From assembly GCA_900315315.1 (NCBI GenBank), contig OMYT01000020.1:1-64000 (forward strand): 64,000 nt of DNA, written 5' to 3'. The position numbers and the translations under genes are program-made. The stretch is from an uncultured Eubacteriales bacterium. GTDB taxonomy: Bacteria; Bacillota; Clostridia; Christensenellales; Aristaeellaceae. Of this stretch, positions 1-64,000 are shown in pieces (within the stretch, counting starts at the first letter, position 1; every line of letters starts with the position of its first letter). Below the pieces are notes generated by a model. It did not search any database, had not been told where the DNA came from, and saw only the letters and a program-made list of their open reading frames with translations.

Positions 1-97
1 GTAAGCTGCCAAAGGCTGAATTCCCGCTGTATGGTGGAAAGGAAGTCCGGGGACTAAACCCCCGGAAGCACGCGACTTTAGTCGTGTGAGGCTTCAC
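1..97 (+). mobile_element. possible right end of an IS200/IS605-type (TnpB) element
   Basis: Two hairpins stand in a row: CCGGGG (47-52) pairs with CCCCGG (60-65), and CACGCGAC (69-76) pairs with GTCGTGTG (81-88, one G-T pair) around a TTTA loop, followed by AGGCTTCAC. A terminal hairpin of the form ...CGACTTTAGTCG... followed by a short tail ending in TTCAC is typical of IS605-group right ends, where it overlaps the 3' part of the TnpB guide RNA. No TnpB or TnpA gene lies in the window; it would be upstream. This is pattern recognition only and may be a stand-alone remnant. Confidence 0.4.
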
Positions 98-171
98 TCC
101 CTTCCCAAACGTATCCTGCTCCCCTCCCGCCTCATCGAGAGGGACTCAGTCTGAACACGGAGGTAAAAAAA

Positions 172-1038
172 ATGGGCAAAAAAGAAAAATACAAGTTCCA
201 GATCCGGCATGACAAGATCAAACTGGGGGCCCATACGGTCCGCCTGCTGATCCTTTCACCCCTTGACCGGAAAACGCAGAAGGTTCCCGGTGTCCTGTGG
301 ATCCACGGCGGCGGCTATCAGGCCGGCAATGCCCACGAGGTCTTTTTTACACGCGCCCTGTCCATGGTAAAAAAGTTCGGCATGGTGCTGGTCACCCCGG
401 AATACAGGCTCTCAAAGCGTCATCCCTATCCGGCCGCCCTGAACGACTGCCATGCAGCGCTCCTCTGGCTGCGGGATCACGCCGAAGAATTGGGCGTGAG
501 GACGGATCAGATCATGGTCGGCGGCGAAAGTGCCGGCGGCGGCATGTGCGTCGCGCTGTGTATGCTCGTCCGGGACCGGAAGGAAGTCAATATCGCCTTC
601 CATATGCCGCTCTATCCGATGCTGGATGACCGGGAAACCGAATCCAACCGGGATAACCACGCGAAAAACTGGAACACCAAGAAAAACAATAAGGCCTGGA
701 AACGCTACCTGCGGAATTCGTACGGTACGGACCTTGTCACCCGCTATGCGGCCCCCGCCCGCTGCAAGGACTACCGCGGCCTGCCGCCCTGCTATACCTT
801 TGTCGGCGATATCGAGCCCTTCTATGATGAGACCCTGACCTATGTGAAGCATCTGCAGGAAGCCGGCATCCGCGCCGAAGTCGATGTATATCCGGATTTC
901 TGGCACGGATATGACGTCCTGGTCCCGGGTTCGGAAAAATCAAGGCAGGCCATCGCCAAATTCGAGGAAAAGGTCGCCTACGCCATCGAGCATGATTTTG
1001 CCCCGCAAAACGGTGAACCCGCCGGATCCGCGCAGTAA
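172..1038 (+). CDS. alpha/beta hydrolase, hormone-sensitive-lipase-like esterase
   Basis: A 288-residue alpha/beta hydrolase of the HSL/acetyl-esterase group. The oxyanion-hole motif IHGGGY is at about residues 44-49, the nucleophile elbow GGESAGGG places the serine at about 120, and the catalytic histidine is in FWHGYD at about 245. Where the family usually has DPLRDE, this protein has EPFYDE (about 215-220), so the acid may be Glu215 or Asp219. There is no signal peptide, so it acts in the cytoplasm, probably removing acyl groups from imported sugars or other small esters. The start is set by GGAGGT about 7 nt upstream of ATG. It stands alone, followed by a strong terminator. The substrate cannot be told from the sequence. 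Confidence 0.85.
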   Translation: MGKKEKYKFQIRHDKIKLGAHTVRLLILSPLDRKTQKVPGVLWIHGGGYQAGNAHEVFFTRALSMVKKFGMVLVTPEYRLSKRHPYPAALNDCHAALLWLRDHAEELGVRTDQIMVGGESAGGGMCVALCMLVRDRKEVNIAFHMPLYPMLDDRETESNRDNHAKNWNTKKNNKAWKRYLRNSYGTDLVTRYAAPARCKDYRGLPPCYTFVGDIEPFYDETLTYVKHLQEAGIRAEVDVYPDFWHGYDVLVPGSEKSRQAIAKFEEKVAYAIEHDFAPQNGEPAGSAQ

Positions 1039-1052
1039 ACCGGATTGAATGA

Positions 1053-1090
1053 ACTCCCCGGTCAGACACGCTGACCGGGGAGTTGTCGTT
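1053..1090 (+). terminator. intrinsic terminator, possibly bidirectional
   Basis: A perfect 13-bp stem (1053-1065 with 1071-1083, ACTCCCCGGTCAG arm, ACACG loop) is followed by a moderately T-rich tract. It sits between the convergent hydrolase and lipase genes. Confidence 0.7.
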
Positions 1091-1128
1091 TCCGCCGTAA
1101 ATCTTTCAGAGTTCTGCACCGCATCCTG

Positions 1129-2163
1129 TCATGAAACAAGATAACGATCGATTTCGCTGTCGGACAGTTCGGAGAGAATAAAGGACATATACGTGTGGCA
1201 CAGATGGTTTTTCAGCGCCTTGTATCCCAGGGTTTCCGTTCTCCGGAGTTTCAGGCCAAGCAGATCCCTGTCTTCCTCAAAGCTCATGTTCCTGAAATAC
1301 GTATATGCCCGGATGAACCGCTTTTTCTGGTTTGTTTCCATCGCGCCGTAGTTGAACAGATGCTCAAGCCCGATCTTGGAGAACCAGGCCGGCGGGATCC
1401 TGAGCGGAACATCCGGCACGATATCGTCGTTGTTGGTGAAGTAATGGAAATTGCCATAGGATTTCCCGTTGTTCCACTCGCCTTCCGTCTCATAGTTCGG
1501 GGAAGCAAAGGTATAGACAAAGATGGCTTCTTCCCTGGCAAACTCACGGCTGAGCCTGCCGACAACATTCGCCGTGGAGGCGCCGAGGCTGTGTCCTGTG
1601 ATAAACAGGATCGTATTGTCCCGCCCGGCCCCCTCAAAAGAGTCGATATATTCCTTCAGGAAATCGGCGCAGTTCCTTCCGCCCGTGTAAAATCCGTCCT
1701 TGACCGAATTGATATCCGTAATCGCGTCGGGCAGCGTTGTGGTCCCTTTGAATACGGCGCAGAAAACATGGAACGCCTGTCCGTCTTTCTCAAGAACCCT
1801 GTGTCCGAATGTCCTGCCCGGATTGCCGATCTCGTTCCTGGTTTCGGTCGAAAGAAGATAATAGGCGCTTCTGATCTCATCAAAGCCCAGCTGGCGGAGC
1901 ACCGCTTCCCCCTTTTCAGCCGAAAGCTCCACATTGTTGCTCAGCACCAGTCCGGCCATGGCCAGATTCAGGTTTTCTTCAGCCGTGGTAGCGTCCTGCA
2001 GCAGATCATCCCAGTTCCAGGCAATCCTCATGCCCCTGATAAACTCAACCGGAATCCACTGAACACCGTCGGCGTACGCTTCCTTAACCGTTTTTCCGCC
2101 TTTCGTGACAATCTTCTTCCCAGGATCCGCACTCCCTTTTGCTGCTCCGATTCTGATACCCAT
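1129..2163 (-). CDS. lipase class 3 family protein
   Basis: A 344-residue protein of the class 3 lipase family. The nucleophile motif TGHSLGAS (Ser at about 192) follows a hydrophobic strand (TILFI), and NNDDIVPDVP further on supplies a candidate catalytic Asp; a late HTYM may hold the His. There is no signal peptide or membrane segment, so the enzyme should be cytoplasmic, acting on glycerides or other acyl esters. The start chosen is the inner ATG at 2163 because AGGAGGT lies 7 nt upstream; an in-frame ATG at 2202 has no such site. It is divergent from the fucose isomerase gene and seems unrelated to the sugar modules. Confidence 0.75.
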   Translation of the reverse strand: MGIRIGAAKGSADPGKKIVTKGGKTVKEAYADGVQWIPVEFIRGMRIAWNWDDLLQDATTAEENLNLAMAGLVLSNNVELSAEKGEAVLRQLGFDEIRSAYYLLSTETRNEIGNPGRTFGHRVLEKDGQAFHVFCAVFKGTTTLPDAITDINSVKDGFYTGGRNCADFLKEYIDSFEGAGRDNTILFITGHSLGASTANVVGRLSREFAREEAIFVYTFASPNYETEGEWNNGKSYGNFHYFTNNDDIVPDVPLRIPPAWFSKIGLEHLFNYGAMETNQKKRFIRAYTYFRNMSFEEDRDLLGLKLRRTETLGYKALKNHLCHTYMSFILSELSDSEIDRYLVS

Positions 2164-2271
2164 GGAACATACCTCCTCATCGGTATATATGATCGTTTTC
2201 ACTGCTTCGTGGATATATCATATCCTAAATCTGTCCGAAACACAATGATTCCGTGAATAAACGTTTTTCGC

Positions 2272-2300
2272 TTGCTTTCCGCTCCGAGCTTCGATATAAT
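2272..2300 (+). promoter_or_regulatory. promoter for L-fucose isomerase
   Basis: TTGCTT (2272-2277), a 17-bp spacer and a perfect TATAAT (2295-2300) lie about 60 bp before the fucI start codon. Confidence 0.7.
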
Positions 2301-2361
2301 GGAACCAAGGATACAGCAATTCTTCATCCTGCAATGACATACAATAAGGAGGACTCTGACA

Positions 2362-4164
2362 ATGGCAAAAAACAGATATCTCGGCAGCTATCCGGTCATC
2401 GGAATCCGGCCGACCATTGACGGTCGCCGCGGCGCCCTCAAGGTCCGGGAAGGCCTGGAAGATCAGACGATGAATATGGCCCGTTCGGCGGCGAAACTGT
2501 TCGAGGAAAACCTGCGCTACTCCAACGGCGAGCCGGTAAAGGTCGTCATCGCCGACACCACCATCGGCCGGGTGGCCGAAGCCGCCGCCTGCGAGGAAAA
2601 GTTCCGTCATGAGGGCGTTGCGATCACCCTGACCGTGACTCCATGCTGGTGCTACGGTTCCGAAACCATGGACATGGACCGGAATACAATCAAGGCTGTC
2701 TGGGGCTTTAACGGGACCGAGCGTCCCGGTGCGGTCTACCTGGCCAGCGTCCTGGCCACCCATGCCCAGAAGGGGCTCCCCGCCTTCGGCATCTACGGTC
2801 ATGAGGTTCAGGAAGCGGACGACACTTCCATTCCGGAGGATGTGAAGGAAAAGCTGCTCCGGTTCGGCCGGGCGGCCGTTGCCGCAGCCACCATGCGCGG
2901 AAAGAGCTACCTGCAGATCGGCGCTATCACGATGGGCATCGGCGGCTCTATTATCGATTCGAAGTTCATCGAGGAATACCTCGGCATGCGCGTGGAATCC
3001 GTGGACGAGGTGGAAATCATCCGTCGCATGACCCTCGGGATCTACGATCAGAAGGAGTTCGAAAAGCTCAAAGCCTGGAGCGCCGATTATGTGCATGAAG
3101 GCTTCGACAAAAACCCGCCCGAACTGCAGAAGACCCGGGAGCAGAAGGATCAGGACTGGGAGTTCACCCTGAAGATGTACCTGATCATCAAGGACCTGCT
3201 CAACGGCAACCCCAACCTGCCGGAAGGCTGCGAGGAAGAAGCCGTGGGCCACAACGCCATCGCCGGCGGCTTCCAGGGCCAGCGGCAGTGGACGGATTTC
3301 TATCCCAACTGCGATTATCCCGAAGCCATGCTGAACACCAGCTTCGACCATAACGGCGCCCGCGAGCCCTACGTTTTCGCCACGGAGAATGATGTGCTCA
3401 ACGGTCTGGGCATGCTCTTTATGAAACTGCTGACCAACCGGGCCCAGATGTTCGCCGATGTCCGCACGTTCTGGAGTCCTGAAGCAGTCAAGCGCTGCAC
3501 CGGTTATGATGTCGAAGGCGTTGCCAAAGCCAACGGCGGCTTCATTCATCTGATCAACTCCGGTGCCTGCTGTCTCGATGCCAACGGGCAGGCGAAGGCA
3601 GCCGACGGCACCCGGCTTATGAAGCCCTGGTACGAAGTCACCGAAGCGGATCAGAAAGCCATCATGGACAACACCACCTGGAACTATGCCGATCTGGGCT
3701 ACTTCCGCGGCGGCGGCTATTCCAGCCGGTTTGTCACCGACTGTGAGATGCCCGCCACCATGATCCGCCTGAACCTGGTGGACGGCCTGGGCCCGATGCT
3801 GCAGATTGCCGAAGGCTGGACCGTGAAGCTCCCGGACGAGGTGACCGACACCCTCTGGAAGCGGACCGACTACACCTGGCCCTGCACCTGGTTTGCTCCC
3901 CGCTGCGACGGAAAGGAAGGCAGCCCCTTCAGATCGGCCTATGATGTCATGAACAACTGGGGTGCCAATCACGGCGCCATCAGCTACGGCCATATCGGCG
4001 CGGACCTGATCACCTTCTGCTCCATCCTGCGCATCCCGGTCGCCATGCATAACGTGCCAATCTCGGACATCTTCCGTCCGGCAGCATGGAATGCCTTCGG
4101 CATGGACAAGGAAGGCGCGGACTATCGTGCCTGCGCCAACTACGGACCCTTCTATAAAAAATAA
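2362..4164 (+). CDS. fucI: L-fucose isomerase
   Basis: A 600-residue enzyme of the usual FucI length (about 590). It converts L-fucose to L-fuculose (and D-arabinose to D-ribulose) with Mn2+ in the cytoplasm. Characteristic segments are present: [10 protein letters not shown] near the N-terminus, MGIGGSI, FATEND (metal-ligand Glu) and FADVRT (metal-ligand Asp), and the C-terminal half has the conserved NNWGANHG block with the ligand His. The start follows AAGGAGGA. It has its own promoter and a terminator. It faces a convergent aldolase/kinase pair of rhamnulose type, which could complete deoxyhexose breakdown. Confidence 0.93.
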
Positions 4165-4180
4165 TCAGTTCCGATACAGT

Positions 4181-4216
4181 GTGCGCCGCGGAATCATTTT
4201 CCGCGGCGCACGTTTC
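4181..4216. terminator. terminator after fucI
   Basis: A 13-bp stem GTGCGCCGCGGAA (4181-4193) pairs with its exact complement at 4199-4211 around TCATT, followed by GTTTCATT. It lies between convergent genes. Confidence 0.65.
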
Positions 4217-4237
4217 ATTCAAAAACTTCTCTTCAGA

Positions 4238-4275
4238 CCGAAGGGGGTTAAGGGGACGATCGGAAAGCCCTCTTG
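4238..4275 (-). repeat. gene-end structured repeat, copy 1
   Basis: This copy of the window's dispersed gene-end hairpin family abuts the stop codon of the minus-strand aldolase. On the plus strand it reads CCGAAGGGGG, then a stem with loop GATCGGAAA, then CCCTCTT. The stem is imperfect here (one A-C mismatch, one G-T pair). The loop TCGG can pair with the leading CCGA, which would form a pseudoknot. Confidence 0.6.
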
Positions 4276-5088
4276 TCAGTTCAGATACCCTTCCTTCGGC
4301 GTCAGCCCGAACCGGTCCGCAAGTCCCTGCAGAATCTCATCTGAGATGGTATTGACTCTGGGCAGCCCAGCGATCTTCATATAGACCTCCGCCGCCTTTT
4401 CCACCGTTTCAATCAGGCCGTATGCCTCATCCAGTGTGTTTCCCATCGCAGAAAGCCCGTGCTGGCTCCAGATAACCAGTCGGGAAATCTTCATCTTCTC
4501 CGCCGTATCCAGTCCCAGCTGATTGGTACCGCAAACCACGCATGGAATGATATTGACTCCGTCCGGATAAACAACAATACATTCCGTACACATCTGCCAC
4601 AGCGTCCTGGTAAACGCCCGCTCATCCAGCTCATGCACATAGGTCATCGCCAGCAGATTGGTCGGATGGCAGTGCATGTAGACCCGGTTTTGAGGATTTA
4701 CTTCCAGTCGGGCGGCATGGCTCATCATATGCGCCGGGAATTCGCTGGTAAACTGCCCGCCATCGGCAAACCCCCACAGCAGTTCAGCCTCATCCCCGGC
4801 TGCAGTAATCCTCACCAGGCCGAGGTTGACTTCCGGCGCGTACTGTACGTTCTTGAAATATTTGCCTGTTCCGGTAACCAGGAAATATTTCCCCGCGAGT
4901 GCCGGCACCGGGAAACCCGTCGGAATCGTCCGGATCACTTTTCCAATGTCCAGGCACTCCGCCACCTGTTCTTCTTCCAGCATAATGCTCACATTGCCGC
5001 CGTTCCGCTCGTCCCAGCCGTGATCATACATGTTGGTCAGAGTCCGGATCATCTCGATCATCCATGTTTCCTTCAGAATGTCCTTCAT
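4276..5088 (-). CDS. rhaD: rhamnulose-1-phosphate aldolase (class II aldolase)
   Basis: A 270-residue zinc-dependent class II aldolase close to the length of RhaD (about 274). It splits L-rhamnulose-1-phosphate to DHAP and L-lactaldehyde. Visible motifs are RNGGNVS near residue 30, the TSEFPAHMMSH block (catalytic Glu), MHCHPTNLLA (two Zn histidines), and SQHGLSAMG (third Zn His). The start overlaps the kinase stop codon by 4 nt (ATGA), so the two are translationally coupled. Its 3' end carries a gene-end repeat. No rhamnose isomerase is in the window; the only nearby isomerase is FucI, so the pair may process L-fuculose or be shared between two deoxyhexoses. Confidence 0.88.
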   Translation of the reverse strand: MKDILKETWMIEMIRTLTNMYDHGWDERNGGNVSIMLEEEQVAECLDIGKVIRTIPTGFPVPALAGKYFLVTGTGKYFKNVQYAPEVNLGLVRITAAGDEAELLWGFADGGQFTSEFPAHMMSHAARLEVNPQNRVYMHCHPTNLLAMTYVHELDERAFTRTLWQMCTECIVVYPDGVNIIPCVVCGTNQLGLDTAEKMKISRLVIWSQHGLSAMGNTLDEAYGLIETVEKAAEVYMKIAGLPRVNTISDEILQGLADRFGLTPKEGYLN

Positions 5089-6374
5089 TTTGTTTCCTCC
5101 TGTCCTTCTGTTCTGATTTGAACTTTGATGTTTCCCACCGCTGTCGCTTCAATCGGCAGCGCAATGATCTGTTTTCCGGTAGTTTCTTCCGTCAGTTTGT
5201 TCAGAAATCCATTCTTCGCTCCACCGCCGACAATATACAGTTTCCGGCACACAATCCCGGTGCATTGTTCCATCGTTCGGATCGCCCGGCCGTAGGTATC
5301 GGCCAGCGACCGCCATGCGCACCGGAAATACCCCGCCGGATCATCCGGTTTTTCAGTCAATTTTGTGTCAAAAGCGGCCTTCATGCTTTCCGGTGCCATG
5401 AAATCCTGGTCTTCCGCGTCCACCAGGCCGTTGAAGGGATCCAGCTTTGCCCGGACCACAAGCCTGTCCCATTCCTCTCCGGGACAAAGCTCATCCCGCA
5501 GGCGGTTGGTAAGCCACATCCCCATGATGTTTTTCAGATACAGACAGCAGCCGACGCCGCCCTCATTGGAATAGTTCGCTTCCAGGCTGGCCTGATCCGT
5601 CAGCGGCTGATCGACTTTCATCCCCAGCAGGCTCCAGGTACCGGACGAAAGGAACAGCTCGTTGCCGTCCATCGGGATGGCCTCCACCGCGCTCGCCGTG
5701 TCATGGCTTGCACAGAGGACTGCCTTCATTCCCCGATATTTACCGATTACCGTACCCGGCTTTTTCAGCTTTGGAAACAGATGATGCGGGAACTCCAGCG
5801 CGTCAATGATCTCCGGATCATATTCTCCGGTTGCAGCGTTAACCATTCCGCCTGTTGTCGCTTCCGTATATTCGTGCGACTTCACCCCGCACAAACGATA
5901 CAGCAGATACTCCGGCATATACAGGATATCTGTCGCCTCATCCAGCCGGCCGGCAGTTTTGTCCGCGTAAAGCTGATAGATGGTGTTGAACGGCTGATGC
6001 TGGATACCCGTCCGGCGATAGAGTTCTTCAAACGGCATCCTGCCGTGAACCTCCGGAATGGCAGCCGTCGTCCGGCTGTCCCGGTAGGCATAGCAGGGCA
6101 GGATTTCCTTTTCGCCTTTCATCAGCACATAGTCCACACCCCAGGTATCCACCGACAGGCTGACGATGTCCGGATACTTCTTCAGTGCTTCATCAATACC
6201 CGTCTTAACGTTTCCGACCAGCGTCTCGAGATTCCAGACGAGCTGTCCGCCTTCCTCCTGCATTCCGTTCGGAAAACGGTACACCTCGTCGGTCCGGATT
6301 TCCCCGTCCTGCATCCATCCGACAATATGCCTCCCGCTGGATGCCCCGATATCAATTGCCAGATAGTATTTCAC
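5085..6374 (-). CDS. rhaB: rhamnulokinase-type FGGY sugar kinase
   Basis: A 429-residue FGGY kinase of the RhaB branch. The N-terminal ATPase motif AIDIGASSGRH and the substrate-region motif SVDTWGVDYV are typical of rhamnulokinases, and the C-terminal YIVGGGAKN and EATAVGNI motifs complete the second lobe. It would phosphorylate L-rhamnulose or L-fuculose at C1 with ATP in the cytoplasm. I chose the GTG at 6374, which follows GAGGAGG by 6 nt. An upstream in-frame start would translate a simple tandem repeat and is less likely. It is coupled to the aldolase gene by a 4-nt overlap. Confidence 0.85.
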   Translation of the reverse strand: MKYYLAIDIGASSGRHIVGWMQDGEIRTDEVYRFPNGMQEEGGQLVWNLETLVGNVKTGIDEALKKYPDIVSLSVDTWGVDYVLMKGEKEILPCYAYRDSRTTAAIPEVHGRMPFEELYRRTGIQHQPFNTIYQLYADKTAGRLDEATDILYMPEYLLYRLCGVKSHEYTEATTGGMVNAATGEYDPEIIDALEFPHHLFPKLKKPGTVIGKYRGMKAVLCASHDTASAVEAIPMDGNELFLSSGTWSLLGMKVDQPLTDQASLEANYSNEGGVGCCLYLKNIMGMWLTNRLRDELCPGEEWDRLVVRAKLDPFNGLVDAEDQDFMAPESMKAAFDTKLTEKPDDPAGYFRCAWRSLADTYGRAIRTMEQCTGIVCRKLYIVGGGAKNGFLNKLTEETTGKQIIALPIEATAVGNIKVQIRTEGQEETK

Positions 6375-6415
6375 TTTAACCCTCCTCATCCTGATTCCAT
6401 ACTCTGGTCCGAACG

Positions 6416-6448
6416 CTCTCCACTCTTCACTCTTCACTCTCAACTCTC
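6416..6448. repeat. AGAGTGA/AGAGTGG tandem repeat
   Basis: A short tract of 7-base units reading CTCTTCA/CTCTCCA on the plus strand. It covers the 3' end of the GH36 gene, where it encodes the last residues (RVESEE), and the spacer before the kinase gene. Confidence 0.7.
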
Positions 6449-8502
6449 ATCAGATATACCGCCACCGCTTCAAACGGTGCCTTCAGTTCCACAGTCAGTT
6501 TTCCGTCTTCCAGGGCAACCCGGTTCTCCTCCGAACACATCACCCGAAGAATCTGATCTGCTTTCACGGGCAGCGTGACCTGTTCCGGAATCTCCCCGCC
6601 GAAAGCGTGGATCACCGCCAGCGTCTCCTTCCCATCCGTCCGCACCACCGCCTGCCATCCTTCGGGATGCCTCCAGCTCTCCGACAGTTCGCCGAAGAAA
6701 CTGCTCACGCCGTCCCGGATGATGTGCCGCACCTGACGGTAGAAATCCGTTCCCTCGTCCACCTTTTTCCACTGTTCCTCCGACAGATGAATCACATCGC
6801 CGGAGATGCACATCACACCCAGGAAAGTGTTGATCAGGGAATAGTTGATCCGCCGGATGCTGTCTGTTGCCTGCAGAACAGCCCAGATCTGGCTCTGCGC
6901 CGGCAGAATCACCCGGTGCAGATGAGCCGCGATGATCGGGATTTCCGCACACTCATGGGCGTCTGAGAAGGAAGCCATGTCCGTCACTGCCATCAGGGAA
7001 GGCTCCAGCCGGTGACCGCCGGAGGAGCAGTTCTCGATCGTGATTCCGGGGATCGCTTCCCGCAGACGGCGGAAGAAGCGCAGGGTCCCCTGCATGTTCT
7101 GCCGCAGGCCTTCGCCGATGCTGTCCGGATCGTCGCACCCCATCCCGATGCAGCAGTTGTAGTCAATCTTCGTATATTCGAATCCGCAGCGTTTCAGCAG
7201 TTCGATAACCCGCTCCTCCAGATACGCATGGACCTCTTCCTTCCGCATGTCCAGGAAGCGCCGGTTATCCGTATCGATCACCGCCCCGTCCCGGGTCAGC
7301 AGCAGATCCTCCCGGCGGAAGATGTCCGCGTTGGGCGCGCAGGTCTCCGGCTCAAACCAGAGTCCCGGTTTCATGCCGTGGGCCCGGATCATGTCCGCTG
7401 TCGCTTTCAGGCCTTCCGGGAACATTTCCGTCTCTTCCGGAATCCAGTCCCCGCCGCAGTCGGACCAGCCGATTCCCGGCTTCCGGTACCAGCCGGCGTC
7501 GATCACCAGGAATTCCATTCCCTTTCCGTCCAGGCACTCGGCGATCTGTTTCAGATTCTCATGGGTCGGATTGCCCCAGGTCGTACAGTATTCGTTGAAC
7601 ATAACCGGAAGCTCCGCATCCGGCCGCGGCATTTTCCGCCGCTGAACCGTCAGCAGCCGCTGGCTCACCTCATCCACGCCGCCTTTGCCTGCCGTCAGAC
7701 AGGCTTCGGGGGTTTGGAAACGCTCGCCGGGGCGGATCGTCTTCGCCCAGTGTCCGAAATCTTCGTCCGGCAATCCGGCCATCAGGTTCAGGCAGTCGTC
7801 CTTCCGCCGGATCTCCATCATCCAGGAAGAGGGACAGGCCAGCTGAACCGCCCACGTCACCCCGGCTTTCCGGTCCTCCAGCGCCGCGAAGGGGAAATAA
7901 TCCCGCACCGGCATGGAGCCCAGCTGGCCGAACTTGCAGACCCGCAGGGCGTGCCCCGTCCAGGAACGCTCCAGCATCGCTTCCTCAATGCTTTCGGTCT
8001 GCACTCTTCCCTCCGCGCTCCACATGCTCCGGATCCGGTGCAGGAAGAGGCTTCCGTGTGCGTCACCATCCGTAAAAGGCGTGATCCCGCTCAGGTTCAC
8101 GCTGGACAGGAGATTCAGCGTCACCGGCTGATTCCCCTTATTCTCAAACGTACAGGAAACAGTCACCGCCTGCAGGCCTTCCTCCCAGCGCACCCGGTGA
8201 TGCACAGTCCGCCCGGCCTCGTCCGCGACCGTTGTGATAATCTGATTCCCTTCCTGTTCCTGCGAAATAAATTTCAGCGCGTCCGTCGCCGAGGTCACAG
8301 CCAGGGTATGCCCGTTTCCGTAGCCGTTCGCAAAATGATCCCCCCGGGCATGGATCTGCACCAGCGGCTCAGGATGATACTCCTTTTCCTGTGCCTGAAC
8401 TGCCAGGTCCGCCGGGATCAGGGTCATGCTCATGCAGTTCTTTTCATCCAGATAATAAGTCAGCAGCATATCTCCAAGGCTGAATTCACTGTAACGCTTC
8501 AC
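6427..8502 (-). CDS. alpha-galactosidase-like glycoside hydrolase, GH36 group
   Basis: A 691-residue GH36-type enzyme with an N-terminal beta-sandwich region, a (beta/alpha)8 barrel from about residue 300, and a C-terminal beta domain. The nucleophile Asp lies in EYTKIDYNC, and the acid/base Asp in the ENCSSGG...ASFSDAHE region. No signal peptide is seen, so it should cleave imported alpha-galactosides or alpha-N-acetylgalactosaminides inside the cell. The GTG start at 8502 is preceded by AAGGGGG and lies just downstream of an extended -10 promoter; an upstream in-frame ATG at 8574 would lie before that promoter. It differs clearly from the second GH36 gene at 21882 and probably has another substrate. 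The C-terminus ends in repeat-encoded residues. Confidence 0.8.
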   Translation of the reverse strand: MKRYSEFSLGDMLLTYYLDEKNCMSMTLIPADLAVQAQEKEYHPEPLVQIHARGDHFANGYGNGHTLAVTSATDALKFISQEQEGNQIITTVADEAGRTVHHRVRWEEGLQAVTVSCTFENKGNQPVTLNLLSSVNLSGITPFTDGDAHGSLFLHRIRSMWSAEGRVQTESIEEAMLERSWTGHALRVCKFGQLGSMPVRDYFPFAALEDRKAGVTWAVQLACPSSWMMEIRRKDDCLNLMAGLPDEDFGHWAKTIRPGERFQTPEACLTAGKGGVDEVSQRLLTVQRRKMPRPDAELPVMFNEYCTTWGNPTHENLKQIAECLDGKGMEFLVIDAGWYRKPGIGWSDCGGDWIPEETEMFPEGLKATADMIRAHGMKPGLWFEPETCAPNADIFRREDLLLTRDGAVIDTDNRRFLDMRKEEVHAYLEERVIELLKRCGFEYTKIDYNCCIGMGCDDPDSIGEGLRQNMQGTLRFFRRLREAIPGITIENCSSGGHRLEPSLMAVTDMASFSDAHECAEIPIIAAHLHRVILPAQSQIWAVLQATDSIRRINYSLINTFLGVMCISGDVIHLSEEQWKKVDEGTDFYRQVRHIIRDGVSSFFGELSESWRHPEGWQAVVRTDGKETLAVIHAFGGEIPEQVTLPVKADQILRVMCSEENRVALEDGKLTVELKAPFEAVAVYLMRVESEE

Positions 8503-8538
8503 GGAGCGGATCCCCCTTGTTCCTTTTTGATTTATCTG

Positions 8539-8569
8539 ATTATACCACAGAACAGTCCATTTCTGTAAT
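8539..8569 (-). promoter_or_regulatory. promoter for the GH36 gene
   Basis: On the minus strand TGG-TATAAT (-10 at 8539-8544) forms an extended -10 element. The -35 region (around 8564-8569, ATTACA) is weak. Confidence 0.5.
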
Positions 8570-8571
8570 CC

Positions 8572-8610
8572 CAATTCTGAATTTTGAATTCTTAATTCTG
8601 AATTCTGATT
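8572..8610. repeat. AATTCTGA tandem repeat
   Basis: About five imperfect copies of an AATTCTGA unit. They encode the last residues and stop codon of the GH31 gene and fill the gap before the GH36 promoter. Confidence 0.7.
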
Positions 8611-10784
8611 TTTTGTTCGTTTCCGTCATATCTGACAGTCCGGCTGTTCCGGCTTCCGTCCGGCCGGAAATAATGCACGGTGATTTCGACCGGTTCCGGC
8701 AATTCACCCCTCATACGGTCCAGATGCAGTACACTTCCGGCCTCCTCATACCGCATGGGAATCAGGATTCCGGGCTCGTATCCGTCTCCCGCGTCGTCAT
8801 ACAGTGCAAGGCTTCCGTCTGCTCCGCCGAAAACGCACAGTTCCCTTGCCGGGACCGGCACATCCGCCGCGCATTCCGCGGCTTCGGCTGTCGGCAGGAT
8901 GCTGCCTGCCCGGATATAGACCGGGAATCGGTCCAGCGGTGTGGATACGCGGATCGTCTGCCCGCCCTCAATGTATTCCTTTGTGAACAGATCATACCAC
9001 CCGCCCGGCGGGAGCAGGACCTCCGTCTCATCTCCGCCGTCCTTCAATGCGCGGGTTACGGGTTTGACCAGCAGCGCGTCCCCGAGCATATACTGGTCGT
9101 CTGCCCCGTACAGTTCAGGCGATTCCGGAAATGCCGTCAGCATGGCCCGGATCATCGGCAGCCCCGTCCGGCATGCCTGCGCCGCCGTGGAATAGAGATA
9201 GGGCAGCAGCCGGTACCGCAGGGCGATCATGTCCCGGATACACTCATATTCGGTACTTCCTTCATCCCCGAACTGCCACGGTTCCCGGGGAGTATCCGTA
9301 CCGTGGGACCGGAACACCGGCAGCATCGCGCCGAACTGGAACCATCGGATATACAGTTCACGGTATCCAGGATCCTTCACACCTTCCGGATAATCGCCCC
9401 GCCAGAACCACTGTTCCTTCTGTCCGACAAAAAACGCCCCGATGTCCAGCGTCCACCAGCAGATCCCGCTGCAGGCGGTGCGGATCGCCTCCGTCACCTG
9501 CTTTTTCAGTACGTCCCAACGGGCAGCCACATCCCCGGACCACAGGATCGCTCCCAGCGAGCCTGAATTCAGTCCGCCGCTGCGGGCAAGGAGTACCGGC
9601 CGCCTGTTCGGATCATCTTTCCGCCAGTGTTCATATAAACCCCGCAGATGTTCCGCGCCGTAGTCGTTCATTCTTTCCGGATCCATCCGCAGCGCGGAAG
9701 CTTCCGTCAGCAGCCTCATGCGCTCGTCTTCGTCCCGTCTGGTGTCGCCGCACCAGTCCGGATCGGTAATCGGCTCATTGCTGTCTGTCCACAGGGCATC
9801 CGCTCCGCCATTCACCCAGTAACGCCTGCACTGTTCCCAGTACAGATCCCTGGCTTCCGGATCGAACGCGTCATAGATCCGGCTTCCCGGCAGGAATTTC
9901 CCGGCTTTCAGGAACGCTTCGCAGTCATCTCCGCTGGCAGTATTCGGCCACACGGATACCATGAAATGCACGTTCATGCCGTGCAATTCATCCACCAGCC
10001 CGCGGACATCCGGAAAGCGTTCCGGATCCGGGGTCTTGTCTCCCCAGCATCCTTCGCGCCAGCTGCACCAGTCCAGCACGATGCAGTCCAGGCCCAGACC
10101 CCGGCGTCTGAACTCCTTCGCCGTTTCGATCAGTTCCGCGGCTGTCTTATATCGTTCCTTCGACTGGATATACCCGAAGGCCCATTTCGGCAGCAGCACC
10201 GGTTTCCCGACCAGTTCAGCCAGTTTCCGCAGCACCGCCCCGCAGTTCTCTGCCCGGATCACCACGCAGGAAACCGCTTCGACGGCGTCCAGGGTGAAAA
10301 CAAAGCCATTCCCTTCTCCGCGGTACCGCATGGCGCAGCCTGCCTCGATCAGCAGTCCCCACCCCGCGCTGCTCAGGAGGAAAGGAATGGCAATCTTCAT
10401 GTTATGCTGATAGAGACGTTCTTCCCGCCGGGCATAATCAAAGATCCCGTCCTCTTGCTGTCCGAGCCCGGTCAGGATCTCCCCTTCCCCGCAGGCAAAC
10501 CGGATCTCCGCCGAGTGGCTCATGCGCACCATACGGCGTTTCCCGTCATCAAAAACGACAACCTCCCCGTTGGCCGTCTGCCGGACGTTTCCTTCCCCGG
10601 CCTCCGGTTCCAGGCGGTACACAGGCCTCTCTGTACAGCTGAAACCTGTCATGGTCAGAAAAGTTCCGGCAGCGTCCGTAAACGCCACCGGCTCAAAATG
10701 CTCCGCATCCTCAGGTTTCAATATAACCCTCGAAACCCCTTCAGATAACAAAAACCTCTCCACTCTCAACTCTCCACTCTTCAC
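8592..10784 (-). CDS. glycoside hydrolase family 31 alpha-glycosidase
   Basis: A 730-residue GH31 enzyme (alpha-glucosidase / alpha-xylosidase / alpha-galactosidase family). An N-terminal beta-sandwich precedes the barrel. The nucleophile Asp is in ALWTDSNEP, the acid/base Asp in WSGDVAARWD, and the WWTLDIGAF motif is conserved, with the FRSHGTDTPREPW block after it. No signal peptide is seen. It is cytoplasmic and probably acts on oligosaccharides brought in by the adjacent MalFG-type importer, 27 nt upstream. The start is uncertain: the GTG at 10784 lies within a simple tandem repeat, and a second GTG 7 codons on is possible. The last residues are also repeat-encoded, so both ends of this gene are formed by repeats. 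Confidence 0.85.
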   Translation of the reverse strand: MKSGELRVERFLLSEGVSRVILKPEDAEHFEPVAFTDAAGTFLTMTGFSCTERPVYRLEPEAGEGNVRQTANGEVVVFDDGKRRMVRMSHSAEIRFACGEGEILTGLGQQEDGIFDYARREERLYQHNMKIAIPFLLSSAGWGLLIEAGCAMRYRGEGNGFVFTLDAVEAVSCVVIRAENCGAVLRKLAELVGKPVLLPKWAFGYIQSKERYKTAAELIETAKEFRRRGLGLDCIVLDWCSWREGCWGDKTPDPERFPDVRGLVDELHGMNVHFMVSVWPNTASGDDCEAFLKAGKFLPGSRIYDAFDPEARDLYWEQCRRYWVNGGADALWTDSNEPITDPDWCGDTRRDEDERMRLLTEASALRMDPERMNDYGAEHLRGLYEHWRKDDPNRRPVLLARSGGLNSGSLGAILWSGDVAARWDVLKKQVTEAIRTACSGICWWTLDIGAFFVGQKEQWFWRGDYPEGVKDPGYRELYIRWFQFGAMLPVFRSHGTDTPREPWQFGDEGSTEYECIRDMIALRYRLLPYLYSTAAQACRTGLPMIRAMLTAFPESPELYGADDQYMLGDALLVKPVTRALKDGGDETEVLLPPGGWYDLFTKEYIEGGQTIRVSTPLDRFPVYIRAGSILPTAEAAECAADVPVPARELCVFGGADGSLALYDDAGDGYEPGILIPMRYEEAGSVLHLDRMRGELPEPVEITVHYFRPDGSRNSRTVRYDGNEQKIRIQN

Positions 10785-10818
10785 TCTTCACTCTTCACTA
10801 GCCGCTAACCACTAACCC
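10756..10818. repeat. AGAGTGA/AGAGTGG and TTAGTGG tandem repeat
   Basis: Seven-base units (CTCTTCA, CTCTCCA, CTCTCAA on the plus strand) run into CTAACCA-type units. The tract supplies the GH31 start codon region and joins the permease stop codon. Confidence 0.7.
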
Positions 10819-11663
10819 TTCACGGCTCCCGCTGTCAGCCCGTTCATAAACTGCTTCTGCATGCACAGATACAATACCACGATCGGGAACGAAGCCAGAA
10901 TCACATTCGCAAAAACCAGATTCCACTTCGACGTCAGCGCGCCGATCGAATTGTAAATCCCGAGGGTAATCGTTTTTCCGGCCGTGGTACCGAGAATATA
11001 CATCGGATTCAGGAAGTCGTTCCAGATCCACATGCCCATCAGGATGATCGCCGTGGCCGTGCAGGGTTTCAGCAGCGGGAAAATAATCCTGAAGAAAATC
11101 GTGATGGTATTCGCCCCGTCAATGTACGCGGATTCGTCCAGCGTCTCGGGGATCGAGTTGATAAAGCCCGTGTAAAGGAAGATCGTCGTACTGAAGTAAG
11201 CACCGCCATAGAACATCAGCAGACCCCAGGGAGTATACATCAGTCCCAGCATGCTCAGCGTCTTGATGCTGGGCACCAGCGTCACCACCGGCGGCACCAT
11301 GATGCCGATCAGTGCAAATCCGTACAGGAATTTGCAAAGCTTATTCTTCCGCCGGATGATGATATACGCCGCGGTGGAGCAGATCAGCACCAGCAGTGCG
11401 ACTGAGGTAAAAGTAATCAGGATGCTCGTCCCGTACAGGGACAGAATGTTCGACGAATGAAACGCTTCAATGAAGTTGTCCATCGTCGGCTCGCTCGGAA
11501 GCGAAAGGGGCGATTTGATGACCTCCGAGTAGCTTTTAAAAGCGTTGGTCAATGCGATATACAGCGGAATCAGATAAATCAGCGCGAACAAAAGGATCAG
11601 GGCGCTCCTGACACCGCTGCCGACTTTCCGCTTCCTTCCGGCGCTCGTTACGATCGTACTCAT
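10812..11663 (-). CDS. carbohydrate ABC transporter permease, MalG/UgpE type
   Basis: A 283-residue inner-membrane permease with about six transmembrane helices. The conserved cytoplasmic EAA-loop is seen as DESAYIDGANTITIFFRIIFP, where it contacts the ATPase. The C-terminus has the usual FMNGLTAGAVKG ending of MalG homologues. It pairs with the MalF-type partner directly upstream; its ATG lies just behind the partner's TGA (TGAGATG), so the two are coupled. No ATPase is encoded in this operon; the MsmK-like protein at 28.7 kb is the likely supplier. Confidence 0.92.
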   Translation of the reverse strand: MSTIVTSAGRKRKVGSGVRSALILLFALIYLIPLYIALTNAFKSYSEVIKSPLSLPSEPTMDNFIEAFHSSNILSLYGTSILITFTSVALLVLICSTAAYIIIRRKNKLCKFLYGFALIGIMVPPVVTLVPSIKTLSMLGLMYTPWGLLMFYGGAYFSTTIFLYTGFINSIPETLDESAYIDGANTITIFFRIIFPLLKPCTATAIILMGMWIWNDFLNPMYILGTTAGKTITLGIYNSIGALTSKWNLVFANVILASFPIVVLYLCMQKQFMNGLTAGAVKG

Positions 11664-11664
11664 C

Positions 11665-12534
11665 TCAGTATTCCACCTCGCGTTTCTTGGTAATGCTGAT
11701 CTGAATCACAGAGACGATCACAATCAGGATGAACAGCACCAGAATAATCGCGGAGGAATAGCCGCGCCGGTTGTAAACGAAAGCTTTCTCCACGGCCTGC
11801 AGGGTGATCGTCTGCGTCGCACCGCCCGGTCCTCCGCCGGTGATGACTTTCACATGGTCGTACTGTTTCAGGCCGCCTGCCAGGGACAGCACGCTGTTGA
11901 TCGTAATCCCGGGCATCATCAGCGGCAGCGTGATTTTGAAGAACCGCTGGAACCCGCTGGCTCCGTCCACTTCCGCCGCCTCCATCAGTTCCTGCGGAAT
12001 TGTGTTCAGCGTTGCCATGTAGATAACCAGGAAAAGTCCCAGACCGTTCCAGGAAATAATCACCGAAATCATGACAATCGTATGCAGGGGGGTATCATAG
12101 AAATCCACCGGGGGGATTCCGAACAGGCCGAGGATCGTGTTGATCACGCCGCCGTCTGTCTGCATGATATAGGACCAGATGAAGGCAACGACCACGCTGG
12201 ACAGAACCGTTGGCACGAAGACCGCGCTCTTGGCAAAGGCGCAGATCCGGCTCTTTTTGCTCAGGATCACCGCAAGGAACACACCCAGCACATTATAGAT
12301 CAGGACCGTGATCACCGTGATAATCAGCGTCACCTTCAGGGCGTTGAAAAAACTCGCATCCTGAAAGAGCCGTTCGAAGTTTCTCAGCCCGATCATCTTA
12401 TACTTCTTGCTGATGCCGTCCCAGTTGGTGAAGCTGTAAAAAAAGCACAGGCCAAGCGGGATAATCATGAAAACAGTATAGACCAGATATCCCGGCGCTG
12501 CCAGCAGAATATCATGCAGTTTGTTATGCTTCAT
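11665..12534 (-). CDS. carbohydrate ABC transporter permease, MalF/UgpA type
   Basis: A 289-residue permease with six predicted transmembrane helices and the EAA-loop MEAAEVDGASGFQRFFKITLP. It has the YSFTNWDG segment after the first helix that is usual in the UgpA group. It forms the transmembrane channel with the MalG-type protein encoded next. It lies downstream of the solute-binding protein gene, from which it is separated by 161 bp holding a stem-loop and a gene-end repeat, an arrangement that usually gives the binding protein a higher expression level than the permeases. Confidence 0.92.
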   Translation of the reverse strand: MKHNKLHDILLAAPGYLVYTVFMIIPLGLCFFYSFTNWDGISKKYKMIGLRNFERLFQDASFFNALKVTLIITVITVLIYNVLGVFLAVILSKKSRICAFAKSAVFVPTVLSSVVVAFIWSYIMQTDGGVINTILGLFGIPPVDFYDTPLHTIVMISVIISWNGLGLFLVIYMATLNTIPQELMEAAEVDGASGFQRFFKITLPLMMPGITINSVLSLAGGLKQYDHVKVITGGGPGGATQTITLQAVEKAFVYNRRGYSSAIILVLFILIVIVSVIQISITKKREVEY

Positions 12535-12557
12535 TCATGAGACCCCCTTTAAAGAAA

Positions 12558-12588
12558 GGGAGGGGTATTCCCCAAATATACCCCTCCC
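12558..12588 (-). terminator. stem-loop between binding protein and permease genes
   Basis: GGGAGGGGTA (12558-12567) pairs perfectly with TACCCCTCCC (12579-12588). There is no clear U-run, so this is more likely an mRNA-stabilising or partial-termination hairpin. Confidence 0.5.
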
Positions 12589-12653
12589 GGATAGCGTCGT
12601 AATAGTCTTTCTCAAATCAACCTTCAGCCAAAGGTCCAACAAGCACATTCGGC

Positions 12654-12695
12654 CCGAAGGGGTTTAAGGGGGCGATCGGAAAGCCCCCTTATTTT
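12654..12695 (-). repeat. gene-end structured repeat, copy 2
   Basis: CCGAAGGGG, then stem AAGGGGGC / GCCCCCTT enclosing loop GATCGGAAA, ending a few bases before the TAA of the solute-binding protein gene (which lies on the minus strand). This is the cleanest short copy. Confidence 0.7.
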
Positions 12696-13952
12696 TTACT
12701 GAGCATCTTCCAGCGCCTCGTTGGCGATCTCCCACTCAGCATCCATCGCATCCAGCTCAGCGGCGATGTCCGCGCCGTTGGCGATGTTCTGCGTCGTCTT
12801 GTTGGTGAAGTAATCCTTCAGGCCGGGCAGGAACGCGTCGTCGCCGGTCATGCTCTCAAAGCCTTCCACTTCCTGCATGGAGGCAATCTGCTCTTCCATG
12901 TTCTTGCGCAGCGGGATCATCTCGTATTCCACCGGCTCCTTGGTGGTGGCAAACAGCTGCTCGCTCTTCAGGAATTCGCTGTACGTCTCCTTGTCGGTGA
13001 AGAAGAAGTTGATGAAATCCTTGCAGACTTCGGGATACTTGGTGTTGGCGCCAATGGACAGGCCTTCGTTCACGAACACGGAAACCACGTTGGCATTGTC
13101 GTCGCCGGGGATCACAAACCAGCCGACTTCGAAGTCCTGCAGATTCTTGGCAACTTCGGCGTTGACCCAGGAACCGATGGGCAGCATCGCAGCCTTGCCG
13201 GTGAAGAACTGCTCAAGCATCTGGGTGTAGGTGATGCCGTTGAGGTTGTCGCCCGCGTACTTGGTGCAGATCGTCTGGTATTTCTCCATGCCCTTCTTCA
13301 GGTCTTCGTTGTTGAACTTCACTTCGTTGGCGTTGCGCTTTGCGCCCCAGTGGGTATCCTTCGCCAGCAGGTCGGTGCCGGCGAACATGTTGGCCAGCTG
13401 AGCCTGCGGCCAGCCGTCCTTCATGCCGATGGAGAAGGGCTGGATGCCGGCGGCCAGCAGCTTCTCGCTGGCAGCAACCAGTTCGTCCCAGGTCTGCGGC
13501 ACTTCGATGCCGTTGGCAGCGAACAGATCCTTGTTGTAGAACACGCCGATAATCTGCTTCTTGTAGTTGGCAACATACTGTTTGCCGCCGATCTTGCCGA
13601 CTTCGGGATCAGCCAGATAATCCAGTTCGCCGTCTTCGAAGGGCAGCAGCGCGCCGCTGGGCACGAAATCGGCGGGGTTCTGCATGACCATGACATCCGG
13701 GAACTGGTCCGTGGCCAGCAGGGTCTTCTGATACTCAAACAGGGTTACGTTGGAGGAGGGGTTGCCGTCAATCTTGACCTTCACGTCGGGATGAGCCGCC
13801 ATATAGCGGTCAGCGATGCCCTGCCAGAATTCCAGCGGCAGCTGGGGCTGGATGTTCACGCAGAACGTGATCTCGGTTTCTTCCGCCAGTGCGGCACAGC
13901 ACGTTCCGCATACCAGCAGGACACACAGCAGGATGGACAACAGTTTCTTCAT
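12696..13952 (-). CDS. extracellular sugar-binding protein, family 1 (MalE/UgpB type)
   Basis: A 418-residue binding protein. The N-terminus is a signal peptide (MKKLLSILLCVLL...ALA) with an AxA cleavage site; cysteines are present in it but not in a good lipobox, so it may be exported without a lipid anchor. The mature part shows the family-1 features of a Trp/Asp-rich lobe (FWQGIADRYMAAHPDVKVKI) and GSWVNAEV in the hinge region. It delivers oligosaccharides to the MalFG pair encoded next. The promoter carries a GAAACGTTTC operator over its spacer, so repression by the LacI protein at 17.7 kb is likely. Confidence 0.92.
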   Translation of the reverse strand: MKKLLSILLCVLLVCGTCCAALAEETEITFCVNIQPQLPLEFWQGIADRYMAAHPDVKVKIDGNPSSNVTLFEYQKTLLATDQFPDVMVMQNPADFVPSGALLPFEDGELDYLADPEVGKIGGKQYVANYKKQIIGVFYNKDLFAANGIEVPQTWDELVAASEKLLAAGIQPFSIGMKDGWPQAQLANMFAGTDLLAKDTHWGAKRNANEVKFNNEDLKKGMEKYQTICTKYAGDNLNGITYTQMLEQFFTGKAAMLPIGSWVNAEVAKNLQDFEVGWFVIPGDDNANVVSVFVNEGLSIGANTKYPEVCKDFINFFFTDKETYSEFLKSEQLFATTKEPVEYEMIPLRKNMEEQIASMQEVEGFESMTGDDAFLPGLKDYFTNKTTQNIANGADIAAELDAMDAEWEIANEALEDAQ

Positions 13953-14012
13953 TTTCTTCTTCTCCCTTTCCTTTTTATAAAGTTTCTCAGCGCCTGCGCG
14001 CTTCTTGCCTGT

Positions 14013-14041
14013 ATTGTATTGTAGAGTGAAACGTTTCGCAA
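14013..14041 (-). promoter_or_regulatory. promoter of the first sugar-importer operon with GAAACGTTTC operator
   Basis: Minus-strand -35 TTGCGA (14036-14041), 17-bp spacer, -10 TACAAT (14013-14018). The perfect palindrome GAAACGTTTC at 14028-14037 overlaps the -35 and spacer, which fits a LacI-type repressor (or CcpA-like) site. Confidence 0.7.
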
Positions 14042-14073
14042 TGTGAAGATTTCTTGATTATGGTGTCAAATTT

Positions 14074-15618
14074 TCAGTTTCTGAAATCTGTAGGCGACTT
14101 TCCCGTCACTTTCCTGAAGATCTTCAGGAAATAGTGGTAGTCGGTGAAACCCACCTGTTCCGCGATCTCGTAAACCTTCAGCGTCGGATCTCCCAGCAGT
14201 CTGCTGGCTTCCTGGATCCGCAGAGTGTTCACATAGTCTGTGAAAGCGCTGCCGGTCTCCTTCCGGAAGATCTGCCCCAGGTAAGAAGTATTCACATGGC
14301 AGTCCGCCGCCACCTGCCGGAGCGTCACGCCTTCCCGGTAATGTTCCATGATATAGTCCACCGCGAGTCCCACAATGGAAGTGCTTCTGCCCAGCAATGC
14401 CCGGTTCGCGGCAAACAGCTCATCGCACAGTTGAAACAGCCACTCCCGCATATCATCATAACTGTGCAGGGTAAACAACCTGGCAAAATCAAAATCCGTC
14501 GGCTCCCGGAAAGCGTTCATGCTGCCGTAAATCGTCCGGAAGCAGTCTGTCATCCGTACGGCGATATGCATGATCAGATTACGGATCCGGTGATGCGAAA
14601 CGCCGGCTTCGGCTGTCATGGCATTCAGCTCATTGCTCAAGTATTCCTTCAGTTTTTCCTGTTCGCCGCGCCGGATGAAATCCTTCATCCGATCATAGTC
14701 AATCCGGTCCGGAATCTGTTCCGTCTGCGACGTTTCCGGCACTTCGTCATACCAGATCACGCCGCCGTTTTTCAGAAAAGCCCCGTATTCCAGCGCTTCC
14801 TTCGCGCTTTCATAGGAATCCCGGATCTGCCCGATTTTTTCTGCCAGCTTTCCCGCGCCGATCATCAGCGGAATCTCCCGTTCCCGCACGGCCTTTTCCG
14901 CAAGTTCTTCCAGTTCCTGCTGCGTTCCCTGCCGGTCTTCCGGCACCTCATCATAAATCAGCAGCAGCGCCAGGTTTCCGTCCCCGTCCATAAAAGCCAT
15001 CTGCCGTCCGCTGCTTTTTTCGGCGATCACATCCCGGAAAAACGGTTCCCGGATACCTGCCGGGATTTGTCGGTTCATGGAACATACCGCGCACAGATAT
15101 CGTTCCGCGTCCAGCGGAATATGCAGAAACTCAGCTTTCTCTTTCAATTCTTCCGGGCTGATGTTCCCGGTCACCAGCCGGCGCAGCGTGTTGGAACGAA
15201 GCAGCACCGTCCCCTGCCGGATCTGCAGGCTGATCGCTGCCTCCTTTTCAATCTCGCTGACCGCATTTTTCAGGTTCGAGATCAGTTCATCGTTGTCGAT
15301 CGGTTTCAGCAGATAGTTGTCCACACCCAGCCGGATCGCGGCTTTCAGATAATCATAATCGCTGTAGCCGCTCAGGATCGTGATCTTGATATTCAACTCC
15401 AGCTTTTTGACCTCCCGGATCAGCTCAATCCCGTCCATCTCGGGCATCCGGATATCTGTAATCAGGATTTCCGGTCGAATCTCCCGGATTAGTTTCAGCG
15501 CTTCTGCTCCGTCCGCTGCTTCCCCGGCCACCTCGAGTCCGAGAGCGTCCCACTCAATGGTCTCCCTGAGTCCGCGGCGGATCACAGGCTCATCATCCAC
15601 GATGATTACTCTGTACAT
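14074..15618 (-). CDS. YesN-type response regulator with AraC DNA-binding domain
   Basis: A 514-residue two-component response regulator. The N-terminal receiver domain (1-120) has the acidic pair in IVDDEP, the phospho-acceptor Asp in ILITDIRMPEMDG (about residue 55) and the Lys in YLLKPI. A long middle region precedes a C-terminal AraC-type double helix-turn-helix domain (about 410-514; NTSYLGQIFRKETG and FTDYHYFLKIFRKVTGKSP). It should activate the adjacent sugar-import operon. Its start overlaps the end of the kinase gene by 26 nt; AAGGAGG lies about 12 nt upstream of the ATG. Confidence 0.9.
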   Translation of the reverse strand: MYRVIIVDDEPVIRRGLRETIEWDALGLEVAGEAADGAEALKLIREIRPEILITDIRMPEMDGIELIREVKKLELNIKITILSGYSDYDYLKAAIRLGVDNYLLKPIDNDELISNLKNAVSEIEKEAAISLQIRQGTVLLRSNTLRRLVTGNISPEELKEKAEFLHIPLDAERYLCAVCSMNRQIPAGIREPFFRDVIAEKSSGRQMAFMDGDGNLALLLIYDEVPEDRQGTQQELEELAEKAVREREIPLMIGAGKLAEKIGQIRDSYESAKEALEYGAFLKNGGVIWYDEVPETSQTEQIPDRIDYDRMKDFIRRGEQEKLKEYLSNELNAMTAEAGVSHHRIRNLIMHIAVRMTDCFRTIYGSMNAFREPTDFDFARLFTLHSYDDMREWLFQLCDELFAANRALLGRSTSIVGLAVDYIMEHYREGVTLRQVAADCHVNTSYLGQIFRKETGSAFTDYVNTLRIQEASRLLGDPTLKVYEIAEQVGFTDYHYFLKIFRKVTGKSPTDFRN

Positions 15619-17482
15619 AAGTTTCCAGTTCCTCCTTACTGCGTGCAGGCATCAGAATCCGAATGGAGGTTTTGACGCCGGGCTCGCTCCGGATCGTCAG
15701 TCCGTAAGGTTCTCCGAACAGGATCCGGATCCGCTTATGGACATTGCTCAGGCCGATGCTGTAATGGTCACCCTCCTCCGTCTCCGGTTGATCCAGCCGT
15801 TCCGTAATCCGTCGGACAGTTGCCTCATCCATGCCGTGTCCGTTATCCTCGACCGTAATCTCCAGCGTTCCGGATTCCTTCTCGCCACTCTCCACTCTCC
15901 ACTCTTCACTCTCACTGATCTCCTCCCCCAGCCTGGCAGAAATTGTTATAATCCCGCCGGACGATACCCCTTTCTGGCCGTGTTTGATTGCGTTCTCCAC
16001 CAGCGGCTGCAGGATAAATTTCGGCACACCCAGCGTCAGCAGCTTCTGCGGCACGTCTGTTATGAAATCAAACGCGTCGGCATACCGCAGTTTCTGCAGT
16101 TCGATAAACGTTTCCGCATAGTTGATCTCCTGGCGCAGTTCCACAAACAGATCTCCGCTCTGGATGTTCCATCTGAACAGGTTGCCGAGCAGATGGATCA
16201 TCTTTGCCGTATCCGGGTCCTGATGCTCCAGTGCGTTGAAACGGATGGATTCAAGCGTGTTGAACAGAAAATGCGGGTTAATCTGTGCCTGCAGCGCTTT
16301 CAGCTCTGCGGTCTTCGACTCGAGCTGATAAACATATGCCGTCTGGATATGCTTGTCCAGTCTGGTGATCATGCTGTTGAAGCTTTGCTCCAGATAGCCG
16401 ATCTCATCGTTGGATTTCACATCCGTTGTCACGCTGAATTCGCCGACATCCATCACGCGCATCTTCTGGACCAGCTGGTTGATTCGCCTCGAGAACAGCC
16501 GTGCCGATACGAAGCTGATGATCAGTGCCAGCGCCACACAGGCCAGCAAAACCCCGTACAGGCCGCGGCGGATCGAACCGGCTTCCTGCCGGATCACATC
16601 CTGATTGACAATGTTGATAAACCGGTATCCTGTTTTTTCGGAAGACTGCATATTGATCACATAATCTTTATTGGATTCCGCATGATCAAGGTCTGTAATC
16701 CCGTACGGTTCCCCGTTGAACAGTTTCCCGGTTTCCCCGCCGGAGGAATCAAACAGCACGGTCCCGTCGTCATCCGTCACAAAAAGCGTTCCGTTCAGCC
16801 CGTCCGTTGTCCGGACAGCGTCCCGGAAATGATCTGCCCGTACATTGATCACGATATATCCCAACGGTTTATCAAACCGGATCGCGTTCTGATCAAACAA
16901 ATAGATACAATAGGAAAGAACTTCAAAATTGTTGACGCTGTTCTGATTGATATATTCCGGAATATAATTGGTAACAATCCTGATCTTGTTATTTACCGCT
17001 CCGCCCGGCAGTCCCTGACCGAAAAAATCATAGTCAAGGGAATTGTCTCTTCCCGGAATATTGGAATAGAAGAAGATTTCCCGGTCGCCGTAATCCGCGA
17101 TAAACGCATCAGAAATAAAGCTGTTGGAGCCGCATATGTCCTGCAGGTATCCCGAAACAACTTCCCGTTTCGTCTTCTTGTCCTGCCCGGCCTCTTTCCG
17201 GGGATTCAGGTAATCCATGATGCTGTTGTTACCGTAATAATTTTTCGGCATATACAACTGCGCAAAAATATTCTGGATGGTTCTGTATTTGTCATCGCTG
17301 TAATCTCTTACCTGCAGCACCAGTTCCCGGTCGACCCTTGCCTCCTTTTCGGTCAGCCTCGCTGTCACCCACGAAGTTGTGAACACAGAAACCAGGCCCA
17401 GTCCGACCACGATCACCAGGCAATAGGAGAGCATCATCTTCAGAAAATAACTGCTCACAAAATGCGGTTCGTGCCGGCTCAT
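15593..17482 (-). CDS. YesM-type sensor histidine kinase
   Basis: A 629-residue membrane sensor kinase. A transmembrane helix (about 14-40) and a second one (about 290-310) flank a roughly 250-residue extracellular sensor region. A HAMP linker follows, then the His_kinase domain with QINPHFLFNTLESIR (phospho-acceptor His) and a HATPase region with QPLVENAIKHG and EDNGHGM. Between these, a segment reading SESEEWRVESGEKE is encoded by a copy of the AGAGTGA tandem repeat, inserted in frame within the ATPase domain. The start at 17482 follows AAGGAGCG. It partners the overlapping YesN-type regulator. Confidence 0.9.
   Translation of the reverse strand: MSRHEPHFVSSYFLKMMLSYCLVIVVGLGLVSVFTTSWVTARLTEKEARVDRELVLQVRDYSDDKYRTIQNIFAQLYMPKNYYGNNSIMDYLNPRKEAGQDKKTKREVVSGYLQDICGSNSFISDAFIADYGDREIFFYSNIPGRDNSLDYDFFGQGLPGGAVNNKIRIVTNYIPEYINQNSVNNFEVLSYCIYLFDQNAIRFDKPLGYIVINVRADHFRDAVRTTDGLNGTLFVTDDDGTVLFDSSGGETGKLFNGEPYGITDLDHAESNKDYVINMQSSEKTGYRFINIVNQDVIRQEAGSIRRGLYGVLLACVALALIISFVSARLFSRRINQLVQKMRVMDVGEFSVTTDVKSNDEIGYLEQSFNSMITRLDKHIQTAYVYQLESKTAELKALQAQINPHFLFNTLESIRFNALEHQDPDTAKMIHLLGNLFRWNIQSGDLFVELRQEINYAETFIELQKLRYADAFDFITDVPQKLLTLGVPKFILQPLVENAIKHGQKGVSSGGIITISARLGEEISESEEWRVESGEKESGTLEITVEDNGHGMDEATVRRITERLDQPETEEGDHYSIGLSNVHKRIRILFGEPYGLTIRSEPGVKTSIRILMPARSKEELETYVQSNHRG
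15885..15915. repeat. AGAGTGA/AGAGTGG tandem repeat inside the kinase gene
   Basis: CTCTCCA and CTCTTCA units on the plus strand keep the kinase reading frame open and add about 10-12 residues to a loop of the ATPase domain. Confidence 0.65.
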
Positions 17483-17526
17483 GTCATCGCTCCTTGTCTG
17501 TCCTATGCGCTTCTGTCTTCTGTTGC

Positions 17527-17555
17527 ATGATAGCACAATTCCCGATTTCGCACAA
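17527..17555 (-). promoter_or_regulatory. promoter of the yesMN-type pair
   Basis: Minus-strand TTGTGC (17550-17555), 17-bp spacer, TATCAT (17527-17532). AACGTTTCATT, a half-matching relative of the GAAACGTTTC operator, lies just upstream of the -35. Confidence 0.5.
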
Positions 17556-17620
17556 CGTTTCATTAACCACGGAATAATATAATTCTTTATTGTTCTCCCG
17601 CTGATTTTCCCGAAAATAAT

Positions 17621-17662
17621 GAAACGTTTCGTATTGCATTAAGACTTTTCTGATGTTACAAT
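17621..17662 (+). promoter_or_regulatory. promoter of the LacI gene with GAAACGTTTC operator
   Basis: A perfect GAAACGTTTC palindrome (17621-17630) lies just before TTGCAT (17634-17639), a 17-bp spacer and TACAAT (17657-17662). This suggests autoregulation. Confidence 0.65.
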
Positions 17663-17720
17663 ATAGTATAACGGTTTGAACTTAATATCTATTTTTTCTT
17701 TTGATCAGGAGGTCGTACCG

Positions 17721-18731
17721 ATGGCAGCAACAATGAAAGATCTTTCTCGCGAAACCGGTCTCGGTCTGGCGACGATCTCCAAATACTTCAACGGCGGAAC
17801 GGTTCGGGAAAAGAACCGCGTACTGATTGAAGCTGCCGTCAAAAAACTGCACTATGTGCCCAACGAAGTTGCCCGCAGCCTGAAGACGCAGCATTCCCGC
17901 GTCATCGGCGTCATCATTCCTGAATTGAGCAACGCCTTCATTACGTCCATTATTTCTTCCATGGAAGATATTCTCCGCAAGCACGATTATGCCGTCATCG
18001 TCTGCGACTGCCGCAGCGATCCGAAGCGGGAAAAGGACGCAGTGGAGTTTCTCCTTCACCGGCGGGTTGACGGCCTGATCAATATGGCCACTGACACAAC
18101 CGGCGCCCATCTGAAGGCGCCCCTTGCCTCCGGGATTCCCGTGCTGCTCATTGACCGCCTGATCGAAAGCCTCCGCGGCAAAGTCAGCGCCGTCATCATT
18201 GATAATGTTCATGCCGCGAGCCAGGCCGTTGAAAAGCTGACAGGCCTCGGCCACAGGCAGATCGGTCTCGTGCTCGGCAGTCCCAATCTGTATACCACCA
18301 ATCAGCGTCTGACCGGTTATCTGAACGCGCTGAATGAAGCCGGAATCAAACCGACCGAGGAATATATCCGCTATGGCGATTATACCATGGACGGCGGTTA
18401 TCAGGCGGTTCAGGATCTGTTGAAGCTGAAGAACCATCCGACCGCTCTGTTTGTCACCAATTTCGAGATGACCCTCGGGGCCATGCTCGCGCTGCAGCAT
18501 AACGGAGTCCGGGTTCCGGAGGATCTTTCCGTGATCGGTTTTGATAAACTGGAGCTCTTCGGCGAAATCTTCCCGAACCTGACCCTGATCCGTCAGCCGC
18601 AGCTGAGCATCGGCCGGGAATCCGCCAATCTGATGCTGAATATGCTCTCGAATGAAGAAAGCGGCTGCCGGATCGTTACCCTGACCACAGAATTAACCGA
18701 AGGTTCCTCCGTCCGTCCCTTAAAAAAATAA
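17721..18731 (+). CDS. LacI-family transcriptional regulator
   Basis: A 336-residue LacI repressor. The N-terminal HTH (TMKDLSRETGLGLATISKYFNGG) is followed by the hinge helix PNEVARSLKTQ and a type-1 periplasmic-binding-like effector domain. The start at 17721 follows AGGAGGTCG. Perfect GAAACGTTTC palindromes are present before this gene, in the promoter of the 14-kb importer and before the 28.2-kb importer; it is therefore the best candidate to control the alpha-galactoside region. The effector is probably a sugar or sugar phosphate from that pathway. A terminator follows directly. Confidence 0.9.
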   Translation: MAATMKDLSRETGLGLATISKYFNGGTVREKNRVLIEAAVKKLHYVPNEVARSLKTQHSRVIGVIIPELSNAFITSIISSMEDILRKHDYAVIVCDCRSDPKREKDAVEFLLHRRVDGLINMATDTTGAHLKAPLASGIPVLLIDRLIESLRGKVSAVIIDNVHAASQAVEKLTGLGHRQIGLVLGSPNLYTTNQRLTGYLNALNEAGIKPTEEYIRYGDYTMDGGYQAVQDLLKLKNHPTALFVTNFEMTLGAMLALQHNGVRVPEDLSVIGFDKLELFGEIFPNLTLIRQPQLSIGRESANLMLNMLSNEESGCRIVTLTTELTEGSSVRPLKK

Positions 18732-18751
18732 AACCCTGTTCATTTCAAAGC

Positions 18752-18775
18752 GCCGGCTCAGTGAGCCGGCTTTTT
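18752..18775 (+). terminator. terminator of the LacI gene
   Basis: GCCGGCTCA (18752-18760) and TGAGCCGGC (18762-18770) form a stem followed by TTTTTG. Confidence 0.8.
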
Positions 18776-18821
18776 GATGGTCTCAGTTAAACCGCTTCAT
18801 ATATAGCATCTTCAGTCGAAG

Positions 18822-18856
18822 CCGAAGGAGCGCGAGGGCGATCGGAAAGCCCTCGC
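18822..18856 (-). repeat. gene-end structured repeat, copy 3a
   Basis: CCGAAGGAG, then stem GCGAGGGC (18832-18839) / GCCCTCGC (18849-18856) around the constant loop GATCGGAAA. The stem differs from copy 2 but stays fully paired, so it covaries. It stands in tandem with copy 3b. Confidence 0.65.
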
Positions 18857-18872
18857 ATCTGAAGCATTCATG

Positions 18873-18910
18873 CCGAAGGGGTTTAAGGGGGCGACCGGAA
18901 AGCCCCCTTA
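18873..18910 (-). repeat. gene-end structured repeat, copy 3b
   Basis: CCGAAGGGG, stem AAGGGGGC / GCCCCCTT around GACCGGAAA. The last bases (TTA at 18908-18910) are the stop codon of the GH4 gene, so the element overlaps the coding end. Confidence 0.65.
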
Positions 18911-20335
18911 TTCATACTTCGGCAGCCAGTCCCCGTGCGCCTCGATCATCTCATCGCACATCGCCACAATATCATCAATGGACAACTCCGCGCCTGCATG
19001 CGGATCCATCATCACCGCCTGATAGATGTAATCCTTCTTCAGCGTCCGTGCCGCCTCAATCGTCAGCAACTGTACATTGATGTTCGTCCTGTTCAGCGCC
19101 GCACATTGTTCTGGTAAATCGCCGATGTAAGTAGGCTGCACGCCGTTGCGGTCCACCAGGCACGGAACCTCCACACAGGCGTTCCGCGGCAGATTGGTGA
19201 TCAGTCCGTTGTTCAGCACGTTGCCGCCGATCCGGGTGGGCACGCCGGTCTCCATCGCTTCCATAATATAGCTGGCATACTCATGGGTCCGCTTATGGCT
19301 CAGCGTCGGGTTCTGCGTCAGCTCATGCCCGCGCTTTTTCCAGTCCTCGATCTGGTGAATGCAGCGCCGCGGATATTCGTCCAGCGGGATATTGAACCGG
19401 TCAATCAGTTCCGGATAGCGCTCCTTGATAAACCACGGCGTATACTCGGCATTATGCTCGCTGGACTCGGTAATATAGTAGCCGAACCGGCGCATGATCT
19501 CCAGCCGCACCATATCTCCATGCTTTCCGGTTTCCGTATAGAGTTTATACTCCTTCTTCATGTTCTCAAGCCACCATTCGGGCAGTTCCTCCCCCTGGCT
19601 CAGCCCGCTGATCCGCTCCTCAAACGTTCCGATATCCAGCTTGCCCGCGTAGTACAGCAAAGCCCGGCGTTTGATCTCCGGATACAGGTCCACCCCATCT
19701 TTGGTACATTCCAGCAACCATGCCTGGTGATTGATTCCGGCGATCTTCCACTGCACCGTATCATCATATTCCATGCCCAGTTCCTTGAGCAGGGTAGAAG
19801 CGCAGACCTGCACGCTGTGACAGAGGCCCACGGTTTTGACCCCTGTCATCCGCAGCATCGCGCCGGTCAGCATCGCCATCGGATTGGTATAGTTCAGCAT
19901 CCACGCATCCGGACAGACCTCTTCCATGTCACGGGCAAAGTCCAGCATCACCGGGATCGTGCGCAGGGCGCGGAATACGCCCCCGACACCGAGTGTGTCG
20001 GCGATCGTCTGCTTCAGGCCGTATTTCTTCGGAATCTCAAAATCGGTGATCGTACAGGGATCATATCCGCCCACCTGGATCGCATTAACCACATAGTTCG
20101 CGCCGCGAAGCGCTTCCTTCCGGTTTTCAACACCCAGATACTTCTCAATCCTGGCTTTTGATCCGTTATTGCGGTTGATGGCTTCCAGCATCTGCGCGGA
20201 TTCGTCCAATCGCACGGCGTCAATGTCGTACAGGGCAATCGTGCTCTCCTCCAGCGCCGGTGTCATCATGCTGTCACCCAACACGTTCTTGGCAAAAACC
20301 GTGGACCCTGCTCCCATAAATGTAATCTTCGGCAT
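18908..20335 (-). CDS. GH4 alpha-galactosidase / alpha-glucosidase
   Basis: A 475-residue NAD+- and Mn2+-dependent glycosidase of family GH4 (MelA/AglA group). The N-terminal nucleotide-binding motif is FMGAGSTVF; metal ligands are seen in GLCHSVQ (Cys, about 170s) and GINHQAW (His, about 200). The enzyme works by an oxidation-elimination mechanism and acts in the cytoplasm on alpha-galactosides such as melibiose or on their phosphates. The start at 20335 follows AAAGGAGG. It is the last gene of the long minus-strand operon beginning at the 28.2-kb binding protein. Its stop codon lies within a gene-end repeat. Confidence 0.9.
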   Translation of the reverse strand: MPKITFMGAGSTVFAKNVLGDSMMTPALEESTIALYDIDAVRLDESAQMLEAINRNNGSKARIEKYLGVENRKEALRGANYVVNAIQVGGYDPCTITDFEIPKKYGLKQTIADTLGVGGVFRALRTIPVMLDFARDMEEVCPDAWMLNYTNPMAMLTGAMLRMTGVKTVGLCHSVQVCASTLLKELGMEYDDTVQWKIAGINHQAWLLECTKDGVDLYPEIKRRALLYYAGKLDIGTFEERISGLSQGEELPEWWLENMKKEYKLYTETGKHGDMVRLEIMRRFGYYITESSEHNAEYTPWFIKERYPELIDRFNIPLDEYPRRCIHQIEDWKKRGHELTQNPTLSHKRTHEYASYIMEAMETGVPTRIGGNVLNNGLITNLPRNACVEVPCLVDRNGVQPTYIGDLPEQCAALNRTNINVQLLTIEAARTLKKDYIYQAVMMDPHAGAELSIDDIVAMCDEMIEAHGDWLPKYE

Positions 20336-20363
20336 AATCGTATTTCCTCCTTTAATCCATGTT

Positions 20364-21200
20364 TCAGTTTGTCTCATCAGGAGACTTCCGGCCGGATTTC
20401 TTTTTTTGTGTCTTCCCTTCTCCCATATCCAGTTCCAGCATCTCCTTCAGGATATCCTCGTCGACCGTCGAATAGGATCCGCTGTCGCCGACGATCTTAT
20501 CTTCATCACCGGGCATCAGCGGCTTACCGTTCTCGTCGTAGTAATAATTTCCTTCCGAGTCAACCAGCGGCAGCAACTTTGCAAAGTCTGTCACCAGCAG
20601 TTTGGCTGTCAGCATGGCGATCGCGCCGAATCCGAAGAAGAACCAGATAAACGCGTACAGCGGCAGCATCTGCGCGTCTGTATAGGTCAGCACCATCGGG
20701 GCTACGTAGAAGAAAAGCAGGACAATCAGTTTCAGCGGTTTTTTGAATGCAAAATAATAGGCGCTGCGGAAAAGCACCGTCAGTTTGTTGGAAAACGCAA
20801 CCATCGTGGGAAACAGATAGATCGCGCCGATCAGCAGCACCACGCCCACTGCGTAAACGGCATAGCGAAAATTCACCATAGCGCCGCCCATGTGGAACAG
20901 AAAGCGGATATCAACCCATCCGAGGAAACCCAGCGCCACAATGATCAGCCAGGCAATTGTCGCCTGTTTGAAATTCTGTTTGAATCCTGTCCAGAACATT
21001 TTGATCGGATTGAGAGTTTCGGTTCCTCTGAGAACCTTGAACATGACATGGAGTGTTGCTGCCCATGCGGCGCCGATGGTAACCACCGGCAGTGAAACAA
21101 GCACAAACAGCAGATTCGCGCCGATAATGATACCGATCTTCGTCATTGTTTTGCCGAAGGTGCTGTCGTTGGATAAGAACGAATTGATCCAGTCCCGCAT
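20364..21200 (-). CDS. YesL-like DUF624 membrane protein
   Basis: A 278-residue integral membrane protein with five or six hydrophobic segments and the N-terminal pattern of DUF624/YesL proteins (RDWINSF, then NLLFVLVSLPVVTIGAA with the typical LPVVTIG). A polar C-terminal tail of about 70 residues ends in Lys-rich KKKSGRKSP. Such proteins are common beside oligosaccharide ABC importers in Firmicutes, but their role is not established; an accessory part in import is inferred from context. It starts 3 bp after the stop of the gene before it, preceded by GGAGGAG. Confidence 0.8.
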   Translation of the reverse strand: MRDWINSFLSNDSTFGKTMTKIGIIIGANLLFVLVSLPVVTIGAAWAATLHVMFKVLRGTETLNPIKMFWTGFKQNFKQATIAWLIIVALGFLGWVDIRFLFHMGGAMVNFRYAVYAVGVVLLIGAIYLFPTMVAFSNKLTVLFRSAYYFAFKKPLKLIVLLFFYVAPMVLTYTDAQMLPLYAFIWFFFGFGAIAMLTAKLLVTDFAKLLPLVDSEGNYYYDENGKPLMPGDEDKIVGDSGSYSTVDEDILKEMLELDMGEGKTQKKKSGRKSPDETN

Positions 21201-21203
21201 GGG

Positions 21204-21878
21204 CTATTTCTCCTCCAGGATAAAACGCATAAACAGCGCAATCGTATCCATCTTTTCCGACCGGGCGCCGATTCCGATCGCGCAGCTGTCCTTGTACAGA
21301 CCGTATCGTGTCACCAGAAGGCTGTCTGATATGTCGAAGCCTACGGGAATATCTCCTTCAACGCCGTGAAAGTAGACCAGCCGGTCCGCATATCGATCGC
21401 GCAGTTCCTGACATCGTTCCAGATTCAGATCCGTCAGCCGGCCTGATTGAGCCAGTGCTTCCAGCGACGGAGTCTCCATCGTGATGAAGTCCAGGATTCC
21501 GCCGTCCGTCAGGGCAACAAAGGCATTATAGTAGTCGTTTCCCTTCGCCTGGTTCTTCAGATAGTCAAAATAGGCTTCGGCATTAAACTCCACCCGTTTT
21601 TCCGTCAGATCCAGCCCTGAGAATTCCGTGAAGTCTTTCCATAGCTCAGACCCGTTTCCCGCGTTCGCCATGGTATTGGCAAACATGCCGTAAAGCCATT
21701 CCTCCTTGACGGCGGTCGTAATGCGCACCGTCAGGAAGATACTGATCGCCAGAAAAGCGGTAATCCCGATAATCCAGAGATGGTAATAGCTCCATACGTA
21801 CTGGGCCTTCTCTTGAGCGGTCAGTTCCCGCATCTTTTCACGTTCGGTCTGAAACCAGTTTGCAAGCCTGTTTGCCAT
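21204..21878 (-). CDS. unknown single-pass membrane protein in the alpha-galactoside operon
   Basis: A 224-residue protein that I do not recognise by name. The first about 33 residues are charged (NRLANWFQTEREKMRE), followed by one transmembrane helix (LWIIGITAFLAISIFLTVRI) and an outside domain of about 165 residues rich in acidic and aromatic residues. It is tightly packed between the GH36 gene (3 bp) and the YesL gene (3 bp), so it is part of the operon, and its pairing with YesL suggests a joint function at the membrane. Anything further would be a guess. Confidence 0.7.
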   Translation of the reverse strand: MANRLANWFQTEREKMRELTAQEKAQYVWSYYHLWIIGITAFLAISIFLTVRITTAVKEEWLYGMFANTMANAGNGSELWKDFTEFSGLDLTEKRVEFNAEAYFDYLKNQAKGNDYYNAFVALTDGGILDFITMETPSLEALAQSGRLTDLNLERCQELRDRYADRLVYFHGVEGDIPVGFDISDSLLVTRYGLYKDSCAIGIGARSEKMDTIALFMRFILEEK

Positions 21879-21881
21879 CGC

Positions 21882-24095
21882 TTATTCCTCTTTGCCGGCG
21901 CCGTTTTGCACTCTCTTCAGGTGAAGCCGGAAGGCAGGATAGTCGCCTGTCAGTTGGGGCAGCGTATAACCTGCGTTCATCAGCGCCGCGCCGGAACGCA
22001 CCAGGTCGTCTTCGCGCAGCTCATACAGGGCAGCCGGATCCAGGCCTTTGAACCGGACATGGATCAGCGGGGCATTCCCGTGGGTCGCCGTCGCAACGAC
22101 AGTCAGCAACGCCTGATCCTGCTCCTCGCTGACCAGGAGCCAGGAAAATGCATCCATTCCTTCCGTATCCTCGCCGAGGCGATAGTACAGTCCCCGCTGA
22201 ATGAGTTGCTCGTCTTCCCGATATTCCTGAACCTGCCTGCGGATCTCTGCCTGTTCCTCCGCGGTAATCAGGCTCAGATCCAGCTCGTAGCCGAACGCGC
22301 CGGTCATAGCCACCGCCGCCCGGGTGGAAATCGGGGTAGTCCGTCCGGTCTGATGGTTCGGGGCAATCGATACATGCGCGCCGACCATGCTGAGCGGATA
22401 GCCGAAACTGGTTCCCTTCTGGATGGTGAGCCGCTCAATCGGATCGGTATCGTCCGAGCCCCAAATCTGGGGCGTATAATACATCATCCCGGCGTCAAAG
22501 CGCCCGCCGCCCCCGGCGCATCCTTCAAACAGCACCTTCGGGAAGCGCGCGGTCAGCGTTTCCAGAACGCGGTACAGCCCGAGAATTCCGCGGTGTGCAA
22601 CCTCGCCCTGCTGTTCCGCCGGAAGCAGGTGAGAGTATACGTCTGCAACGCTTCGGTTGAAATCCCATTTGATGTAGGAAATATCATACTTTGTCAGCAG
22701 GTTGGTCATAAACTGAATGATATAATCCTGCACGTCTACGCGGGACAGATCCAGCACCAGCTGGTTTCTGCCGCGGGCAGGCTTCCGTCCCGGCGCCGCC
22801 AGGGCCCAGTCGGGATGTGCGCGGTACAGGTCCGAATCCTCGTTGACCATTTCCGGCTCCACCCAGATGCCGAACAGCATACCCGTTTCACGGATGCCAG
22901 CAATCAGATGATCCAGTCCTTCCGGCAGCTTTTCCGGATCGTATTCCCAGTCTCCCAGGCCGGCGTTGTCGTCTTTCCGGCCGCGGAACCATCCGTCATC
23001 CAGCACAAACAGTTCAATTCCGAGGGATGCTGCCTGTCCGGCCAGTTTCAGGATTCGTTCGGCGCTGATATCGAAATAGGCAGCTTCCCAGCTGTTGATC
23101 AGGACAGGCCGGTGTGCCAGGCTATATTCACCGCGGCAGATGTTTTCGCGCACAGCCTTATGATACTGCTGGCTGAGTTTTGTCAGCCCGTCCGCCCGGC
23201 TCATCAGGACTTCCGGCGCGGCAAACTGCGCACCCGGCTGCAATGTCCAGCGGAAGCTTTCGTCCCCGGGGCTCATGACCGCGCGGACGGACCCGTACGG
23301 TTCACCTTCGATTTCAGCGCGAAAACTGCCGGAATACAGATACATCAACCCATAGCAGTCGCCGTGATCTTCTGTTGCCAGCCGGTCACAGAGAATCACA
23401 AAGGGATTATGCTGGTGACTGGACATTCCCCTGCCGGAGCCGATGGTCTGGATCCCGTGCAGCACCGGTACCCGTTCGGGGGCTCTCTCCCTGTTATGCC
23501 GCCCGTGGAAATGCAGCAGGTCCCAGTTTCCGAAAGGAAGCTCCAGGCAGCAGGATCCCGCTTTTTCCAGCACAATCGGCTTGTCGCCGGTATTTTCGTA
23601 GATGACCGCGCGGGTAATCATATTCTTCTTCTCAAATACACCGTACAGAAGGCGAACGGTCAGTTTCGACGGTTCATCCCGCAGGACGACCTCCAGGGTC
23701 TGCGTGTCCCCGTCCGTATCCCTGACAGCCGGCAGTCCTGGCAGGGCATACTTCCCGTCCCGGATCTCATGGCTCACATACCGCAGATCGGCAATCCGGC
23801 TCCCGTCGGCGTTCATCACGCGCAGCGCCGGGATACGGTAATCCCCGACTCCGCTGGTACTGAATTCCTGGCAGACCGCATCCAGGGAATACGTGCGGTC
23901 GTTCCCCGCCGGCCGGGGGTTGCCGGAAAAACCGCGGTCGTAATTACGGTACAGATAGAACAGATCCTCCGGCTCCAGCCTTTTCCCGTAATACAAATGC
24001 CGGAGATAGCCGTACCCGTCGACCGCCATGTGATAGCTGCTGTCCTTTGTCTGCAGCGTAATACCGTGATCCGCTCTGCTGTCAATAATACCCAT
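21882..24095 (-). CDS. alpha-galactosidase, GH36
   Basis: A 737-residue alpha-galactosidase of the AgaA/RafA type. The N-terminal beta-sandwich ends near residue 330; the barrel carries DDGWF, GIWVEPEMV, the nucleophile motif YIKWDFNR and the acid/base motif GSDDTDPIER. This full set is the standard one for intracellular GH36 enzymes that hydrolyse melibiose, raffinose and related alpha-1,6-galactosides. No signal peptide. The start follows GAGGAGC. It directly follows the AraC regulator gene by 20 bp, and the import operon lies upstream, so it should work on the sugar that importer supplies. Confidence 0.93.
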   Translation of the reverse strand: MGIIDSRADHGITLQTKDSSYHMAVDGYGYLRHLYYGKRLEPEDLFYLYRNYDRGFSGNPRPAGNDRTYSLDAVCQEFSTSGVGDYRIPALRVMNADGSRIADLRYVSHEIRDGKYALPGLPAVRDTDGDTQTLEVVLRDEPSKLTVRLLYGVFEKKNMITRAVIYENTGDKPIVLEKAGSCCLELPFGNWDLLHFHGRHNRERAPERVPVLHGIQTIGSGRGMSSHQHNPFVILCDRLATEDHGDCYGLMYLYSGSFRAEIEGEPYGSVRAVMSPGDESFRWTLQPGAQFAAPEVLMSRADGLTKLSQQYHKAVRENICRGEYSLAHRPVLINSWEAAYFDISAERILKLAGQAASLGIELFVLDDGWFRGRKDDNAGLGDWEYDPEKLPEGLDHLIAGIRETGMLFGIWVEPEMVNEDSDLYRAHPDWALAAPGRKPARGRNQLVLDLSRVDVQDYIIQFMTNLLTKYDISYIKWDFNRSVADVYSHLLPAEQQGEVAHRGILGLYRVLETLTARFPKVLFEGCAGGGGRFDAGMMYYTPQIWGSDDTDPIERLTIQKGTSFGYPLSMVGAHVSIAPNHQTGRTTPISTRAAVAMTGAFGYELDLSLITAEEQAEIRRQVQEYREDEQLIQRGLYYRLGEDTEGMDAFSWLLVSEEQDQALLTVVATATHGNAPLIHVRFKGLDPAALYELREDDLVRSGAALMNAGYTLPQLTGDYPAFRLHLKRVQNGAGKEE

Positions 24096-24115
24096 CGTAT
24101 ATGCTCCTCATCCGC

Positions 24116-24997
24116 TCAGCCGGATTCCTCCTCCGTACGCCGGTTTTCCTGCCGGTAATGTGCCGGGCTGAGACCGTAATAACTCTTGAAGATTTTGGAA
24201 AAAGTCAGCGCATTCTCGTAACCGACGCGCAGTGCGATCTCCTGTACCGATATATCGCTTTCCAGCAGGAGATCCTGGGCTTTATCCATCCTGTACTGCA
24301 TCAGGTATTCCTGCGGTGAGAGGCCCATCTGTTTTCGGAATATGCTCGTCAGATAACTTCGGTTAATCCCGATCTGCTGGGCAACATCATTGATCTTGGC
24401 ATTCGCGTAGTTGGCCTGCAGATAATTGACCGCGTATTCCACATAGAGTGCTGAATTGTACTCCGGTTTTCGCTGGGCCACTTTGTTGTCCCGGTTGGCG
24501 GATTCAATGGCAACGGCCAGGTACTCCATCAGCTTGGCCAGCCGGTGAAGGTCTCCCGAGAGATTCAGGTTGGAGGAATACTCCAGGGTGTTCTGTACCA
24601 GCGTATAGAACCTGCTGGTATCGATGCGGCAGTTCAGCCAGTTGACTCCGCTTGTGAATCCCGCCGCTTCGGTATACTGGAGCGCTTCAGTCCCATCATA
24701 CGCCATCCAGCAATACGACCACGGGTCCTCTCTGTCCGCACGGTACCAGGTTTCCTCTCCGGGTTTGGTGATGAACATCTGCCCGAAATGCAGCTGGGTG
24801 ATTTGTCCGTTCACGCTCAGGATCCCTTTTCCCGAGAGGATTACATGCAGATGATAGCCTTCCCTGTCTCCGGCATCGTATTCGTATCCCGGAACGCAGG
24901 ATTCCACCCCGCAGGTTAGCAGCATCAGTTCTTCCAGCTGTCGCTGACTGAGCATCGTGCGGTACCGGCTGTTTTCAAATAAAGCCGTTTTTTCCAT
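24116..24997 (-). CDS. AraC-family regulator (MsmR/RafR-like)
   Basis: A 293-residue AraC/XylS regulator. The N-terminal cupin-like sensing domain (about 1-150; GYHLHVILSGKGILSVNG pattern) binds a ligand, and the C-terminal 100 residues hold the two helix-turn-helix motifs (NRSYLTSIFRKQMGLSPQEY and ENALTFSKIFKSYYGLSPAHYR). AraC genes beside GH36 enzymes are typical activators of alpha-galactoside operons. The start follows AAAGGAAAAG. It sits in the middle of the operon, so it probably activates the upstream importer promoter. Confidence 0.9.
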   Translation of the reverse strand: MEKTALFENSRYRTMLSQRQLEELMLLTCGVESCVPGYEYDAGDREGYHLHVILSGKGILSVNGQITQLHFGQMFITKPGEETWYRADREDPWSYCWMAYDGTEALQYTEAAGFTSGVNWLNCRIDTSRFYTLVQNTLEYSSNLNLSGDLHRLAKLMEYLAVAIESANRDNKVAQRKPEYNSALYVEYAVNYLQANYANAKINDVAQQIGINRSYLTSIFRKQMGLSPQEYLMQYRMDKAQDLLLESDISVQEIALRVGYENALTFSKIFKSYYGLSPAHYRQENRRTEEESG

Positions 24998-25018
24998 CTG
25001 CTTTTCCTTTCAACAAAA

Positions 25019-25072
25019 CAAGACTTCGAAGGGATCGGGAAACAGCCGCATCTCTCCGAAGTCTTATCTGTC
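25019..25072 (-). terminator. long stem-loop after the permease genes
   Basis: A 9-bp inverted repeat AAGACTTCG ... CGAAGTCTT with a 28-base loop, followed on the minus strand by GTTTTGTTG. It may limit read-through from the permeases into the AraC gene. Confidence 0.35.
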
Positions 25073-25102
25073 TGAAATACGCCTGCGCGCAGTAATTCGT
25101 TG

Positions 25103-25945
25103 TTACAGTTTCCCGCCGGAGGTCGCGATACCTTCCACAAACTGCTTCTGGAAGATCAGATAGATCACGATCATCGGAACCAGTGCAAGCACCGCGGAAG
25201 CCATCATCGTGGGATAGTCGTTTCCGTACTGTCCCTGCATCTTGGCCAGGCCTGCCGCCAGGGTCGTAGTCTCAGATCTGGTGCAGACGATCATGGGCCA
25301 CATCAGATCTTTAAAGGCAAACAGGGCGGTAAAAATTCCCAGGGAAACCATGGAAGACCGGGTCAGCGGCATCATGATGCGCAGGAAGCGCTGACCGACG
25401 TTGCAGCCGTCAATGGCAGCTGCCTCTTCCAAATCCTTCGGCAGTCCCTGGTATCCGGTCTTCAGCAGGTAGGTGCCGAATGCGGTCACCAGGCCGGGGA
25501 AAACCAGACCGGTCACCGTATTGAGCAGGCCGAGCTTGGAAACCATTAAATACTGTGGAATGATAAAGATTTGTGCGGGAATCATCATCTGGACCAGAAC
25601 CAGCGCGAACATCAGGTTCTTTCCCGGGAAGCGCAGCCGGCCGAAGGCATATCCTGCCATTGTTGCGGTCAGGCAAGCACAGATTACCCGGAAGAGGATC
25701 ATCAGCAGCGTGTTCTTGTACAAGATGAGGAAATTGTAGCTCTCCCAGACCTTCCCGAAATTCTCCCAATGCCATCCGTTGGCCGGGAAAATGTAGAAGG
25801 GATCGACGGAGATTGCTTCCTGGTTCGTCTTCAGGGCCGTCAGGATCATCCAGGCGAAGGGGACGATCATGATGAAAGAGAACAGGATCAGAATGAAATA
25901 GATCACCGCTTTGCTGAGCCTGGCTCTTGCGATTGCGCTGTGCAT
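25103..25945 (-). CDS. carbohydrate ABC transporter permease, MalG type
   Basis: A 280-residue permease with six helices and the EAA-loop EEAAAIDGCNVGQRFLRIMMP. The N-terminal half has the NGWHWENFGKVW segment common in MalG homologues, and the C-terminus ends FVEGIATSGGKL. The start at 25945 is preceded by GAGGAAGGGGG; an earlier in-frame ATG lacks one. It pairs with the MalF-type permease 16 bp upstream and needs an external ATPase. Confidence 0.92.
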   Translation of the reverse strand: MHSAIARARLSKAVIYFILILFSFIMIVPFAWMILTALKTNQEAISVDPFYIFPANGWHWENFGKVWESYNFLILYKNTLLMILFRVICACLTATMAGYAFGRLRFPGKNLMFALVLVQMMIPAQIFIIPQYLMVSKLGLLNTVTGLVFPGLVTAFGTYLLKTGYQGLPKDLEEAAAIDGCNVGQRFLRIMMPLTRSSMVSLGIFTALFAFKDLMWPMIVCTRSETTTLAAGLAKMQGQYGNDYPTMMASAVLALVPMIVIYLIFQKQFVEGIATSGGKL

Positions 25946-25961
25946 TCTCTTTCCCCCTTCC

Positions 25962-26858
25962 TCAGTTATAGAACACAAGCTTCTTTTCAAGCTTCTGCAG
26001 GATGAACGTGATGATCATGATGAAGATCACCAGGAACATCACCACTGCGGCTCCGTATCCCTGGTTCCCCTTCGTAAACGCGTAGTCGTAGAAGAGGTAC
26101 ACCAGCGACTGGGTCTTCTTCAGTGCGACGTTGGTTTTGTCCATGACCATGAACATCAGGTCGAACACGGTCAGTGCGCCGATCAGGCGGGTCTGCACAA
26201 TGAAGAAGGTCGTCGGGCTCAGCAGCGGTACCGTGATCTTGAAGAACTGCTTGATGCCGGTCGCGCCGTCGATGGCCGCTGCTTCATAGTAGTCGCCGGG
26301 AATCTCCTGCAGGCCGGAAATAAACAGCACCATGTTATAACCGATGACCGACCAGACGCCGATCACGCCGATGGAGATCCAGGCAATGTTCGGGTCGGAG
26401 ATCCAGGCGATATTCGTATGGAAAATATTGTTCAGCAGGCCGAACTGCTGGTTATACAGCCACCGCCACACCATGGCAACCGCCGCGGGGGCGCAGACCA
26501 TGGGCAGGAAGAAGATGGTGCGGAAGAATGACGTGCCCTTGAGCTTCCTGTTGAGGAACACCGCCAGTACAAGTGCGATGCACACACCGAAGGGAACCTC
26601 GATGAGCGCATACTTGACCGTGTTCCAGAGGGACTGCCAGATCTCCGCGGACCCGAACACCTTCTCATAGTTCGCCAGGCCGACCCACTTGTTTCCCATG
26701 CCGAAGTCACCGGTCTTGTAGAAAGACTGGATCACCGTATCGATCGCGGGCCAGTAGTTCAGAACGAGCAGTCCGATAATCGTGGGCAGAATAAAACACC
26801 ATGCCCACTTTGCCTCGTTCTTGGCCGCGGCAGTCATTTTCTTGCGGGGTTTTGCCAT
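25962..26858 (-). CDS. carbohydrate ABC transporter permease, MalF type
   Basis: A 298-residue permease with six helices and an EAA-loop reading YEAAAIDGATGIKQFFKITVP. The basic N-terminus (KPRKKMTAAAKNE) is on the cytoplasmic side. The start follows GAGGAGGGG. It is separated from the upstream binding protein gene by a strong hairpin (26888-26912), as in the first importer operon. Confidence 0.92.
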   Translation of the reverse strand: MAKPRKKMTAAAKNEAKWAWCFILPTIIGLLVLNYWPAIDTVIQSFYKTGDFGMGNKWVGLANYEKVFGSAEIWQSLWNTVKYALIEVPFGVCIALVLAVFLNRKLKGTSFFRTIFFLPMVCAPAAVAMVWRWLYNQQFGLLNNIFHTNIAWISDPNIAWISIGVIGVWSVIGYNMVLFISGLQEIPGDYYEAAAIDGATGIKQFFKITVPLLSPTTFFIVQTRLIGALTVFDLMFMVMDKTNVALKKTQSLVYLFYDYAFTKGNQGYGAAVVMFLVIFIMIITFILQKLEKKLVFYN

Positions 26859-26887
26859 GTTACCCCTCCTCGTAAAAATTCAGGAAT

Positions 26888-26912
26888 CCCTCCCCGCGAA
26901 AAGCGGGGAGGG
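26888..26912 (-). terminator. stem-loop between binding protein and permease genes
   Basis: CCCTCCCCGC (26888-26897) and GCGGGGAGGG (26903-26912) are perfectly complementary. With no U-run after it, it is best read as a partial terminator or 3' stabiliser. Confidence 0.55.
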
Positions 26913-26935
26913 CGTATGAGTGAATGATCGCTGAA

Positions 26936-28219
26936 TTATTCAGCCGCGATTGCTTCTTCGATAATCCTCTGAGCATTGTCGCAGGCCGTCGCCATCAGCT
27001 CGGCGTTGCTCGGATCCTGCCATGCATCCAGGAAGCCGCCCTGCTGCTGCAGCGCATCTTCCCAGACCACCGTGTTGCGGGTGTAGGGACGGAAGTACAG
27101 GTTGAAGGATTCAGCCTTGGTGAAAGCGGAAACGTCCATGCCCGGGAACGCATTGGCGAATTCATCGGAAATGCCCTTGATGCCGGCCATCGTGACGCCC
27201 AGTTCAGCCTGCTTCTTCTGTGCGGCTTCGCTGCAGAAGTACTCGATCAGGCTCGCGCATTCGTCGGGATGCTGGGTGTTGTAGGCAGCAGCCCAGCCCA
27301 GTCCGTTGTAGCAGCTCCAGCGCTCGCCGTCGTCGCACTGGCCGTTGCCGTTCAAGTCAGCATAGGGCAGGGAGGCCCAATAGTAATCAGCATGGCTCTC
27401 AGCGGTGTAGAAGGAATTGATCATCCAGGAACCCTGTGTGATCATACCGACCTTGTTGGACTGGAACAGGGAGTCGGTGCCGGTCTCGGCAACCACGGTC
27501 TGCGGAGCGCCGACCGTCAGCAGCGTGCGGACCATTTCCATACCGGCCTTGCCGGCGTCGGAGCCGATCGTGGTGCCCTTGTGGTCTTCGGTGATGACCT
27601 GTGCGCCGTAATCATACACCAGGTTGTACCAACCGTCCTGGTTGTTGGAGGTGTTCAGCGCATAGCCGTAAACGTCGCCGCCGGACTTTTCGGTGATCTG
27701 CTTGGCAGCTTCATACATATCCTGCCAGGTCCAGTCATCCGTGGGATAAGCCACTTCGTACTTGTCGAAGATCGCCTTGTTGTACAGCAGTGCGATCGTG
27801 TCATGATCCTTCGGCAGAGCGAAGATCTTTCCGTCGCTGCGGGTATACAACTCGGTGATGCCTTCGTAGTACTGGCTCATGTCGATGCCGTCTTTCTCAA
27901 CATAAGGAGTGAGGTCGAGCAACAGATCATTTTCCATGTACATCTGCACGGTGTTGGAATGGCACCAGAACACATCGGGCAGCTCACCGCCCCGGGCGCC
28001 CGCTTCCAGCAGCGTCCAGTAGTTGTTCCAGTCAACGACTTCGATCTTGACCGGGATGCCGGAAATCGCGGTCCAGTCATCGGCGATCTCCTGCAGGCCC
28101 TTCTGCTGGTTGGAGTCCCAAATGTTCACGTTGATGGTGAAGTCTGCGGCGTTGGCAGAGGTCACCACCAGGGCCATCATCATGGCCAGGGCAAGTACGA
28201 CAGACAGAATACGTTTCAT
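26936..28219 (-). CDS. extracellular sugar-binding protein, family 1
   Basis: A 427-residue solute-binding protein. The signal peptide (MKRILSVVLALAMMMALVV...ANA) has an AxA cleavage site and no lipobox cysteine. The mature protein shows family-1 motifs (INVNIWDSNQQKGLQ at the start; QGSWMINSFY; the aromatic-rich binding cleft). It is the first gene of the operon leading through two permeases, AraC, GH36, two membrane proteins and GH4, so its ligand is probably an alpha-galactoside. The start at 28219 follows GGGAGG; an upstream in-frame ATG has no ribosome-binding site. Confidence 0.92.
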   Translation of the reverse strand: MKRILSVVLALAMMMALVVTSANAADFTINVNIWDSNQQKGLQEIADDWTAISGIPVKIEVVDWNNYWTLLEAGARGGELPDVFWCHSNTVQMYMENDLLLDLTPYVEKDGIDMSQYYEGITELYTRSDGKIFALPKDHDTIALLYNKAIFDKYEVAYPTDDWTWQDMYEAAKQITEKSGGDVYGYALNTSNNQDGWYNLVYDYGAQVITEDHKGTTIGSDAGKAGMEMVRTLLTVGAPQTVVAETGTDSLFQSNKVGMITQGSWMINSFYTAESHADYYWASLPYADLNGNGQCDDGERWSCYNGLGWAAAYNTQHPDECASLIEYFCSEAAQKKQAELGVTMAGIKGISDEFANAFPGMDVSAFTKAESFNLYFRPYTRNTVVWEDALQQQGGFLDAWQDPSNAELMATACDNAQRIIEEAIAAE

Positions 28220-28495
28220 GGTTTCATCCTCCCGTAGTTTGTTTGTTGGATTTATAACATAAATCGCCACTGATGATTCTACTCTCGTATGGAAAAATGT
28301 TGTATAGCATTATGTCACAACAACATGGCGTTATGTTGGTTGATTAAAACATTCCGAAACGTTTCCTGCCGCTTCTTCATCATGTTTTTGTTGATTTTGG
28401 CCTGTTTTTGCGTTTGTACGGACATTTTTCTTTGATCCAATCTAAACATCAAGTTATCATTCTGCCATATTCTGATAACATTATATCATATTCAT
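28220..28495. promoter_or_regulatory. divergent control region with operators
   Basis: This AT-rich stretch holds the likely control sites of the leftward importer operon. It contains a perfect GAAACGTTTC palindrome at 28356-28365 and an inverted repeat CAACAT...ATGTTG at about 28320-28337, with further ATGTTG and CAACA copies between 28297 and 28325 that could be AraC sites. I could not fix a convincing -10/-35 pair for the leftward promoter, which fits an activated promoter. I see no gene in it. Confidence 0.5.
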
Positions 28496-28524
28496 TTGCC
28501 ATCTGAACACATAAAATGTATATA
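28496..28524 (+). promoter_or_regulatory. promoter of the MsmK-type ATPase gene
   Basis: TTGCCA (28496-28501), 17-bp spacer, TATATA (28519-28524). Confidence 0.55.
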
Positions 28525-28581
28525 AGTATATTTGGCGCAGTTTCACTCCACTCTATGGGCTGCGCAAAGAAAAAAGGAGGT

Positions 28582-28695
28582 ATGTCCCGGCCGCGTGGCT
28601 CGCGGTGCGGCAGTGTGGAGACCTGTCGTAATGCGTCACGCCCCCTTGCGGGCGGATGCGAGGCAGATGCGGGTGGGCCGCTTTGCCAGAGCTGA
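28582..28695 (+). CDS. 37-codon leader ORF upstream of the ABC ATPase
   Basis: ATG at 28582 is preceded by AAAAAAGGAGG, the best ribosome-binding site in the region, and the frame runs 37 codons to TGA at 28693-28695, five bases before the ATPase ATG. The peptide is Arg/Gly/Cys rich (begins MSRPRGSRCG) and resembles nothing I know. The bases ATGTCC occur both here and at the ATPase start, so the interval may be an inserted segment that displaced the native ribosome-binding site, leaving a leader peptide that feeds ribosomes to the ATPase by coupling. It may not be functional as a protein. Confidence 0.4.
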   Translation: MSRPRGSRCGSVETCRNASRPLAGGCEADAGGPLCQS

Positions 28696-28699
28696 GAGT

Positions 28700-29848
28700 A
28701 TGTCCGATGTCGTAATCAAAGGCCTTAAAAAAATCTATGACAACAAAGTTACCGCCGTCCATGATGTGAATCTTCATATTAAGGACAAGGAGTTCATCGT
28801 GCTGGTCGGTCCCTCCGGCTGCGGAAAGTCTACCACCCTGCGCATGGTCGCCGGGCTGGAGGATATCTCCGAGGGCGAGCTGTACATCGACGGCGCCCTG
28901 ATGAATGACATCGCCCCGAAGGACCGCGATATTGCCATGGTCTTCCAGAACTACGCGCTCTATCCCCATATGTCCGTCTACGAGAATATGGCTTTCGCGC
29001 TGAAGCTCAAGAAGACCCCCAAGCCCCAGATCGACAAAAAGGTGCAGGAAGTCGCCGAGATTCTGGACATTACCTCGTACCTCACCCGTAAGCCAAAGGC
29101 CCTCTCCGGCGGTCAGCGTCAGCGCGTGGCCATCGGCCGCGCCATGGTCCGCGATCCCAAAGTGTTCCTGATGGACGAGCCGCTCTCCAACCTGGATGCC
29201 AAGCTGCGCAACCAGATGCGCGCCGAAATTATCAAGCTGCGCGAGCGGATCAGCACCACCTTCATGTATGTCACGCACGACCAGACCGAGGCCATGACCC
29301 TGGCGGACCGGATCGTGATCATGAAAGACGGCTATGTCAATCAGATCGGCACGCCGCAGGATCTGTTCAACAGGCCGGTCAATCTCTTCGTTGCCGGCTT
29401 TATCGGAACGCCGATCATGAACTTCTTTGACAACTGCAAACTTCTGCTCGAAAATGATAAGTTCATTGCCGAAATCCGCGGCGTCAGGTTTGAGCTTGAC
29501 GATTTCCAGCAGAAAGCCCTTAAATCCCGCGGGCAGAAGCCCTGTGACGTGATCTGCGGTATCCGTCCGCAGCACATCAGCGTCGGCGAAGGCGATCTCT
29601 CCGCCAAGGTTGATGTCAGCGAGCTCCTCGGTTCAGAATATAACCTCCATGCCCGTTCCGGGGATGATGAAGTGGTCATGGTCATTCCGACCATGGATCT
29701 GGACACGGATGTTTCCATGGGTTCCGAAATCAGATTCACCACCAGGCCGAAGCTGATCCAGCTCTTCGATAAGGAAACCGGCAACAACCTCATCTGGTAT
29801 GATCCGGTCTCCGCAGAAGCGCATGCTCCCGAATGCGCAAAATACTGA
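28700..29848 (+). CDS. sugar ABC transporter ATP-binding protein, MsmK/UgpC type
   Basis: A 382-residue ATPase of the MalK/MsmK/UgpC class. It has Walker A GPSGCGKST (about 37-45), Q-loop NYALYPHMSV, signature LSGGQRQRVAIGRAM, Walker B VFLMDEPLSNLD and the His-loop THDQTEA, then the C-terminal TOBE/regulatory domain. It is cytoplasmic and binds permease EAA-loops. Because neither MalFG-type importer in the window encodes its own ATPase, this gene probably serves both, as known for MsmK. The N-terminal frame can be extended upstream to 28532, but homologues begin at MSDVVIKGL. Only a weak ribosome-binding site precedes this ATG. Confidence 0.9.
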   Translation: MSDVVIKGLKKIYDNKVTAVHDVNLHIKDKEFIVLVGPSGCGKSTTLRMVAGLEDISEGELYIDGALMNDIAPKDRDIAMVFQNYALYPHMSVYENMAFALKLKKTPKPQIDKKVQEVAEILDITSYLTRKPKALSGGQRQRVAIGRAMVRDPKVFLMDEPLSNLDAKLRNQMRAEIIKLRERISTTFMYVTHDQTEAMTLADRIVIMKDGYVNQIGTPQDLFNRPVNLFVAGFIGTPIMNFFDNCKLLLENDKFIAEIRGVRFELDDFQQKALKSRGQKPCDVICGIRPQHISVGEGDLSAKVDVSELLGSEYNLHARSGDDEVVMVIPTMDLDTDVSMGSEIRFTTRPKLIQLFDKETGNNLIWYDPVSAEAHAPECAKY

Positions 29849-29873
29849 GTTCCTCTTAACACGGTACCATTCC

Positions 29874-29899
29874 AGCCGGGCCGCAGGGCTCGGCTTTTT
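29874..29899 (+). terminator. terminator of the ABC ATPase gene
   Basis: AGCCGGGCC (29874-29882) pairs with GGCTCGGCT (29887-29895), followed by a T run. Confidence 0.8.
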
Positions 29900-29950
29900 G
29901 CACTCAGCATCTATGTCATCCACACATAATTATCCTGGAGAGTAAAGTGT

Positions 29951-30586
29951 ATGGATCGTAAAAAAGTACGCAGAATCCTGATGGCGGTCATCGGCATGGC
30001 CCTCGCCGGGATCGCTGTCGGTTTCTTCAAACGGGCTTTCTTCGGCGTGGATCCGTTCCAGTGCTTCTGCAACGGGATCAACCAGGTCGTCCCGATCGGG
30101 TTCGGAACGCTGTATATGATCATCAACGCCGTTTTGCTGGTGATCGATTTCTTTCTGGACCGGCATTATATCGGAATCTCCACCTTTATCAATCTCTTTC
30201 TCGTCGGCTATGCCGTCGAGTTCTCGGAGAATCTGCTGGCGCGGATTTTCGGTGATCCGGGCATACCCGGCCGGATCGCCTTCCTCGTTGTCGGCATTGT
30301 GCTCAGCTGCATCGCGGCCGCCCTGTATTATACGGCCGATCTCGGGGTTTCCGCCTATGACGCGATCCCGCTGCATATCGCGGACAGAAAGCCCCATCTC
30401 TTCGGAAGGGTTCTTCCCTTCCGGGTCATCCGGATCATCAGCGATCTGATCTGCGTTGCCATCGGATTTGCCCTGGGCTTTATGCCGGGAATCGGGACCA
30501 TCATCACCGCCCTGTTCATGGGGCCGCTGATCTCGTTCTTCAAGCGAACCCTCTCCGATCCCCTGCTGGCGAAGCCTTCCCCTTGA
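29951..30586 (+). CDS. YitT/YczE-family membrane protein
   Basis: A 211-residue integral membrane protein with five or six hydrophobic segments and the family pattern of a GFFKRAFFGVDPF turn after the first helix and ADLGVSAYDAIP before the fourth. Such YczE/YitT-like proteins are widespread in Firmicutes; their function is unknown. The start follows CTGGAGAG. The stop codon lies inside a TTCCCC/GGGGAA hairpin, next to a GCCCGCTAGCGGGC palindrome. Nothing ties it to the neighbouring sugar genes. Confidence 0.75.
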   Translation: MDRKKVRRILMAVIGMALAGIAVGFFKRAFFGVDPFQCFCNGINQVVPIGFGTLYMIINAVLLVIDFFLDRHYIGISTFINLFLVGYAVEFSENLLARIFGDPGIPGRIAFLVVGIVLSCIAAALYYTADLGVSAYDAIPLHIADRKPHLFGRVLPFRVIRIISDLICVAIGFALGFMPGIGTIITALFMGPLISFFKRTLSDPLLAKPSP

Positions 30587-30609
30587 GGGGAAAGTGCCCG
30601 CTAGCGGGC
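30577..30609. repeat. paired palindromes at a gene end
   Basis: TTCCCC-TTGA-GGGGAA (30577-30592) and the perfect palindrome GCCCGCTAGCGGGC (30596-30609) stand in tandem, followed by AGATGAGAGTA. A similar CGGATG...GAGAGTA pattern lies in the leader region at 28.65-28.70 kb, so the two may be relics of one repeat family. Confidence 0.45.
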
Positions 30610-30638
30610 AGATGAGAGTAATAAATTTCCTGATCCGT

Positions 30639-31790
30639 TCACTTCCCGCTCCAGGCGTTTTCGTATACCGTCACAACTTCTTCCTTCGTCGGTGTGTACA
30701 GGTTGTCCGCCATGCAGGCATCCTTCACTGCGAGTTCTGCCAGCACGCCGAAGTCCGCCGGCTGCACGCCGTTCATTTCCTTCAGTGTCCGTGGAATGCC
30801 CAGTTCCATACTCATGGTCCGAAGCTCCCGGACCAGCGTATACGGCCGCTCGTCCGGCAGAGAAAGCGCCCTGGAAATCCGCGGCATTCTTTCTCTGGCC
30901 TCAGCGCTGTGTTCCGCGTTAAACTCAACGACATAGGGGAGCAGCGTCGCGTTGCATACGCCGTGGGGCAAATTGCTGTGGCCGCCCAAAGCATGCGCCA
31001 TGGCGTGGACCATTCCGAGCCCCGCGTTGGAAAACGCCATCCCGGCTGAATACTCCGCATAGGCCATCTGCGTTCTGGCCTCTTCGTCCTGGCCGTTTCG
31101 TACAGCCCGCGGGAGCCATTTCCAGACAGTTTCCATCGCCCACAGGGCATCCCGGTCTGTCATCGGTGTGGCGTTTTTCGCCAGCAGCGCTTCGATGGCG
31201 TGCGTCAGCGCATCCAGGCCGGTGGATGCCGTCAGTTTCGGCGGCATGGACATCATGAGTTCGATATCGTTGACCGCGATCGTGACCATACAATTCGGAT
31301 CCACCATGGCCATTTTGCTGTGACGGTGCGGATCCGTAACAATATAAAAAGAAGTACATTCGCTGCCTGTACCGGCTGTCGTGTTTACCGCCACAATCGG
31401 GATGCCCTGTCTGGCCGACTTGTTGACGCCTTCATAATCCTCCACTTTGCCGCCGTTAGCCATGACAATGCTGACCGCCTTCGCGGTATCAATCGCGCTG
31501 CCGCCGCCTACGGCAACCAGCAGGTCAATCTGCAGCATCCGGGCCGCTGTAATGCAGTCGTTGACTACATCCACCGTAGGATTCGGCTGCACCTGATAAT
31601 AGACCGCATAGGACAGTCCCGCTTCTGTCAGCGCCTTTCCCACATAGTCCGCTGCGCCGGATTTGTACAGAAATCCGTCCGTCACGATCAGCGCACGGTG
31701 CAGATCCACCTTTCTCAGTTCCGGAATAAGCAATGAAACCGCGCCTTTCCCGAAAAAGCTGGTTCTGACTGAATTGACTCTGGACGGCAT
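30639..31790 (-). CDS. iron-containing alcohol dehydrogenase
   Basis: A 383-residue group III alcohol dehydrogenase (FucO/EutG/PduQ type). The NAD-binding loop GGGSAIDTAK and the Fe2+-binding residues in GLDALTHAIEA (Asp, His), MVHAMAHALGG (His) and LPHGVCNA (His) are present. It would reduce a short aldehyde (acetaldehyde, lactaldehyde or similar) to the alcohol and recycle NADH. It lies beside the microcompartment operon and is divergent from the PfkB kinase, so it is the likely NAD+-regenerating partner of the aldehyde dehydrogenase. It has no visible encapsulation peptide. The start follows AAGGAG. Confidence 0.88.
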   Translation of the reverse strand: MPSRVNSVRTSFFGKGAVSLLIPELRKVDLHRALIVTDGFLYKSGAADYVGKALTEAGLSYAVYYQVQPNPTVDVVNDCITAARMLQIDLLVAVGGGSAIDTAKAVSIVMANGGKVEDYEGVNKSARQGIPIVAVNTTAGTGSECTSFYIVTDPHRHSKMAMVDPNCMVTIAVNDIELMMSMPPKLTASTGLDALTHAIEALLAKNATPMTDRDALWAMETVWKWLPRAVRNGQDEEARTQMAYAEYSAGMAFSNAGLGMVHAMAHALGGHSNLPHGVCNATLLPYVVEFNAEHSAEARERMPRISRALSLPDERPYTLVRELRTMSMELGIPRTLKEMNGVQPADFGVLAELAVKDACMADNLYTPTKEEVVTVYENAWSGK

Positions 31791-31829
31791 AGCGCATTTC
31801 TCCTTCTGCGCGAAATACCTTCCGCTTCG

Positions 31830-31858
31830 TTGACTCCCGACAGATTATCTGCTACGAT
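31830..31858 (+). promoter_or_regulatory. promoter of the PfkB kinase gene
   Basis: TTGACT (31830-31835), 17-bp spacer, TACGAT (31853-31858). Confidence 0.65.
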
Positions 31859-31895
31859 ATTGTCAGAAAACAAGCAAAACCGGAGGGATTTCTCC

Positions 31896-32786
31896 ATGAA
31901 AATCGTGAATTACGGTTCCATTAATCTTGATCATGTTTACCAGGTTGATCATATTCTTCAGCCCGGTGAAACCCTGCTGGCCCGGGAGCAGAACCTGTTT
32001 TGCGGGGGGAAGGGGCTGAATCAGTCCATCGCGCTGGCCAAAGCCGGCGCAGAAGTCTTCCACGCGGGGGTGGTCGGTGAAGACGGGGAGATTCTTCTCA
32101 ATGCGCTCCGTACCGCGAATGTGGATATCCGTCACATCCGCCGCGCCGAAGGGGCCAGCGCCCACACAGTCATCCAGGTGGATCGGAACGGTCAGAACTG
32201 CATCATCGTCTTCAGCGGGGAGAACATGCATCCCTCGGAAGCGGACATCGACCGCATCCTGGAAGACTTCGGCCCGGAAGATGCGGTACTGATGCAGAAT
32301 GAGCTGTATAACACGCCTCTGATGATGCGCAAAGCTGCTGACAAAGGAATGACCATCATTTTCAATCCTTCTCCTATCAGTCAGGAAACGCTCAGCTATC
32401 CGCTGGAATGCGTCAGCTGGTTTCTGCTGAACGAGATCGAAGGCGAAGCGCTGACCGGGGAAACCAACCCGGGAAAAATCCTTGACAGTCTGGCATCCAG
32501 GTTTCCCCGCAGCAGTGTCGTGCTGACGCTGGGTAAAAACGGAGCCTGGGCAATGGACCAGGGACAGCGGTTCTTCCAGCCCGCCTTTGAGATCAAAGCG
32601 GTGGACACCACCGCGGCAGGCGATACCTTCACCGGTTTCTTCCTGGCCGCCGTCAGCAGTGGAATGCCGATCCCGGCAGCCCTTCGCCGCTGTGCTTTCG
32701 CTTCCTCCATTGCTGTGAGCCGGAAGGGAGCGGCGGATTCCATCCCCACTGCTGAAGAAGTTAGTTCAGCGTTTCCGGATCAATAA
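31896..32786 (+). CDS. ribokinase-like PfkB-family sugar kinase
   Basis: A 296-residue PfkB-family kinase of the ribokinase branch. The N-terminal substrate motif NYGSINLDHVYQVDHI and GGKGLNQSIALAKAG, and the C-terminal ATP/catalytic motif DTTAAGDTFTGFF (catalytic Asp) are clear. It would phosphorylate a pentose or related sugar at the terminal hydroxyl. The start at 31896 follows CGGAGGG. It runs towards the microcompartment operon and overlaps the last shell gene by 26 bp tail-to-tail. Its substrate may be another form of the sugar handled by the MtnK-type kinase. Confidence 0.88.
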   Translation: MKIVNYGSINLDHVYQVDHILQPGETLLAREQNLFCGGKGLNQSIALAKAGAEVFHAGVVGEDGEILLNALRTANVDIRHIRRAEGASAHTVIQVDRNGQNCIIVFSGENMHPSEADIDRILEDFGPEDAVLMQNELYNTPLMMRKAADKGMTIIFNPSPISQETLSYPLECVSWFLLNEIEGEALTGETNPGKILDSLASRFPRSSVVLTLGKNGAWAMDQGQRFFQPAFEIKAVDTTAAGDTFTGFFLAAVSSGMPIPAALRRCAFASSIAVSRKGAADSIPTAEEVSSAFPDQ

Positions 32787-33027
32787 TCCCGGCCACGCAC
32801 AAATCGCATGGAGGCAGTTTTTGTAGATCGGTCATCATCGCGGCTTCCATTCTGCCGATCAGATAAACCGTATCTCCGATCCCGGCCTGGTGAGTCCCGT
32901 CGGACGCAATCACCAGGCCTTTTGGTTTGCCGTCTGCCAGAAGGCGGATCACCAGCAGTTTGACGCCTGTCAGCGTCGGTGTTTTGACGGTGCAGACGAC
33001 GCTGCCTTCCACCCGGCCGATATTCAT
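32761..33027 (-). CDS. BMC-P shell vertex protein (EutN/CcmL family), 1 of 4
   Basis: An 88-residue EutN/CcmL/PduN-type pentameric vertex protein. It has the N-terminal pattern GRVEGSVVCTVKT, then LTGVKLLVIRLL, and the GIGDTVYLIG segment that corresponds to the family VGAGxGExV motif. Such pentamers cap the corners of a microcompartment shell. The start at 33027 follows AGGAGG; the in-frame extension upstream belongs to another gene's space. It is the last gene of the microcompartment operon and is the most diverged of the four vertex genes. Confidence 0.88.
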   Translation of the reverse strand: MNIGRVEGSVVCTVKTPTLTGVKLLVIRLLADGKPKGLVIASDGTHQAGIGDTVYLIGRMEAAMMTDLQKLPPCDLCVAGIIDPETLN

Positions 33028-33040
33028 TCCTCCGCCTCCT

Positions 33041-33331
33041 TTAATGGCACTGAACTGTCCGGCCCTGCCAGGTATAGGAATCCACAACGCCGCAGACGGT
33101 CAGTCCGGCGATGATTTCCTTGTCCCCGGTAATCATTTTGGCTGCGCCGCCGTCATTGTTTGTCAGGACAATATCCCCCACGCCAGCATCCGCCATATCG
33201 AGGGCCACCAGTTCCTCGCCGACAGTCCAGCCCTCAAGATTCAAATGCCGCACCTTCAGCAGCTTGTATCCCTGATAACGGCCGTATTTGATCGTGGACA
33301 CCACGGTGCCCGTCACCTTCGAAAGCTTCAT
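33041..33331 (-). CDS. BMC-P shell vertex protein (EutN/CcmL family), 2 of 4
   Basis: A 96-residue vertex protein beginning KLSKVTGTVVST, with YQGYKLLKVRHLNLEG and ALDMADAGVGDIVLTNNDGGAA (the VGAG-type motif). It ends in a short hydrophobic strand followed by WQGRTV. The start at 33331 follows GGAG and overlaps the stop of the upstream vertex gene by 4 nt, so translation is coupled. Shell corner role as for the other vertex proteins; separate paralogues in one shell may tune vertices or bind different cargo. Confidence 0.88.
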   Translation of the reverse strand: MKLSKVTGTVVSTIKYGRYQGYKLLKVRHLNLEGWTVGEELVALDMADAGVGDIVLTNNDGGAAKMITGDKEIIAGLTVCGVVDSYTWQGRTVQCH

Positions 33332-33627
33332 ACGTCTCCTTTTGTGAACACCCGTTTTCCGAGGATGTCCACATTGTCCACAATGCCGATGATCGTCGCA
33401 TCCACCGGTTTGTTGGTTGTCATTTCCGTCGCGCGGGAACTGGAGCCTCCGCACCACATCACGATCTCTCCCTCGCCGGCGCCTACCGTATCCACGGCAA
33501 TGAAGGGTGCGCCCTTCTCGCTGAATGTATCCATATCGATCGGAATGGCAACCAGAAGCTTCATGCCTTCCAGTCTGTCACATTTTCGCGTGGAAATCAC
33601 GCTTCCGATCACTTTTGCCAGTTGCAC
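33328..33627 (-). CDS. BMC-P shell vertex protein (EutN/CcmL family), 3 of 4
   Basis: A 99-residue vertex protein with the most typical family sequence of the set: QLAKVIGSVIST, LEGMKLLVAIPID, AVDTVGAGEGEIVMWCGGSSSR (VGAGxGExV and GSSxR) and IIGIVDNVDI. It overlaps the gene before it by 19 nt, and the next by 4 nt. It has no extra domain. Confidence 0.92.
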   Translation of the reverse strand: MQLAKVIGSVISTRKCDRLEGMKLLVAIPIDMDTFSEKGAPFIAVDTVGAGEGEIVMWCGGSSSRATEMTTNKPVDATIIGIVDNVDILGKRVFTKGDV

Positions 33628-33932
33628 GGATCTTCCTCCTCCGCTTTGTCATAAGTACGCTTTCCGCGCAGATCCACAGAATCGATAATTCCGTAAATCG
33701 TGTAGTCCGAAGCGAACTGCTTCGAGGTATCCGACTGGCGGGAGGAACTGCCGTAAGCGCCAAAGACCAGGTCTCCGACCCCCGCTCCCACATCGTCAAT
33801 CATGATCTGGTAATCGTCCTTCATTTCCATCGTGGAAAGATCCACGGTCTGCACAATCAGCATCTTGGCGTTCCGAAGCTTCTCGCTTTTGTTGGAGCTG
33901 ACCACATTGCCCGTTACGCGTCCCACAATCAT
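33609..33932 (-). CDS. BMC-P shell vertex protein (EutN/CcmL family), 4 of 4
   Basis: A 107-residue vertex protein: IVGRVTGNVVSS at the start, AKMLIVQTVDL, DDVGAGVGDLVFGAYGSSSR and IYGIIDSVDL. A short acidic tail (DKAEEEDPCNWQK) extends beyond the usual end. It is first in the run of four vertex genes and its ATG overlaps the LacI stop codon by 4 nt. It follows GAGGAACAGCC. Confidence 0.92.
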   Translation of the reverse strand: MIVGRVTGNVVSSNKSEKLRNAKMLIVQTVDLSTMEMKDDYQIMIDDVGAGVGDLVFGAYGSSSRQSDTSKQFASDYTIYGIIDSVDLRGKRTYDKAEEEDPCNWQK

Positions 33933-34954
33933 GGCTGTTCCTCCGGTACCTTTGTCAGCGCTTTTGTTGAATTCCGGATAATCAGTTTTCCGCCCAGCAG
34001 CAACTTCATGCAGGGATAATCCGGATGTCTCATCCGCCTGCGCAGGATGCTGACCGCCATCTCACCCATGGCGGAACGGGAAATCCGCATGGTCGTCAGG
34101 GCCGGCATCGTGGTCGCACTGAACGGAATATCATCGAAACCGATAATGGAGATATCCTCCGGGATGGAATATCCGGCTTCCCGGATTGCCTTGATTGCCC
34201 CGATCGCAATGGTATCATTGTCGCAGACCACTGCGCCGTGAGGAACATACTCCCCGCTCCGGATCATCCGGGCAAGATCCTCAAAAGCGCCGTCCACCGT
34301 CGGTTTGAGCAGGATCGGTTCCGGTTTTTCCAGGCCCAGACGTTCCAGCGCCGCCAGATAACCCTCATACCGTTCGTCACAGTTCCGGACCGCCCGGGAA
34401 AATTTGAAATAACCGATATCCCGGTGTCCGCATTCTGCCAGGTATTCCACCAGGCTTGCAGCCAGATTGGCATTATCCATCACCACGCAGTCCGTCCCGG
34501 GGTGATAGAGGTTCTGATCCAGCGCTACCAGCGGCACATCGATCAGATCCAGCAGGGGGAAGTCTTCTTTCGGCAGCTCTGTCGCGATCAGGATGACACC
34601 GTCCGGAGCCGCGTTCATCATATCACGGATCGTTGCGGTGGCCGTTTCCGGTTCGCAGTTGTACATCATCAGGTCATACCCGTAATGCCGGCACTCGCTT
34701 TCGATCCGGTCCACAATGGATGCAATGAATCCCTGGTTTTCCTCAAAAGCAATGCCGTGAACCCGGTATTTCAGGACCACAATTCTGAGGGGCCGTACGC
34801 TTTTCTTCCGGACAGACGGCGAATAGCCGCTTTCCTCCATCACGGAAAGAATACGCTTACGGGTTTCGTCAGAAACCCCTTTTTTGTTGTTGATCACGAG
34901 GGACACCGCGGCGGGAGAAACCCCGGCCAGTGCAGCAATCTCCCTGATGGTCAT
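33929..34954 (-). CDS. LacI-family regulator inside the microcompartment operon
   Basis: A 341-residue LacI-type repressor. The HTH (TIREIAALAGVSPAAVSLVINN) and hinge (SGYSPSVRKKS) are followed by a type-1 periplasmic-binding-like domain. It lies within the 18-gene operon between DhaL and the first vertex gene, which fits negative feedback on the operon. Candidate operators are the GTTTA-G-TAAAC palindrome and GTAAACAAA motifs between the operon promoter and the divergent importer promoter at 46.5-46.8 kb. The effector should be the sugar or its phosphate. The start follows GGGGAGTG. Confidence 0.9.
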   Translation of the reverse strand: MTIREIAALAGVSPAAVSLVINNKKGVSDETRKRILSVMEESGYSPSVRKKSVRPLRIVVLKYRVHGIAFEENQGFIASIVDRIESECRHYGYDLMMYNCEPETATATIRDMMNAAPDGVILIATELPKEDFPLLDLIDVPLVALDQNLYHPGTDCVVMDNANLAASLVEYLAECGHRDIGYFKFSRAVRNCDERYEGYLAALERLGLEKPEPILLKPTVDGAFEDLARMIRSGEYVPHGAVVCDNDTIAIGAIKAIREAGYSIPEDISIIGFDDIPFSATTMPALTTMRISRSAMGEMAVSILRRRMRHPDYPCMKLLLGGKLIIRNSTKALTKVPEEQP

Positions 34955-34987
34955 CCTGTTTCACTCCCCTGCTTCGAATCCCCTGTG

Positions 34988-35584
34988 TTACTGTTTTCCC
35001 CGATATTCAGCATACCCCTTCATCAGCAGCGCCGCGACAGCCGCACCGGGATCCAGCAGTTCCCGCGATGCTTCGCCCCGGATCGCCATCCGGCCGTGCT
35101 TTGCCAGCATTCCTTTTGTTCCCTCAAAGGCGGACCAGGCGATCTCCGCCGTTTCCTCCGGTGTTTTCCCGGCCTTCAGTGCCTGCACCGCAGGCAGCAT
35201 TCCGTCCAAAAACGTCTTTTCACCCGGCTGTGCTTTTCCGCGGTTCTGTACGCCGTCATACCAGGCTTCGAAGAAATCCGCGTCCGCCGCTTCCTCCTGT
35301 CCTTTCAGCTGTTTTCCCGCGTTCATCAGGCCGCTGGCCATCAGCGTTCCCATCGTCGAGGGAACCGCTGTCGCCATGGCTTTCCCCGCCTGATAGGCAA
35401 GCTTCCCCACGTCTGTCACGTCGCTTGCGGAAACCGCCTCAGCCGCGGCGGCAAAGCCGTCGCTCATTGTCAGGCCCAGATCGCTGTCCCCCACCACGCT
35501 GTCCAGTTCAATCAGCCATTCCTTCTTTTCGTTCATCAGCGCAGCCCAGGCGGCAAGTAAGCCTTTCAGTTCTGCTGCGTTCAT
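34988..35584 (-). CDS. dhaL: DhaL-type dihydroxyacetone kinase subunit
   Basis: A 198-residue DhaL-like nucleotide-binding subunit. The Mg-ADP site is seen as VVGDSDLGLTM, where most DhaL proteins read GDGDHG; the Asp residues are kept but the His is Leu. The later segment STMGTLMASGLMNAGK corresponds to the SxGGxSGxL nucleotide loop. It partners DhaK encoded upstream. No DhaM (PTS donor) is in the window, so the pair may use ATP directly and may act on another ketose such as erythrulose. The start at 35584 has GGAG 8 nt upstream; the ATG 6 bases earlier is too close to it. Confidence 0.88.
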   Translation of the reverse strand: MNAAELKGLLAAWAALMNEKKEWLIELDSVVGDSDLGLTMSDGFAAAAEAVSASDVTDVGKLAYQAGKAMATAVPSTMGTLMASGLMNAGKQLKGQEEAADADFFEAWYDGVQNRGKAQPGEKTFLDGMLPAVQALKAGKTPEETAEIAWSAFEGTKGMLAKHGRMAIRGEASRELLDPGAAVAALLMKGYAEYRGKQ

Positions 35585-35653
35585 CGTCATTTCTCCGTTC
35601 CTTCCATATATGATCCCCGGCATGGTGACCGGTGGGATAAGTCCGCTTCCTGC

Positions 35654-36670
35654 TTACAGCTGAAACTGTTTAAAGAAAGGCGTATCGACCGGAGCCGCCA
35701 GCCAGCCCTTCAGTTCGTCATCCAGCCGCAGCAGCGAAATCGATGCGCCGGCCATTTCCATGGAAGTGGCAAACTCTCCGACATAGGTATGCCAGATGCT
35801 GATTCCCTTCCCGTCAAGGATCTGTTTGACCCGCCGGAACATCACATACTGTTCCTCCAGCGGTGTGGCGCCGAGGCCGTTGATCAGCACGGCCACTTCA
35901 TCCCCGGCCTTGTAAGGAATATCGCTGAGGATCGGCTCAAGCATCTCATCCGTCATCTCGTCTGCGGTTTTGAGCTTGCCCCGCCGGATACCCGGTTCGC
36001 CGTGGATCCCCATGCCGATCTCCATTTCGTCTTCGCCGATCTCGAAGCTGGGATGTCCGACCCGCGGCACCGTGCAGGAGCTCAGCGCCACGCCCATGGT
36101 CCGGACATTGGCGCACGCTTTTTCCGCGGCTGCCTTCACCTGATCCAGATCCCTGCCTTCCGCCGCAGCCGCGCCGGCGCATTTGTAGACAAAGAAAATC
36201 CCTGCCACGCCGCGGCGCTTGTTCGGTTCCCCTTCCGCGGAGGGGGCGGCCGAAGCGACATCCTCGCCGGCCACAACGCTCTCGACCCGGATGTCTTCTT
36301 CCATATCCGCCATTTCCGCGGCCATGTCAAAGTTGAAGATATCTCCGTTGTAGTTGCCATAAATATACAGCACGCCGGCGCCCTGGTCAATCTCCTTCGT
36401 CACCGCCAGCATCTGCTCGGCGCTCGGAGACTGGAATACGTCGCCGATGGAGCAGCCGTCCAGCATGCCCTTGCCGACATAGCCCAGAAACAGCGGAAGA
36501 TGACCGGAACCTCCGCCGGTTGCGATGCCCACTTTGCCTGCCTGCTTATGCTTCGTCACAAGGCAGTGAAGATCGCCGTTCACGCACATCAGGTCGTCCG
36601 GATGGGCCGCGTAGATTCCTTCCAGCATCTCCGGAATAAAGCGTTCAGGCGTGTTGATGATTTTCTTCAT
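35654..36670 (-). CDS. dhaK: DhaK-type dihydroxyacetone kinase subunit
   Basis: A 338-residue DhaK. The substrate-binding elements are visible: GGGSGHLP (the usual motif is GSGHEP; the His is kept, Glu is Leu), NYNGDIFNF with the catalytic Asp, and GIHGEPG with the histidine that forms the covalent hemiaminal with dihydroxyacetone. It binds the ketose and DhaL carries the nucleotide. The Glu-to-Leu change beside the active-site His could alter substrate choice. The start at 36670 follows GGAGGAG. In the pathway it may phosphorylate a ketotriose or ketotetrose, or salvage dihydroxyacetone. Confidence 0.9.
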
Positions 36671-36700
36671 GGTTTCTCCTCCGATCACAGACAGCCTTTT

Positions 36701-37123
36701 TTACAGACAACCTTTTTTGATAATGAAACACGCATAAAGAGCATTCTCGCCTGTTGCCACCGTGGCATACGCTTTCTTTGCACGGTCATAGAAATCAAAG
36801 CGCCCGATTTTTTCAAATTTGACGCCGGGCTGATGCTTCTGGCAGATTTCATCCAGTACAGCCCAGATCGGCGGGTCTCCGTCCAGACCGCCCTGCGGAT
36901 CCATCACAGTCACCGGAGCGGGTACATACTGATCCAGCGGGAACAGCTGCAGAATCGCATCCAGCAGTTCCGCACCGCCATGTCCGTCACAGCGAACGCA
37001 CCGCTGTCCCATGGACTGTGCCGGAAAATTGAGATCGCCGATCACCAGTTCATCCCCGTGGCCCATTTCCGCCAGGATTTTCAGCAGTTCCGGCGTCAGG
37101 AGGGGAGAAATACCCTTCAACAT
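36701..37123 (-). CDS. FucU/RbsD-family sugar mutarotase
   Basis: A 140-residue RbsD/FucU mutarotase. It has the N-terminal LLTPELLKILAEMGHGDELVIGD pattern with the active-site His, and the C-terminal ATGENALYACFIIKKG block that forms the decamer active site. It interconverts sugar anomers so that the kinase or isomerase gets its preferred form. A second homologue is at 50.8 kb; both share the GHGDEL and CYACIATGE-type ends. Its presence fits an operon in which a reducing sugar enters unmodified, then is phosphorylated at the anomeric carbon by the MtnK-type kinase. Confidence 0.9.
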   Translation of the reverse strand: MLKGISPLLTPELLKILAEMGHGDELVIGDLNFPAQSMGQRCVRCDGHGGAELLDAILQLFPLDQYVPAPVTVMDPQGGLDGDPPIWAVLDEICQKHQPGVKFEKIGRFDFYDRAKKAYATVATGENALYACFIIKKGCL

Positions 37124-37165
37124 GGATGATGCCTCCTCAGTTCGTAATAGTCGCCTGCGTCCGGT

Positions 37166-37441
37166 TTATGCCTGAGGCAGAATAGCCTCTACTTCCTCAT
37201 GGGGCCTTGGAATCACATGCACGCTGACCAGTTCACCCACGCGCTTGGCCGCTGCACCGCCCGCTTCCACGGCAGCTTTCACGGCGCCCACATCGCCCCG
37301 AACCATCACGGTTACCAGTCCGCCGCCCACGCGTTCCTTGCCGATCAGGTGTACATTGGCCGCTTTCACCATCGCGTCCGCCGCCTCAATCGAGCCGACA
37401 AGTCCTTTTGTTTCCACCATTCCCAATGCCAGCAGTTCCAT
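37166..37441 (-). CDS. BMC-H shell hexamer protein, copy B
   Basis: A 91-residue single-domain BMC-H protein (PduA/CcmK type). Family marks are [25 protein letters not shown], and [24 protein letters not shown], where the GGG lies near the pore. Hexamers of this fold tile the flat faces of the shell. It is nearly identical to the upstream copy over about 85 residues but lacks that copy's Lys-rich tail. The start follows AGGAGA. High identity between the two suggests recent duplication. Confidence 0.95.
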
Positions 37442-37472
37442 GATTCTGATCTCCTCTCATTTCTGATTCTTC

Positions 37473-37769
37473 TTATTTTCCTTTTGTTCCTGTCGCGATC
37501 TTCGGAAGAATATCTTCCACTTCCTCATGGGGCCGCGGAATCACATGCACGCTGATCAGTTCACCCACGCGCTTGGCCGCTGCGCCGCCCGCTTCCACGG
37601 CAGACTTCACGGCGCCGACATCGCCCCGGACCATCACGGTCACCAGTCCGCCGCCCACATGCTCCTTGCCCACAAGATGGACGTTGGCAGCCTTCACCAT
37701 CGCGTCCGCCGCCTCAATGGACCCGACCAGTCCTCTGGTCTCGATCATTCCCAATGCTTCCTGTGCCAT
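37473..37769 (-). CDS. BMC-H shell hexamer protein, copy A
   Basis: A 98-residue single-domain BMC-H shell protein. It differs from copy B by a handful of residues (for example LVGKEH for LIGKER), plus a C-terminal tail KIATGTKGK. Together they appear to be the only facet proteins in the locus: no tandem BMC-T gene is present. The start follows AAAGGAG. Both follow directly after the aldehyde dehydrogenase gene in the operon. Confidence 0.95.
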
Positions 37770-37828
37770 TTTTCTGTTCTCCTTTCAGTTCCCTGTTTCG
37801 TTTTAGTTTTAAATGTATGTTTGCCGCA

Positions 37829-39286
37829 TCAGCAGATGCGGAAATCACCGTAGAGTACGCAGCGTCTCAGTCTGGTAAAAGATCGGGCGCTGGTCACACC
37901 TTCGCCAGTGGGCGTGGCGATCGTCATGGTGGTATACCCTTCTCCGTCAAATCCCAGACCGGAAAAACTCGGCGCGTTTTTGACAAAGATCGTCGTATTC
38001 ATTTTCCGCGCCGCGTCGGACATATGATGGACGTTCGTGGAATAGATCATGGCTGAATGCCTGCAGTTCTGCTCTGCCCGGTACGCCTCGGCAATCGCTT
38101 CCTCCACATTTCGGACGCGGACAATAGCCAATACCGGCATCAGCATCTCTGTCATCACAAAAGGATGGTTCCGGTCCACTTCCGCAATCGCCAGCCGCGG
38201 GTCGCCGCTGAAAGCGACTCCCGCATCCCGCAGGATCACGCCCGCGTTCCGCCCGACATACTTCCGGTTGATCACATGCTTCCCGTCCTTCGGAATCAGC
38301 GTGGTCCGGAGTACCCGGTCAATGTCTTCCCCGTAAATCCGGACACAGTTGCTGCGTTCCATCTCTTTCATCAGCTGGTCCGCTACGCTGTCCACCACGA
38401 AAACTTCTTTTTCGGCAATGCACAGCACGTTGTTGTCAAAGCTCGCGCCGGCTACGATTTTCCGCGCCGCGTCTGGAATATCGGCGGTCTCGTCCACGAT
38501 GACCGGAGGATTGCCAGGCCCGGCGGCGATACACTTTTTCCCGGTCTTCATGGCAACCTTTACCACCGCTTCTCCGCCGGTCACGGAAAGCAGCGGAATA
38601 TCCGGATGAGTCATGATTGCCTGGCCGGATTCCAGCGTAGGCTCCCGTACAGTTGTAATCAGTGTTCCGGGACCGCCGGCGGAAACAATTGCCTCCACAA
38701 TTACCCGCATGGCTTCCTGGGAGGCGCGTTTCGCGGCGGGATGCGGATTGAATACCACCGCGTTCCCGGCAGCAATCATGCTGATGGAATTGTTGATGAT
38801 CGTTGAAGTCGGATTGGTGGATGGCGTAATGGAACCGATCACCCCGAAAGGCGCCTGTTCGATCATCATCATACCCTTGCTGCCGGTTTCACAGCGCGTG
38901 GTCAGATCCTCCAGTCCGGGAGTTTTGCGGGATACGAGCAGGTTCTTCTGGATCTTGTCCTCCACCCTGCCGTAGCCGGTTTCCTCATGGGCAATCCTGG
39001 CCAGTGGTTCTGCGTTTTCAATGCCCGCCCTCCGCATCGCTTCGATCAGGTCCGCCCGCTGGTCAAGGGTCATCTCCATCAACTGTGCCTGGGCCGCCTT
39101 GGCGTTGGCGACCGCTTCCTCCGCCGTATCGCAAAGCCAGCGTCCGGTGCCGCCTCCGGAGGCGGACGCATAGCTTCCCGTTGCCGGCACAGAAGGGCCG
39201 CCAAGATGAGAAACGTCCACTTTTCCCTCAAGACTGCGGACAATCTGATCCGTCAGCCGCTCCAGCTCTTCCTTCGTCAGTGCCAT
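37829..39286 (-). CDS. CoA-acylating aldehyde dehydrogenase, microcompartment type (PduP/EutE)
   Basis: A 485-residue NAD+-dependent, CoA-acylating aldehyde dehydrogenase. The N-terminal ALTKEELERLTDQIVRSL forms an amphipathic helix typical of an encapsulation peptide, followed by a linker. The catalytic Cys lies in FDNNVLCIAEK and the cofactor motif in SVTGGEAVV. It oxidises a short aldehyde to acyl-CoA inside the shell (acetaldehyde to acetyl-CoA, or lactaldehyde to lactoyl-CoA). The start at 39286 follows AGGAT-AGGAAAG and makes the helix the true N-terminus. It sits between PduL and the shell genes. Confidence 0.94.
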   Translation of the reverse strand: MALTKEELERLTDQIVRSLEGKVDVSHLGGPSVPATGSYASASGGGTGRWLCDTAEEAVANAKAAQAQLMEMTLDQRADLIEAMRRAGIENAEPLARIAHEETGYGRVEDKIQKNLLVSRKTPGLEDLTTRCETGSKGMMMIEQAPFGVIGSITPSTNPTSTIINNSISMIAAGNAVVFNPHPAAKRASQEAMRVIVEAIVSAGGPGTLITTVREPTLESGQAIMTHPDIPLLSVTGGEAVVKVAMKTGKKCIAAGPGNPPVIVDETADIPDAARKIVAGASFDNNVLCIAEKEVFVVDSVADQLMKEMERSNCVRIYGEDIDRVLRTTLIPKDGKHVINRKYVGRNAGVILRDAGVAFSGDPRLAIAEVDRNHPFVMTEMLMPVLAIVRVRNVEEAIAEAYRAEQNCRHSAMIYSTNVHHMSDAARKMNTTIFVKNAPSFSGLGFDGEGYTTMTIATPTGEGVTSARSFTRLRRCVLYGDFRIC

Positions 39287-39348
39287 CTTTCCTATCCTCT
39301 TTCTGTTTGATCTCTGTCCGGCTCCCGGTCCCTCAGCTCCGGACGTTC

Positions 39349-40245
39349 TCACTCAATGGCTTTCACCAGATCGACGTGTTTCTCCGACGCGGCGTCCTTT
39401 GCCAGGGGCGTCAGGATCGCATCCTTTCCGTAGCGGATGACCCGGTAACCGTTCCGCGCCGCCGAAAGCACCGTTTCTTCCGTGATCAACTTCGCCTTCT
39501 CTCCGGTCACATCCAGCAGGGTATTTCGCTCCGGCGGCTTCGGAGCAGGAGACGCCTGCAAAGCCGGATACGGGCGGGAAAAGGGAACCGCCGCCTGCTC
39601 CGGTGCCTTTCCGGGAGTCAGGATCCGGCAAAGCGTACCGTCGGTCAGGCCGCAGGCGTTCGCCTCATCCCTGTCGATATGCGCTTCCAGCACATGTCCA
39701 CGGCCGCACCGCACGATCACGTTGTTCAGCGTCAGCGCCCGCTCCCCTTCGACCTGCAGCGAAACCGTATCCCCGTCCTTCAGCCCGAACGCAATTCCTT
39801 CTTCCGGGGAAAGATGCAGATGCCTTGCGGCGACGATCACGCCCCGCGGGATTTCTATGCGCCTGTCACCGTTCCGAAGGGTACACCCCGGCGAATTTTC
39901 CAGCATGCCGGACATGCGCACCGGCGCTTTCAAACCCATCCCGGCGCAATCCGTCATGCTCAGTTCCACCTGTGTCTCCCTGCGGACCGGCCCGACAACC
40001 CGGAGCGTCACGGCGCCTTTCGGCGTTTCCAGCACAACCTTCTCATGGCAGGCATACTGTCCCGGCTGCACCAGATCCCGCAGCTTTGTCAGCCGGTATC
40101 CCGGACCGAAAAGCCGTTCGGTATCCGCCTGGCTCAGATGGCAGTGGCGGTTGGAGGCCATCACAGGCGCGTAGGCGCGGCCGAGACGTGCCATCTCGGC
40201 CAGCACCATCCGCTGAATCACTCCGCGCAGTTCCTGTTCGTTCAT
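39349..40245 (-). CDS. pduL: PduL-type phosphate acyltransferase with extra C-terminal domain
   Basis: A 298-residue PduL. The first about 20 residues (ELRGVIQRMVLAEMARLG) look like an encapsulation helix. Two zinc-binding motifs SNRHCHL and ARHLHLSPEEG, and the HIDRDEANAC segment, mark the two PduL half-barrels. It converts acyl-CoA plus phosphate to acyl-phosphate and CoA. Unlike a classical PduL of about 210 residues, it has about 80 more: a Pro-rich linker then a segment KLITEETVLSAARNGYRV...ILTPLAKDAA that resembles the N-terminus of EutQ. The ATG at 40245 follows GAGGTT. Confidence 0.92.
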   Translation of the reverse strand: MNEQELRGVIQRMVLAEMARLGRAYAPVMASNRHCHLSQADTERLFGPGYRLTKLRDLVQPGQYACHEKVVLETPKGAVTLRVVGPVRRETQVELSMTDCAGMGLKAPVRMSGMLENSPGCTLRNGDRRIEIPRGVIVAARHLHLSPEEGIAFGLKDGDTVSLQVEGERALTLNNVIVRCGRGHVLEAHIDRDEANACGLTDGTLCRILTPGKAPEQAAVPFSRPYPALQASPAPKPPERNTLLDVTGEKAKLITEETVLSAARNGYRVIRYGKDAILTPLAKDAASEKHVDLVKAIE

Positions 40246-40259
40246 AAACAACCTCTGAA

Positions 40260-41363
40260 TTAAGAATGCCTCTTCCCTTCCGCCTGTGCCTCCGCCTTTT
40301 TCCGGAAGATCTCCTTCAGGCTTTCCGTATAGGGTGGCCGTGCGATGCCGTACTCGGTGACAATCCCCGCGATCAGCTCATGATCCGCGAAATCGAAGGC
40401 CGGATTGTAGGCTTTGACGCCCTGGGGCGCCATGCGCTGTTTGTACCACATCTCGGTCACTTCTTCCTGCGGCCGCTGTTCGATTACGATATCCTCACCC
40501 TTCTCGATGCTCATATCGATGGTGGAGGTGGGGCCGAGTACATAGAAAGGAATGCCGTAATACTTCGCGAGAATCGCCACGCCGGAGGTGCCGATCTTGT
40601 TGCACGCGTCGCCGTTGGCTGCCACTCGGTCACAGCCGACAAACACCGCGTTGACCCACCCGTTCTTCATCACCTGGGACGCCATGTTGTCGCAGATGAC
40701 CGTTGTGTCCACCCCGTCGGCATACAGCTCGAAGGAGGACAGCCGCGCGCCCTGCAGCAGCGGCCGGGTTTCATCGCAGAACACCCTGAAATTCATGCCC
40801 TTTTCCCGTCCCAGATGGATCGGCGCCAGGGCCGTGCCGTACTTCGAGGTAGCCAGCTGGCCGGCGTTGCAGTGGGTCAGGATGCCGTCCCCGTCCTTGA
40901 TCAGCGTCAGGCCGTACTCGCCGATCATCCGGCACATCCAGACATCCTCCGCCTTGATCTCGATGCTCTCCTGCCGCAGCAGCTCCACGATTTCCGGAAT
41001 CGGTTTTTCCTTGTTGTCGATCACCACCTGCTCCATCCGGTTCAGCGCCCAGGAAAGGTTCACCGCCGTCGGACGGGAGGAGTTCAGGTATTCCTTCGCC
41101 TGATGGAAGGCTTCACAGAATTCCTCATACGTATCCGCTTTGATTTCCTTCGCCGCCAGGTAGACACCGAAGGCCGCCGCAACACCGATGGCCGGGGCCC
41201 CGCGAACCTGGAGCAGATAGATTGCCTGCCAGATATCCTTCTGGTCGGTCAAATGCAGGATCTTTACCTCGCCCGGCAGCTTGGTCTGGTCCAGGATCAC
41301 CAGCGCGCCTTCCGCCTCGTCCAGCGCCACCGTTTCATAGGTCATAATGCTCTTGTCGCTCAT
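40260..41363 (-). CDS. MtnA-type aldose-1-phosphate isomerase (methylthioribose-1-phosphate isomerase family)
   Basis: A 367-residue enzyme of the MtnA/eIF2B-like family. All hallmark motifs are here: VRGAPAIG, THCNAGQLATSKYG (catalytic Cys), DETRPLLQGARL, CDNMA, VGCDRVAANGD (catalytic Asp) and NKIGTSG. It opens an aldose-1-phosphate such as 5-methylthioribose-1-phosphate, 5-deoxyribose-1-phosphate or ribose-1-phosphate to the ketose-1-phosphate. The start at 41363 follows AGGAGA; a longer frame overlaps the kinase gene upstream. No downstream methionine-salvage gene (MtnB, C, D, W, X) is present, so the product most likely goes to the operon's aldolase. Confidence 0.93.
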   Translation of the reverse strand: MSDKSIMTYETVALDEAEGALVILDQTKLPGEVKILHLTDQKDIWQAIYLLQVRGAPAIGVAAAFGVYLAAKEIKADTYEEFCEAFHQAKEYLNSSRPTAVNLSWALNRMEQVVIDNKEKPIPEIVELLRQESIEIKAEDVWMCRMIGEYGLTLIKDGDGILTHCNAGQLATSKYGTALAPIHLGREKGMNFRVFCDETRPLLQGARLSSFELYADGVDTTVICDNMASQVMKNGWVNAVFVGCDRVAANGDACNKIGTSGVAILAKYYGIPFYVLGPTSTIDMSIEKGEDIVIEQRPQEEVTEMWYKQRMAPQGVKAYNPAFDFADHELIAGIVTEYGIARPPYTESLKEIFRKKAEAQAEGKRHS

Positions 41364-41382
41364 TGTCTCTTCTCCTTTTCTG

Positions 41383-42594
41383 TCAGGCTTTTTCATCTGC
41401 GCGCAGAACCGCCGCAACGAAATCCTCGCCTGTCCGGAAGCTTTCCGCGTTCATGATATAGTCCTTGCCGCTGAGAATGTTCAGCCGTTCCGCGTGTGCC
41501 CTGGCTTCCGGATCGGCAATGGTGGTTACGTCCTTGACATTCGCCATGCCCACGGTTCTCCGGATTAGCTCCGTGCCACAGTAGGAAGCGGTATCCCGGA
41601 TCACCGTGTCCAGGTACCACTCCGCGAAGCCCGGCACCTTGGCCATCGGTTCACGCGCGTTCTCCCGGAAGCAAACCATGAATTTCTCCCGGAACAGATC
41701 GATCACTTCCCGGATCGTCTTCAGGCACCAGTCGCAGAATTCCTGCGCGCCGGCAGCCCTGCCGTTATCCCAGGCGAAAATCAGGTTGGCGATTACGTTG
41801 CCCGTGTCATAGCCGATGGGACCGAAGAAGGCGAACTCGGGATCGAAGACGCGGGTGGAATCCTGTTTCACGAAAATGGATCCCGTATGCAGATCGCCAT
41901 GAAGCAGCGCCTGCGCGTTATTCATAAAGTCGAATTTCAGCTTGGCCACCGCAAGGTTCAGCGCTTCGTCTTCATAAAGCTCCTTTTTCACAAAATCCGC
42001 GATCGGCGGATAGACGTTGTTGCGGTGGTTCAGGTCGTTATAGGGTTCCATCAGCACCAGGTCCTCGGTGATCTCGCACAATTCCGGATTGATAAAGCTC
42101 TTCACCAGCGCTTTCTTTTCCTTGTGTTCCATCACCACATCCGTCGTCATCAGGAGGGTGTTAACCATGAAAGTGGAAATGTCCTCCGCGAACCGCGGAA
42201 AGGTTTCATGCCTCATCAGGGCATAGCGCATCAGCGCGTGATCCGACAGGTCTTCCATCGTGCAGGCGCACATGACCGTATCGTAGCCGTAAATCTTCGG
42301 CACGAGCCCGGGAGCATACTTATCCTCCAGAATCAGGATCTCGCTCTCGATCCGGTTCCGGTCGGTGGACACATGCATCTCCGCCGAGATCCGCAGGGCT
42401 TCGCCCGCCTGCTTGACGATGATGCTCTTGCCGCTGACGGGATCCACCACCCGGAACACATAATTCAGGTTTCCGTCACCGATTTCCCTGACCTCAAGCT
42501 TCGCGTCCGGCGCAAAGTAATCCGGGAATTTCGTTCTCACATACTCAGGAACCTCGTTCTCCTTCATCAGAAAATAGGTATCATACTTGGACAT
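41383..42594 (-). CDS. MtnK-type 5-(methylthio)ribose / 5-deoxyribose kinase
   Basis: A 403-residue kinase of the MtnK family (protein-kinase-like fold). Motifs are EIGDGNLNYVFRV (glycine loop), the VKQAG Lys, LLHGDLHTGSI (catalytic Asp loop) and DPEFAFFGPIGYDTG (metal-binding DxE). It transfers phosphate to C1 of the sugar and so makes the substrate of the MtnA-type isomerase encoded 19 bp downstream. The family uses 5-methylthioribose, and some members accept 5-deoxyribose. With no methionine-salvage gene nearby and a microcompartment around it, 5-deoxyribose or a similar aldose is the better inference. Confidence 0.92.
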   Translation of the reverse strand: MSKYDTYFLMKENEVPEYVRTKFPDYFAPDAKLEVREIGDGNLNYVFRVVDPVSGKSIIVKQAGEALRISAEMHVSTDRNRIESEILILEDKYAPGLVPKIYGYDTVMCACTMEDLSDHALMRYALMRHETFPRFAEDISTFMVNTLLMTTDVVMEHKEKKALVKSFINPELCEITEDLVLMEPYNDLNHRNNVYPPIADFVKKELYEDEALNLAVAKLKFDFMNNAQALLHGDLHTGSIFVKQDSTRVFDPEFAFFGPIGYDTGNVIANLIFAWDNGRAAGAQEFCDWCLKTIREVIDLFREKFMVCFRENAREPMAKVPGFAEWYLDTVIRDTASYCGTELIRRTVGMANVKDVTTIADPEARAHAERLNILSGKDYIMNAESFRTGEDFVAAVLRADEKA

Positions 42595-42681
42595 CTTCCA
42601 TACTCCCTTCCTGCATTTCTTTTAACTTGCCAATTCATCCTGTATTATCAGGCCTGCCTTCCGGCAAACCGGAAAACCTCT

Positions 42682-43398
42682 TTATTTGAATTCCAGATTT
42701 CGCAGATCCCCGGGATCAATTTCCCTTAGCGCGCGCATTTCCTCCGCCGTGGGTTCCGGTGTTGTCTCCGCGGAGAAATACCGGATCGGGAACCCGGTGT
42801 TTGCCGCCACCTCATCCAGCGTATGCCCGGGATGGATACTTTTCAGAATCAGTTCCCCTTCATGCATCGTGAAACAGCACAACGGCGTGACGATATCGCT
42901 CACATGGCCCTGGGCCGTCACAAAGTCAAGCTTCTCCGTGAAGGTCCGTTTGTCGTGTTTCGTCCGCCAGAGGATTGCCCGCTTCGCCGTCGGAATCAGC
43001 ACGGCGCTTCCGGCCCCGCCCGGCAGGCGGACCTTCGGCCGGCGATAATCCCCGATCACTGATGCATTCACCCGTCCGTACTGGTCAAACTGGACCCCGC
43101 TGAGGAAGGCAACGTCCAGGCCGCCCCGCATGCTCAGGTCAAAAACCTCCTGCAGGGGCAGCGCTGCGCAGGCGGTTTCCCACAGTTCCCCGCCCGCGCT
43201 GGTATAGGCTTTCAGCTCCGGTTCCCTGGGATCCACGCCGCCCGGGATGTTCAGATGCACGGCATTGGGAGCATGCTGCTTTTTCGCCAGCAGCACCGCA
43301 ATCATCGGGATGTGGGAGGAAACGCCGTGAAATACCGTTTCCCCGTCCCGGATCAGGCGGGCCAGCGAAACCGTCATGATATCGCAGGGCCGGATCAT
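42682..43398 (-). CDS. CoA-transferase-family protein, subunit B-like, lacking the usual catalytic Glu
   Basis: A 238-residue family-I CoA-transferase beta-like subunit (glutaconate CoA-transferase GctB type). Where GctB has a V-E-S-G motif holding the catalytic Glu, this protein reads NIPGGV. Otherwise the fold pattern is kept: FDLSMRGGLDVAFLSGVQFDQYGRVN, PGGAGSAV, and HPGHTLDEVAANTGF. It overlaps subunit A by 4 nt (ATGA). Loss of the Glu argues against normal CoA transfer; some members of this superfamily (IpdAB) are hydrolases without it. A role in the pathway is unknown. Confidence 0.8.
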   Translation of the reverse strand: MIRPCDIMTVSLARLIRDGETVFHGVSSHIPMIAVLLAKKQHAPNAVHLNIPGGVDPREPELKAYTSAGGELWETACAALPLQEVFDLSMRGGLDVAFLSGVQFDQYGRVNASVIGDYRRPKVRLPGGAGSAVLIPTAKRAILWRTKHDKRTFTEKLDFVTAQGHVSDIVTPLCCFTMHEGELILKSIHPGHTLDEVAANTGFPIRYFSAETTPEPTAEEMRALREIDPGDLRNLEFK

Positions 43399-44195
43399 AC
43401 CTTCTCCACCTCCCCGATCAGCTCCCGGAGCTGCACCGCGTTCTCCAGGCCGGTATACCGCCGGATCATCTGTTCATCCGGTTCATAGGCGCCGAAGCAA
43501 CTTCCCGGGAAAGCACCCATGCGGGCGCGCACCACATGGGATACCATAAAGTGGGGCACATCCGCTTTGACCTCGTTCCGGCTGAACCATCCGTCGTCCA
43601 CGATCGCCTCCGCCGTCACAATCACCCGCTTCGCGGCGCGGGTCATCAGCACATCGTCATACTTCGGGCCTTCGATCAGGGCGTTTCCGCAGGCATCCGC
43701 CTTCTGAACATGAATGACCGCCACATCGGGCCGCAATGCTTTGACCGCCGCCAGCTTTTCCCCGCCGAACGGATCCGCCACGTCCGCAAAATAGTCGTTC
43801 ACCTTGCGCAGGTCCGAAATCTGCAGCCCGCGGACCGGCATGAAAGGAATGCCGTACGCGCCGGCCCTCAGAGCGGAGATGACTGTATAGCAGGCATGCT
43901 CGTTCGCGATGACCTGTCCCGCCTGAACCGCCCGGCGGTAGTGCTGCGCCAGCCCGTACTCCGTCTCCAGGCTGATGAACCCGGCGTCCACACTGTCCAG
44001 GCATCCACCCAGCGCGAGCAGGTCTACGTCCAGCCCGCCGGCTGTTTTGATCAGCCGCAGATGCTGCTTCCGCAGGCGGATCAGTTCCAGCACCGCTTCC
44101 ATCGGCGCCCGGTTCAGCGTGTTTCCGCCCAGGGCAATCAGCGCGCCGTCCTGAACAGAAGCGGCAGCCTCCCGCATCGAGCAGAGCTTATCCAT
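43395..44195 (-). CDS. CoA-transferase-family protein, subunit A-like
   Basis: A 266-residue family-I CoA-transferase alpha-like subunit (GctA/IpdA type). Recognisable segments are DGALIALGGNTLNRAPM near the N-terminus, KTAGGLDVDLLALGG, the VIHVQKADACGNALIEGPKYDD block, and AEAIVDDGWFS. The true start is at 44195, after GGAAGG; the longer frame overlaps the flavoprotein gene. It must work with subunit B, to which it is coupled by 4 nt. Possible partners are the acyl-CoA made in the compartment, but the substrate is not shown. Confidence 0.82.
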   Translation of the reverse strand: MDKLCSMREAAASVQDGALIALGGNTLNRAPMEAVLELIRLRKQHLRLIKTAGGLDVDLLALGGCLDSVDAGFISLETEYGLAQHYRRAVQAGQVIANEHACYTVISALRAGAYGIPFMPVRGLQISDLRKVNDYFADVADPFGGEKLAAVKALRPDVAVIHVQKADACGNALIEGPKYDDVLMTRAAKRVIVTAEAIVDDGWFSRNEVKADVPHFMVSHVVRARMGAFPGSCFGAYEPDEQMIRRYTGLENAVQLRELIGEVEKV

Positions 44196-44220
44196 GATTC
44201 CTTCCGTGTTCCTTTCCTTA

Positions 44221-45552
44221 CTATTTCGCCGCATTCGCCGCAATATGCACCGCATCCCATACCGAAGCAAACGGCGGCGCATACGCCAGATCCGTCATCC
44301 CCAGTTCCTCCGTGGTCATTCCGTTATGGATCGCCACGGCAATGATATCCGTCCTCATCACCGCGTTTCGCTTTCCGCAGACATTGGCCCCCAGCAGTTT
44401 CCTCGTCCGGGTGTCATAGATCAGTTTGATTGTGAGCTTCACCGGATCCGGATAATAAGCCGGATGGTCAAAAGCCGTCACCAGCTTTGTTTTGTAATCC
44501 ATGCCCAACCGCCTGGCGTCCCGCTCCGTCATGCCCGTGCGGCCGAATTCCATTTCAAAGATCTTGATGGCGGCAGTCCCCAGTGCCCCGATAAACTTCG
44601 TATGCCCGCCGGCCATGTTTTCCCCGGCGATCCTGCCGCATTTGTTTGCCACCGTTCCCAGGGCGATGAACGAATCCTCCTGCATCAGCCGGTGATAAAC
44701 GGTCGCGCAGTCCCCGGCTGCCCAGATATCTTCGATAGAAGTCCGCATTTCCCGGTCCACCAGGATTGCCCCGTTACGGATCATGCGGATACCCGTATCC
44801 CGGAGGAAACCCGTCGCCGGCCGCACACCGACCGCCATCACCACGATATCGCAGCTCACGTCGCCGCCGCCGGTCCTGACGGTCCGGGAACGCCCGGCTT
44901 CCTCGATGGCTGTCACAGGGCTGCGGACCATCACTTTTACGCCGTTGCGTTCCAGTTCCTGTGCCGCCAGCTCCGAAAACTCGGGCTCAAAGGTGTTCAG
45001 AATCCTGTCCCCGCCTTCAATCAGCGTTACCTGTCGTCCGAGCCGGACCAGCGCCTCCGCCATCTCCACCCCGATGTATCCGCCGCCGATAACCGCCACA
45101 TGATGCACACCCTCCAGGTGGACGATCTCCCGGAGCACCAGCCCATCCTCCATGCTCCGCAGGCAGAAAACGGAAGGCAGATCCGCGCCGGGAAGCTTCG
45201 GGATCACGCTGTTGCATCCCACCGCGATCATCAGTTTGTCATAAGCATCCTCAAACTCTCTGGCGGATTTCAGATCCCTGACCAGCACCCTTTTCGCTTC
45301 CGGATCCACCCGGAGCACCTCATGATGCAGCCGGCAGTCAATCTTCATTTCCCGGTACTGCTCCTGCGTCCGTGCAATCAGTTTGCCGGGTTCCGTGTTA
45401 AAATCCCCGATATAATATGGAAGGCCGCATGCCCCGTAGGACAGAAACCCGCCTTTCTCATAAACGGTAATCTCCGCGTCGGGCTGCATCCGGCGAAGCT
45501 TCGAAGCCGCGGACATCCCGGCGGCTACTCCTCCGATTACAATCGCCTTCAT
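44221..45552 (-). CDS. pyridine nucleotide-disulfide oxidoreductase, CoA-disulfide-reductase-like
   Basis: A 443-residue FAD/NAD(P)H oxidoreductase. The N-terminal FAD motif is VIGGVAAGMSAA; the redox Cys lies in SYGACGLPYYIG at about residue 43, as in CoA-disulfide reductase and NADH oxidase; the second Rossmann motif is VIGGGYIGVEMAEAL; DIWAAGDCA is the FAD-binding end. A C-terminal dimer domain follows. In the operon it may keep CoA or thiols reduced, or oxidise NADH. The start at 45552 follows AAGGAGAG. Microcompartment loci rarely carry this family, so its role is open. Confidence 0.87.
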   Translation of the reverse strand: MKAIVIGGVAAGMSAASKLRRMQPDAEITVYEKGGFLSYGACGLPYYIGDFNTEPGKLIARTQEQYREMKIDCRLHHEVLRVDPEAKRVLVRDLKSAREFEDAYDKLMIAVGCNSVIPKLPGADLPSVFCLRSMEDGLVLREIVHLEGVHHVAVIGGGYIGVEMAEALVRLGRQVTLIEGGDRILNTFEPEFSELAAQELERNGVKVMVRSPVTAIEEAGRSRTVRTGGGDVSCDIVVMAVGVRPATGFLRDTGIRMIRNGAILVDREMRTSIEDIWAAGDCATVYHRLMQEDSFIALGTVANKCGRIAGENMAGGHTKFIGALGTAAIKIFEMEFGRTGMTERDARRLGMDYKTKLVTAFDHPAYYPDPVKLTIKLIYDTRTRKLLGANVCGKRNAVMRTDIIAVAIHNGMTTEELGMTDLAYAPPFASVWDAVHIAANAAK

Positions 45553-45583
45553 GTTCCGCTCTCCTTCCATCCCAACTTTTTAC

Positions 45584-45614
45584 TAATCTCCAGTCACTAG
45601 CCACTAGCCACTAA
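45584..45614. repeat. short TAGTGGC-type tandem repeat
   Basis: CTAGCCA/CACTAGC units run between the flavoprotein start and the aldolase end, abutting the aldolase stop codon. They resemble the second half of the repeat at 10.8 kb. Confidence 0.5.
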
Positions 45615-46495
45615 ACGCTCCCTCCGAGCCTCGCAATCACCGCCCGCGTAATCTGCCGCAGTTCCTCCTCGCTCAGCGCGTCCGATCCGCCTGCGCAGCC
45701 GCAGGGGGAGGATCCGGATACCTGCCCGTAGGTTTTCAGGCCGCTGTCCGGGTTAGTGACAGGGCTTCCCGCCACAACGTCCACCGTATTGCTGGGTCTC
45801 GGGGCGCAGGCCGGCACCCCGCCGGAGGTGATTCCCATTTTTTCCCGCAGGCGAATCAGCTCGCTGACCTGGTCGCAGCTCAGCACATTGGCCTTGCCGA
45901 TGATGTTGCCAGTGTACATGATTACCATGGCATAATGCTCCGTGGATTCCAGCCGGTACCATGCCTCCGTCAGCGAGGTTCCCCAGGCTACCGCCCCATG
46001 GTTGGCCAACAGCAGGGCATTATAGTCCCGTACATAGGGCGCGATGGAATCCGGGATTCCCTGGGAACCCGGCGCTTCGTAGTGAACGCAGGGAACGGTC
46101 CCCAGGTTCACCAGCGCCTCCGGATAGATGGCCCGGTCCAGGCTCATCCCCGCGATGGCGAAGGATGTCGATATCGGCGGGTGCGCGTGACAGACTGCCA
46201 TCGCGTCGCTTCTTTCCTGATAGATCCGCAGATGCATCTTCACTTCGCTGGAGGGACCCTTCTCCCCCTGGCTGATCACGGTTCCGTCCAGCCGCATCTT
46301 GACCATCTCATCCTCGGACATGAAACCCTTCGACACGCCGGTCGGCGTCGTCATGATGGTGTCCTCATCCACTTTGCAGGAGATGTTGCCGTCGTTGGCT
46401 GCGACGAAATTCTTCATATACATGCGCCGTCCGATCTCCACGATCATCTTCCGGGCTTCGGCGTCAGTCGGGTACCGTTTCAGTTCATTCATCAT
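45611..46495 (-). CDS. class II aldolase (fuculose-phosphate-aldolase-like) with C-terminal encapsulation peptide
   Basis: A 294-residue zinc aldolase of the FucA group. Motifs are NDGNISCK, SSEVKMHLRIY (catalytic Glu), VCHAHPPISTSFA (two Zn His), ANHGAVAWG (third Zn His). FucA is about 215 residues; here a linker with several Cys and Gly (CGCAGGSD) is followed by ALSEEELRQITRAVIARLGG, an amphipathic helix typical of an encapsulation peptide. It would cleave a ketose-1-phosphate to DHAP plus an aldehyde (acetaldehyde from 5-deoxyribulose-1-phosphate). It is the first gene of the operon, about 60 bp behind a strong promoter; of its two adjacent ATG codons I used the first. Confidence 0.9.
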   Translation of the reverse strand: MMNELKRYPTDAEARKMIVEIGRRMYMKNFVAANDGNISCKVDEDTIMTTPTGVSKGFMSEDEMVKMRLDGTVISQGEKGPSSEVKMHLRIYQERSDAMAVCHAHPPISTSFAIAGMSLDRAIYPEALVNLGTVPCVHYEAPGSQGIPDSIAPYVRDYNALLLANHGAVAWGTSLTEAWYRLESTEHYAMVIMYTGNIIGKANVLSCDQVSELIRLREKMGITSGGVPACAPRPSNTVDVVAGSPVTNPDSGLKTYGQVSGSSPCGCAGGSDALSEEELRQITRAVIARLGGSV

Positions 46496-46557
46496 GGTTT
46501 CATTCCTCGTTTGCGTTTTGAATTGTTGACGGTCCGGTCACAGTTTGCCACTTGTGT

Positions 46558-46586
46558 ATTGTAAACAAAACAAGCTGAACTGTCAA
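46558..46586 (-). promoter_or_regulatory. promoter of the microcompartment operon
   Basis: Minus-strand TTGACA (46581-46586), 17-bp spacer, TACAAT (46558-46563). GTAAACAAA overlaps the -10, a candidate operator. Confidence 0.75.
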
Positions 46587-46748
46587 TAGACAAACAAGTC
46601 ATTTTTATCTTTCGTTTAGTAAACAAACTGTAAAGTTTTTGTCCTGTTTGTCATTATTTTGTGAAAAACGCTTCATTTTTTCCATTTTTGATTCTTTTCC
46701 TATTTAATGCAACTTCCGGCACAGAGATAAATATTCATAAAACATTGC
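46587..46748. promoter_or_regulatory. shared control region with GTTTA-G-TAAAC palindrome
   Basis: Between the two divergent promoters lies the perfect palindrome GTTTAGTAAAC (46614-46624) plus further ACAAACAAG, AAACAAACTG and TGTTTGTC motifs. This AT-rich tract of about 160 bp has no gene in it. The LacI protein of the operon is the natural candidate to bind here. Confidence 0.5.
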
Positions 46749-46777
46749 TTGACAAACTACTTGACATGCAGTATACT
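46749..46777 (+). promoter_or_regulatory. promoter of the RbsBAC-type importer
   Basis: TTGACA (46749-46754), 17-bp spacer, TATACT (46772-46777). CTTAACAAAA follows just downstream of the -10. Confidence 0.75.
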
Positions 46778-46831
46778 CTGCTTAACAAAAAAGCGGGTGT
46801 TTCCCGCGGGAACAAAATAGGAGGTTATACC

Positions 46832-47938
46832 ATGAAGAAAGTAATCGCTGTGGTCCTCGCTCTGATGCTGGCGCTGTCCATGCTGACAGCCGCAAGTGCC
46901 GAGACCGCCAACCCCGTCGCCGGCAAGAAAGTTGCGTACATCATGCTGCTTCCCTCTGCCACCATTTTCCAGATGTGGGCCAACTCCTGTCAGGACCTGT
47001 GCAAGGCCCTGGACGTAGAGTGCGACGTGCACTTCTGCGGCGGTGACTTCAACAAATGGCAGGATACCATTTCCGCCTGCGCCGCCGCCGGCTATGACGG
47101 CATCCTCGTCAGCCACGGTAACCAGGATGGTTCCTACACCTTCCTGAAGGGCATCACCGAGCAGTATCCGGATATGAAGATCGTCTGCTTCGATACCCAG
47201 TTCTATACCGACGGTGAGTATCAAAAGCTCCCCGGCGTCACCCAGCTGTTCCAGCAGGATAAGTCCCTGGTCACCGTTCTGCTCGACGCCATGATCGACA
47301 AGTTCGGTGAGGGCGTCCGCCTGATCAAGGTCTGGCGCGGCCCGAACTACAACAGCCCCTTCGATCGCCGTGAAGTCGGCTGGCAGGAATATGAATCCGC
47401 CGGCAAGATCAAGACCGTCGGCGAAGTACAGCCCCTGCAGGATACCCTGGATTCCGCCAACTCCGTCATGGCCGCTTATCTGCAGTCCGTCAACCGTGAC
47501 GATGTGGACGGCGTCGTGGTTTACTACGATCTGTACGGCCAGGGCGTCTACAACGCCATCTCCGAAGACTCCAACTTCAACGGCGACAAAGCGCTGCCCA
47601 TGGCTTCCGTTGACATTGACCAGGTCGACGTAACCAACATGCAGAATCATCCGGAAATCTGGATGGCCGCCGGCACCACCGACTGGACCATGAACGGCGA
47701 GATCGCGATGCGCCTCCTGCTGCTCGAAATGGCCAATGAATATGACAAGATCTACGATCCCGCCAGCCAGCAGTACGGTGTGGACGTGGTCGAAGTACCC
47801 GGCACCGCCATCATGGCAACATCCCTGAAGGACACCTCCACCGTGGAGAACCTCGGCGAGATCGCCGGCGAGACCTACGGCAACCTGAGCTATCTGAGCG
47901 TGGCTGACTGGATGCCCGCCGATCTGCTCCATAAGTAA
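46832..47938 (+). CDS. ribose-type sugar-binding protein (periplasmic-binding type 1)
   Basis: A 368-residue RbsB-like solute-binding protein. The signal peptide (MKKVIAVVLALMLALS...ASA) has an AxA site and no lipobox Cys. The mature protein shows the type-1 pattern: KKVAYIMLLPSATIFQMWA, AAAGYDGILVSHGNQDG, and VDGVVVYYDLYGQG in the second lobe. The ATG at 46832 is preceded by AGGAGG; a longer in-frame ORF starting at 46661 would lie over the promoter. It is divergent from the microcompartment operon, so its ligand is probably the sugar that the compartment degrades. Confidence 0.92.
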   Translation: MKKVIAVVLALMLALSMLTAASAETANPVAGKKVAYIMLLPSATIFQMWANSCQDLCKALDVECDVHFCGGDFNKWQDTISACAAAGYDGILVSHGNQDGSYTFLKGITEQYPDMKIVCFDTQFYTDGEYQKLPGVTQLFQQDKSLVTVLLDAMIDKFGEGVRLIKVWRGPNYNSPFDRREVGWQEYESAGKIKTVGEVQPLQDTLDSANSVMAAYLQSVNRDDVDGVVVYYDLYGQGVYNAISEDSNFNGDKALPMASVDIDQVDVTNMQNHPEIWMAAGTTDWTMNGEIAMRLLLLEMANEYDKIYDPASQQYGVDVVEVPGTAIMATSLKDTSTVENLGEIAGETYGNLSYLSVADWMPADLLHK

Positions 47939-47962
47939 TTTCTCAATCGTCATTCCTTACCG

Positions 47963-48000
47963 GGAGGGTCGGAGCCCTTACTCCGGCCCTCCTTTTCTTC
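47963..48000 (+). terminator. terminator between binding protein and ATPase
   Basis: GGAGGGTCGGAG (47963-47974) and CTCCGGCCCTCC (47981-47992) form a long stem followed by TTTTCTTC. It should make the binding protein more abundant than the downstream ATPase and permease. Confidence 0.75.
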
Positions 48001-48027
48001 AGAACACTGATGAGAAGAGGGGCGTCC

Positions 48028-49545
48028 ATGGAAAGAATCAAACTCGGAACCCGGAAAGTCTCCATCGAGTTTCCCGGCGTCAAAGCGCTGACGGACGTGG
48101 ATTTCGAGGTGACCACCGGGGAGATCCATGCCCTGGTTGGGGCCAACGGCGCCGGAAAGTCTACCCTGATGAAGGTGCTGGCCGGCGCCAATCCGGACTA
48201 TACGGGCGAAGTCTATCTGAACGGCGATACGGTTGAACTCCGTTCCACCCTGGCGGCCAAGAAGCTCGGCATCCAGATCGTGTATCAGGAAGTCGACATG
48301 GCGCTGATCCCCACGCTGTCGGTGGCGGAAAACGTCATGCTGAACGATACTGTCATGCACGGCAAAACCATCATGAACTGGCGCAGCCTGTACAAACGGG
48401 CCGCCGAGGTTCTGCAGCGGCTGAACATTGAAGTGGATGTTCATAAGCTTGTTCAGGATCTGTCCCTGGCGCAGAAGCAGATGGTGCTGATTGCGCGGGC
48501 CATTGTCAACGAGTGCAATTTCCTGATCCTGGACGAGCCTACAGCGCCTCTTTCCGATACGGAAACGGAGGAGCTGTTCAAGCTCGTCAAACATCTCCAG
48601 GCCACCGAGAACATCGCCATCATCTTTATCTCCCACCGGATCAACGAAATCATCCGGATCTGCGAGCGCTATACTGTCATGCGCAACGGCCGGGTCGTGG
48701 ATACCACGGAGATCACGCCGCAGACTACCACCCGGGAGATCGTCGAGAAGATGCTCGGCCGGTCCTTTGAGGAAAACTTCCCGAAGGAAGTGGCGGAGAT
48801 CGGCGAGATCATCTTTGAGCTCGATCATCTGTCCGGCGCGGACGGCAGGGTGAACGATGTTTCTCTCTACGCGCGCAAGGGCGAAATCGTCGGCGTCGCA
48901 GGCTTGGTGGGTGCGGGAAAATCCGAGCTTTGTAAAACCATCTTCGGCGCCTATGAAAAGACCGGCGGCAGGGTCATCATGGGTGGCCGGGAGCTGACGA
49001 TCAAAAATCCTTCCCAGGCGCTGAAAAACCGGATCGCCCTGGTGCCCGAGGAGCGCCGCAAAGAGGGCGTCCTGGTCGGCGAGACAGTCAGCTTCAACAT
49101 TTCGGCTGCCTCGCTGGACAACTTCTGCACCGCTTCTTTCATCAACAAGCGAAAGATCGATCAGTGTGCGGAGGATTATGTTCAGAAACTGGGCATCTCC
49201 ACGCCATCCGTCAAGCAGTTTGTGAAAAACCTCTCCGGCGGCAACCAACAGAAAGTGGCCGTCGCGAAATGGATGGCCGCGGACTGCGATCTCTATATTT
49301 TTGATGAGCCGACCAAGGGCGTTGACGTCGGTGCGAAGCAGGATATCTTCCACCTGATCTGCGACATCGCCAAACGCGGGAACAGCGTCATCTACGCCTC
49401 CTGCGAGAACTCCGAGCTTCTTTCTATTACCGACCGGATCTATGTGCTCTTCGACGGTCAGGTGATGGCGGAGCTGGAAACTTCAAAAACCTCGGAAGAC
49501 GAGATCATGCATTACGCCGTGGGCAACCGCGCCCAATACGCTTAG
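48028..49545 (+). CDS. sugar ABC transporter ATPase, RbsA/MglA type
   Basis: A 505-residue fusion of two ATPase domains. The first has Walker A GANGAGKST, a degenerate signature LSLAQKQM and Walker B FLILDEPTA; the second has GLVGAGKSE, LSGGNQQKV and YIFDEPTKG. Only some sites in such proteins are active. It powers uptake through the RbsC-type permease that follows. The second ATG is chosen because GAGGGG precedes it; the first ATG at 48010 has none. Confidence 0.92.
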   Translation: MERIKLGTRKVSIEFPGVKALTDVDFEVTTGEIHALVGANGAGKSTLMKVLAGANPDYTGEVYLNGDTVELRSTLAAKKLGIQIVYQEVDMALIPTLSVAENVMLNDTVMHGKTIMNWRSLYKRAAEVLQRLNIEVDVHKLVQDLSLAQKQMVLIARAIVNECNFLILDEPTAPLSDTETEELFKLVKHLQATENIAIIFISHRINEIIRICERYTVMRNGRVVDTTEITPQTTTREIVEKMLGRSFEENFPKEVAEIGEIIFELDHLSGADGRVNDVSLYARKGEIVGVAGLVGAGKSELCKTIFGAYEKTGGRVIMGGRELTIKNPSQALKNRIALVPEERRKEGVLVGETVSFNISAASLDNFCTASFINKRKIDQCAEDYVQKLGISTPSVKQFVKNLSGGNQQKVAVAKWMAADCDLYIFDEPTKGVDVGAKQDIFHLICDIAKRGNSVIYASCENSELLSITDRIYVLFDGQVMAELETSKTSEDEIMHYAVGNRAQYA

Positions 49546-49560
49546 GCAGGAGGAATCAAC

Positions 49561-50577
49561 ATGACGCAAATAACCCCCAAACCCAATATGGCTGCTATGC
49601 CGAAGCAGAAAAAAAGCGCCGGTAAAATCCTGATCGATTGGGCAGCCGTGATTACCCTGGTCGTGAGTGTGATCGCCTTCACCCTGATCAAGGGGAACCG
49701 GTTCATGTCCGCGAACAACATGATCAACATTCTCCGGGCCATGTCCATTACCACGGTCTTCGGCATCGCCGCCACGGTCACCATGGCGCCGGACGGATTT
49801 GACATGTCCGCCTGTACGCTGGCCAGCTGCTCCGCCTACGTGTTTGTCAGTATGTACCTCTGGCACGGGCTGCCCCTTCTTGTCTGTGTCCTGATTACCA
49901 TCCTGGTCACGCTTATCATGTATCAGCTGACCATGTTCCTGATTCTGGTCTGCAAGATCCCGGACATGCTGGCCACCTGCGCTCTCATGTTCGTCCATCA
50001 GGGCCTCGGGCAATGGTATATCGGCGGCGGCGCGGTATCCACCGGCATGCGGACCCCCGCCGGCGCAGATCCCAAGCGGATTCAGCTGGGCGAGGATTTC
50101 CTGGCCATCGGCAAGGAGCCCTGGCTGATCATTATCATGCTGGCCTGTGTACTGATTGCCTATATCTTCCTTGAGCATACCAAGCACGGCCGCTTCATTT
50201 ACGCCATGGGCGGAAACAAACAGGCTGCCAAGCTTTCCGGTATAAACGTCAAAGCCTACCGGTACCTGGCCGGTATGATTACCGCGGTGTTCATCGCCAT
50301 CGGCGGTATCCTGGTTTCCTCCCGCGGCAGTTCCGCGCAGGTTATGTGCTGCGATAACTATCTGATGCAATCCCTTGCCGCGGTCTTCGTCGGCCGGACG
50401 GTCGGCGGCGCTGAAAAGCCAAACGCTTTAGGCACGATGATCGGTGCGCTGCTGGTCTCCACGCTGGAAAATGGCCTGACCATCTGCGCCGTCCCCTTCT
50501 ATGTCCTTCCCGCCGTCAAAGGCGCTGTGCTGGCACTGGCACTGGTTGCTGCTTACGCGACCAAGAAGGAACAGTAA
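49561..50577 (+). CDS. sugar ABC transporter permease, RbsC type
   Basis: A 338-residue RbsC-like permease with about ten transmembrane segments. It begins with a basic stretch (PKQKKSAGK), and has the conserved turns FGIAATVTMAPDGFDMS and FVGRTVGGAEKPNA. It begins 15 bp after the ATPase gene and the terminator follows. It imports the sugar bound by the protein encoded at 46.8 kb. Confidence 0.92.
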   Translation: MTQITPKPNMAAMPKQKKSAGKILIDWAAVITLVVSVIAFTLIKGNRFMSANNMINILRAMSITTVFGIAATVTMAPDGFDMSACTLASCSAYVFVSMYLWHGLPLLVCVLITILVTLIMYQLTMFLILVCKIPDMLATCALMFVHQGLGQWYIGGGAVSTGMRTPAGADPKRIQLGEDFLAIGKEPWLIIIMLACVLIAYIFLEHTKHGRFIYAMGGNKQAAKLSGINVKAYRYLAGMITAVFIAIGGILVSSRGSSAQVMCCDNYLMQSLAAVFVGRTVGGAEKPNALGTMIGALLVSTLENGLTICAVPFYVLPAVKGAVLALALVAAYATKKEQ

Positions 50578-50636
50578 TCCGCATCATCTTTACGGAACGG
50601 ACTTCCCTCCGTTTCCGTCTCCCCTCTTTTCTGCAA

Positions 50637-50668
50637 AGCGGGTCCGGTTCCTGACCGGCCCGCTCTTT
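50637..50668 (+). terminator. terminator of the RbsBAC-type importer
   Basis: AGCGGGTCCGGT (50637-50648) pairs with ACCGGCCCGCT (50654-50664, one bulged base), followed by CTTTTCTTCC. A second 11-bp stem, GAAAGCCGCGC...GCGCGGCTTTC, lies at 50681-50709. Confidence 0.75.
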
Positions 50669-50787
50669 TCTTCCCATACAGAAAGCCGCGCTGACCAGGC
50701 GCGGCTTTCCGTTAAAAGGAGGAAATATAAAGGGGTTATCCCTGAAGAACAAACTCTCATCCGGTCAAACACCCAAATATGTTTAGC

Positions 50788-50835
50788 CCGAAGGTCCAGG
50801 GCGATCGGAAAGCCCTGGTCGCACCAAAGGTGCGA
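50788..50835 (-). repeat. gene-end structured repeat, copy 4
   Basis: CCGAAGGT, then stem CCAGGGC (50796-50802) / GCCCTGG (50812-50818) around the constant loop GATCGGAAA: a third distinct but fully paired stem. It is followed by a small GCACC-AAA-GGTGC hairpin and then the stop codon of the FucU gene. Confidence 0.65.
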
Positions 50836-50837
50836 AA

Positions 50838-51266
50838 TTACTTCACTACACCTTTTTTCAAAATAATATTCGCATACAGCGCCGTCTCGCCCGTGGCGAT
50901 ACAGGCGTAGCACTTCGCCCCGCGGGGATAAAACTCCGGCTTCTGCACAGCGATTTCCCGCAGGCCGTCCTTTTCATACTTCTTCCCGATCTCGCGGTAC
51001 GTATCCCATATTTCCGGCTTGTACGGATCATTCGGAAGCACGGCCATCAGGATCGTCGGATTCTCCACATAAGGATCCAGCGGGAAGAACTTCAGGATCG
51101 CGTCCAGGATCTCGGGGATCCCGTGACCGTCCAGCCGCACACAGCGCTCCGGGCATCCGAACTTCGGATAGTTCCCGTCGCAGATCAGCAGCTCATCCCC
51201 GTGGCCCATTTCCATCAGGATCTTCAGCAGTTCCGGGTTCAGAATAGCAGGAATGCCTTTTAACAT
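50838..51266 (-). CDS. FucU/RbsD-family sugar mutarotase, second copy
   Basis: A 142-residue mutarotase paralogous to the one at 36.7 kb. Key segments are ILNPELLKILMEMGHGDELLICDGNYP and IATGETALYANIILKKG. The start at 51266 follows GGAGGAGAG. It precedes aldo-keto reductase, dehydrogenase and kinase genes on the same strand, so it would serve a sugar of that second pathway. The 22-bp gap to the reductase gene suggests one operon. Confidence 0.9.
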   Translation of the reverse strand: MLKGIPAILNPELLKILMEMGHGDELLICDGNYPKFGCPERCVRLDGHGIPEILDAILKFFPLDPYVENPTILMAVLPNDPYKPEIWDTYREIGKKYEKDGLREIAVQKPEFYPRGAKCYACIATGETALYANIILKKGVVK

Positions 51267-51288
51267 TTCTCTCTCCTCCGTCAAGCGA

Positions 51289-52299
51289 TTACTTTACGAT
51301 CACGCCGTCTTCGTCCCACAGGTCATGCCAGGAATTGGCGCCCGGCCACAGGAACACCTGTCCCTTGATCAGGCGGCAGTTCTTGTCCACACCCTTGAGA
51401 ATCTCCATCTCAGCGTCCGTCAGCGGATCCTTCACCGTAGATTCCAGGTTGGAGACGTACTCGTTCTCATGAATGGAGAACGGAATCGGGATCTGGCCGC
51501 GCTGTACGGCCCACTTCAGGCAGATGACAGCGGGATGCACGCCATGAGCCTTCGCCACTTCCACCAGTTCCGGCACCTGGATGTCCGCGATGTCGTCGGG
51601 CGTCATATCCCGGTCGGGGCGGGTGGGGCTTCCGATGGGGCAGAAACCGATAGGCTGGATGCCGTGAGCCACCACGTAATCATATAATTCCGGTTGCTGG
51701 AAACAGGGATGCAGTTCCATCTCGATCACGGTGGGCTTGATCCGGCACAGCGGCAGGACCGCTTCCAGTTTCGGAATTGTCATGCTGCTCATGCCGATGT
51801 TCTTCGTCAGGCCCATGTCCACCAGGCGTTCCATCTGGCGCCAGGTGTTCATGAACTCTTCCACGGAGAAGGGCTTGCTGTCCGGATTCCGGCTGTCACC
51901 GTCGCAGCCCGGTGCATGATAGTTCGGGAAAGGCCAGTGGACAAAGTAGAAGTCCAGATAGTCCAGGCGCAGATCCTTCAGGGTCTTTGCGCAGGAAAGC
52001 AGGACGTCTCCCTGTCCGTGCATGTCGTTCCAGACCTTGGATGTGATGAAAAGTTCTTCGCGTTTCACAACGCCTTCCTTCATCGCATCCTCAAAGACCT
52101 TGCCGATCAGGTCCTCGTTACCGTACACGGAAGCGCAGTCAAACAGCCGGTAGCCGCTGCGGATCGCTCCTGCCACCGCATTGGATACCTGTTCGGGGGT
52201 GAAGCGGTCGCTGCCAAAGGTACCCATGCCCATGCACGGGATTTCCTGACCGTTGGACAGTTTCCGTTTCGGAACCAGTTTCGGATCAATGAATGCCAT
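51289..52299 (-). CDS. aldo/keto reductase
   Basis: A 336-residue NAD(P)H-dependent aldo-keto reductase. The catalytic tetrad is in place: Asp and Tyr in LFDCASVYGNE, Lys in ITSKVWND, His in FVHWPFPNY. The TIM-barrel NADPH end is seen in FCPIGSPTRPDRD and IPIPFSIHENE. It could reduce a sugar to a polyol, or oxidise the reverse way, in the module with the GatD-like dehydrogenase and kinase. The start follows AAGGAGG. Confidence 0.9.
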   Translation of the reverse strand: MAFIDPKLVPKRKLSNGQEIPCMGMGTFGSDRFTPEQVSNAVAGAIRSGYRLFDCASVYGNEDLIGKVFEDAMKEGVVKREELFITSKVWNDMHGQGDVLLSCAKTLKDLRLDYLDFYFVHWPFPNYHAPGCDGDSRNPDSKPFSVEEFMNTWRQMERLVDMGLTKNIGMSSMTIPKLEAVLPLCRIKPTVIEMELHPCFQQPELYDYVVAHGIQPIGFCPIGSPTRPDRDMTPDDIADIQVPELVEVAKAHGVHPAVICLKWAVQRGQIPIPFSIHENEYVSNLESTVKDPLTDAEMEILKGVDKNCRLIKGQVFLWPGANSWHDLWDEDGVIVK

Positions 52300-52330
52300 G
52301 TGCTTCTCCTCCTTGATATTTTTTGATTTT

Positions 52331-53383
52331 TTATTTCTCTTCGTTGATCAGCATAATCTTGCCGTGGACGTCCCGCGGATTTTTGTACAGGGCAAACGCT
52401 TCCGCTGCCTGACTGAGCGGGAACTTCCGGAAGATCATGGACGGATCGAATTTCAGCCGCCCGTCCGCAAAGCAATGGGCCGTCAGTTTCCATTCCTTTC
52501 CCGGGAACGGGGCGGAATAACTCATCCAACTGCCAGTCAGATAGAATTCTTTCCGGTTCATGTTTTCCCACTGGGCAGGAGTGAAGGTCAGGTCTGTATG
52601 AGGAGTTCCGATAAAGCACACCTTCGCCTTGTTCGCAGCCAGCTCGAAAGCCATCCGCATGGTAATCGGATTACCGGCAGTCTCCAGCACATTCTCGAAG
52701 CCTCTTCCGCTGGTCAGTGCCTTTGCTTCTTCCATGAAGCCTTCCTTCAGCGTATTCACCGTCTGATGGGCGCCCATCCGCTTTGCCAGTTCCAGCCGTC
52801 CGTCGTCGATGTCGAAGGCAACAATCTGCTTGGCCCCCAGGATCTTCGCCCACTGCAGGGTAAAGATGCCGATCGTGCCGCAGCCCAGGATCGCCACGGT
52901 CTCGCCGCCCCGGTACCGCATCTGCAGGAGTCCGTGGACCGCCACCGTGGACGGCTCAAACATCGCCGCCTGCTCATAGGGGATCGACGGATCGTATTTG
53001 ATCGCGTTCGCCGCCGGGATCACCACATATTCCGCGAAACTCCCCTGCTCCCGGCTGCCGATAAAGCTGTAATGCTTGCACAGGGAGAAGTTTCCCAACT
53101 GGCAGTCCTCGCACTTCATGCACGGCACCAGCGGCGCGCCGCTGACCGTATCCCCGACGCTGAGGTTTTCAACCCCTTCGCCGACTTCCACGATGTCGCC
53201 GCTGAATTCGTGTCCCAGCACCACCGGATAGAAGTGCGCGCCGTGATTCAGCACCCGGGGTACGTCGCTTCCGCAGATGCCCGTTGCCCGGATCCGCACC
53301 TTGACCGTCCCCGGCCTGCATACCGGCGTCTCCCAGTCTGCATAGCGGATATCTTCATTCCCGTAAAGTACTGCCGCTTTCAT
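52331..53383 (-). CDS. zinc-dependent dehydrogenase, galactitol-1-phosphate 5-dehydrogenase-like
   Basis: A 350-residue MDR-family dehydrogenase. The catalytic zinc site is seen in GICGSDVPRV and GHEFSGDIVEVGEG; the structural zinc cysteines are in PCMKCEDCQLGNFSLCKHY; the NAD-binding motif is ILGCGTIGI. The GSDVPRVLNHGAHFYPVVLGHEFSG segment resembles Firmicute GatD proteins. It would oxidise a polyol or polyol phosphate to a ketose. The start at 53383 is used because the frame extends upstream without support. It is 31 bp before the reductase gene. Confidence 0.88.
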   Translation of the reverse strand: MKAAVLYGNEDIRYADWETPVCRPGTVKVRIRATGICGSDVPRVLNHGAHFYPVVLGHEFSGDIVEVGEGVENLSVGDTVSGAPLVPCMKCEDCQLGNFSLCKHYSFIGSREQGSFAEYVVIPAANAIKYDPSIPYEQAAMFEPSTVAVHGLLQMRYRGGETVAILGCGTIGIFTLQWAKILGAKQIVAFDIDDGRLELAKRMGAHQTVNTLKEGFMEEAKALTSGRGFENVLETAGNPITMRMAFELAANKAKVCFIGTPHTDLTFTPAQWENMNRKEFYLTGSWMSYSAPFPGKEWKLTAHCFADGRLKFDPSMIFRKFPLSQAAEAFALYKNPRDVHGKIMLINEEK

Positions 53384-53423
53384 TTCTTTTCTGCCTTCTT
53401 TCAATTAAGCAAAAGTATTCTAC

Positions 53424-53527
53424 CCGAAGGGGGCTGGGGGGTTCGTCGCGCCCGGAAAACTGTCCGGTGGACAGTTTTCAGCAAAGAACGGGCGGCAGCC
53501 CAGGGCACTCGGAAAGCCCCCTTGTTT
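53424..53527 (-). repeat. extended gene-end structured element, copy 5
   Basis: The element begins CCGAAGGGGGC and ends TCGGAAAGCCCCCTTG, with about 60 bases inserted. The insertion holds an outer CGCGCCCG...CGGGCG stem and an inner 10-bp stem AAAACTGTCC (53456-53465) / GGACAGTTTT (53469-53478) with a GGT loop. It lies just behind the stop codon of the FGGY kinase. Its sister at 55.1 kb has the same frame but a different inner stem. Confidence 0.6.
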
Positions 53528-53529
53528 TC

Positions 53530-55005
53530 TTACTGCATCAGTTCTTCCAGCGCCGGATACAGCTTTCTGTAAATCTCGTACCCGCTGTCATAAACAGCTT
53601 TCATCTCCGCGTTTGGCGTGTAAGTCTTCTTCACACTCACCGTGCGTTCCGCGGCTTCCTCGAAGCTCTGATATACTCCGGTTCCGACACCGGCCAGGAT
53701 TGCCGCACCGAGGGTCGTAGCCGTATCGCTGGCCGGAACCTCAATCCCGCAGCCGGTCACGTCCGCCTTAATCTGCGTCCAGACCCGGCTGTTGGCGCTG
53801 CCGCCCATCGCCCGCAGGATACCTGCTTTCGCGCCGGCGGCCTCCGCCGTTTCCAGATTATGCCGCAGCGCATAGGCAACGCCTTCCATGCACGCCCGGA
53901 TCATCTGCCCCCGGGTCACGCCGAAGTTCAGGCCGAAGAACACGCCGCAGGCTTTCGGATTCCAGATCGGGCTGCGCTCCCCTGCCATATAGGGCAGGAA
54001 AGTCACACCGCCGCTCCCGGCCGGCGCCTGTTCCGCCAGTTCACTCATCTCCGCGAAACTGAGTTCCGGGCACATCGTCTCCCGCAGCCACTTCAGCGCC
54101 CCGCCTCCGCCGGTCGTCCCGCCCTGCAGCAGCCACTGCCCGGGCACTACATGGAAACTGAGTATCAGCCGGGGATCCGCGGCATACTGATCGATACAGA
54201 TGCTCATTCCGCCGGCCTGACCGCCCTGTTCCTGAGTCTGCCCGGGGCTGACCACGCCGGCGCCCAATGTGCCGCAGGCGGCGTCCAGTCCGCCGGCCAC
54301 GACCGGCGTTCCTTCCTTCAGTCCGGTCTGCTCCGCCGCTTCCTTCGTCAGCCGGCCGATGACCTGATGGCAGTTCACGATCTCCGGCAGAAGTTTCCGC
54401 GGGATCCCCAGCGCCTCACAGGCATCATCGTCCCAGCAGCCCTTCCGCATGTCAAAACATGCCAGTCCGTATCCCTGGGAAAGATCCTGCGTGATTTCGC
54501 CGGTCATCCGGTAAGCAATATAGCTGTTGGACTGCAGGATCTTTTCGGTCTTTTCGAACACTTCCGGCCGGTTTTTCCGGTACCAGAGAATCTTCGGCCA
54601 GGTATAACAGGGGGACACCGGATTCCCGTACAATCCGAAAAGTTTCTCCTCACCCAGGCGTTCCGCGGTCTCCCGGCAGATTGCTTCGCTCCGCGTATCT
54701 GTCCAGATCGGTGTCGGGCACAGAACGTTCCCGTTCCTGTCCAGCGCGATGGCAGACCAGCTTTGTCCGTCGATACCGATCCCCGCAATATCCGCCGGAT
54801 TGATGCCGCTCTCGCCGATCATCTCCCGGACGGCACGGCATATACCGTTCCACCAGTCTGCGGGATCCTGCTCCGCCCAACCCTTTTCGGGATAACTGAC
54901 AGGATACTCGCTGCCTCCCTGGGCGATTACTTTTCCGTCCGGATCAAAAATCGCCGTCTTGCAGGAAGAGGTCCCGATATCCACGCCAAGCAAATAAGTG
55001 CTCAT
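53530..55005 (-). CDS. xylulokinase-like FGGY sugar kinase
   Basis: A 491-residue FGGY kinase of the xylulokinase branch. Motifs are LLGVDIGTSSCK at the N-terminus, GIGIDGQSW, GGLDAACGTLGAGV and FLPYMAGERSPIWN, and AMGGSANS. It uses ATP to phosphorylate a ketose or polyol. The start at 55005 follows AAGGAG (9 nt); the upstream frame has no site. In its operon the substrate could be xylulose, tagatose or a hexitol, which the sequence does not settle. Confidence 0.88.
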   Translation of the reverse strand: MSTYLLGVDIGTSSCKTAIFDPDGKVIAQGGSEYPVSYPEKGWAEQDPADWWNGICRAVREMIGESGINPADIAGIGIDGQSWSAIALDRNGNVLCPTPIWTDTRSEAICRETAERLGEEKLFGLYGNPVSPCYTWPKILWYRKNRPEVFEKTEKILQSNSYIAYRMTGEITQDLSQGYGLACFDMRKGCWDDDACEALGIPRKLLPEIVNCHQVIGRLTKEAAEQTGLKEGTPVVAGGLDAACGTLGAGVVSPGQTQEQGGQAGGMSICIDQYAADPRLILSFHVVPGQWLLQGGTTGGGGALKWLRETMCPELSFAEMSELAEQAPAGSGGVTFLPYMAGERSPIWNPKACGVFFGLNFGVTRGQMIRACMEGVAYALRHNLETAEAAGAKAGILRAMGGSANSRVWTQIKADVTGCGIEVPASDTATTLGAAILAGVGTGVYQSFEEAAERTVSVKKTYTPNAEMKAVYDSGYEIYRKLYPALEELMQ

Positions 55006-55075
55006 CCTGCAATTCTCCTTCATCTGATCCAAACTCCGAATTGGTCTGCTTTCACGTAAGAATACAAACATGCCG

Positions 55076-55175
55076 CCGAAGGGGTTTAGGGGGTTCGGCG
55101 CGCCCGGAGAAAGAGCCAGTGGCTCTTTCTCAGCAGAGAACGGGCGGCAGCCCCGGAAGATCGGAAATCCCTTTA
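55076..55175 (-). repeat. extended gene-end structured element, copy 6
   Basis: CCGAAGGGG ... TCGGAAATCCCTTTA, with the insertion seen also in copy 5. The inner stem is GAGAAAGAGCC (55107-55117) / GGCTCTTTCTC (55121-55131), loop AGT: every pair differs from copy 5 yet pairing is kept. The last TTA is the stop codon of the aldolase. Confidence 0.6.
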
Positions 55176-56015
55176 TGTTGCCTTCCCGTCGCTGCCCAGC
55201 AGCCGGATCAGCTCCCGCACCCGATCCTCAACCGCCTTGCGCCCGACGGCCAGATATTTCTTCGGATCGAAGGCGTCCGGCTGTTCACTGATCGCCTTCT
55301 TGACGCCTGCCGTAAAGGCAATGCGCAGATCCGTCGCGTAGTTCACCTTGCAGATCCCGCGCCTGATGCATTCCCGGACCTGATCCTCCGGGACGCCTGA
55401 AGTCCCGTGAAGCACCAGCGGGATATCCACCTTGGCCCTTACCTCGCTCAGACGGTCCAGATCCAGCTTCGGCTCTCCCTTATATACCCCGTGAGCCGTT
55501 CCGATCGCTACCGCAAAGCTGCTGATCCCGGTCTTGCTGACGAAATCAGCTGCCTCATCCGGATCGGTATACTGAGGTTTCGCTTCCATTCCGTCTTCCT
55601 TGCCGCCCACGGTACCGAGTTCGGCCTCCACCGGCAACCCGCAGACCATCGCCACGACCCGGCGTGTAATCGTAACGTTTCCGTCAAAGGGCATTTTTGA
55701 GCCGTCAATCATCAGGGAAGTATAACCCTCCCTGGCGCATTCTTCCGCCAGTTCGTAACTGTTCCCGTGATCGAGATGAAGGGCGACCGGAACCTTCGCA
55801 TCCCGCGCCAGGCGGCTCACCACGCCGGCAAAGCATTTCGGTCCCGCGTACTTCAGCGTTCCGGGGGTAGTCTGGATGATCACAGGAGCTTTCTCGGCTT
55901 CCGCAGCAGCGACAATCGCCTGTGCCATTTCCAGGTTTTCGGCATTGAACGCACCGATGGCATAACCGCCGGCCTGCGCTTTTTTCAGCATTTCACCGGT
56001 TGTGACGAACGGCAT
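55173..56015 (-). CDS. class II fructose/tagatose-bisphosphate aldolase
   Basis: A 280-residue zinc class II aldolase of the GatY/KbaY/FBA family. Zinc ligands are in LHLDHG (His) and AIGTAHGVYKG, LHGTSG (His), with VEAELGTVGGKED containing the conserved acidic loop, and DGSKMPFDGN. It splits a ketohexose-1,6-bisphosphate to DHAP and glyceraldehyde-3-phosphate. Alone in the operon region, it would act after the PfkB kinase at 61.8 kb, which could make the bisphosphate. It has a consensus promoter with a 22-bp operator. Start follows AGAGGG. Confidence 0.9.
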   Translation of the reverse strand: MPFVTTGEMLKKAQAGGYAIGAFNAENLEMAQAIVAAAEAEKAPVIIQTTPGTLKYAGPKCFAGVVSRLARDAKVPVALHLDHGNSYELAEECAREGYTSLMIDGSKMPFDGNVTITRRVVAMVCGLPVEAELGTVGGKEDGMEAKPQYTDPDEAADFVSKTGISSFAVAIGTAHGVYKGEPKLDLDRLSEVRAKVDIPLVLHGTSGVPEDQVRECIRRGICKVNYATDLRIAFTAGVKKAISEQPDAFDPKKYLAVGRKAVEDRVRELIRLLGSDGKAT

Positions 56016-56033
56016 CTTTTATCCCTCTTTTCT

Positions 56034-56055
56034 AAAAGCGAATCGTTTCGCTTTT
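56034..56055 (-). promoter_or_regulatory. operator with 9-bp inverted arms
   Basis: AAAAGCGAA and TTCGCTTTT flank TCGT, a perfect inverted repeat just downstream of the promoter. A close match (CGAATCGTTTCGC) occurs at 61.6 kb. LacI-family binding is likely. Confidence 0.65.
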
Positions 56056-56060
56056 GCTTC

Positions 56061-56089
56061 ATTATAAAACCTGTTTCCTTTGATGTCAA
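56061..56089 (-). promoter_or_regulatory. consensus promoter of the aldolase gene
   Basis: TTGACA (56084-56089), 17-bp spacer, TATAAT (56061-56066): a perfect consensus match. Confidence 0.85.
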
Positions 56090-56105
56090 CAGGTTTATGT
56101 TTAGG

Positions 56106-56177
56106 CCCTGCGCCCGAAAGCAGGCGCAGGGTCATGGAAGTAATGGCGGACGAAGCCGTTAACCGCCTCCGTCCGCC
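56106..56177 (-). terminator. hairpins after the binding protein gene
   Basis: CCCTGCGCC (56106-56114) / GGCGCAGGG (56123-56131) and GGCGGACG (56145-56152) / CGTCCGCC (56170-56177). They follow the end of the minus-strand binding protein gene and may end its transcript. Confidence 0.5.
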
Positions 56178-56215
56178 GGAATCAGACCTTTTTCAGTCCT
56201 GAAGGGGAATTTTCA

Positions 56216-57262
56216 TTAGTCGTACAGGTTCTGAGCGATCTCTTCGCTGTCCATGTTCTCAGCGGTATACCACTGGCAGCCGGTGTCAACATCTTCAACG
56301 GCTTCGCCGGCGGCAGCCTTGACCAGCAGGTCAACCAGGGCAGCGCCCATGGCCACGGGAGCCTGAGTCACAGCGCCCAGGAAGACGCCGTCCTTCACGG
56401 CAGCCTTGATGACAGCGCCGGAGTCGAAGCCCACGCCGATGATCTGGCCTTCGCCGGTGCCCAGCTTCTGCAGGTTCTCGTTGGCGGTCACCATGGCCTC
56501 AGCGGAGTGCTGGTTGGAGCCGTACAGGGCGATCAGGTCAGCCTTGTTCAGCAGGTTCTGGCAGTCGATGGCGGACAGTTCCGCGGTCACCTGTGCGGGA
56601 ACCAGGGTCTCGATGATGATCTTCGCATCGTCCTTGGATTCGACCTTCGCGTCGTTGATGTAGCGCTCATTGCCTTCGAGCTTCAGGGTGTATCCTTCGG
56701 CAGCAGCCAGCTCGCCGATCTTGTCGATGAAGCCCAGGCCGCGGCTCACCACGGAGTCGGACACGGCGTCCTGCGCGGAGATACCGATACGGACAGCGCC
56801 GTCAGCGGCAGCAATGCGATCCTTGATCGCCTTCCAGGTCTCTTCGGCAGCCAGCGCGCCGGCGTTGTAGTTGTTGGTGGCGGCGTTCGCCTTGATGGCG
56901 CCTTCGGGAGCACCGGGCACGCCGGAGTCAAAACCGATGATCGGGATGCCCTTGGACTGAGCGTCCGCGATAGCATCCAGGCAGGTCTCGGTGGACAGGG
57001 CGGCCAGGCCGATCGCCTTGGGGCCTGCGTTGATGGCGGAGTTCAGCTGGCCCAGCTGCTCTTCGTATGCAGACTCGTTGGCCGGTCCGACGAAGTTGAT
57101 GGTCACGCCCAGCTCGGCAGCCTTCTCTTCAGCGCCCTTGAGCACAGCCTGCCAGTACTGATGCTGGAAGCCCTTGGAAACGATCTCGTAGTCAGCAGCC
57201 AGAGCGGCGGACGCGCCGATGACCAGTGTCAGTGCCAGGATCAGAGCCAATACCTTTTTCAT
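56216..57262 (-). CDS. ribose-type sugar-binding protein, second importer
   Basis: A 348-residue RbsB-like binding protein. The signal peptide MKKVLALILALTLVIGASAALA ends in an AxA site without a lipobox. Mature protein motifs are FQHQYWQAVLKGAEE, ALSTETCLDAIADAQSKGIPIIGFDSG and GFDSGAVIKAAVKDG, all typical of the type-1 fold that closes on a sugar. It feeds the two RbsC-type permeases and RbsA-type ATPase encoded next on the same strand but upstream in transcription order; it has its own promoter. The start follows AGGAGG. Confidence 0.92.
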   Translation of the reverse strand: MKKVLALILALTLVIGASAALAADYEIVSKGFQHQYWQAVLKGAEEKAAELGVTINFVGPANESAYEEQLGQLNSAINAGPKAIGLAALSTETCLDAIADAQSKGIPIIGFDSGVPGAPEGAIKANAATNNYNAGALAAEETWKAIKDRIAAADGAVRIGISAQDAVSDSVVSRGLGFIDKIGELAAAEGYTLKLEGNERYINDAKVESKDDAKIIIETLVPAQVTAELSAIDCQNLLNKADLIALYGSNQHSAEAMVTANENLQKLGTGEGQIIGVGFDSGAVIKAAVKDGVFLGAVTQAPVAMGAALVDLLVKAAAGEAVEDVDTGCQWYTAENMDSEEIAQNLYD

Positions 57263-57342
57263 GGGGATACCTCCTAAAAATGTTTTTATATGTATACCGC
57301 TCTCACCAGGACGGTATTCATAACCAATTAATTCAACAAAAC

Positions 57343-57386
57343 TGAAACGTTACGTTTATATTAGCATCACTTTTTTGCTTCGTCAA
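57343..57386 (-). promoter_or_regulatory. promoter with GAAACGTTACGTTT operator
   Basis: TTGACG (57381-57386), 17-bp spacer, TAATAT (57358-57363). GAAACGTTACGTTT overlaps the transcription start side. It drives the binding protein gene. Confidence 0.7.
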
Positions 57387-57440
57387 TGGGTAAATCAATA
57401 AATATATTACTATTTCTTTAACTTTTTCGGGAAAACGTTT

Positions 57441-58454
57441 TCACTTTCTCGCCGCTCGCTTGTTCTTCAGCACGTCGATGTAGATTGCCGCGATCAGTAC
57501 CAGGCCGGTGATAATCTGCTGCCAGTTCGCCTGCAGGCCGATGTAGGGCAGGCCGGTCTTCAGCAGGGACATCACAAACACGCCCAGCAGCGTCCCGATA
57601 ATGCTGCCGGAACCGCCTGTCATGGAGGTGCCGCCGATAATCGCCGCACCGATGGCATCCAATTCCAGGCCGGCTCCGGTGCCCGGCGCCACGGAAGAGG
57701 AGAAAGTCGCCGCATAGGCGATACCGGCCAGTCCGGCAAAGAAACCGGAAATGATGTAGGCCATCATCTGGTGCTTTACCACGTTCACACCGGAAAGGCG
57801 CGCCGCCTCCTTGTTGGAGCCGATGGCGATGATGTAGCGGCCGATCTTTGTCCGGTTCAGCACGATCGTCATCACAATCACGGCAATGATGACGATCCCG
57901 AAGCCGACCGGAATCAGCGTCCCCTTGTCAATGATCTTGAACAGGCTGCGGAACCAGCCGCCCTCGGAACTCCGGGAAGGCCAGGAAACCGCCAGGCCGC
58001 CGGTGATGATGGAGCCCAGGCCCCGGGTAATCAGCATCGAGCACAGCGTCGCGATGAACGGCGGCAGGTTCATGATGGAAACCATCACGCCGTTCAGCAC
58101 ACCGAAGCACAGGCCCAGAAGAATCGTCACAATCATGCCGACCCAGACCGGCGCGTTCAGCTGCTGAACCAGATAGCCTCCGGCCAGCGCGTAGCAGATC
58201 ATGCCGGTACCGACGGACAGGTCGTTACCGCCGGAAATCAGGCAGAACGTCACGCCGATGGCCATGAAGGTAATATAGTAGGAATAATCCAGAATACTGA
58301 CCAGTGTGGAATACTGGCGGAACGCGGGACTCATCAGGCAGAAGAAGACTGCCAGCAGGATCACCGCCAGCACAACGACGATCCGCTGGACGCCGATGGC
58401 CCTGACGATCGGATTGTTGGTAAAGGCATTGCCTTTTTTGCCGGTCTTTTCCAT
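57441..58454 (-). CDS. sugar ABC transporter permease, RbsC type (1)
   Basis: A 337-residue RbsC-like permease with about nine or ten transmembrane segments; the typical turns GSNKEAARLSGVNV and GGTSMTGGSGSI are present. It lies 14 bp after a second RbsC-type permease gene, so the importer probably has two different permeases, forming a heterodimer. The start follows AAAGGAGG. Confidence 0.92.
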   Translation of the reverse strand: MEKTGKKGNAFTNNPIVRAIGVQRIVVVLAVILLAVFFCLMSPAFRQYSTLVSILDYSYYITFMAIGVTFCLISGGNDLSVGTGMICYALAGGYLVQQLNAPVWVGMIVTILLGLCFGVLNGVMVSIMNLPPFIATLCSMLITRGLGSIITGGLAVSWPSRSSEGGWFRSLFKIIDKGTLIPVGFGIVIIAVIVMTIVLNRTKIGRYIIAIGSNKEAARLSGVNVVKHQMMAYIISGFFAGLAGIAYAATFSSSVAPGTGAGLELDAIGAAIIGGTSMTGGSGSIIGTLLGVFVMSLLKTGLPYIGLQANWQQIITGLVLIAAIYIDVLKNKRAARK

Positions 58455-58468
58455 CTCTTCTTCCTCCT

Positions 58469-59440
58469 TTACTTTCTGCGGGCTCTGGAGCGGATATCAG
58501 CAAACACGGCCAGCGCCACGATGATGCCGGTGATGATGTACTGATAGTCCGGACGGAAGCCCATCGCCTGAATGCCAACCCGCAGGAGCGAGATGATGAA
58601 TACGCCGATCACCGTGCCGCCGATGGAGGCAATACCGCCCGCCATGGAGGTACCGCCCATCACGCAGCTTGCGATGGCATTGTTATTGAATTCGTCTCCG
58701 AGGCCCGGCTGCACCTGGGTAATAACACCCACATAGGCAATCGCCGCGATACCGGCCAGGATTCCGCAGATCATATAGGCCACCGCTTCCCATTTCCGGG
58801 TATCCACGCCGGAGAGGCGAACCGCTTCCCGGTTGGACCCGATACAGAGAATATAGCGGCCGATCCGCGTTCGGTTCAGGATGATCGCACAGATAATCGC
58901 GATAATAATCAGGAGGATCAGTCCTGTCGGTATATCATTCCAGCTGATCAGGTTTTTGTACCAGCTGTTCGGATCCCCGGCCTTGGGCCAGTTGGAATTC
59001 TGCACGTGGGTAAACACGCTGCCGATGCCCTTGGCCAGCATCATCGAGGCCATCGATGAGATGAATGACGGCAGTCCCATGTAGGAAACCAGAATGCCGT
59101 TGAAGATGCCGAAAATGCAGCCGACTACGACACACATGATCAGCGCCAGCCACAGCGGCCACCCGAAAGTCACCAGCAGGCGGCCGGCAATCAGGCCCGA
59201 GCACACCATCACCGGCCCGATCGAAAAGTCGATGCCGCCGGTGGCAATCACGAAGGTAACGCCCAGGGCCAGGAAGCCCAGGTAATCCACCATGTTCAGC
59301 ACGTTCATCAGGTCGCTCTGACCGAGTATGCGCCCGCTGCCCAGGCAGAAGAGCAGGTACATCAGGATCAGCACGCCCACCAGGATAATCCGGTTAAAGC
59401 CCAGCTTTTTGATGATGGGTTTGTTCTTAAAATTCTCCAT
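58469..59440 (-). CDS. sugar ABC transporter permease, RbsC type (2)
   Basis: A 323-residue RbsC-like permease. The same turns are seen in variant form: GSNREAVRLSGVDT and GGTSMAGGIASI. It lacks part of the N-terminal extension found in the first copy. Two distinct RbsC proteins in one operon is the same plan as in some erythritol and autoinducer-2 importers. The start follows AGGAGGAG. Confidence 0.92.
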   Translation of the reverse strand: MENFKNKPIIKKLGFNRIILVGVLILMYLLFCLGSGRILGQSDLMNVLNMVDYLGFLALGVTFVIATGGIDFSIGPVMVCSGLIAGRLLVTFGWPLWLALIMCVVVGCIFGIFNGILVSYMGLPSFISSMASMMLAKGIGSVFTHVQNSNWPKAGDPNSWYKNLISWNDIPTGLILLIIIAIICAIILNRTRIGRYILCIGSNREAVRLSGVDTRKWEAVAYMICGILAGIAAIAYVGVITQVQPGLGDEFNNNAIASCVMGGTSMAGGIASIGGTVIGVFIISLLRVGIQAMGFRPDYQYIITGIIVALAVFADIRSRARRK

Positions 59441-59452
59441 GCTCTCCTCCTG

Positions 59453-60871
59453 TTATCTCAGCGTCGCGGCGTGCATGATCTTTTCCTGCGTCGCTTCGGC
59501 AATATCAATCTCCGCGGTCTTCCGGCCTTCGCACATGACGATGATCCGGTCGGACATGCGCAGGATCTCCGGCATTTCCGAGGAAATCATGATGATTGAT
59601 TTGCCCTCCGCCGCCAGCTCGTTCATCAGGTGATAAATCTCCGACTTTGCGCCGACGTCGATACCGCGGGTAGGCTCGTCAAAGATCAGGATGTCGCAGT
59701 CTTTCACCAGCCACTTGGCCACGACCACCTTCTGCTGGTTGCCGCCGGAAAGGTTCACCACCAGCTGGTCGATGCCCGGTGTCTTGGTCTTCAGCCGGTC
59801 CACATACTTCTGCGTGATATCGGCTTCCTTCTTCTTGTCAATGAAGATGCCTTTGACATAATTCTTCAGGCAGGCCAGCGTGGAGTTTTCGGCGATATTC
59901 TTGCCCACCACGATTCCATACCGTTTCCGGTCTTCGGACAGGTAGCCGATACCGTGCGCCACCGCGTCTTTCGGACTGTGGATTTCCACCTTTTCTCCGT
60001 TGATATAAACGTCACCGGAATCCTTCGGATCCGCGCCGAACAGGGCCCTGGCTGTCTCTGTACGCCCGGCGCCCATCAACCCGGAAAAGCCCAGGATTTC
60101 ACCCTTATGCAGTTCGAAGGAGACGTCCTTCACCATCTTGCCGGCGTTCAGGTGCTCCACCTTCAGCACCACCGGCGCGTCCGACGCGACCATGGAATGG
60201 GTCTTCGGCGTTTCGTAAATCACACGGCCGACCATCATGTTGATGATGTCGTCCTTTGTACATTCCTCGGTGATGTGGGAAATGTATACGATGCCCAGCT
60301 GCTTCGCCCGCAGATCCCGGATGATCTTGAACAGCTCGTCGATCTCCGTCTCCGTCAGCGCGGCGGAAGGCTCGTCAAAGATGATGACCTTCGCTTCATG
60401 GCTGATGGCCTTGGCGATCTCACACATCTGCTGTTTGCCGACGGTGAGGTTGCCCATCTTCTCGGCAGGGTTGATGTTGATGCCCAGCTGGTCGAAAAGT
60501 TTCTTCGCTTCTTCGTTCATGCGGGCGTCGTCAATCAGGAAGCCCTTTTTGAACTCCCGGCCGATAAAGATGTTCTGGGCAACGGTCAGATGGTTCATCA
60601 TGTTCAGTTCCTGGTGAACGATGACGATACCGGCTTCCTGCGCCTCCCGGGGGTTATGGAATTCGACTTCCTTTCCTTCATAGGTGATGGTCCCTTCATC
60701 TTTGGTATAGATGCCGGTCAGCACCTTCATCAGGGTGGATTTGCCCGCGCCGTTCTCTCCCATCAGCGCGTGTACTTCTCCCTTGCGCACCTCCAGATCC
60801 ACATGATCCAGTGCATGTACGCCGGGGAAGGACTTGTCGATCCCCTTCATTGTCAGAATTACTTCGCCCAA
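59453..60871 (-). CDS. sugar ABC transporter ATPase, RbsA type
   Basis: A 472-residue protein with two ATPase domains. Site 1: Walker A GENGAGKST, Walker B VIIFDEPSA. Site 2: GLMGAGRTE in place of the first, LSGGNQQKV and ILIFDEPTRG. It powers the two RbsC-type permeases. The start is the TTG at 60871, with GGAGG 7 nt upstream. It is 12 bp from the permease and 42 bp behind the unknown gene, so the set forms one operon. Confidence 0.9.
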   Translation of the reverse strand: MGEVILTMKGIDKSFPGVHALDHVDLEVRKGEVHALMGENGAGKSTLMKVLTGIYTKDEGTITYEGKEVEFHNPREAQEAGIVIVHQELNMMNHLTVAQNIFIGREFKKGFLIDDARMNEEAKKLFDQLGININPAEKMGNLTVGKQQMCEIAKAISHEAKVIIFDEPSAALTETEIDELFKIIRDLRAKQLGIVYISHITEECTKDDIINMMVGRVIYETPKTHSMVASDAPVVLKVEHLNAGKMVKDVSFELHKGEILGFSGLMGAGRTETARALFGADPKDSGDVYINGEKVEIHSPKDAVAHGIGYLSEDRKRYGIVVGKNIAENSTLACLKNYVKGIFIDKKKEADITQKYVDRLKTKTPGIDQLVVNLSGGNQQKVVVAKWLVKDCDILIFDEPTRGIDVGAKSEIYHLMNELAAEGKSIIMISSEMPEILRMSDRIIVMCEGRKTAEIDIAEATQEKIMHAATLR

Positions 60872-60913
60872 GACACTTCCTCCATTCCCTTTACAGATTC
60901 ATTGATTCATTTC

Positions 60914-61447
60914 TTATGACATCCTGCTGCAGTAATCCCGGAATGCGTCTCCGGCCCAGCCTCCGGTAGCGGCAAAGGCGTCGAACACCCCGCGGTTCCA
61001 TTCCTTCATCTCATTCTGCAGCCCGGTCCGCCCGGCCAGCCCTTCCGACATCTGCCAGGCATCCCGGCACATACGCTCTTTCCGGTTGTCCTCTCCCGAG
61101 GACATCAGCCCGAACAGCCTCCGGTTGTATCCGGAACTCTCGCAGGTCTTGAAATACCTGGCCGCCGCGTTGCGGATCTCCTGATACAGTGCTTCCCGGC
61201 CGGCTTCCCCGAATTCCACCGCCCGGTCAAACCCCAGATCCTTCATCGCGGTCAGAACCTCTTTTCGGGCGCCGTTTTTGAATACGCGGGCGGATTTGCA
61301 CAGCTGTAGGAAATTCACGCACATGAAAAGCATGTAATCCACCTCGTGCGCCGGATCCCGCGGATCCGTATGCCGCTTTTGAAACAGCAGCCGCCGGTAT
61401 TCATTGGCGCCGTCATCCGGTTCCTCCGCGCAGCATGCTTCAAACAT
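60914..61447 (-). CDS. conserved-looking unknown protein at the head of the importer operon, N-terminus possibly frameshifted
   Basis: An ORF of 177 residues, mostly helical and rich in charged residues (Arg, Glu), with several Cys; I do not recognise it. No membrane segment or signal peptide. It has no ribosome-binding site at its ATG (GGGAG directly abuts it). The in-frame sequence before it (WTEYYQETEPRRRRE) looks like real coding sequence and stays open to TGA at 61505, while an ATG at 61547 in another frame could begin the protein. A one-base change near 61480-61495 would join them. The upstream promoter fits a start near 61547. Confidence 0.55.
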   Translation of the reverse strand: MFEACCAEEPDDGANEYRRLLFQKRHTDPRDPAHEVDYMLFMCVNFLQLCKSARVFKNGARKEVLTAMKDLGFDRAVEFGEAGREALYQEIRNAAARYFKTCESSGYNRRLFGLMSSGEDNRKERMCRDAWQMSEGLAGRTGLQNEMKEWNRGVFDAFAATGGWAGDAFRDYCSRMS

Positions 61448-61557
61448 CTCCCGTCTGCGGCGGGGCTCCGTTTCCTGGTAATATTCTGTCCAGCCCGTGG
61501 CTCCTCACTCCCCCCGCGACCCGGTCTGTACGGTTTTTTGCGAACATTTTCAGCCGG

Positions 61558-61586
61558 ATTGTATCATATAGCAGAAAAACCGTCAA
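61558..61586 (-). promoter_or_regulatory. promoter of the second importer operon
   Basis: TTGACG (61581-61586), 17-bp spacer, TACAAT (61558-61563). The operator-like CGAATCGTTTCGC at about 61608-61620 lies 22 bp upstream. Confidence 0.7.
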
Positions 61587-61713
61587 TCATCTTTCAAGTC
61601 ATTCAATCGAATCGTTTCGCTTTTTGGATTCTACCGCAATGTTCCCTTTTTTGTCAAGAAAAATTGTCCTCTCCGGATAAACATTTCCCAGTCTGTGCAT
61701 TTATGTGCAAGCC

Positions 61714-61768
61714 TTGTATTTTGGAGAAATTTATGATATCATTCACAAAACCGAAACGTTACTGTTGA
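61714..61768 (+). promoter_or_regulatory. promoter of the PfkB kinase with GAAACGTTAC operator
   Basis: TTGTAT (61714-61719), 17-bp spacer, TATCAT (61737-61742), then GAAACGTTAC (from 61753), the same core as before the binding protein at 57.3 kb. Confidence 0.6.
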
Positions 61769-61787
61769 AACAGGGAGGCTTGTCCGG

Positions 61788-62720
61788 ATGATCCTGACTG
61801 TCACACTCAATACATCGATCGATAAACTTTACCTGATGACCGGGATTAAACCCGAAACGGTCATGCGGGTGAAGGAAGTGCATAACACGGCCGGCGGCAA
61901 AGGCCTGAACGTCAGCCGCGTTGCCGGAAAGCTCGGGGAAGAAATTACCGCCACCGGCTTTGTCGGCGGTTTCAACGGCAAATACCTGGAATCCCTGGTG
62001 GATAATCCCCTTGTCCGCTGTGCCTTTACCCATGTGGACGCGGAAACCCGCTCCTGCATCAACTGCTGGGACCTGTCCGACGGGAAATCCACCGAATACC
62101 TGGAGCCCGGCGCCCCGGTCACAGGTGAAGACGTGGCCCGCTTCCTGGCGGACTTTAACCGGGAGCTTGCCGGGGCCGACGTGGTCACCATCAGCGGAAG
62201 CATTCCCGAAGGCGCACCGGATGAGATATACAATGATCTGATCCGCAGTTGCCGGAAAGCCGGGGTGCCTGTTCTCGTCGACACCAGCGGAAACCGGCTG
62301 ATCTCCGCCGTGAAGGAGAAACCTTCCTTTATTAAACCGAATGAGGATGAAATCGCCCAGCTGACCGGCCGTTCTTTCTCAGGCCGGGAGGAAGCTGTCC
62401 GTGCACTGATAGAACTGCATGAAAGCGGCATTCCCTATGTCGTGCTTTCCCTGGGGGCGGAAGGCGCTCTCCTCGCCTGTGACATGGGCGTCTTCCACGG
62501 CAAACCGCCGAAGATCACCCCGCGGAATACCGTCGGCTGCGGAGACAGCATGGTGGCCGGCTTTGCGGTCGGCTTTGCGCGCCATCTCTCCATGGCCGAA
62601 ACCTTCCGCATGGCCCTGGCCGTTTCCGCTGCGAGCGCCCTCAGCCTCTTCACCGGCGACTTCGATCCGGCCGATTATGACCGCCTCTATCCAGAAGTTT
62701 CCATCGATAAAGTATATTAA
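61788..62720 (+). CDS. PfkB-family 1-phosphofructokinase / tagatose-6-phosphate kinase-like enzyme
   Basis: A 310-residue PfkB kinase of the FruK/LacC branch. It has TLNTSIDKLY at the N-terminus, NTAGGKGLNVSRVAGKLG, FIKPNEDEI, and the catalytic motif NTVGCGDSMVAGF with Asp as base. Such enzymes phosphorylate ketohexose phosphates to 1,6-bisphosphates. Together with the GatY/FBA-type aldolase at 55.2 kb it would end the hexose route. The operator GAAACGTTAC is shared with the importer operon promoter. The start follows GGGAGG. Confidence 0.88.
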   Translation: MILTVTLNTSIDKLYLMTGIKPETVMRVKEVHNTAGGKGLNVSRVAGKLGEEITATGFVGGFNGKYLESLVDNPLVRCAFTHVDAETRSCINCWDLSDGKSTEYLEPGAPVTGEDVARFLADFNRELAGADVVTISGSIPEGAPDEIYNDLIRSCRKAGVPVLVDTSGNRLISAVKEKPSFIKPNEDEIAQLTGRSFSGREEAVRALIELHESGIPYVVLSLGAEGALLACDMGVFHGKPPKITPRNTVGCGDSMVAGFAVGFARHLSMAETFRMALAVSAASALSLFTGDFDPADYDRLYPEVSIDKVY

Positions 62721-62760
62721 TCCGCCTAAATTTATCCTTTTATCATCATACAATTCATGA

Positions 62761-62766
62761 TATAAT
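62761..62766 (+). promoter_or_regulatory. extended -10 promoter element before the EAL protein
   Basis: TGA-TATAAT, with a -35 region that is not clear. Confidence 0.5.
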
Positions 62767-62811
62767 AGAATATAGCCTACAGCTACTACAGCCAAACAGG
62801 AGAATCGTTCT

Positions 62812-64000
62812 ATGTATCAGTTTTCCGACGAATCCCGAAAAGCCTACGAATCGATGACCGTTCCGCTCGTCATTCATCAGTTCGAGAATGAAAAGGTCGT
62901 CCCCCTCCTGGTGTCTGACGGGTTCTGTCATCTGACCGGGCTGAGCCGTCAGAGAGCCCTTGAAATGATGGGCGCCAGCACTTATTCCCGGGTTCATCCG
63001 GACGATGCGGGCAAGGTTGCCAAAGTCAGCGACGATTTTGCCCATCACCGCGGCAATTACGATCAGCTGATCCGCTGCCGTCATGAAGACGGGTACCATC
63101 TGCTCCATGTGGTCGGTTACTGGCAGACCATGCCGGACGGGACAGAGCTGGCTTTCCTGACCTATACGGATGTTTCCGCGTCAAAAAAAGTGATTGAGGA
63201 CAGTGCTCTGAAGTACCTGCTTTACCAGCAGGATCAGTTCTACAAAGATCCGCTGACCGGCCTGCCGAACATCAACTATATGCATGAGTTTGCTGACGAA
63301 CGGGTCAGCGTGATCCGCGCGGATGGAAAAACCCCTGTCCTGATCTATTCAGACGTTGTTTCCATGCAGTTCTACAACAACCAGTATGGTTTGACTGAGG
63401 GGGATGAACTCATCCTGCTCATCGCGAGCAAGCTCCAGAAGTACTTCCCGGATGCGCTGATTGCCCGCGGTGCGGATGATCATTTTGTACTTCTGGATGC
63501 CTATGTTGACGAAGCAGATCTGGCGCAACGGCTGATCGCCGTCAATAATGAAGTCAGGGAGGAAGCCTACGGCAACACCTCCGGCATCCAGGCCGGCGTC
63601 TGCGTCTTTAATCAGAATACCCAGTGCAATGACGCCGTCGACCATGCCAAAAACGCTCTCAAGCGCATCGGCAGCGACCTGAATACCATCTATAAGCTTT
63701 ATTCCCAGATGGCGGACGAGCATTACTGGGGAGAACGCTATATCGTTCAGAATCTGGACCTGGCTCTGCAGGAAGGCTGGATCAAAGTCTTCTATCAGGG
63801 CATTGGCCGGGTAAAAACCGACCGGACCGCCTGTTTCGAAGCCCTGGCCCGCTGGAACGATCCGAACCGCGGGACCATCTCTCCGGGTGAGTTCATCCCC
63901 GTGCTCGAAAAATATCATCTCCTTTATAAACTGGATCTATATATGGTGGAGCAGGTCTGCAGGGAAATTCCGCTCCGCGCGGAAGCCGGCCTCCCCCTGC
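62812..64000 (+). CDS. PAS / degenerate GGDEF / EAL signalling protein (partial, runs off the end)
   Basis: The frame opens at 62812 after CAGGAGA and continues to the window end (396 codons). An N-terminal PAS-like region (about 1-125) leads into a GGDEF-like domain (DPLTGLPN), where the signature is ARGADDHF instead of GGDEF, so it is probably not a cyclase. The EAL domain starts near residue 320, with FEALARW and GEFIPVLEKY, but its later metal ligands lie outside the window. It would hydrolyse or sense c-di-GMP. No link to the sugar genes is seen. Confidence 0.85.
   Translation, partial: MYQFSDESRKAYESMTVPLVIHQFENEKVVPLLVSDGFCHLTGLSRQRALEMMGASTYSRVHPDDAGKVAKVSDDFAHHRGNYDQLIRCRHEDGYHLLHVVGYWQTMPDGTELAFLTYTDVSASKKVIEDSALKYLLYQQDQFYKDPLTGLPNINYMHEFADERVSVIRADGKTPVLIYSDVVSMQFYNNQYGLTEGDELILLIASKLQKYFPDALIARGADDHFVLLDAYVDEADLAQRLIAVNNEVREEAYGNTSGIQAGVCVFNQNTQCNDAVDHAKNALKRIGSDLNTIYKLYSQMADEHYWGERYIVQNLDLALQEGWIKVFYQGIGRVKTDRTACFEALARWNDPNRGTISPGEFIPVLEKYHLLYKLDLYMVEQVCREIPLRAEAGLPL

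Follow-up and report, generated by a model that had tools for sequence, protein, structure and literature searches.

Within the analysed window, a stretch of 64,000 nucleotides from an uncultured Eubacteriales bacterium, 18 consecutive genes lie on the minus strand, from a BMC-P gene (from 32761) to an aldolase gene (up to 46495), and a monosaccharide ABC importer is encoded divergently. At the aldolase end the run encodes a class II aldolase (45611..46495; PF00596, 163 bits) with a C-terminal linker of ~77 residues and a helix resembling an encapsulation peptide (EP), a CoA-disulfide-reductase/NADH-oxidase-like flavoprotein (CoADR; 44221..45552; NF007123, 551 bits, cut-off 458) and two CoA-transferase-fold subunits, A (43395..44195; PF01144; best PDB match 5mzw_A, E 8e-42) and B (42682..43398; PF01144; best PDB matches to subunit B of the same family). 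These are followed by an MtnK/DrdK-type aldose 1-kinase (41383..42594; TIGR01767, 413.7 bits, cut-off 275), an MtnA/DrdI-type aldose-1-phosphate isomerase (40260..41363; TIGR00512, 411.6 bits, cut-off 279; 2yrf, E 1e-102), a PduL phosphotransacylase with an N-terminal EP-like stretch and an extra C-terminal domain (39349..40245; PF06130, 218 bits; NF011652, 225 bits, cut-off 209; weak TIGR02536 match at 244-297) and a CoA-acylating aldehyde dehydrogenase (AldDH), likewise with an N-terminal EP-like stretch (37829..39286; NF011927, 636.6 bits, cut-off 403). Next come two BMC-H shell proteins (37473..37769 and 37166..37441; PF00936, 104 bits each), an RbsD/FucU mutarotase closest to the L-fucose mutarotase model (36701..37123; 133.6 bits, cut-off 141), DhaK (35654..36670; PF02733, 407 bits), DhaL (34988..35623; PF02734, 107 bits; start as in the open reading frame list, a nearer start being likely), an RbsR-like regulator of the LacI family (33929..34954; PF00356 and PF13377) and four BMC-P shell vertex proteins (33609..33932, 33328..33627, 33041..33331 and 32761..33027; PF03319, 80, 100, 65 and 60 bits; starts of the last two revised). 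Two hallmarks of a metabolosome are therefore present, shell genes over the Pfam cut-offs and, by profile matches, the AldDH and PduL core. A PF00936 search of the whole genome (89% complete, 197 contigs) detected no further BMC-H and no BMC-T gene.

The original prediction of an operon that combines a shell with a MtnK-type kinase, a MtnA-type isomerase, an aldolase and AldDH/PduL is borne out by these matches. As it had also stated, the run contains no glycyl-radical or B12 enzyme: each of the 18 genes matches another family. The genes it named are present, but its list omits the two CoA-transferase-fold subunits (42682-44195) and CoADR, and several starts had been set too far upstream; they were corrected to 39286 for AldDH (MALTKEE...), 41363 for MtnA, 45552 for CoADR, 44195 for CoA-transferase-like subunit A and 46832 for the sugar-binding protein. 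The region it delimited starts at 30639, with an Fe-dependent alcohol dehydrogenase (Fe-ADH; 30639..31790; PF00465/PF25137; FucO-like, 383 bits, below the cut-off of 523). This gene is indeed on the minus strand, but a ribokinase-like PfkB gene on the plus strand (31830-32786) divides it from the 18 genes, so that Fe-ADH may be a separate unit in the window.

The importer comprises, on the plus strand, a sugar-binding protein (46832..47938; PF13407, 51 bits), an ATPase (48010..49545) nearest to xylose, arabinose and ribose types, none at cut-off, and a permease (49561..50577; PF02653, 90 bits) nearest to the ribose type, below cut-off. Around the divergent promoter region (46496..46831), promoter-like hexamers occur on both strands (three at 46400-46800 versus 0.7 in shuffles). 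Of 13 regions compared, seven contain the 10-mer GTTTAGTAAA on one strand or the other, and GTTTAGTAAAC-like elements are candidate operators, which is suggestive only.

Recurrence of shell genes next to mtnK

Shell genes adjoin mtnK in 17 of 26 loci from the same family (in a sample of 300 genomes drawn from the larger family) and in 34 loci of a species-wide scan covering the best 80 of 289 relatives, with 16 shell loci common to both sets; this recurrence argues against a chance pairing. Since 25 of the 26 family loci are within the 80 scan loci, 18 of the 34 come from outside the family set. Two Anaerolineae loci (L116 and L122) were rejected as the same locus type, because their AldDH is different (that of L116 is only 29-36% identical to the AldDHs compared) and their aldolase is untailed, but are nonetheless counted among the 35 shell loci. 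No pairing of a microcompartment shell with DHAP-shunt genes was found in the literature searched, in which the published BMC catalogue was represented by passages of its text.

CoADR is typical of the shell loci (20 of 35 versus 1 of 46 others). Subunit B lacks the cysteine found at the aligned place in 5mzw_D, and LNIPGG or LNIGGG is present in nine of nine aligned sequences. The mutarotase and DhaKL, previously joined to the pathway, are present but behave as accessories, occurring in 18 and 19 of the 35 shell loci. Fe-ADH occurs in nine of 35, many of the stretches ending soon after the shell genes, and directly follows the BMC-P genes in three relatives (L039, L040 and L043). Fe-ADH and the mutarotase most resemble fucose-pathway proteins, which counts against the explanation proposed below.

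The kinase, the isomerase and the tailed aldolase

Kinase and isomerase exceed the NCBI equivalog cut-offs of TIGR01767 and TIGR00512, and the pair of a 5-methylthioribose (MTR)/5-deoxyribose kinase and a 1-phosphate isomerase is a hallmark of the DHAP shunt. An alignment to 2olc shows that the kinase retains catalytic features of MTR kinases: the aspartate of HGD, the twin arginines and the DXE motif. The W-loop tryptophan, which caps the 5-substituent in B. subtilis MtnK, is missing and L345 of that enzyme corresponds to M350, so that specificity at the 5-position is uncertain.

The solved structures nearest to the aldolase are, in order, 6voq, DrdA 6btd (E 1.4e-23, slightly surpassed by 6voq), 6vop and then FucA; no NCBIfam cut-off is reached, the best model below cut-off being 3-oxo-tetronate 4-phosphate decarboxylase. 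The former label 'FucA-type' is imprecise, since in our tree the enzyme shares a clade with other mtnK-linked aldolases, and the three fucose-type (GRM5-like) BMC aldolases included fall elsewhere. The aldolase bears a targeting-like C-terminal tail (50-110 aa) in all 30 shell loci counted versus 4 of 15 loci without shell genes, a count that treats relatives as independent, scores L099 (aldolase fused to MtnK) as untailed and leaves out 35 of the 80 scan loci, which had no aldolase above 200 bits in the fetched stretch. Because of this association the aldolase, our proposed encapsulated signature enzyme, looks like cargo. A tree-corrected test, with only three well-supported independent pairs (two agreeing, none opposing), was not significant. 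Of the four genomes whose tailed aldolase is in a locus without shell genes, three have a shell locus comprising DeoC, AldDH and PduL at another site. The aldolase of L089 is tailed, yet BMC-H was not found in its genome; it was likewise not found in genome G227, in which a fragment of the cluster (L037) includes CoA-transferase and CoADR genes, as shell loci typically do. An AF2 model of the window aldolase places a helix at 276-290 after a low-confidence stretch (235-274); with a mean pLDDT of 60 it was too weak for a fold search and served for the tail only. The hydrophobic moment was dropped as a tail test because it does not discriminate: when all 18-residue stretches of 13 window proteins are ranked, the aldolase tail comes at 0.87, below the MtnK C-terminus and the DhaK N-terminus.

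Lineage of the aldehyde dehydrogenase

In a quick tree search with long-branch warnings (one at L154), which omits L116, L122 and four near-duplicates (L031, L033, L036, L043), 25 of 27 AldDH rows from mtnK loci (24 of 26 distinct loci, L047 and L084 being one record) fall into one supported group with AldDHs of DeoC loci, three from Treponema and one from the same class (L154/L183). The mtnK-locus AldDHs of L106 and L130 lie outside this group, and 28 other AldDHs of the same class fall apart from it (six of 29 sampled loci read). With the Treponema DeoC-locus enzymes the window AldDH shares 65-66% identity; its best match among the 290 other class-sample genomes is L154 (56%).

By this quick tree, the window enzyme belongs to the AldDH lineage of the sugar phosphate utilization (SPU) loci. 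The available part of the catalogue defines these by pfam01791 (DeoC) and pfam02502 (RpiB), with acetaldehyde as the aldehyde of DeoC-fed loci (PMC8217296). The AldDH lineage thus suggests acetaldehyde without proving it. The locus resembles SPU in this lineage, in being fed by an aldolase and in its probable acetaldehyde core, and the relatives L072 and L078 resemble Treponema DeoC loci in the order PduL, BMC-P, AldDH, PduS-like, BMC-T, BMC-H, BMC-P, BMC-H, BMC-P. Unlike SPU, the window locus has no DeoC, RpiB, PduS-like or BMC-T gene, and the enzymes that feed it are MtnK, MtnA and a class II aldolase. Certain Treponema seem to use one shell for both DeoC and DHAP-shunt aldolases.

Discussion

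The sequence indicates the enzyme families, the shell genes, the tails of aldolase, AldDH and PduL, the joint occurrence of tail with shell, and the lineage of the AldDH. We propose that the locus probably encodes a metabolosome that belongs to the SPU (DeoC-fed) lineage, with a DHAP-shunt aldolase in place of DeoC, most likely for imported 5-deoxyribose. This sugar is a waste by-product of common radical-SAM enzymes. Encapsulation, direction of flux, aldehyde and sugar are what we infer in the following route. The importer would take up a 5-deoxy-aldopentose, most likely 5-deoxyribose, which MtnK would phosphorylate at C1 and MtnA isomerise, presumably in the cytosol, since neither protein is tailed like the cargo enzymes. 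The ketose-1-phosphate would pass into the shell, where the tailed aldolase would yield DHAP and acetaldehyde; AldDH and PduL would convert the latter to acetyl-CoA and acetyl-phosphate, and Fe-ADH would probably reoxidise NADH. This route gives no role to the two CoA-transferase-like subunits, CoADR or DhaKL. C1 phosphorylation and isomerisation, and aldol cleavage before the AldDH/PduL step, had been predicted before and agree with family membership and comparative genomics.

The drdK-drdI-drdA pathway (PMC6079011) has in common with the window locus a kinase, an isomerase, a class II aldolase, a sugar transporter and a FucU-like mutarotase, but the window aldolase has a targeting-like tail and stands beside shell, AldDH and PduL genes, while the word microcompartment is absent from that paper. 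In the available parts of the two sources, acetaldehyde, preferred by the 5-deoxyribose aldolase DrdA, is the product common to DeoC and DrdA (PMC8217296, PMC6079011). 5-Deoxyribose is the most economical substrate. Beyond the original prediction, it is favoured by the grouping of the AldDH with DeoC-fed loci and by some Treponema, in which a single shell seems to be shared by both aldolases.

The same pathway and shell could mainly serve MTR or mixed 5-substituted riboses and release methylthioacetaldehyde. The names of kinase and isomerase refer to MTR, and both proteins exceed the MTR cut-offs; the available part of the drd paper reports similar kcat/Km of DrdK on 5-deoxyribose and MTR and mentions MTR excretion by E. 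coli (PMC6079011), and E. coli DHAP-shunt papers, as far as available, name MTA beside 5'-deoxyadenosine. We nevertheless regard this as rather unlikely, given the grouping of the AldDH with acetaldehyde loci, the lack of a recognised sulfur-handling gene among the 18 genes and the missing tryptophan that caps the methylthio group.

The locus might also be merely a catalogued SPU subtype, SPU4, with mtnK and mtnA as bystanders to 2-deoxyribose-5-phosphate breakdown. Anaerotruncus colihominis is listed as SPU4 in a survey, and the sole BMC-H genes of strain DSM 17241 sit in a relative of the window locus that includes a DeoC-like protein, missed by PF01791 but found by a PDB sequence search; the window's two BMC-H and four BMC-P genes and its SPU-like AldDH fit as well. 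Against this, DeoC lies beside mtnK in one of 35 shell loci (although 15 of 34 scan stretches end less than 1.5 kb past the last shell gene, the interval in which A. colihominis has its DeoC-like gene). The DeoC match in the window genome lies on a different contig and bears no tail, and none of the 20 copies viewed by eye, out of 28 matches in this genome and the family, showed one. The A. colihominis protein, moreover, is without the lysine of the DFVKTS motif, which we take to be the Schiff-base residue. We consider the bystander reading unlikely. The A. colihominis relative is probably what the survey files as SPU4, so part of the locus type may already be in the catalogue with a different proposed function. 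The comparison with described types, made with passages of the catalogue, gave this probable match of a relative; the literature searched contained no proven SPU substrate, only a predicted one.

An ordinary aldose, for instance D-ribose, which would be split into DHAP and glycolaldehyde, would suit the ribose-type permease, the RbsR-like regulator, the RbsD/FucU mutarotase and the ribokinase-like neighbour. It is distinctly improbable, as the drd paper, in its available part, records no activity of DrdK on ribose or fucose and describes 5-deoxyribose clusters that also contain sugar transporters and a fucose-mutarotase homologue (PMC6079011). A PVM-like or GRM5-type compartment for L-fucose or rhamnose (via lactaldehyde), prompted by the pfam00596 aldolase with its tail, the L-fucose-like mutarotase and an Fe-ADH nearest to lactaldehyde reductase, is very improbable, since the 18 genes include no fucose/rhamnose isomerase or ketose kinase but MtnK and MtnA, the regulator is LacI and not DeoR, and both trees place aldolase and AldDH outside the GRM5-like enzymes.

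More tentatively, and with somewhat less than even confidence, we suggest that the shell core of SPU loci serves as a general organelle for acetaldehyde whose front end can be exchanged: DeoC where the substrate is 2-deoxyribose-5-phosphate, a DHAP-shunt aldolase where it is 5-deoxyribose, or, in some Treponema, both at once from separate loci. The window lineage, with the 5-deoxyribose front end alone, would then have an organelle dedicated to imported radical-SAM by-products in rumen and gut communities. If so, some loci filed as SPU would have a signature enzyme other than the published one, a testable correction for part of a class whose substrate is only predicted, with relatives available in the named isolates A. 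colihominis DSM 17241 (complete genome) and Colidextribacter sp. OB.20 (scaffolds). Should the main proposal hold, a salvage pathway described as soluble would have entered a protein organelle once at least, and probably on two occasions (in the SPU lineage and in that of L106/L130), and 5-deoxyribose would be eaten as a carbon source, beyond mere detoxification. Related genera that have this same kinase, isomerase, aldolase and importer set, some with a shell and some without, would offer a natural experiment on the benefit of the shell.

Gene content of the locus

Profile searches with refined starts resolved 18 consecutive minus-strand genes from 46495 down to 32761. They encode a class II aldolase, a CoA-disulfide-reductase-like flavoprotein, two CoA-transferase-fold subunits, MtnK and MtnA (kinase and isomerase of the methylthioribose/5-deoxyribose type), followed by PduL, a CoA-acylating aldehyde dehydrogenase (AldDH), two BMC-H proteins, an RbsD/FucU mutarotase, DhaK, DhaL, a LacI regulator and four BMC-P proteins. 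The shell, kinase, isomerase, aldolase and AldDH/PduL genes described in the original prediction are present, and the divergent ABC importer was also recovered, nearest to the ribose/xylose/arabinose class. A Fe-ADH gene lies downstream on the cluster strand, separated from the last BMC-P gene by a plus-strand ribokinase-like PfkB kinase gene (31830-32786). No further BMC domains were found in the 89%-complete genome (4.26 Mb, 197 contigs, 3.8% contaminated; the window lies in contig C95).

PduL (39349-40245) carries an extra C-terminal domain with a weak TIGR02536 match, and a separate 218-aa protein of Anaerotruncus colihominis (L120:16807-17463) ends in a stretch that resembles this domain by eye. 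Sites resembling GTTTAGTAAAC recur between the divergent genes (46496-46831, the promoter region) and are possible LacI operators. The minus-strand genes at 50838-56015 probably form a separate sugar operon, in which a second RbsD/FucU-like gene precedes those for an aldo-keto reductase, a Zn-ADH, an FGGY kinase and a class II aldolase of the FBP type.

Conservation of the mtnK-shell combination

The combination of mtnK with shell genes is real and conserved. Among 300 genomes sampled from the family, 27 including that of the window encode MtnK (68-100% identity, none weaker at the E cut-off of 1e-30). Around the 26 non-window copies, BMC-H or BMC-P genes adjoin mtnK at 17 loci, three loci are short contigs broken near the cluster (L033, L037, L052), and six contain mtnK-mtnA without shell genes (L046, L049, L050, L051, L053, L054); the window-type importer is present in five of these six, and no BMC-H match was found anywhere in their genomes. 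The missing shell genes of the L033 genome lie on another contig together with DhaK, DhaL, LacI and BMC-P, and in the L037 genome none were found. One contig from the genus of the window (L058, genome G295) belongs to a record titled sheep rumen.

Scanning 84,980 species representatives yielded 289 encoded relatives, and 34 of the best 80 have shell genes in their stretch (35/81 with the window). Since 25 of the 26 family loci lie within these 80, 18 of the 34 fall outside the family set. The 34 include Clostridia, one Treponema (L069) and two Anaerolineae (L116, L122), the latter two being counted here but of another type; named isolates are A. colihominis and Colidextribacter sp. OB.20. It is very probable that compartment and pathway are coupled. 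In L099, which lacks shell genes, the aldolase is apparently fused to MtnK in a single open frame. RuBisCO-like proteins (PF00016) occur within or just past the mtnK-shell clusters of an Oscillospiraceae MAG (L134:13306-14448) and a Treponema MAG (L069:17887-19035).

Targeting-like tails

Aldolases of shell loci have 55-102 added residues C-terminal of the catalytic domain with a short helix-like end (SEEELRQITRAVIARLGG in the window), and similar stretches are present at the N-termini of AldDH and PduL (MALTKEELERLTDQIVRSL; MNEQELRGVIQRMVLAEMARL). The tail of the window aldolase is about 77 residues long. An AF2 model of the aldolase (mean pLDDT 60, poor overall) places a linker at 235-274 with very low confidence and a helix at 276-290. 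The aldolase was recovered at 45 loci of the best 80 of 289, and it bears the tail at 30/30 with and 4/15 without shell genes (Fisher p 1.3e-7, treating relatives as independent). The aldolase tree contains six shell changes and five tail changes but just three well-supported independent contrasts, of which two agree and none opposes, so that the statistical weight of the association is small. Three of the four exceptions are from Treponema and have a shell locus elsewhere in the genome, one on the same contig; the remaining one, L089, duplicates the record of L046, and no shell locus was found in its 84%-complete genome. Sequence comparison of kinase and isomerase revealed no comparable extension tracking with the shell.

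Lineage of shell, AldDH and aldolase

In these three Treponema genomes the shell locus comprises tailed DeoC, PduL, BMC-P, AldDH, a PduS-like protein (named by similarity to other proteins scanned), BMC-T, BMC-H, BMC-P, BMC-H and BMC-P. Each has one tailed DeoC, except L148 with two, and L148 and L149 have an additional DeoC-like gene. In its shell part this gene order is identical to that of the mtnK loci L072 and L078. An AldDH tree (59 rows, quick search, long-branch warnings, one of them at L154) groups 25 of 27 mtnK-locus rows (24 of 26 distinct loci) with the three Treponema AldDHs and L154 at SH-aLRT 100, and the locus of L154 (L183) also has a tailed DeoC, which was placed in the DeoC alignment. 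Outside this group fall the 28 other sampled same-class AldDHs and those of the mtnK loci L106 and L130. The window AldDH shares 65-66% identity with the Treponema DeoC-locus enzymes; in the class sample, no AldDH from the 290 other genomes comes closer than L154 (56%).

Gene content was inspected for six of the 29 sampled same-class rows. L184 and L187 are shorter stretches, and L185, L186 and L188 were labelled GRM5-like (fucose/rhamnose type) because they contain a class II aldolase and what we take, by eye from its motifs, to be a glycyl-radical activase. In the aldolase tree, soluble and shell-linked mtnK aldolases share a group that excludes the three GRM5-like aldolases as well as L109, a soluble aldolase linked to mtnK. 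Judged from both trees and the gene order, the aldolase appears to derive from the soluble DHAP shunt, and shell and AldDH from compartments fed by DeoC. The locus would represent a DeoC-lineage shell refitted with a DHAP-shunt aldolase. L106 and L130, with another AldDH lineage and gene order, look like a second, independent coupling of mtnK-mtnA-aldolase to a shell.

Accessory genes

The CoA-transferase-fold pair and the CoA-disulfide-reductase-like gene (42682-45552) were identified at 19-20 of the 35 shell loci versus 1-2 of the 46 others (best 80 of 289 plus the window), and outside shell loci they are confined to the broken contigs L059 and L062. The closest solved relatives of the pair are 5mzw and kin, presumably AibAB, then 1poi and 6co6/6con, which we take to be GctAB and IpdAB. 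In the aligned motif, subunit B of the window has Ile in place of the Cys of 5mzw subunit B, and LNI-x-GG is found in 9/9 aligned sequences; AibB uses this Cys, and GctB a Glu nearby. A CoA-linked role of these proteins is our guess. Mutarotase and DhaKL, which the original prediction had joined to the shell, are present in the window, but they are better regarded as accessories, since just 18/35 (FucU) and 19/35 (DhaKL) shell loci have them (same set).

Relation to published compartments

Among the matches listed from the open-licence PMC literature (no preprints), none ties MtnK/MtnA or 5-deoxyribose to a microcompartment, and no paper there combines 'microcompartment' with 'mtnK', '5-deoxyribose' or 'DHAP shunt'. 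The sole PMC paper with 'bacterial microcompartment' and 'methylthioribose' notes that an MTR kinase gene adjoins a pduU/pduV pair in Acetobacterium woodii and judges it unrelated. 'Methylthioribose' is absent from the main text of the compartment catalogue (PMC8217296) and from its 2014 predecessor (PMC4207490).

A survey classes A. colihominis as SPU4, a DeoC-fed sugar phosphate utilization type. In strain DSM 17241 the sole BMC-H genes lie in a relative of the window locus with tailed class II aldolase, PduS-like protein, BMC-T, two BMC-H and three BMC-P, in which AldDH and PduL were not detected. Its DeoC-like protein (L136:13481-14269), recognised through PDB sequences alone, has an N-terminal tail and lacks the DFVKTS lysine kept in the other six aligned, and is possibly inactive as an aldolase. 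Since the survey passage names no strain, it is probable, not certain, that the surveyed SPU4 is this locus.

Substrate

DeoC yields acetaldehyde and glyceraldehyde-3-phosphate (PMC8217296), and DrdA of the 5-deoxyribose pathway cleaves 5-deoxyribulose-1-phosphate to acetaldehyde and DHAP (PMC6079011). DrdK accepts 5-deoxyribose and MTR, not ribose or fucose, and drd clusters can also carry transporters for sugars and a homologue of fucose mutarotase (PMC6079011). Of the 17 family genomes examined for DeoC, 16 contain it, and the 20 copies inspected by eye of 28 matches, the window's own included, have no helix-plus-linker tail.

MtnK of the window (numbered off the alignment with B. subtilis MtnK) keeps the HGD aspartate D234, the twin arginines R345/R346 and the DXE residues D251/E253, all invariant in 10 aligned sequences including the window; their roles are described in PMC2194712. 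Since the W-loop Trp is missing and B. subtilis L345 is replaced by M350, the 5-position pocket is unlike that of B. subtilis MtnK. MTR is a possible substrate. Exchange of DeoC for a DHAP-shunt aldolase would leave the aldehyde unchanged, which is probably acetaldehyde, and importer and kinase suggest a free sugar as input. For these two reasons we somewhat favour 5-deoxyribose as the main sugar of this compartment.
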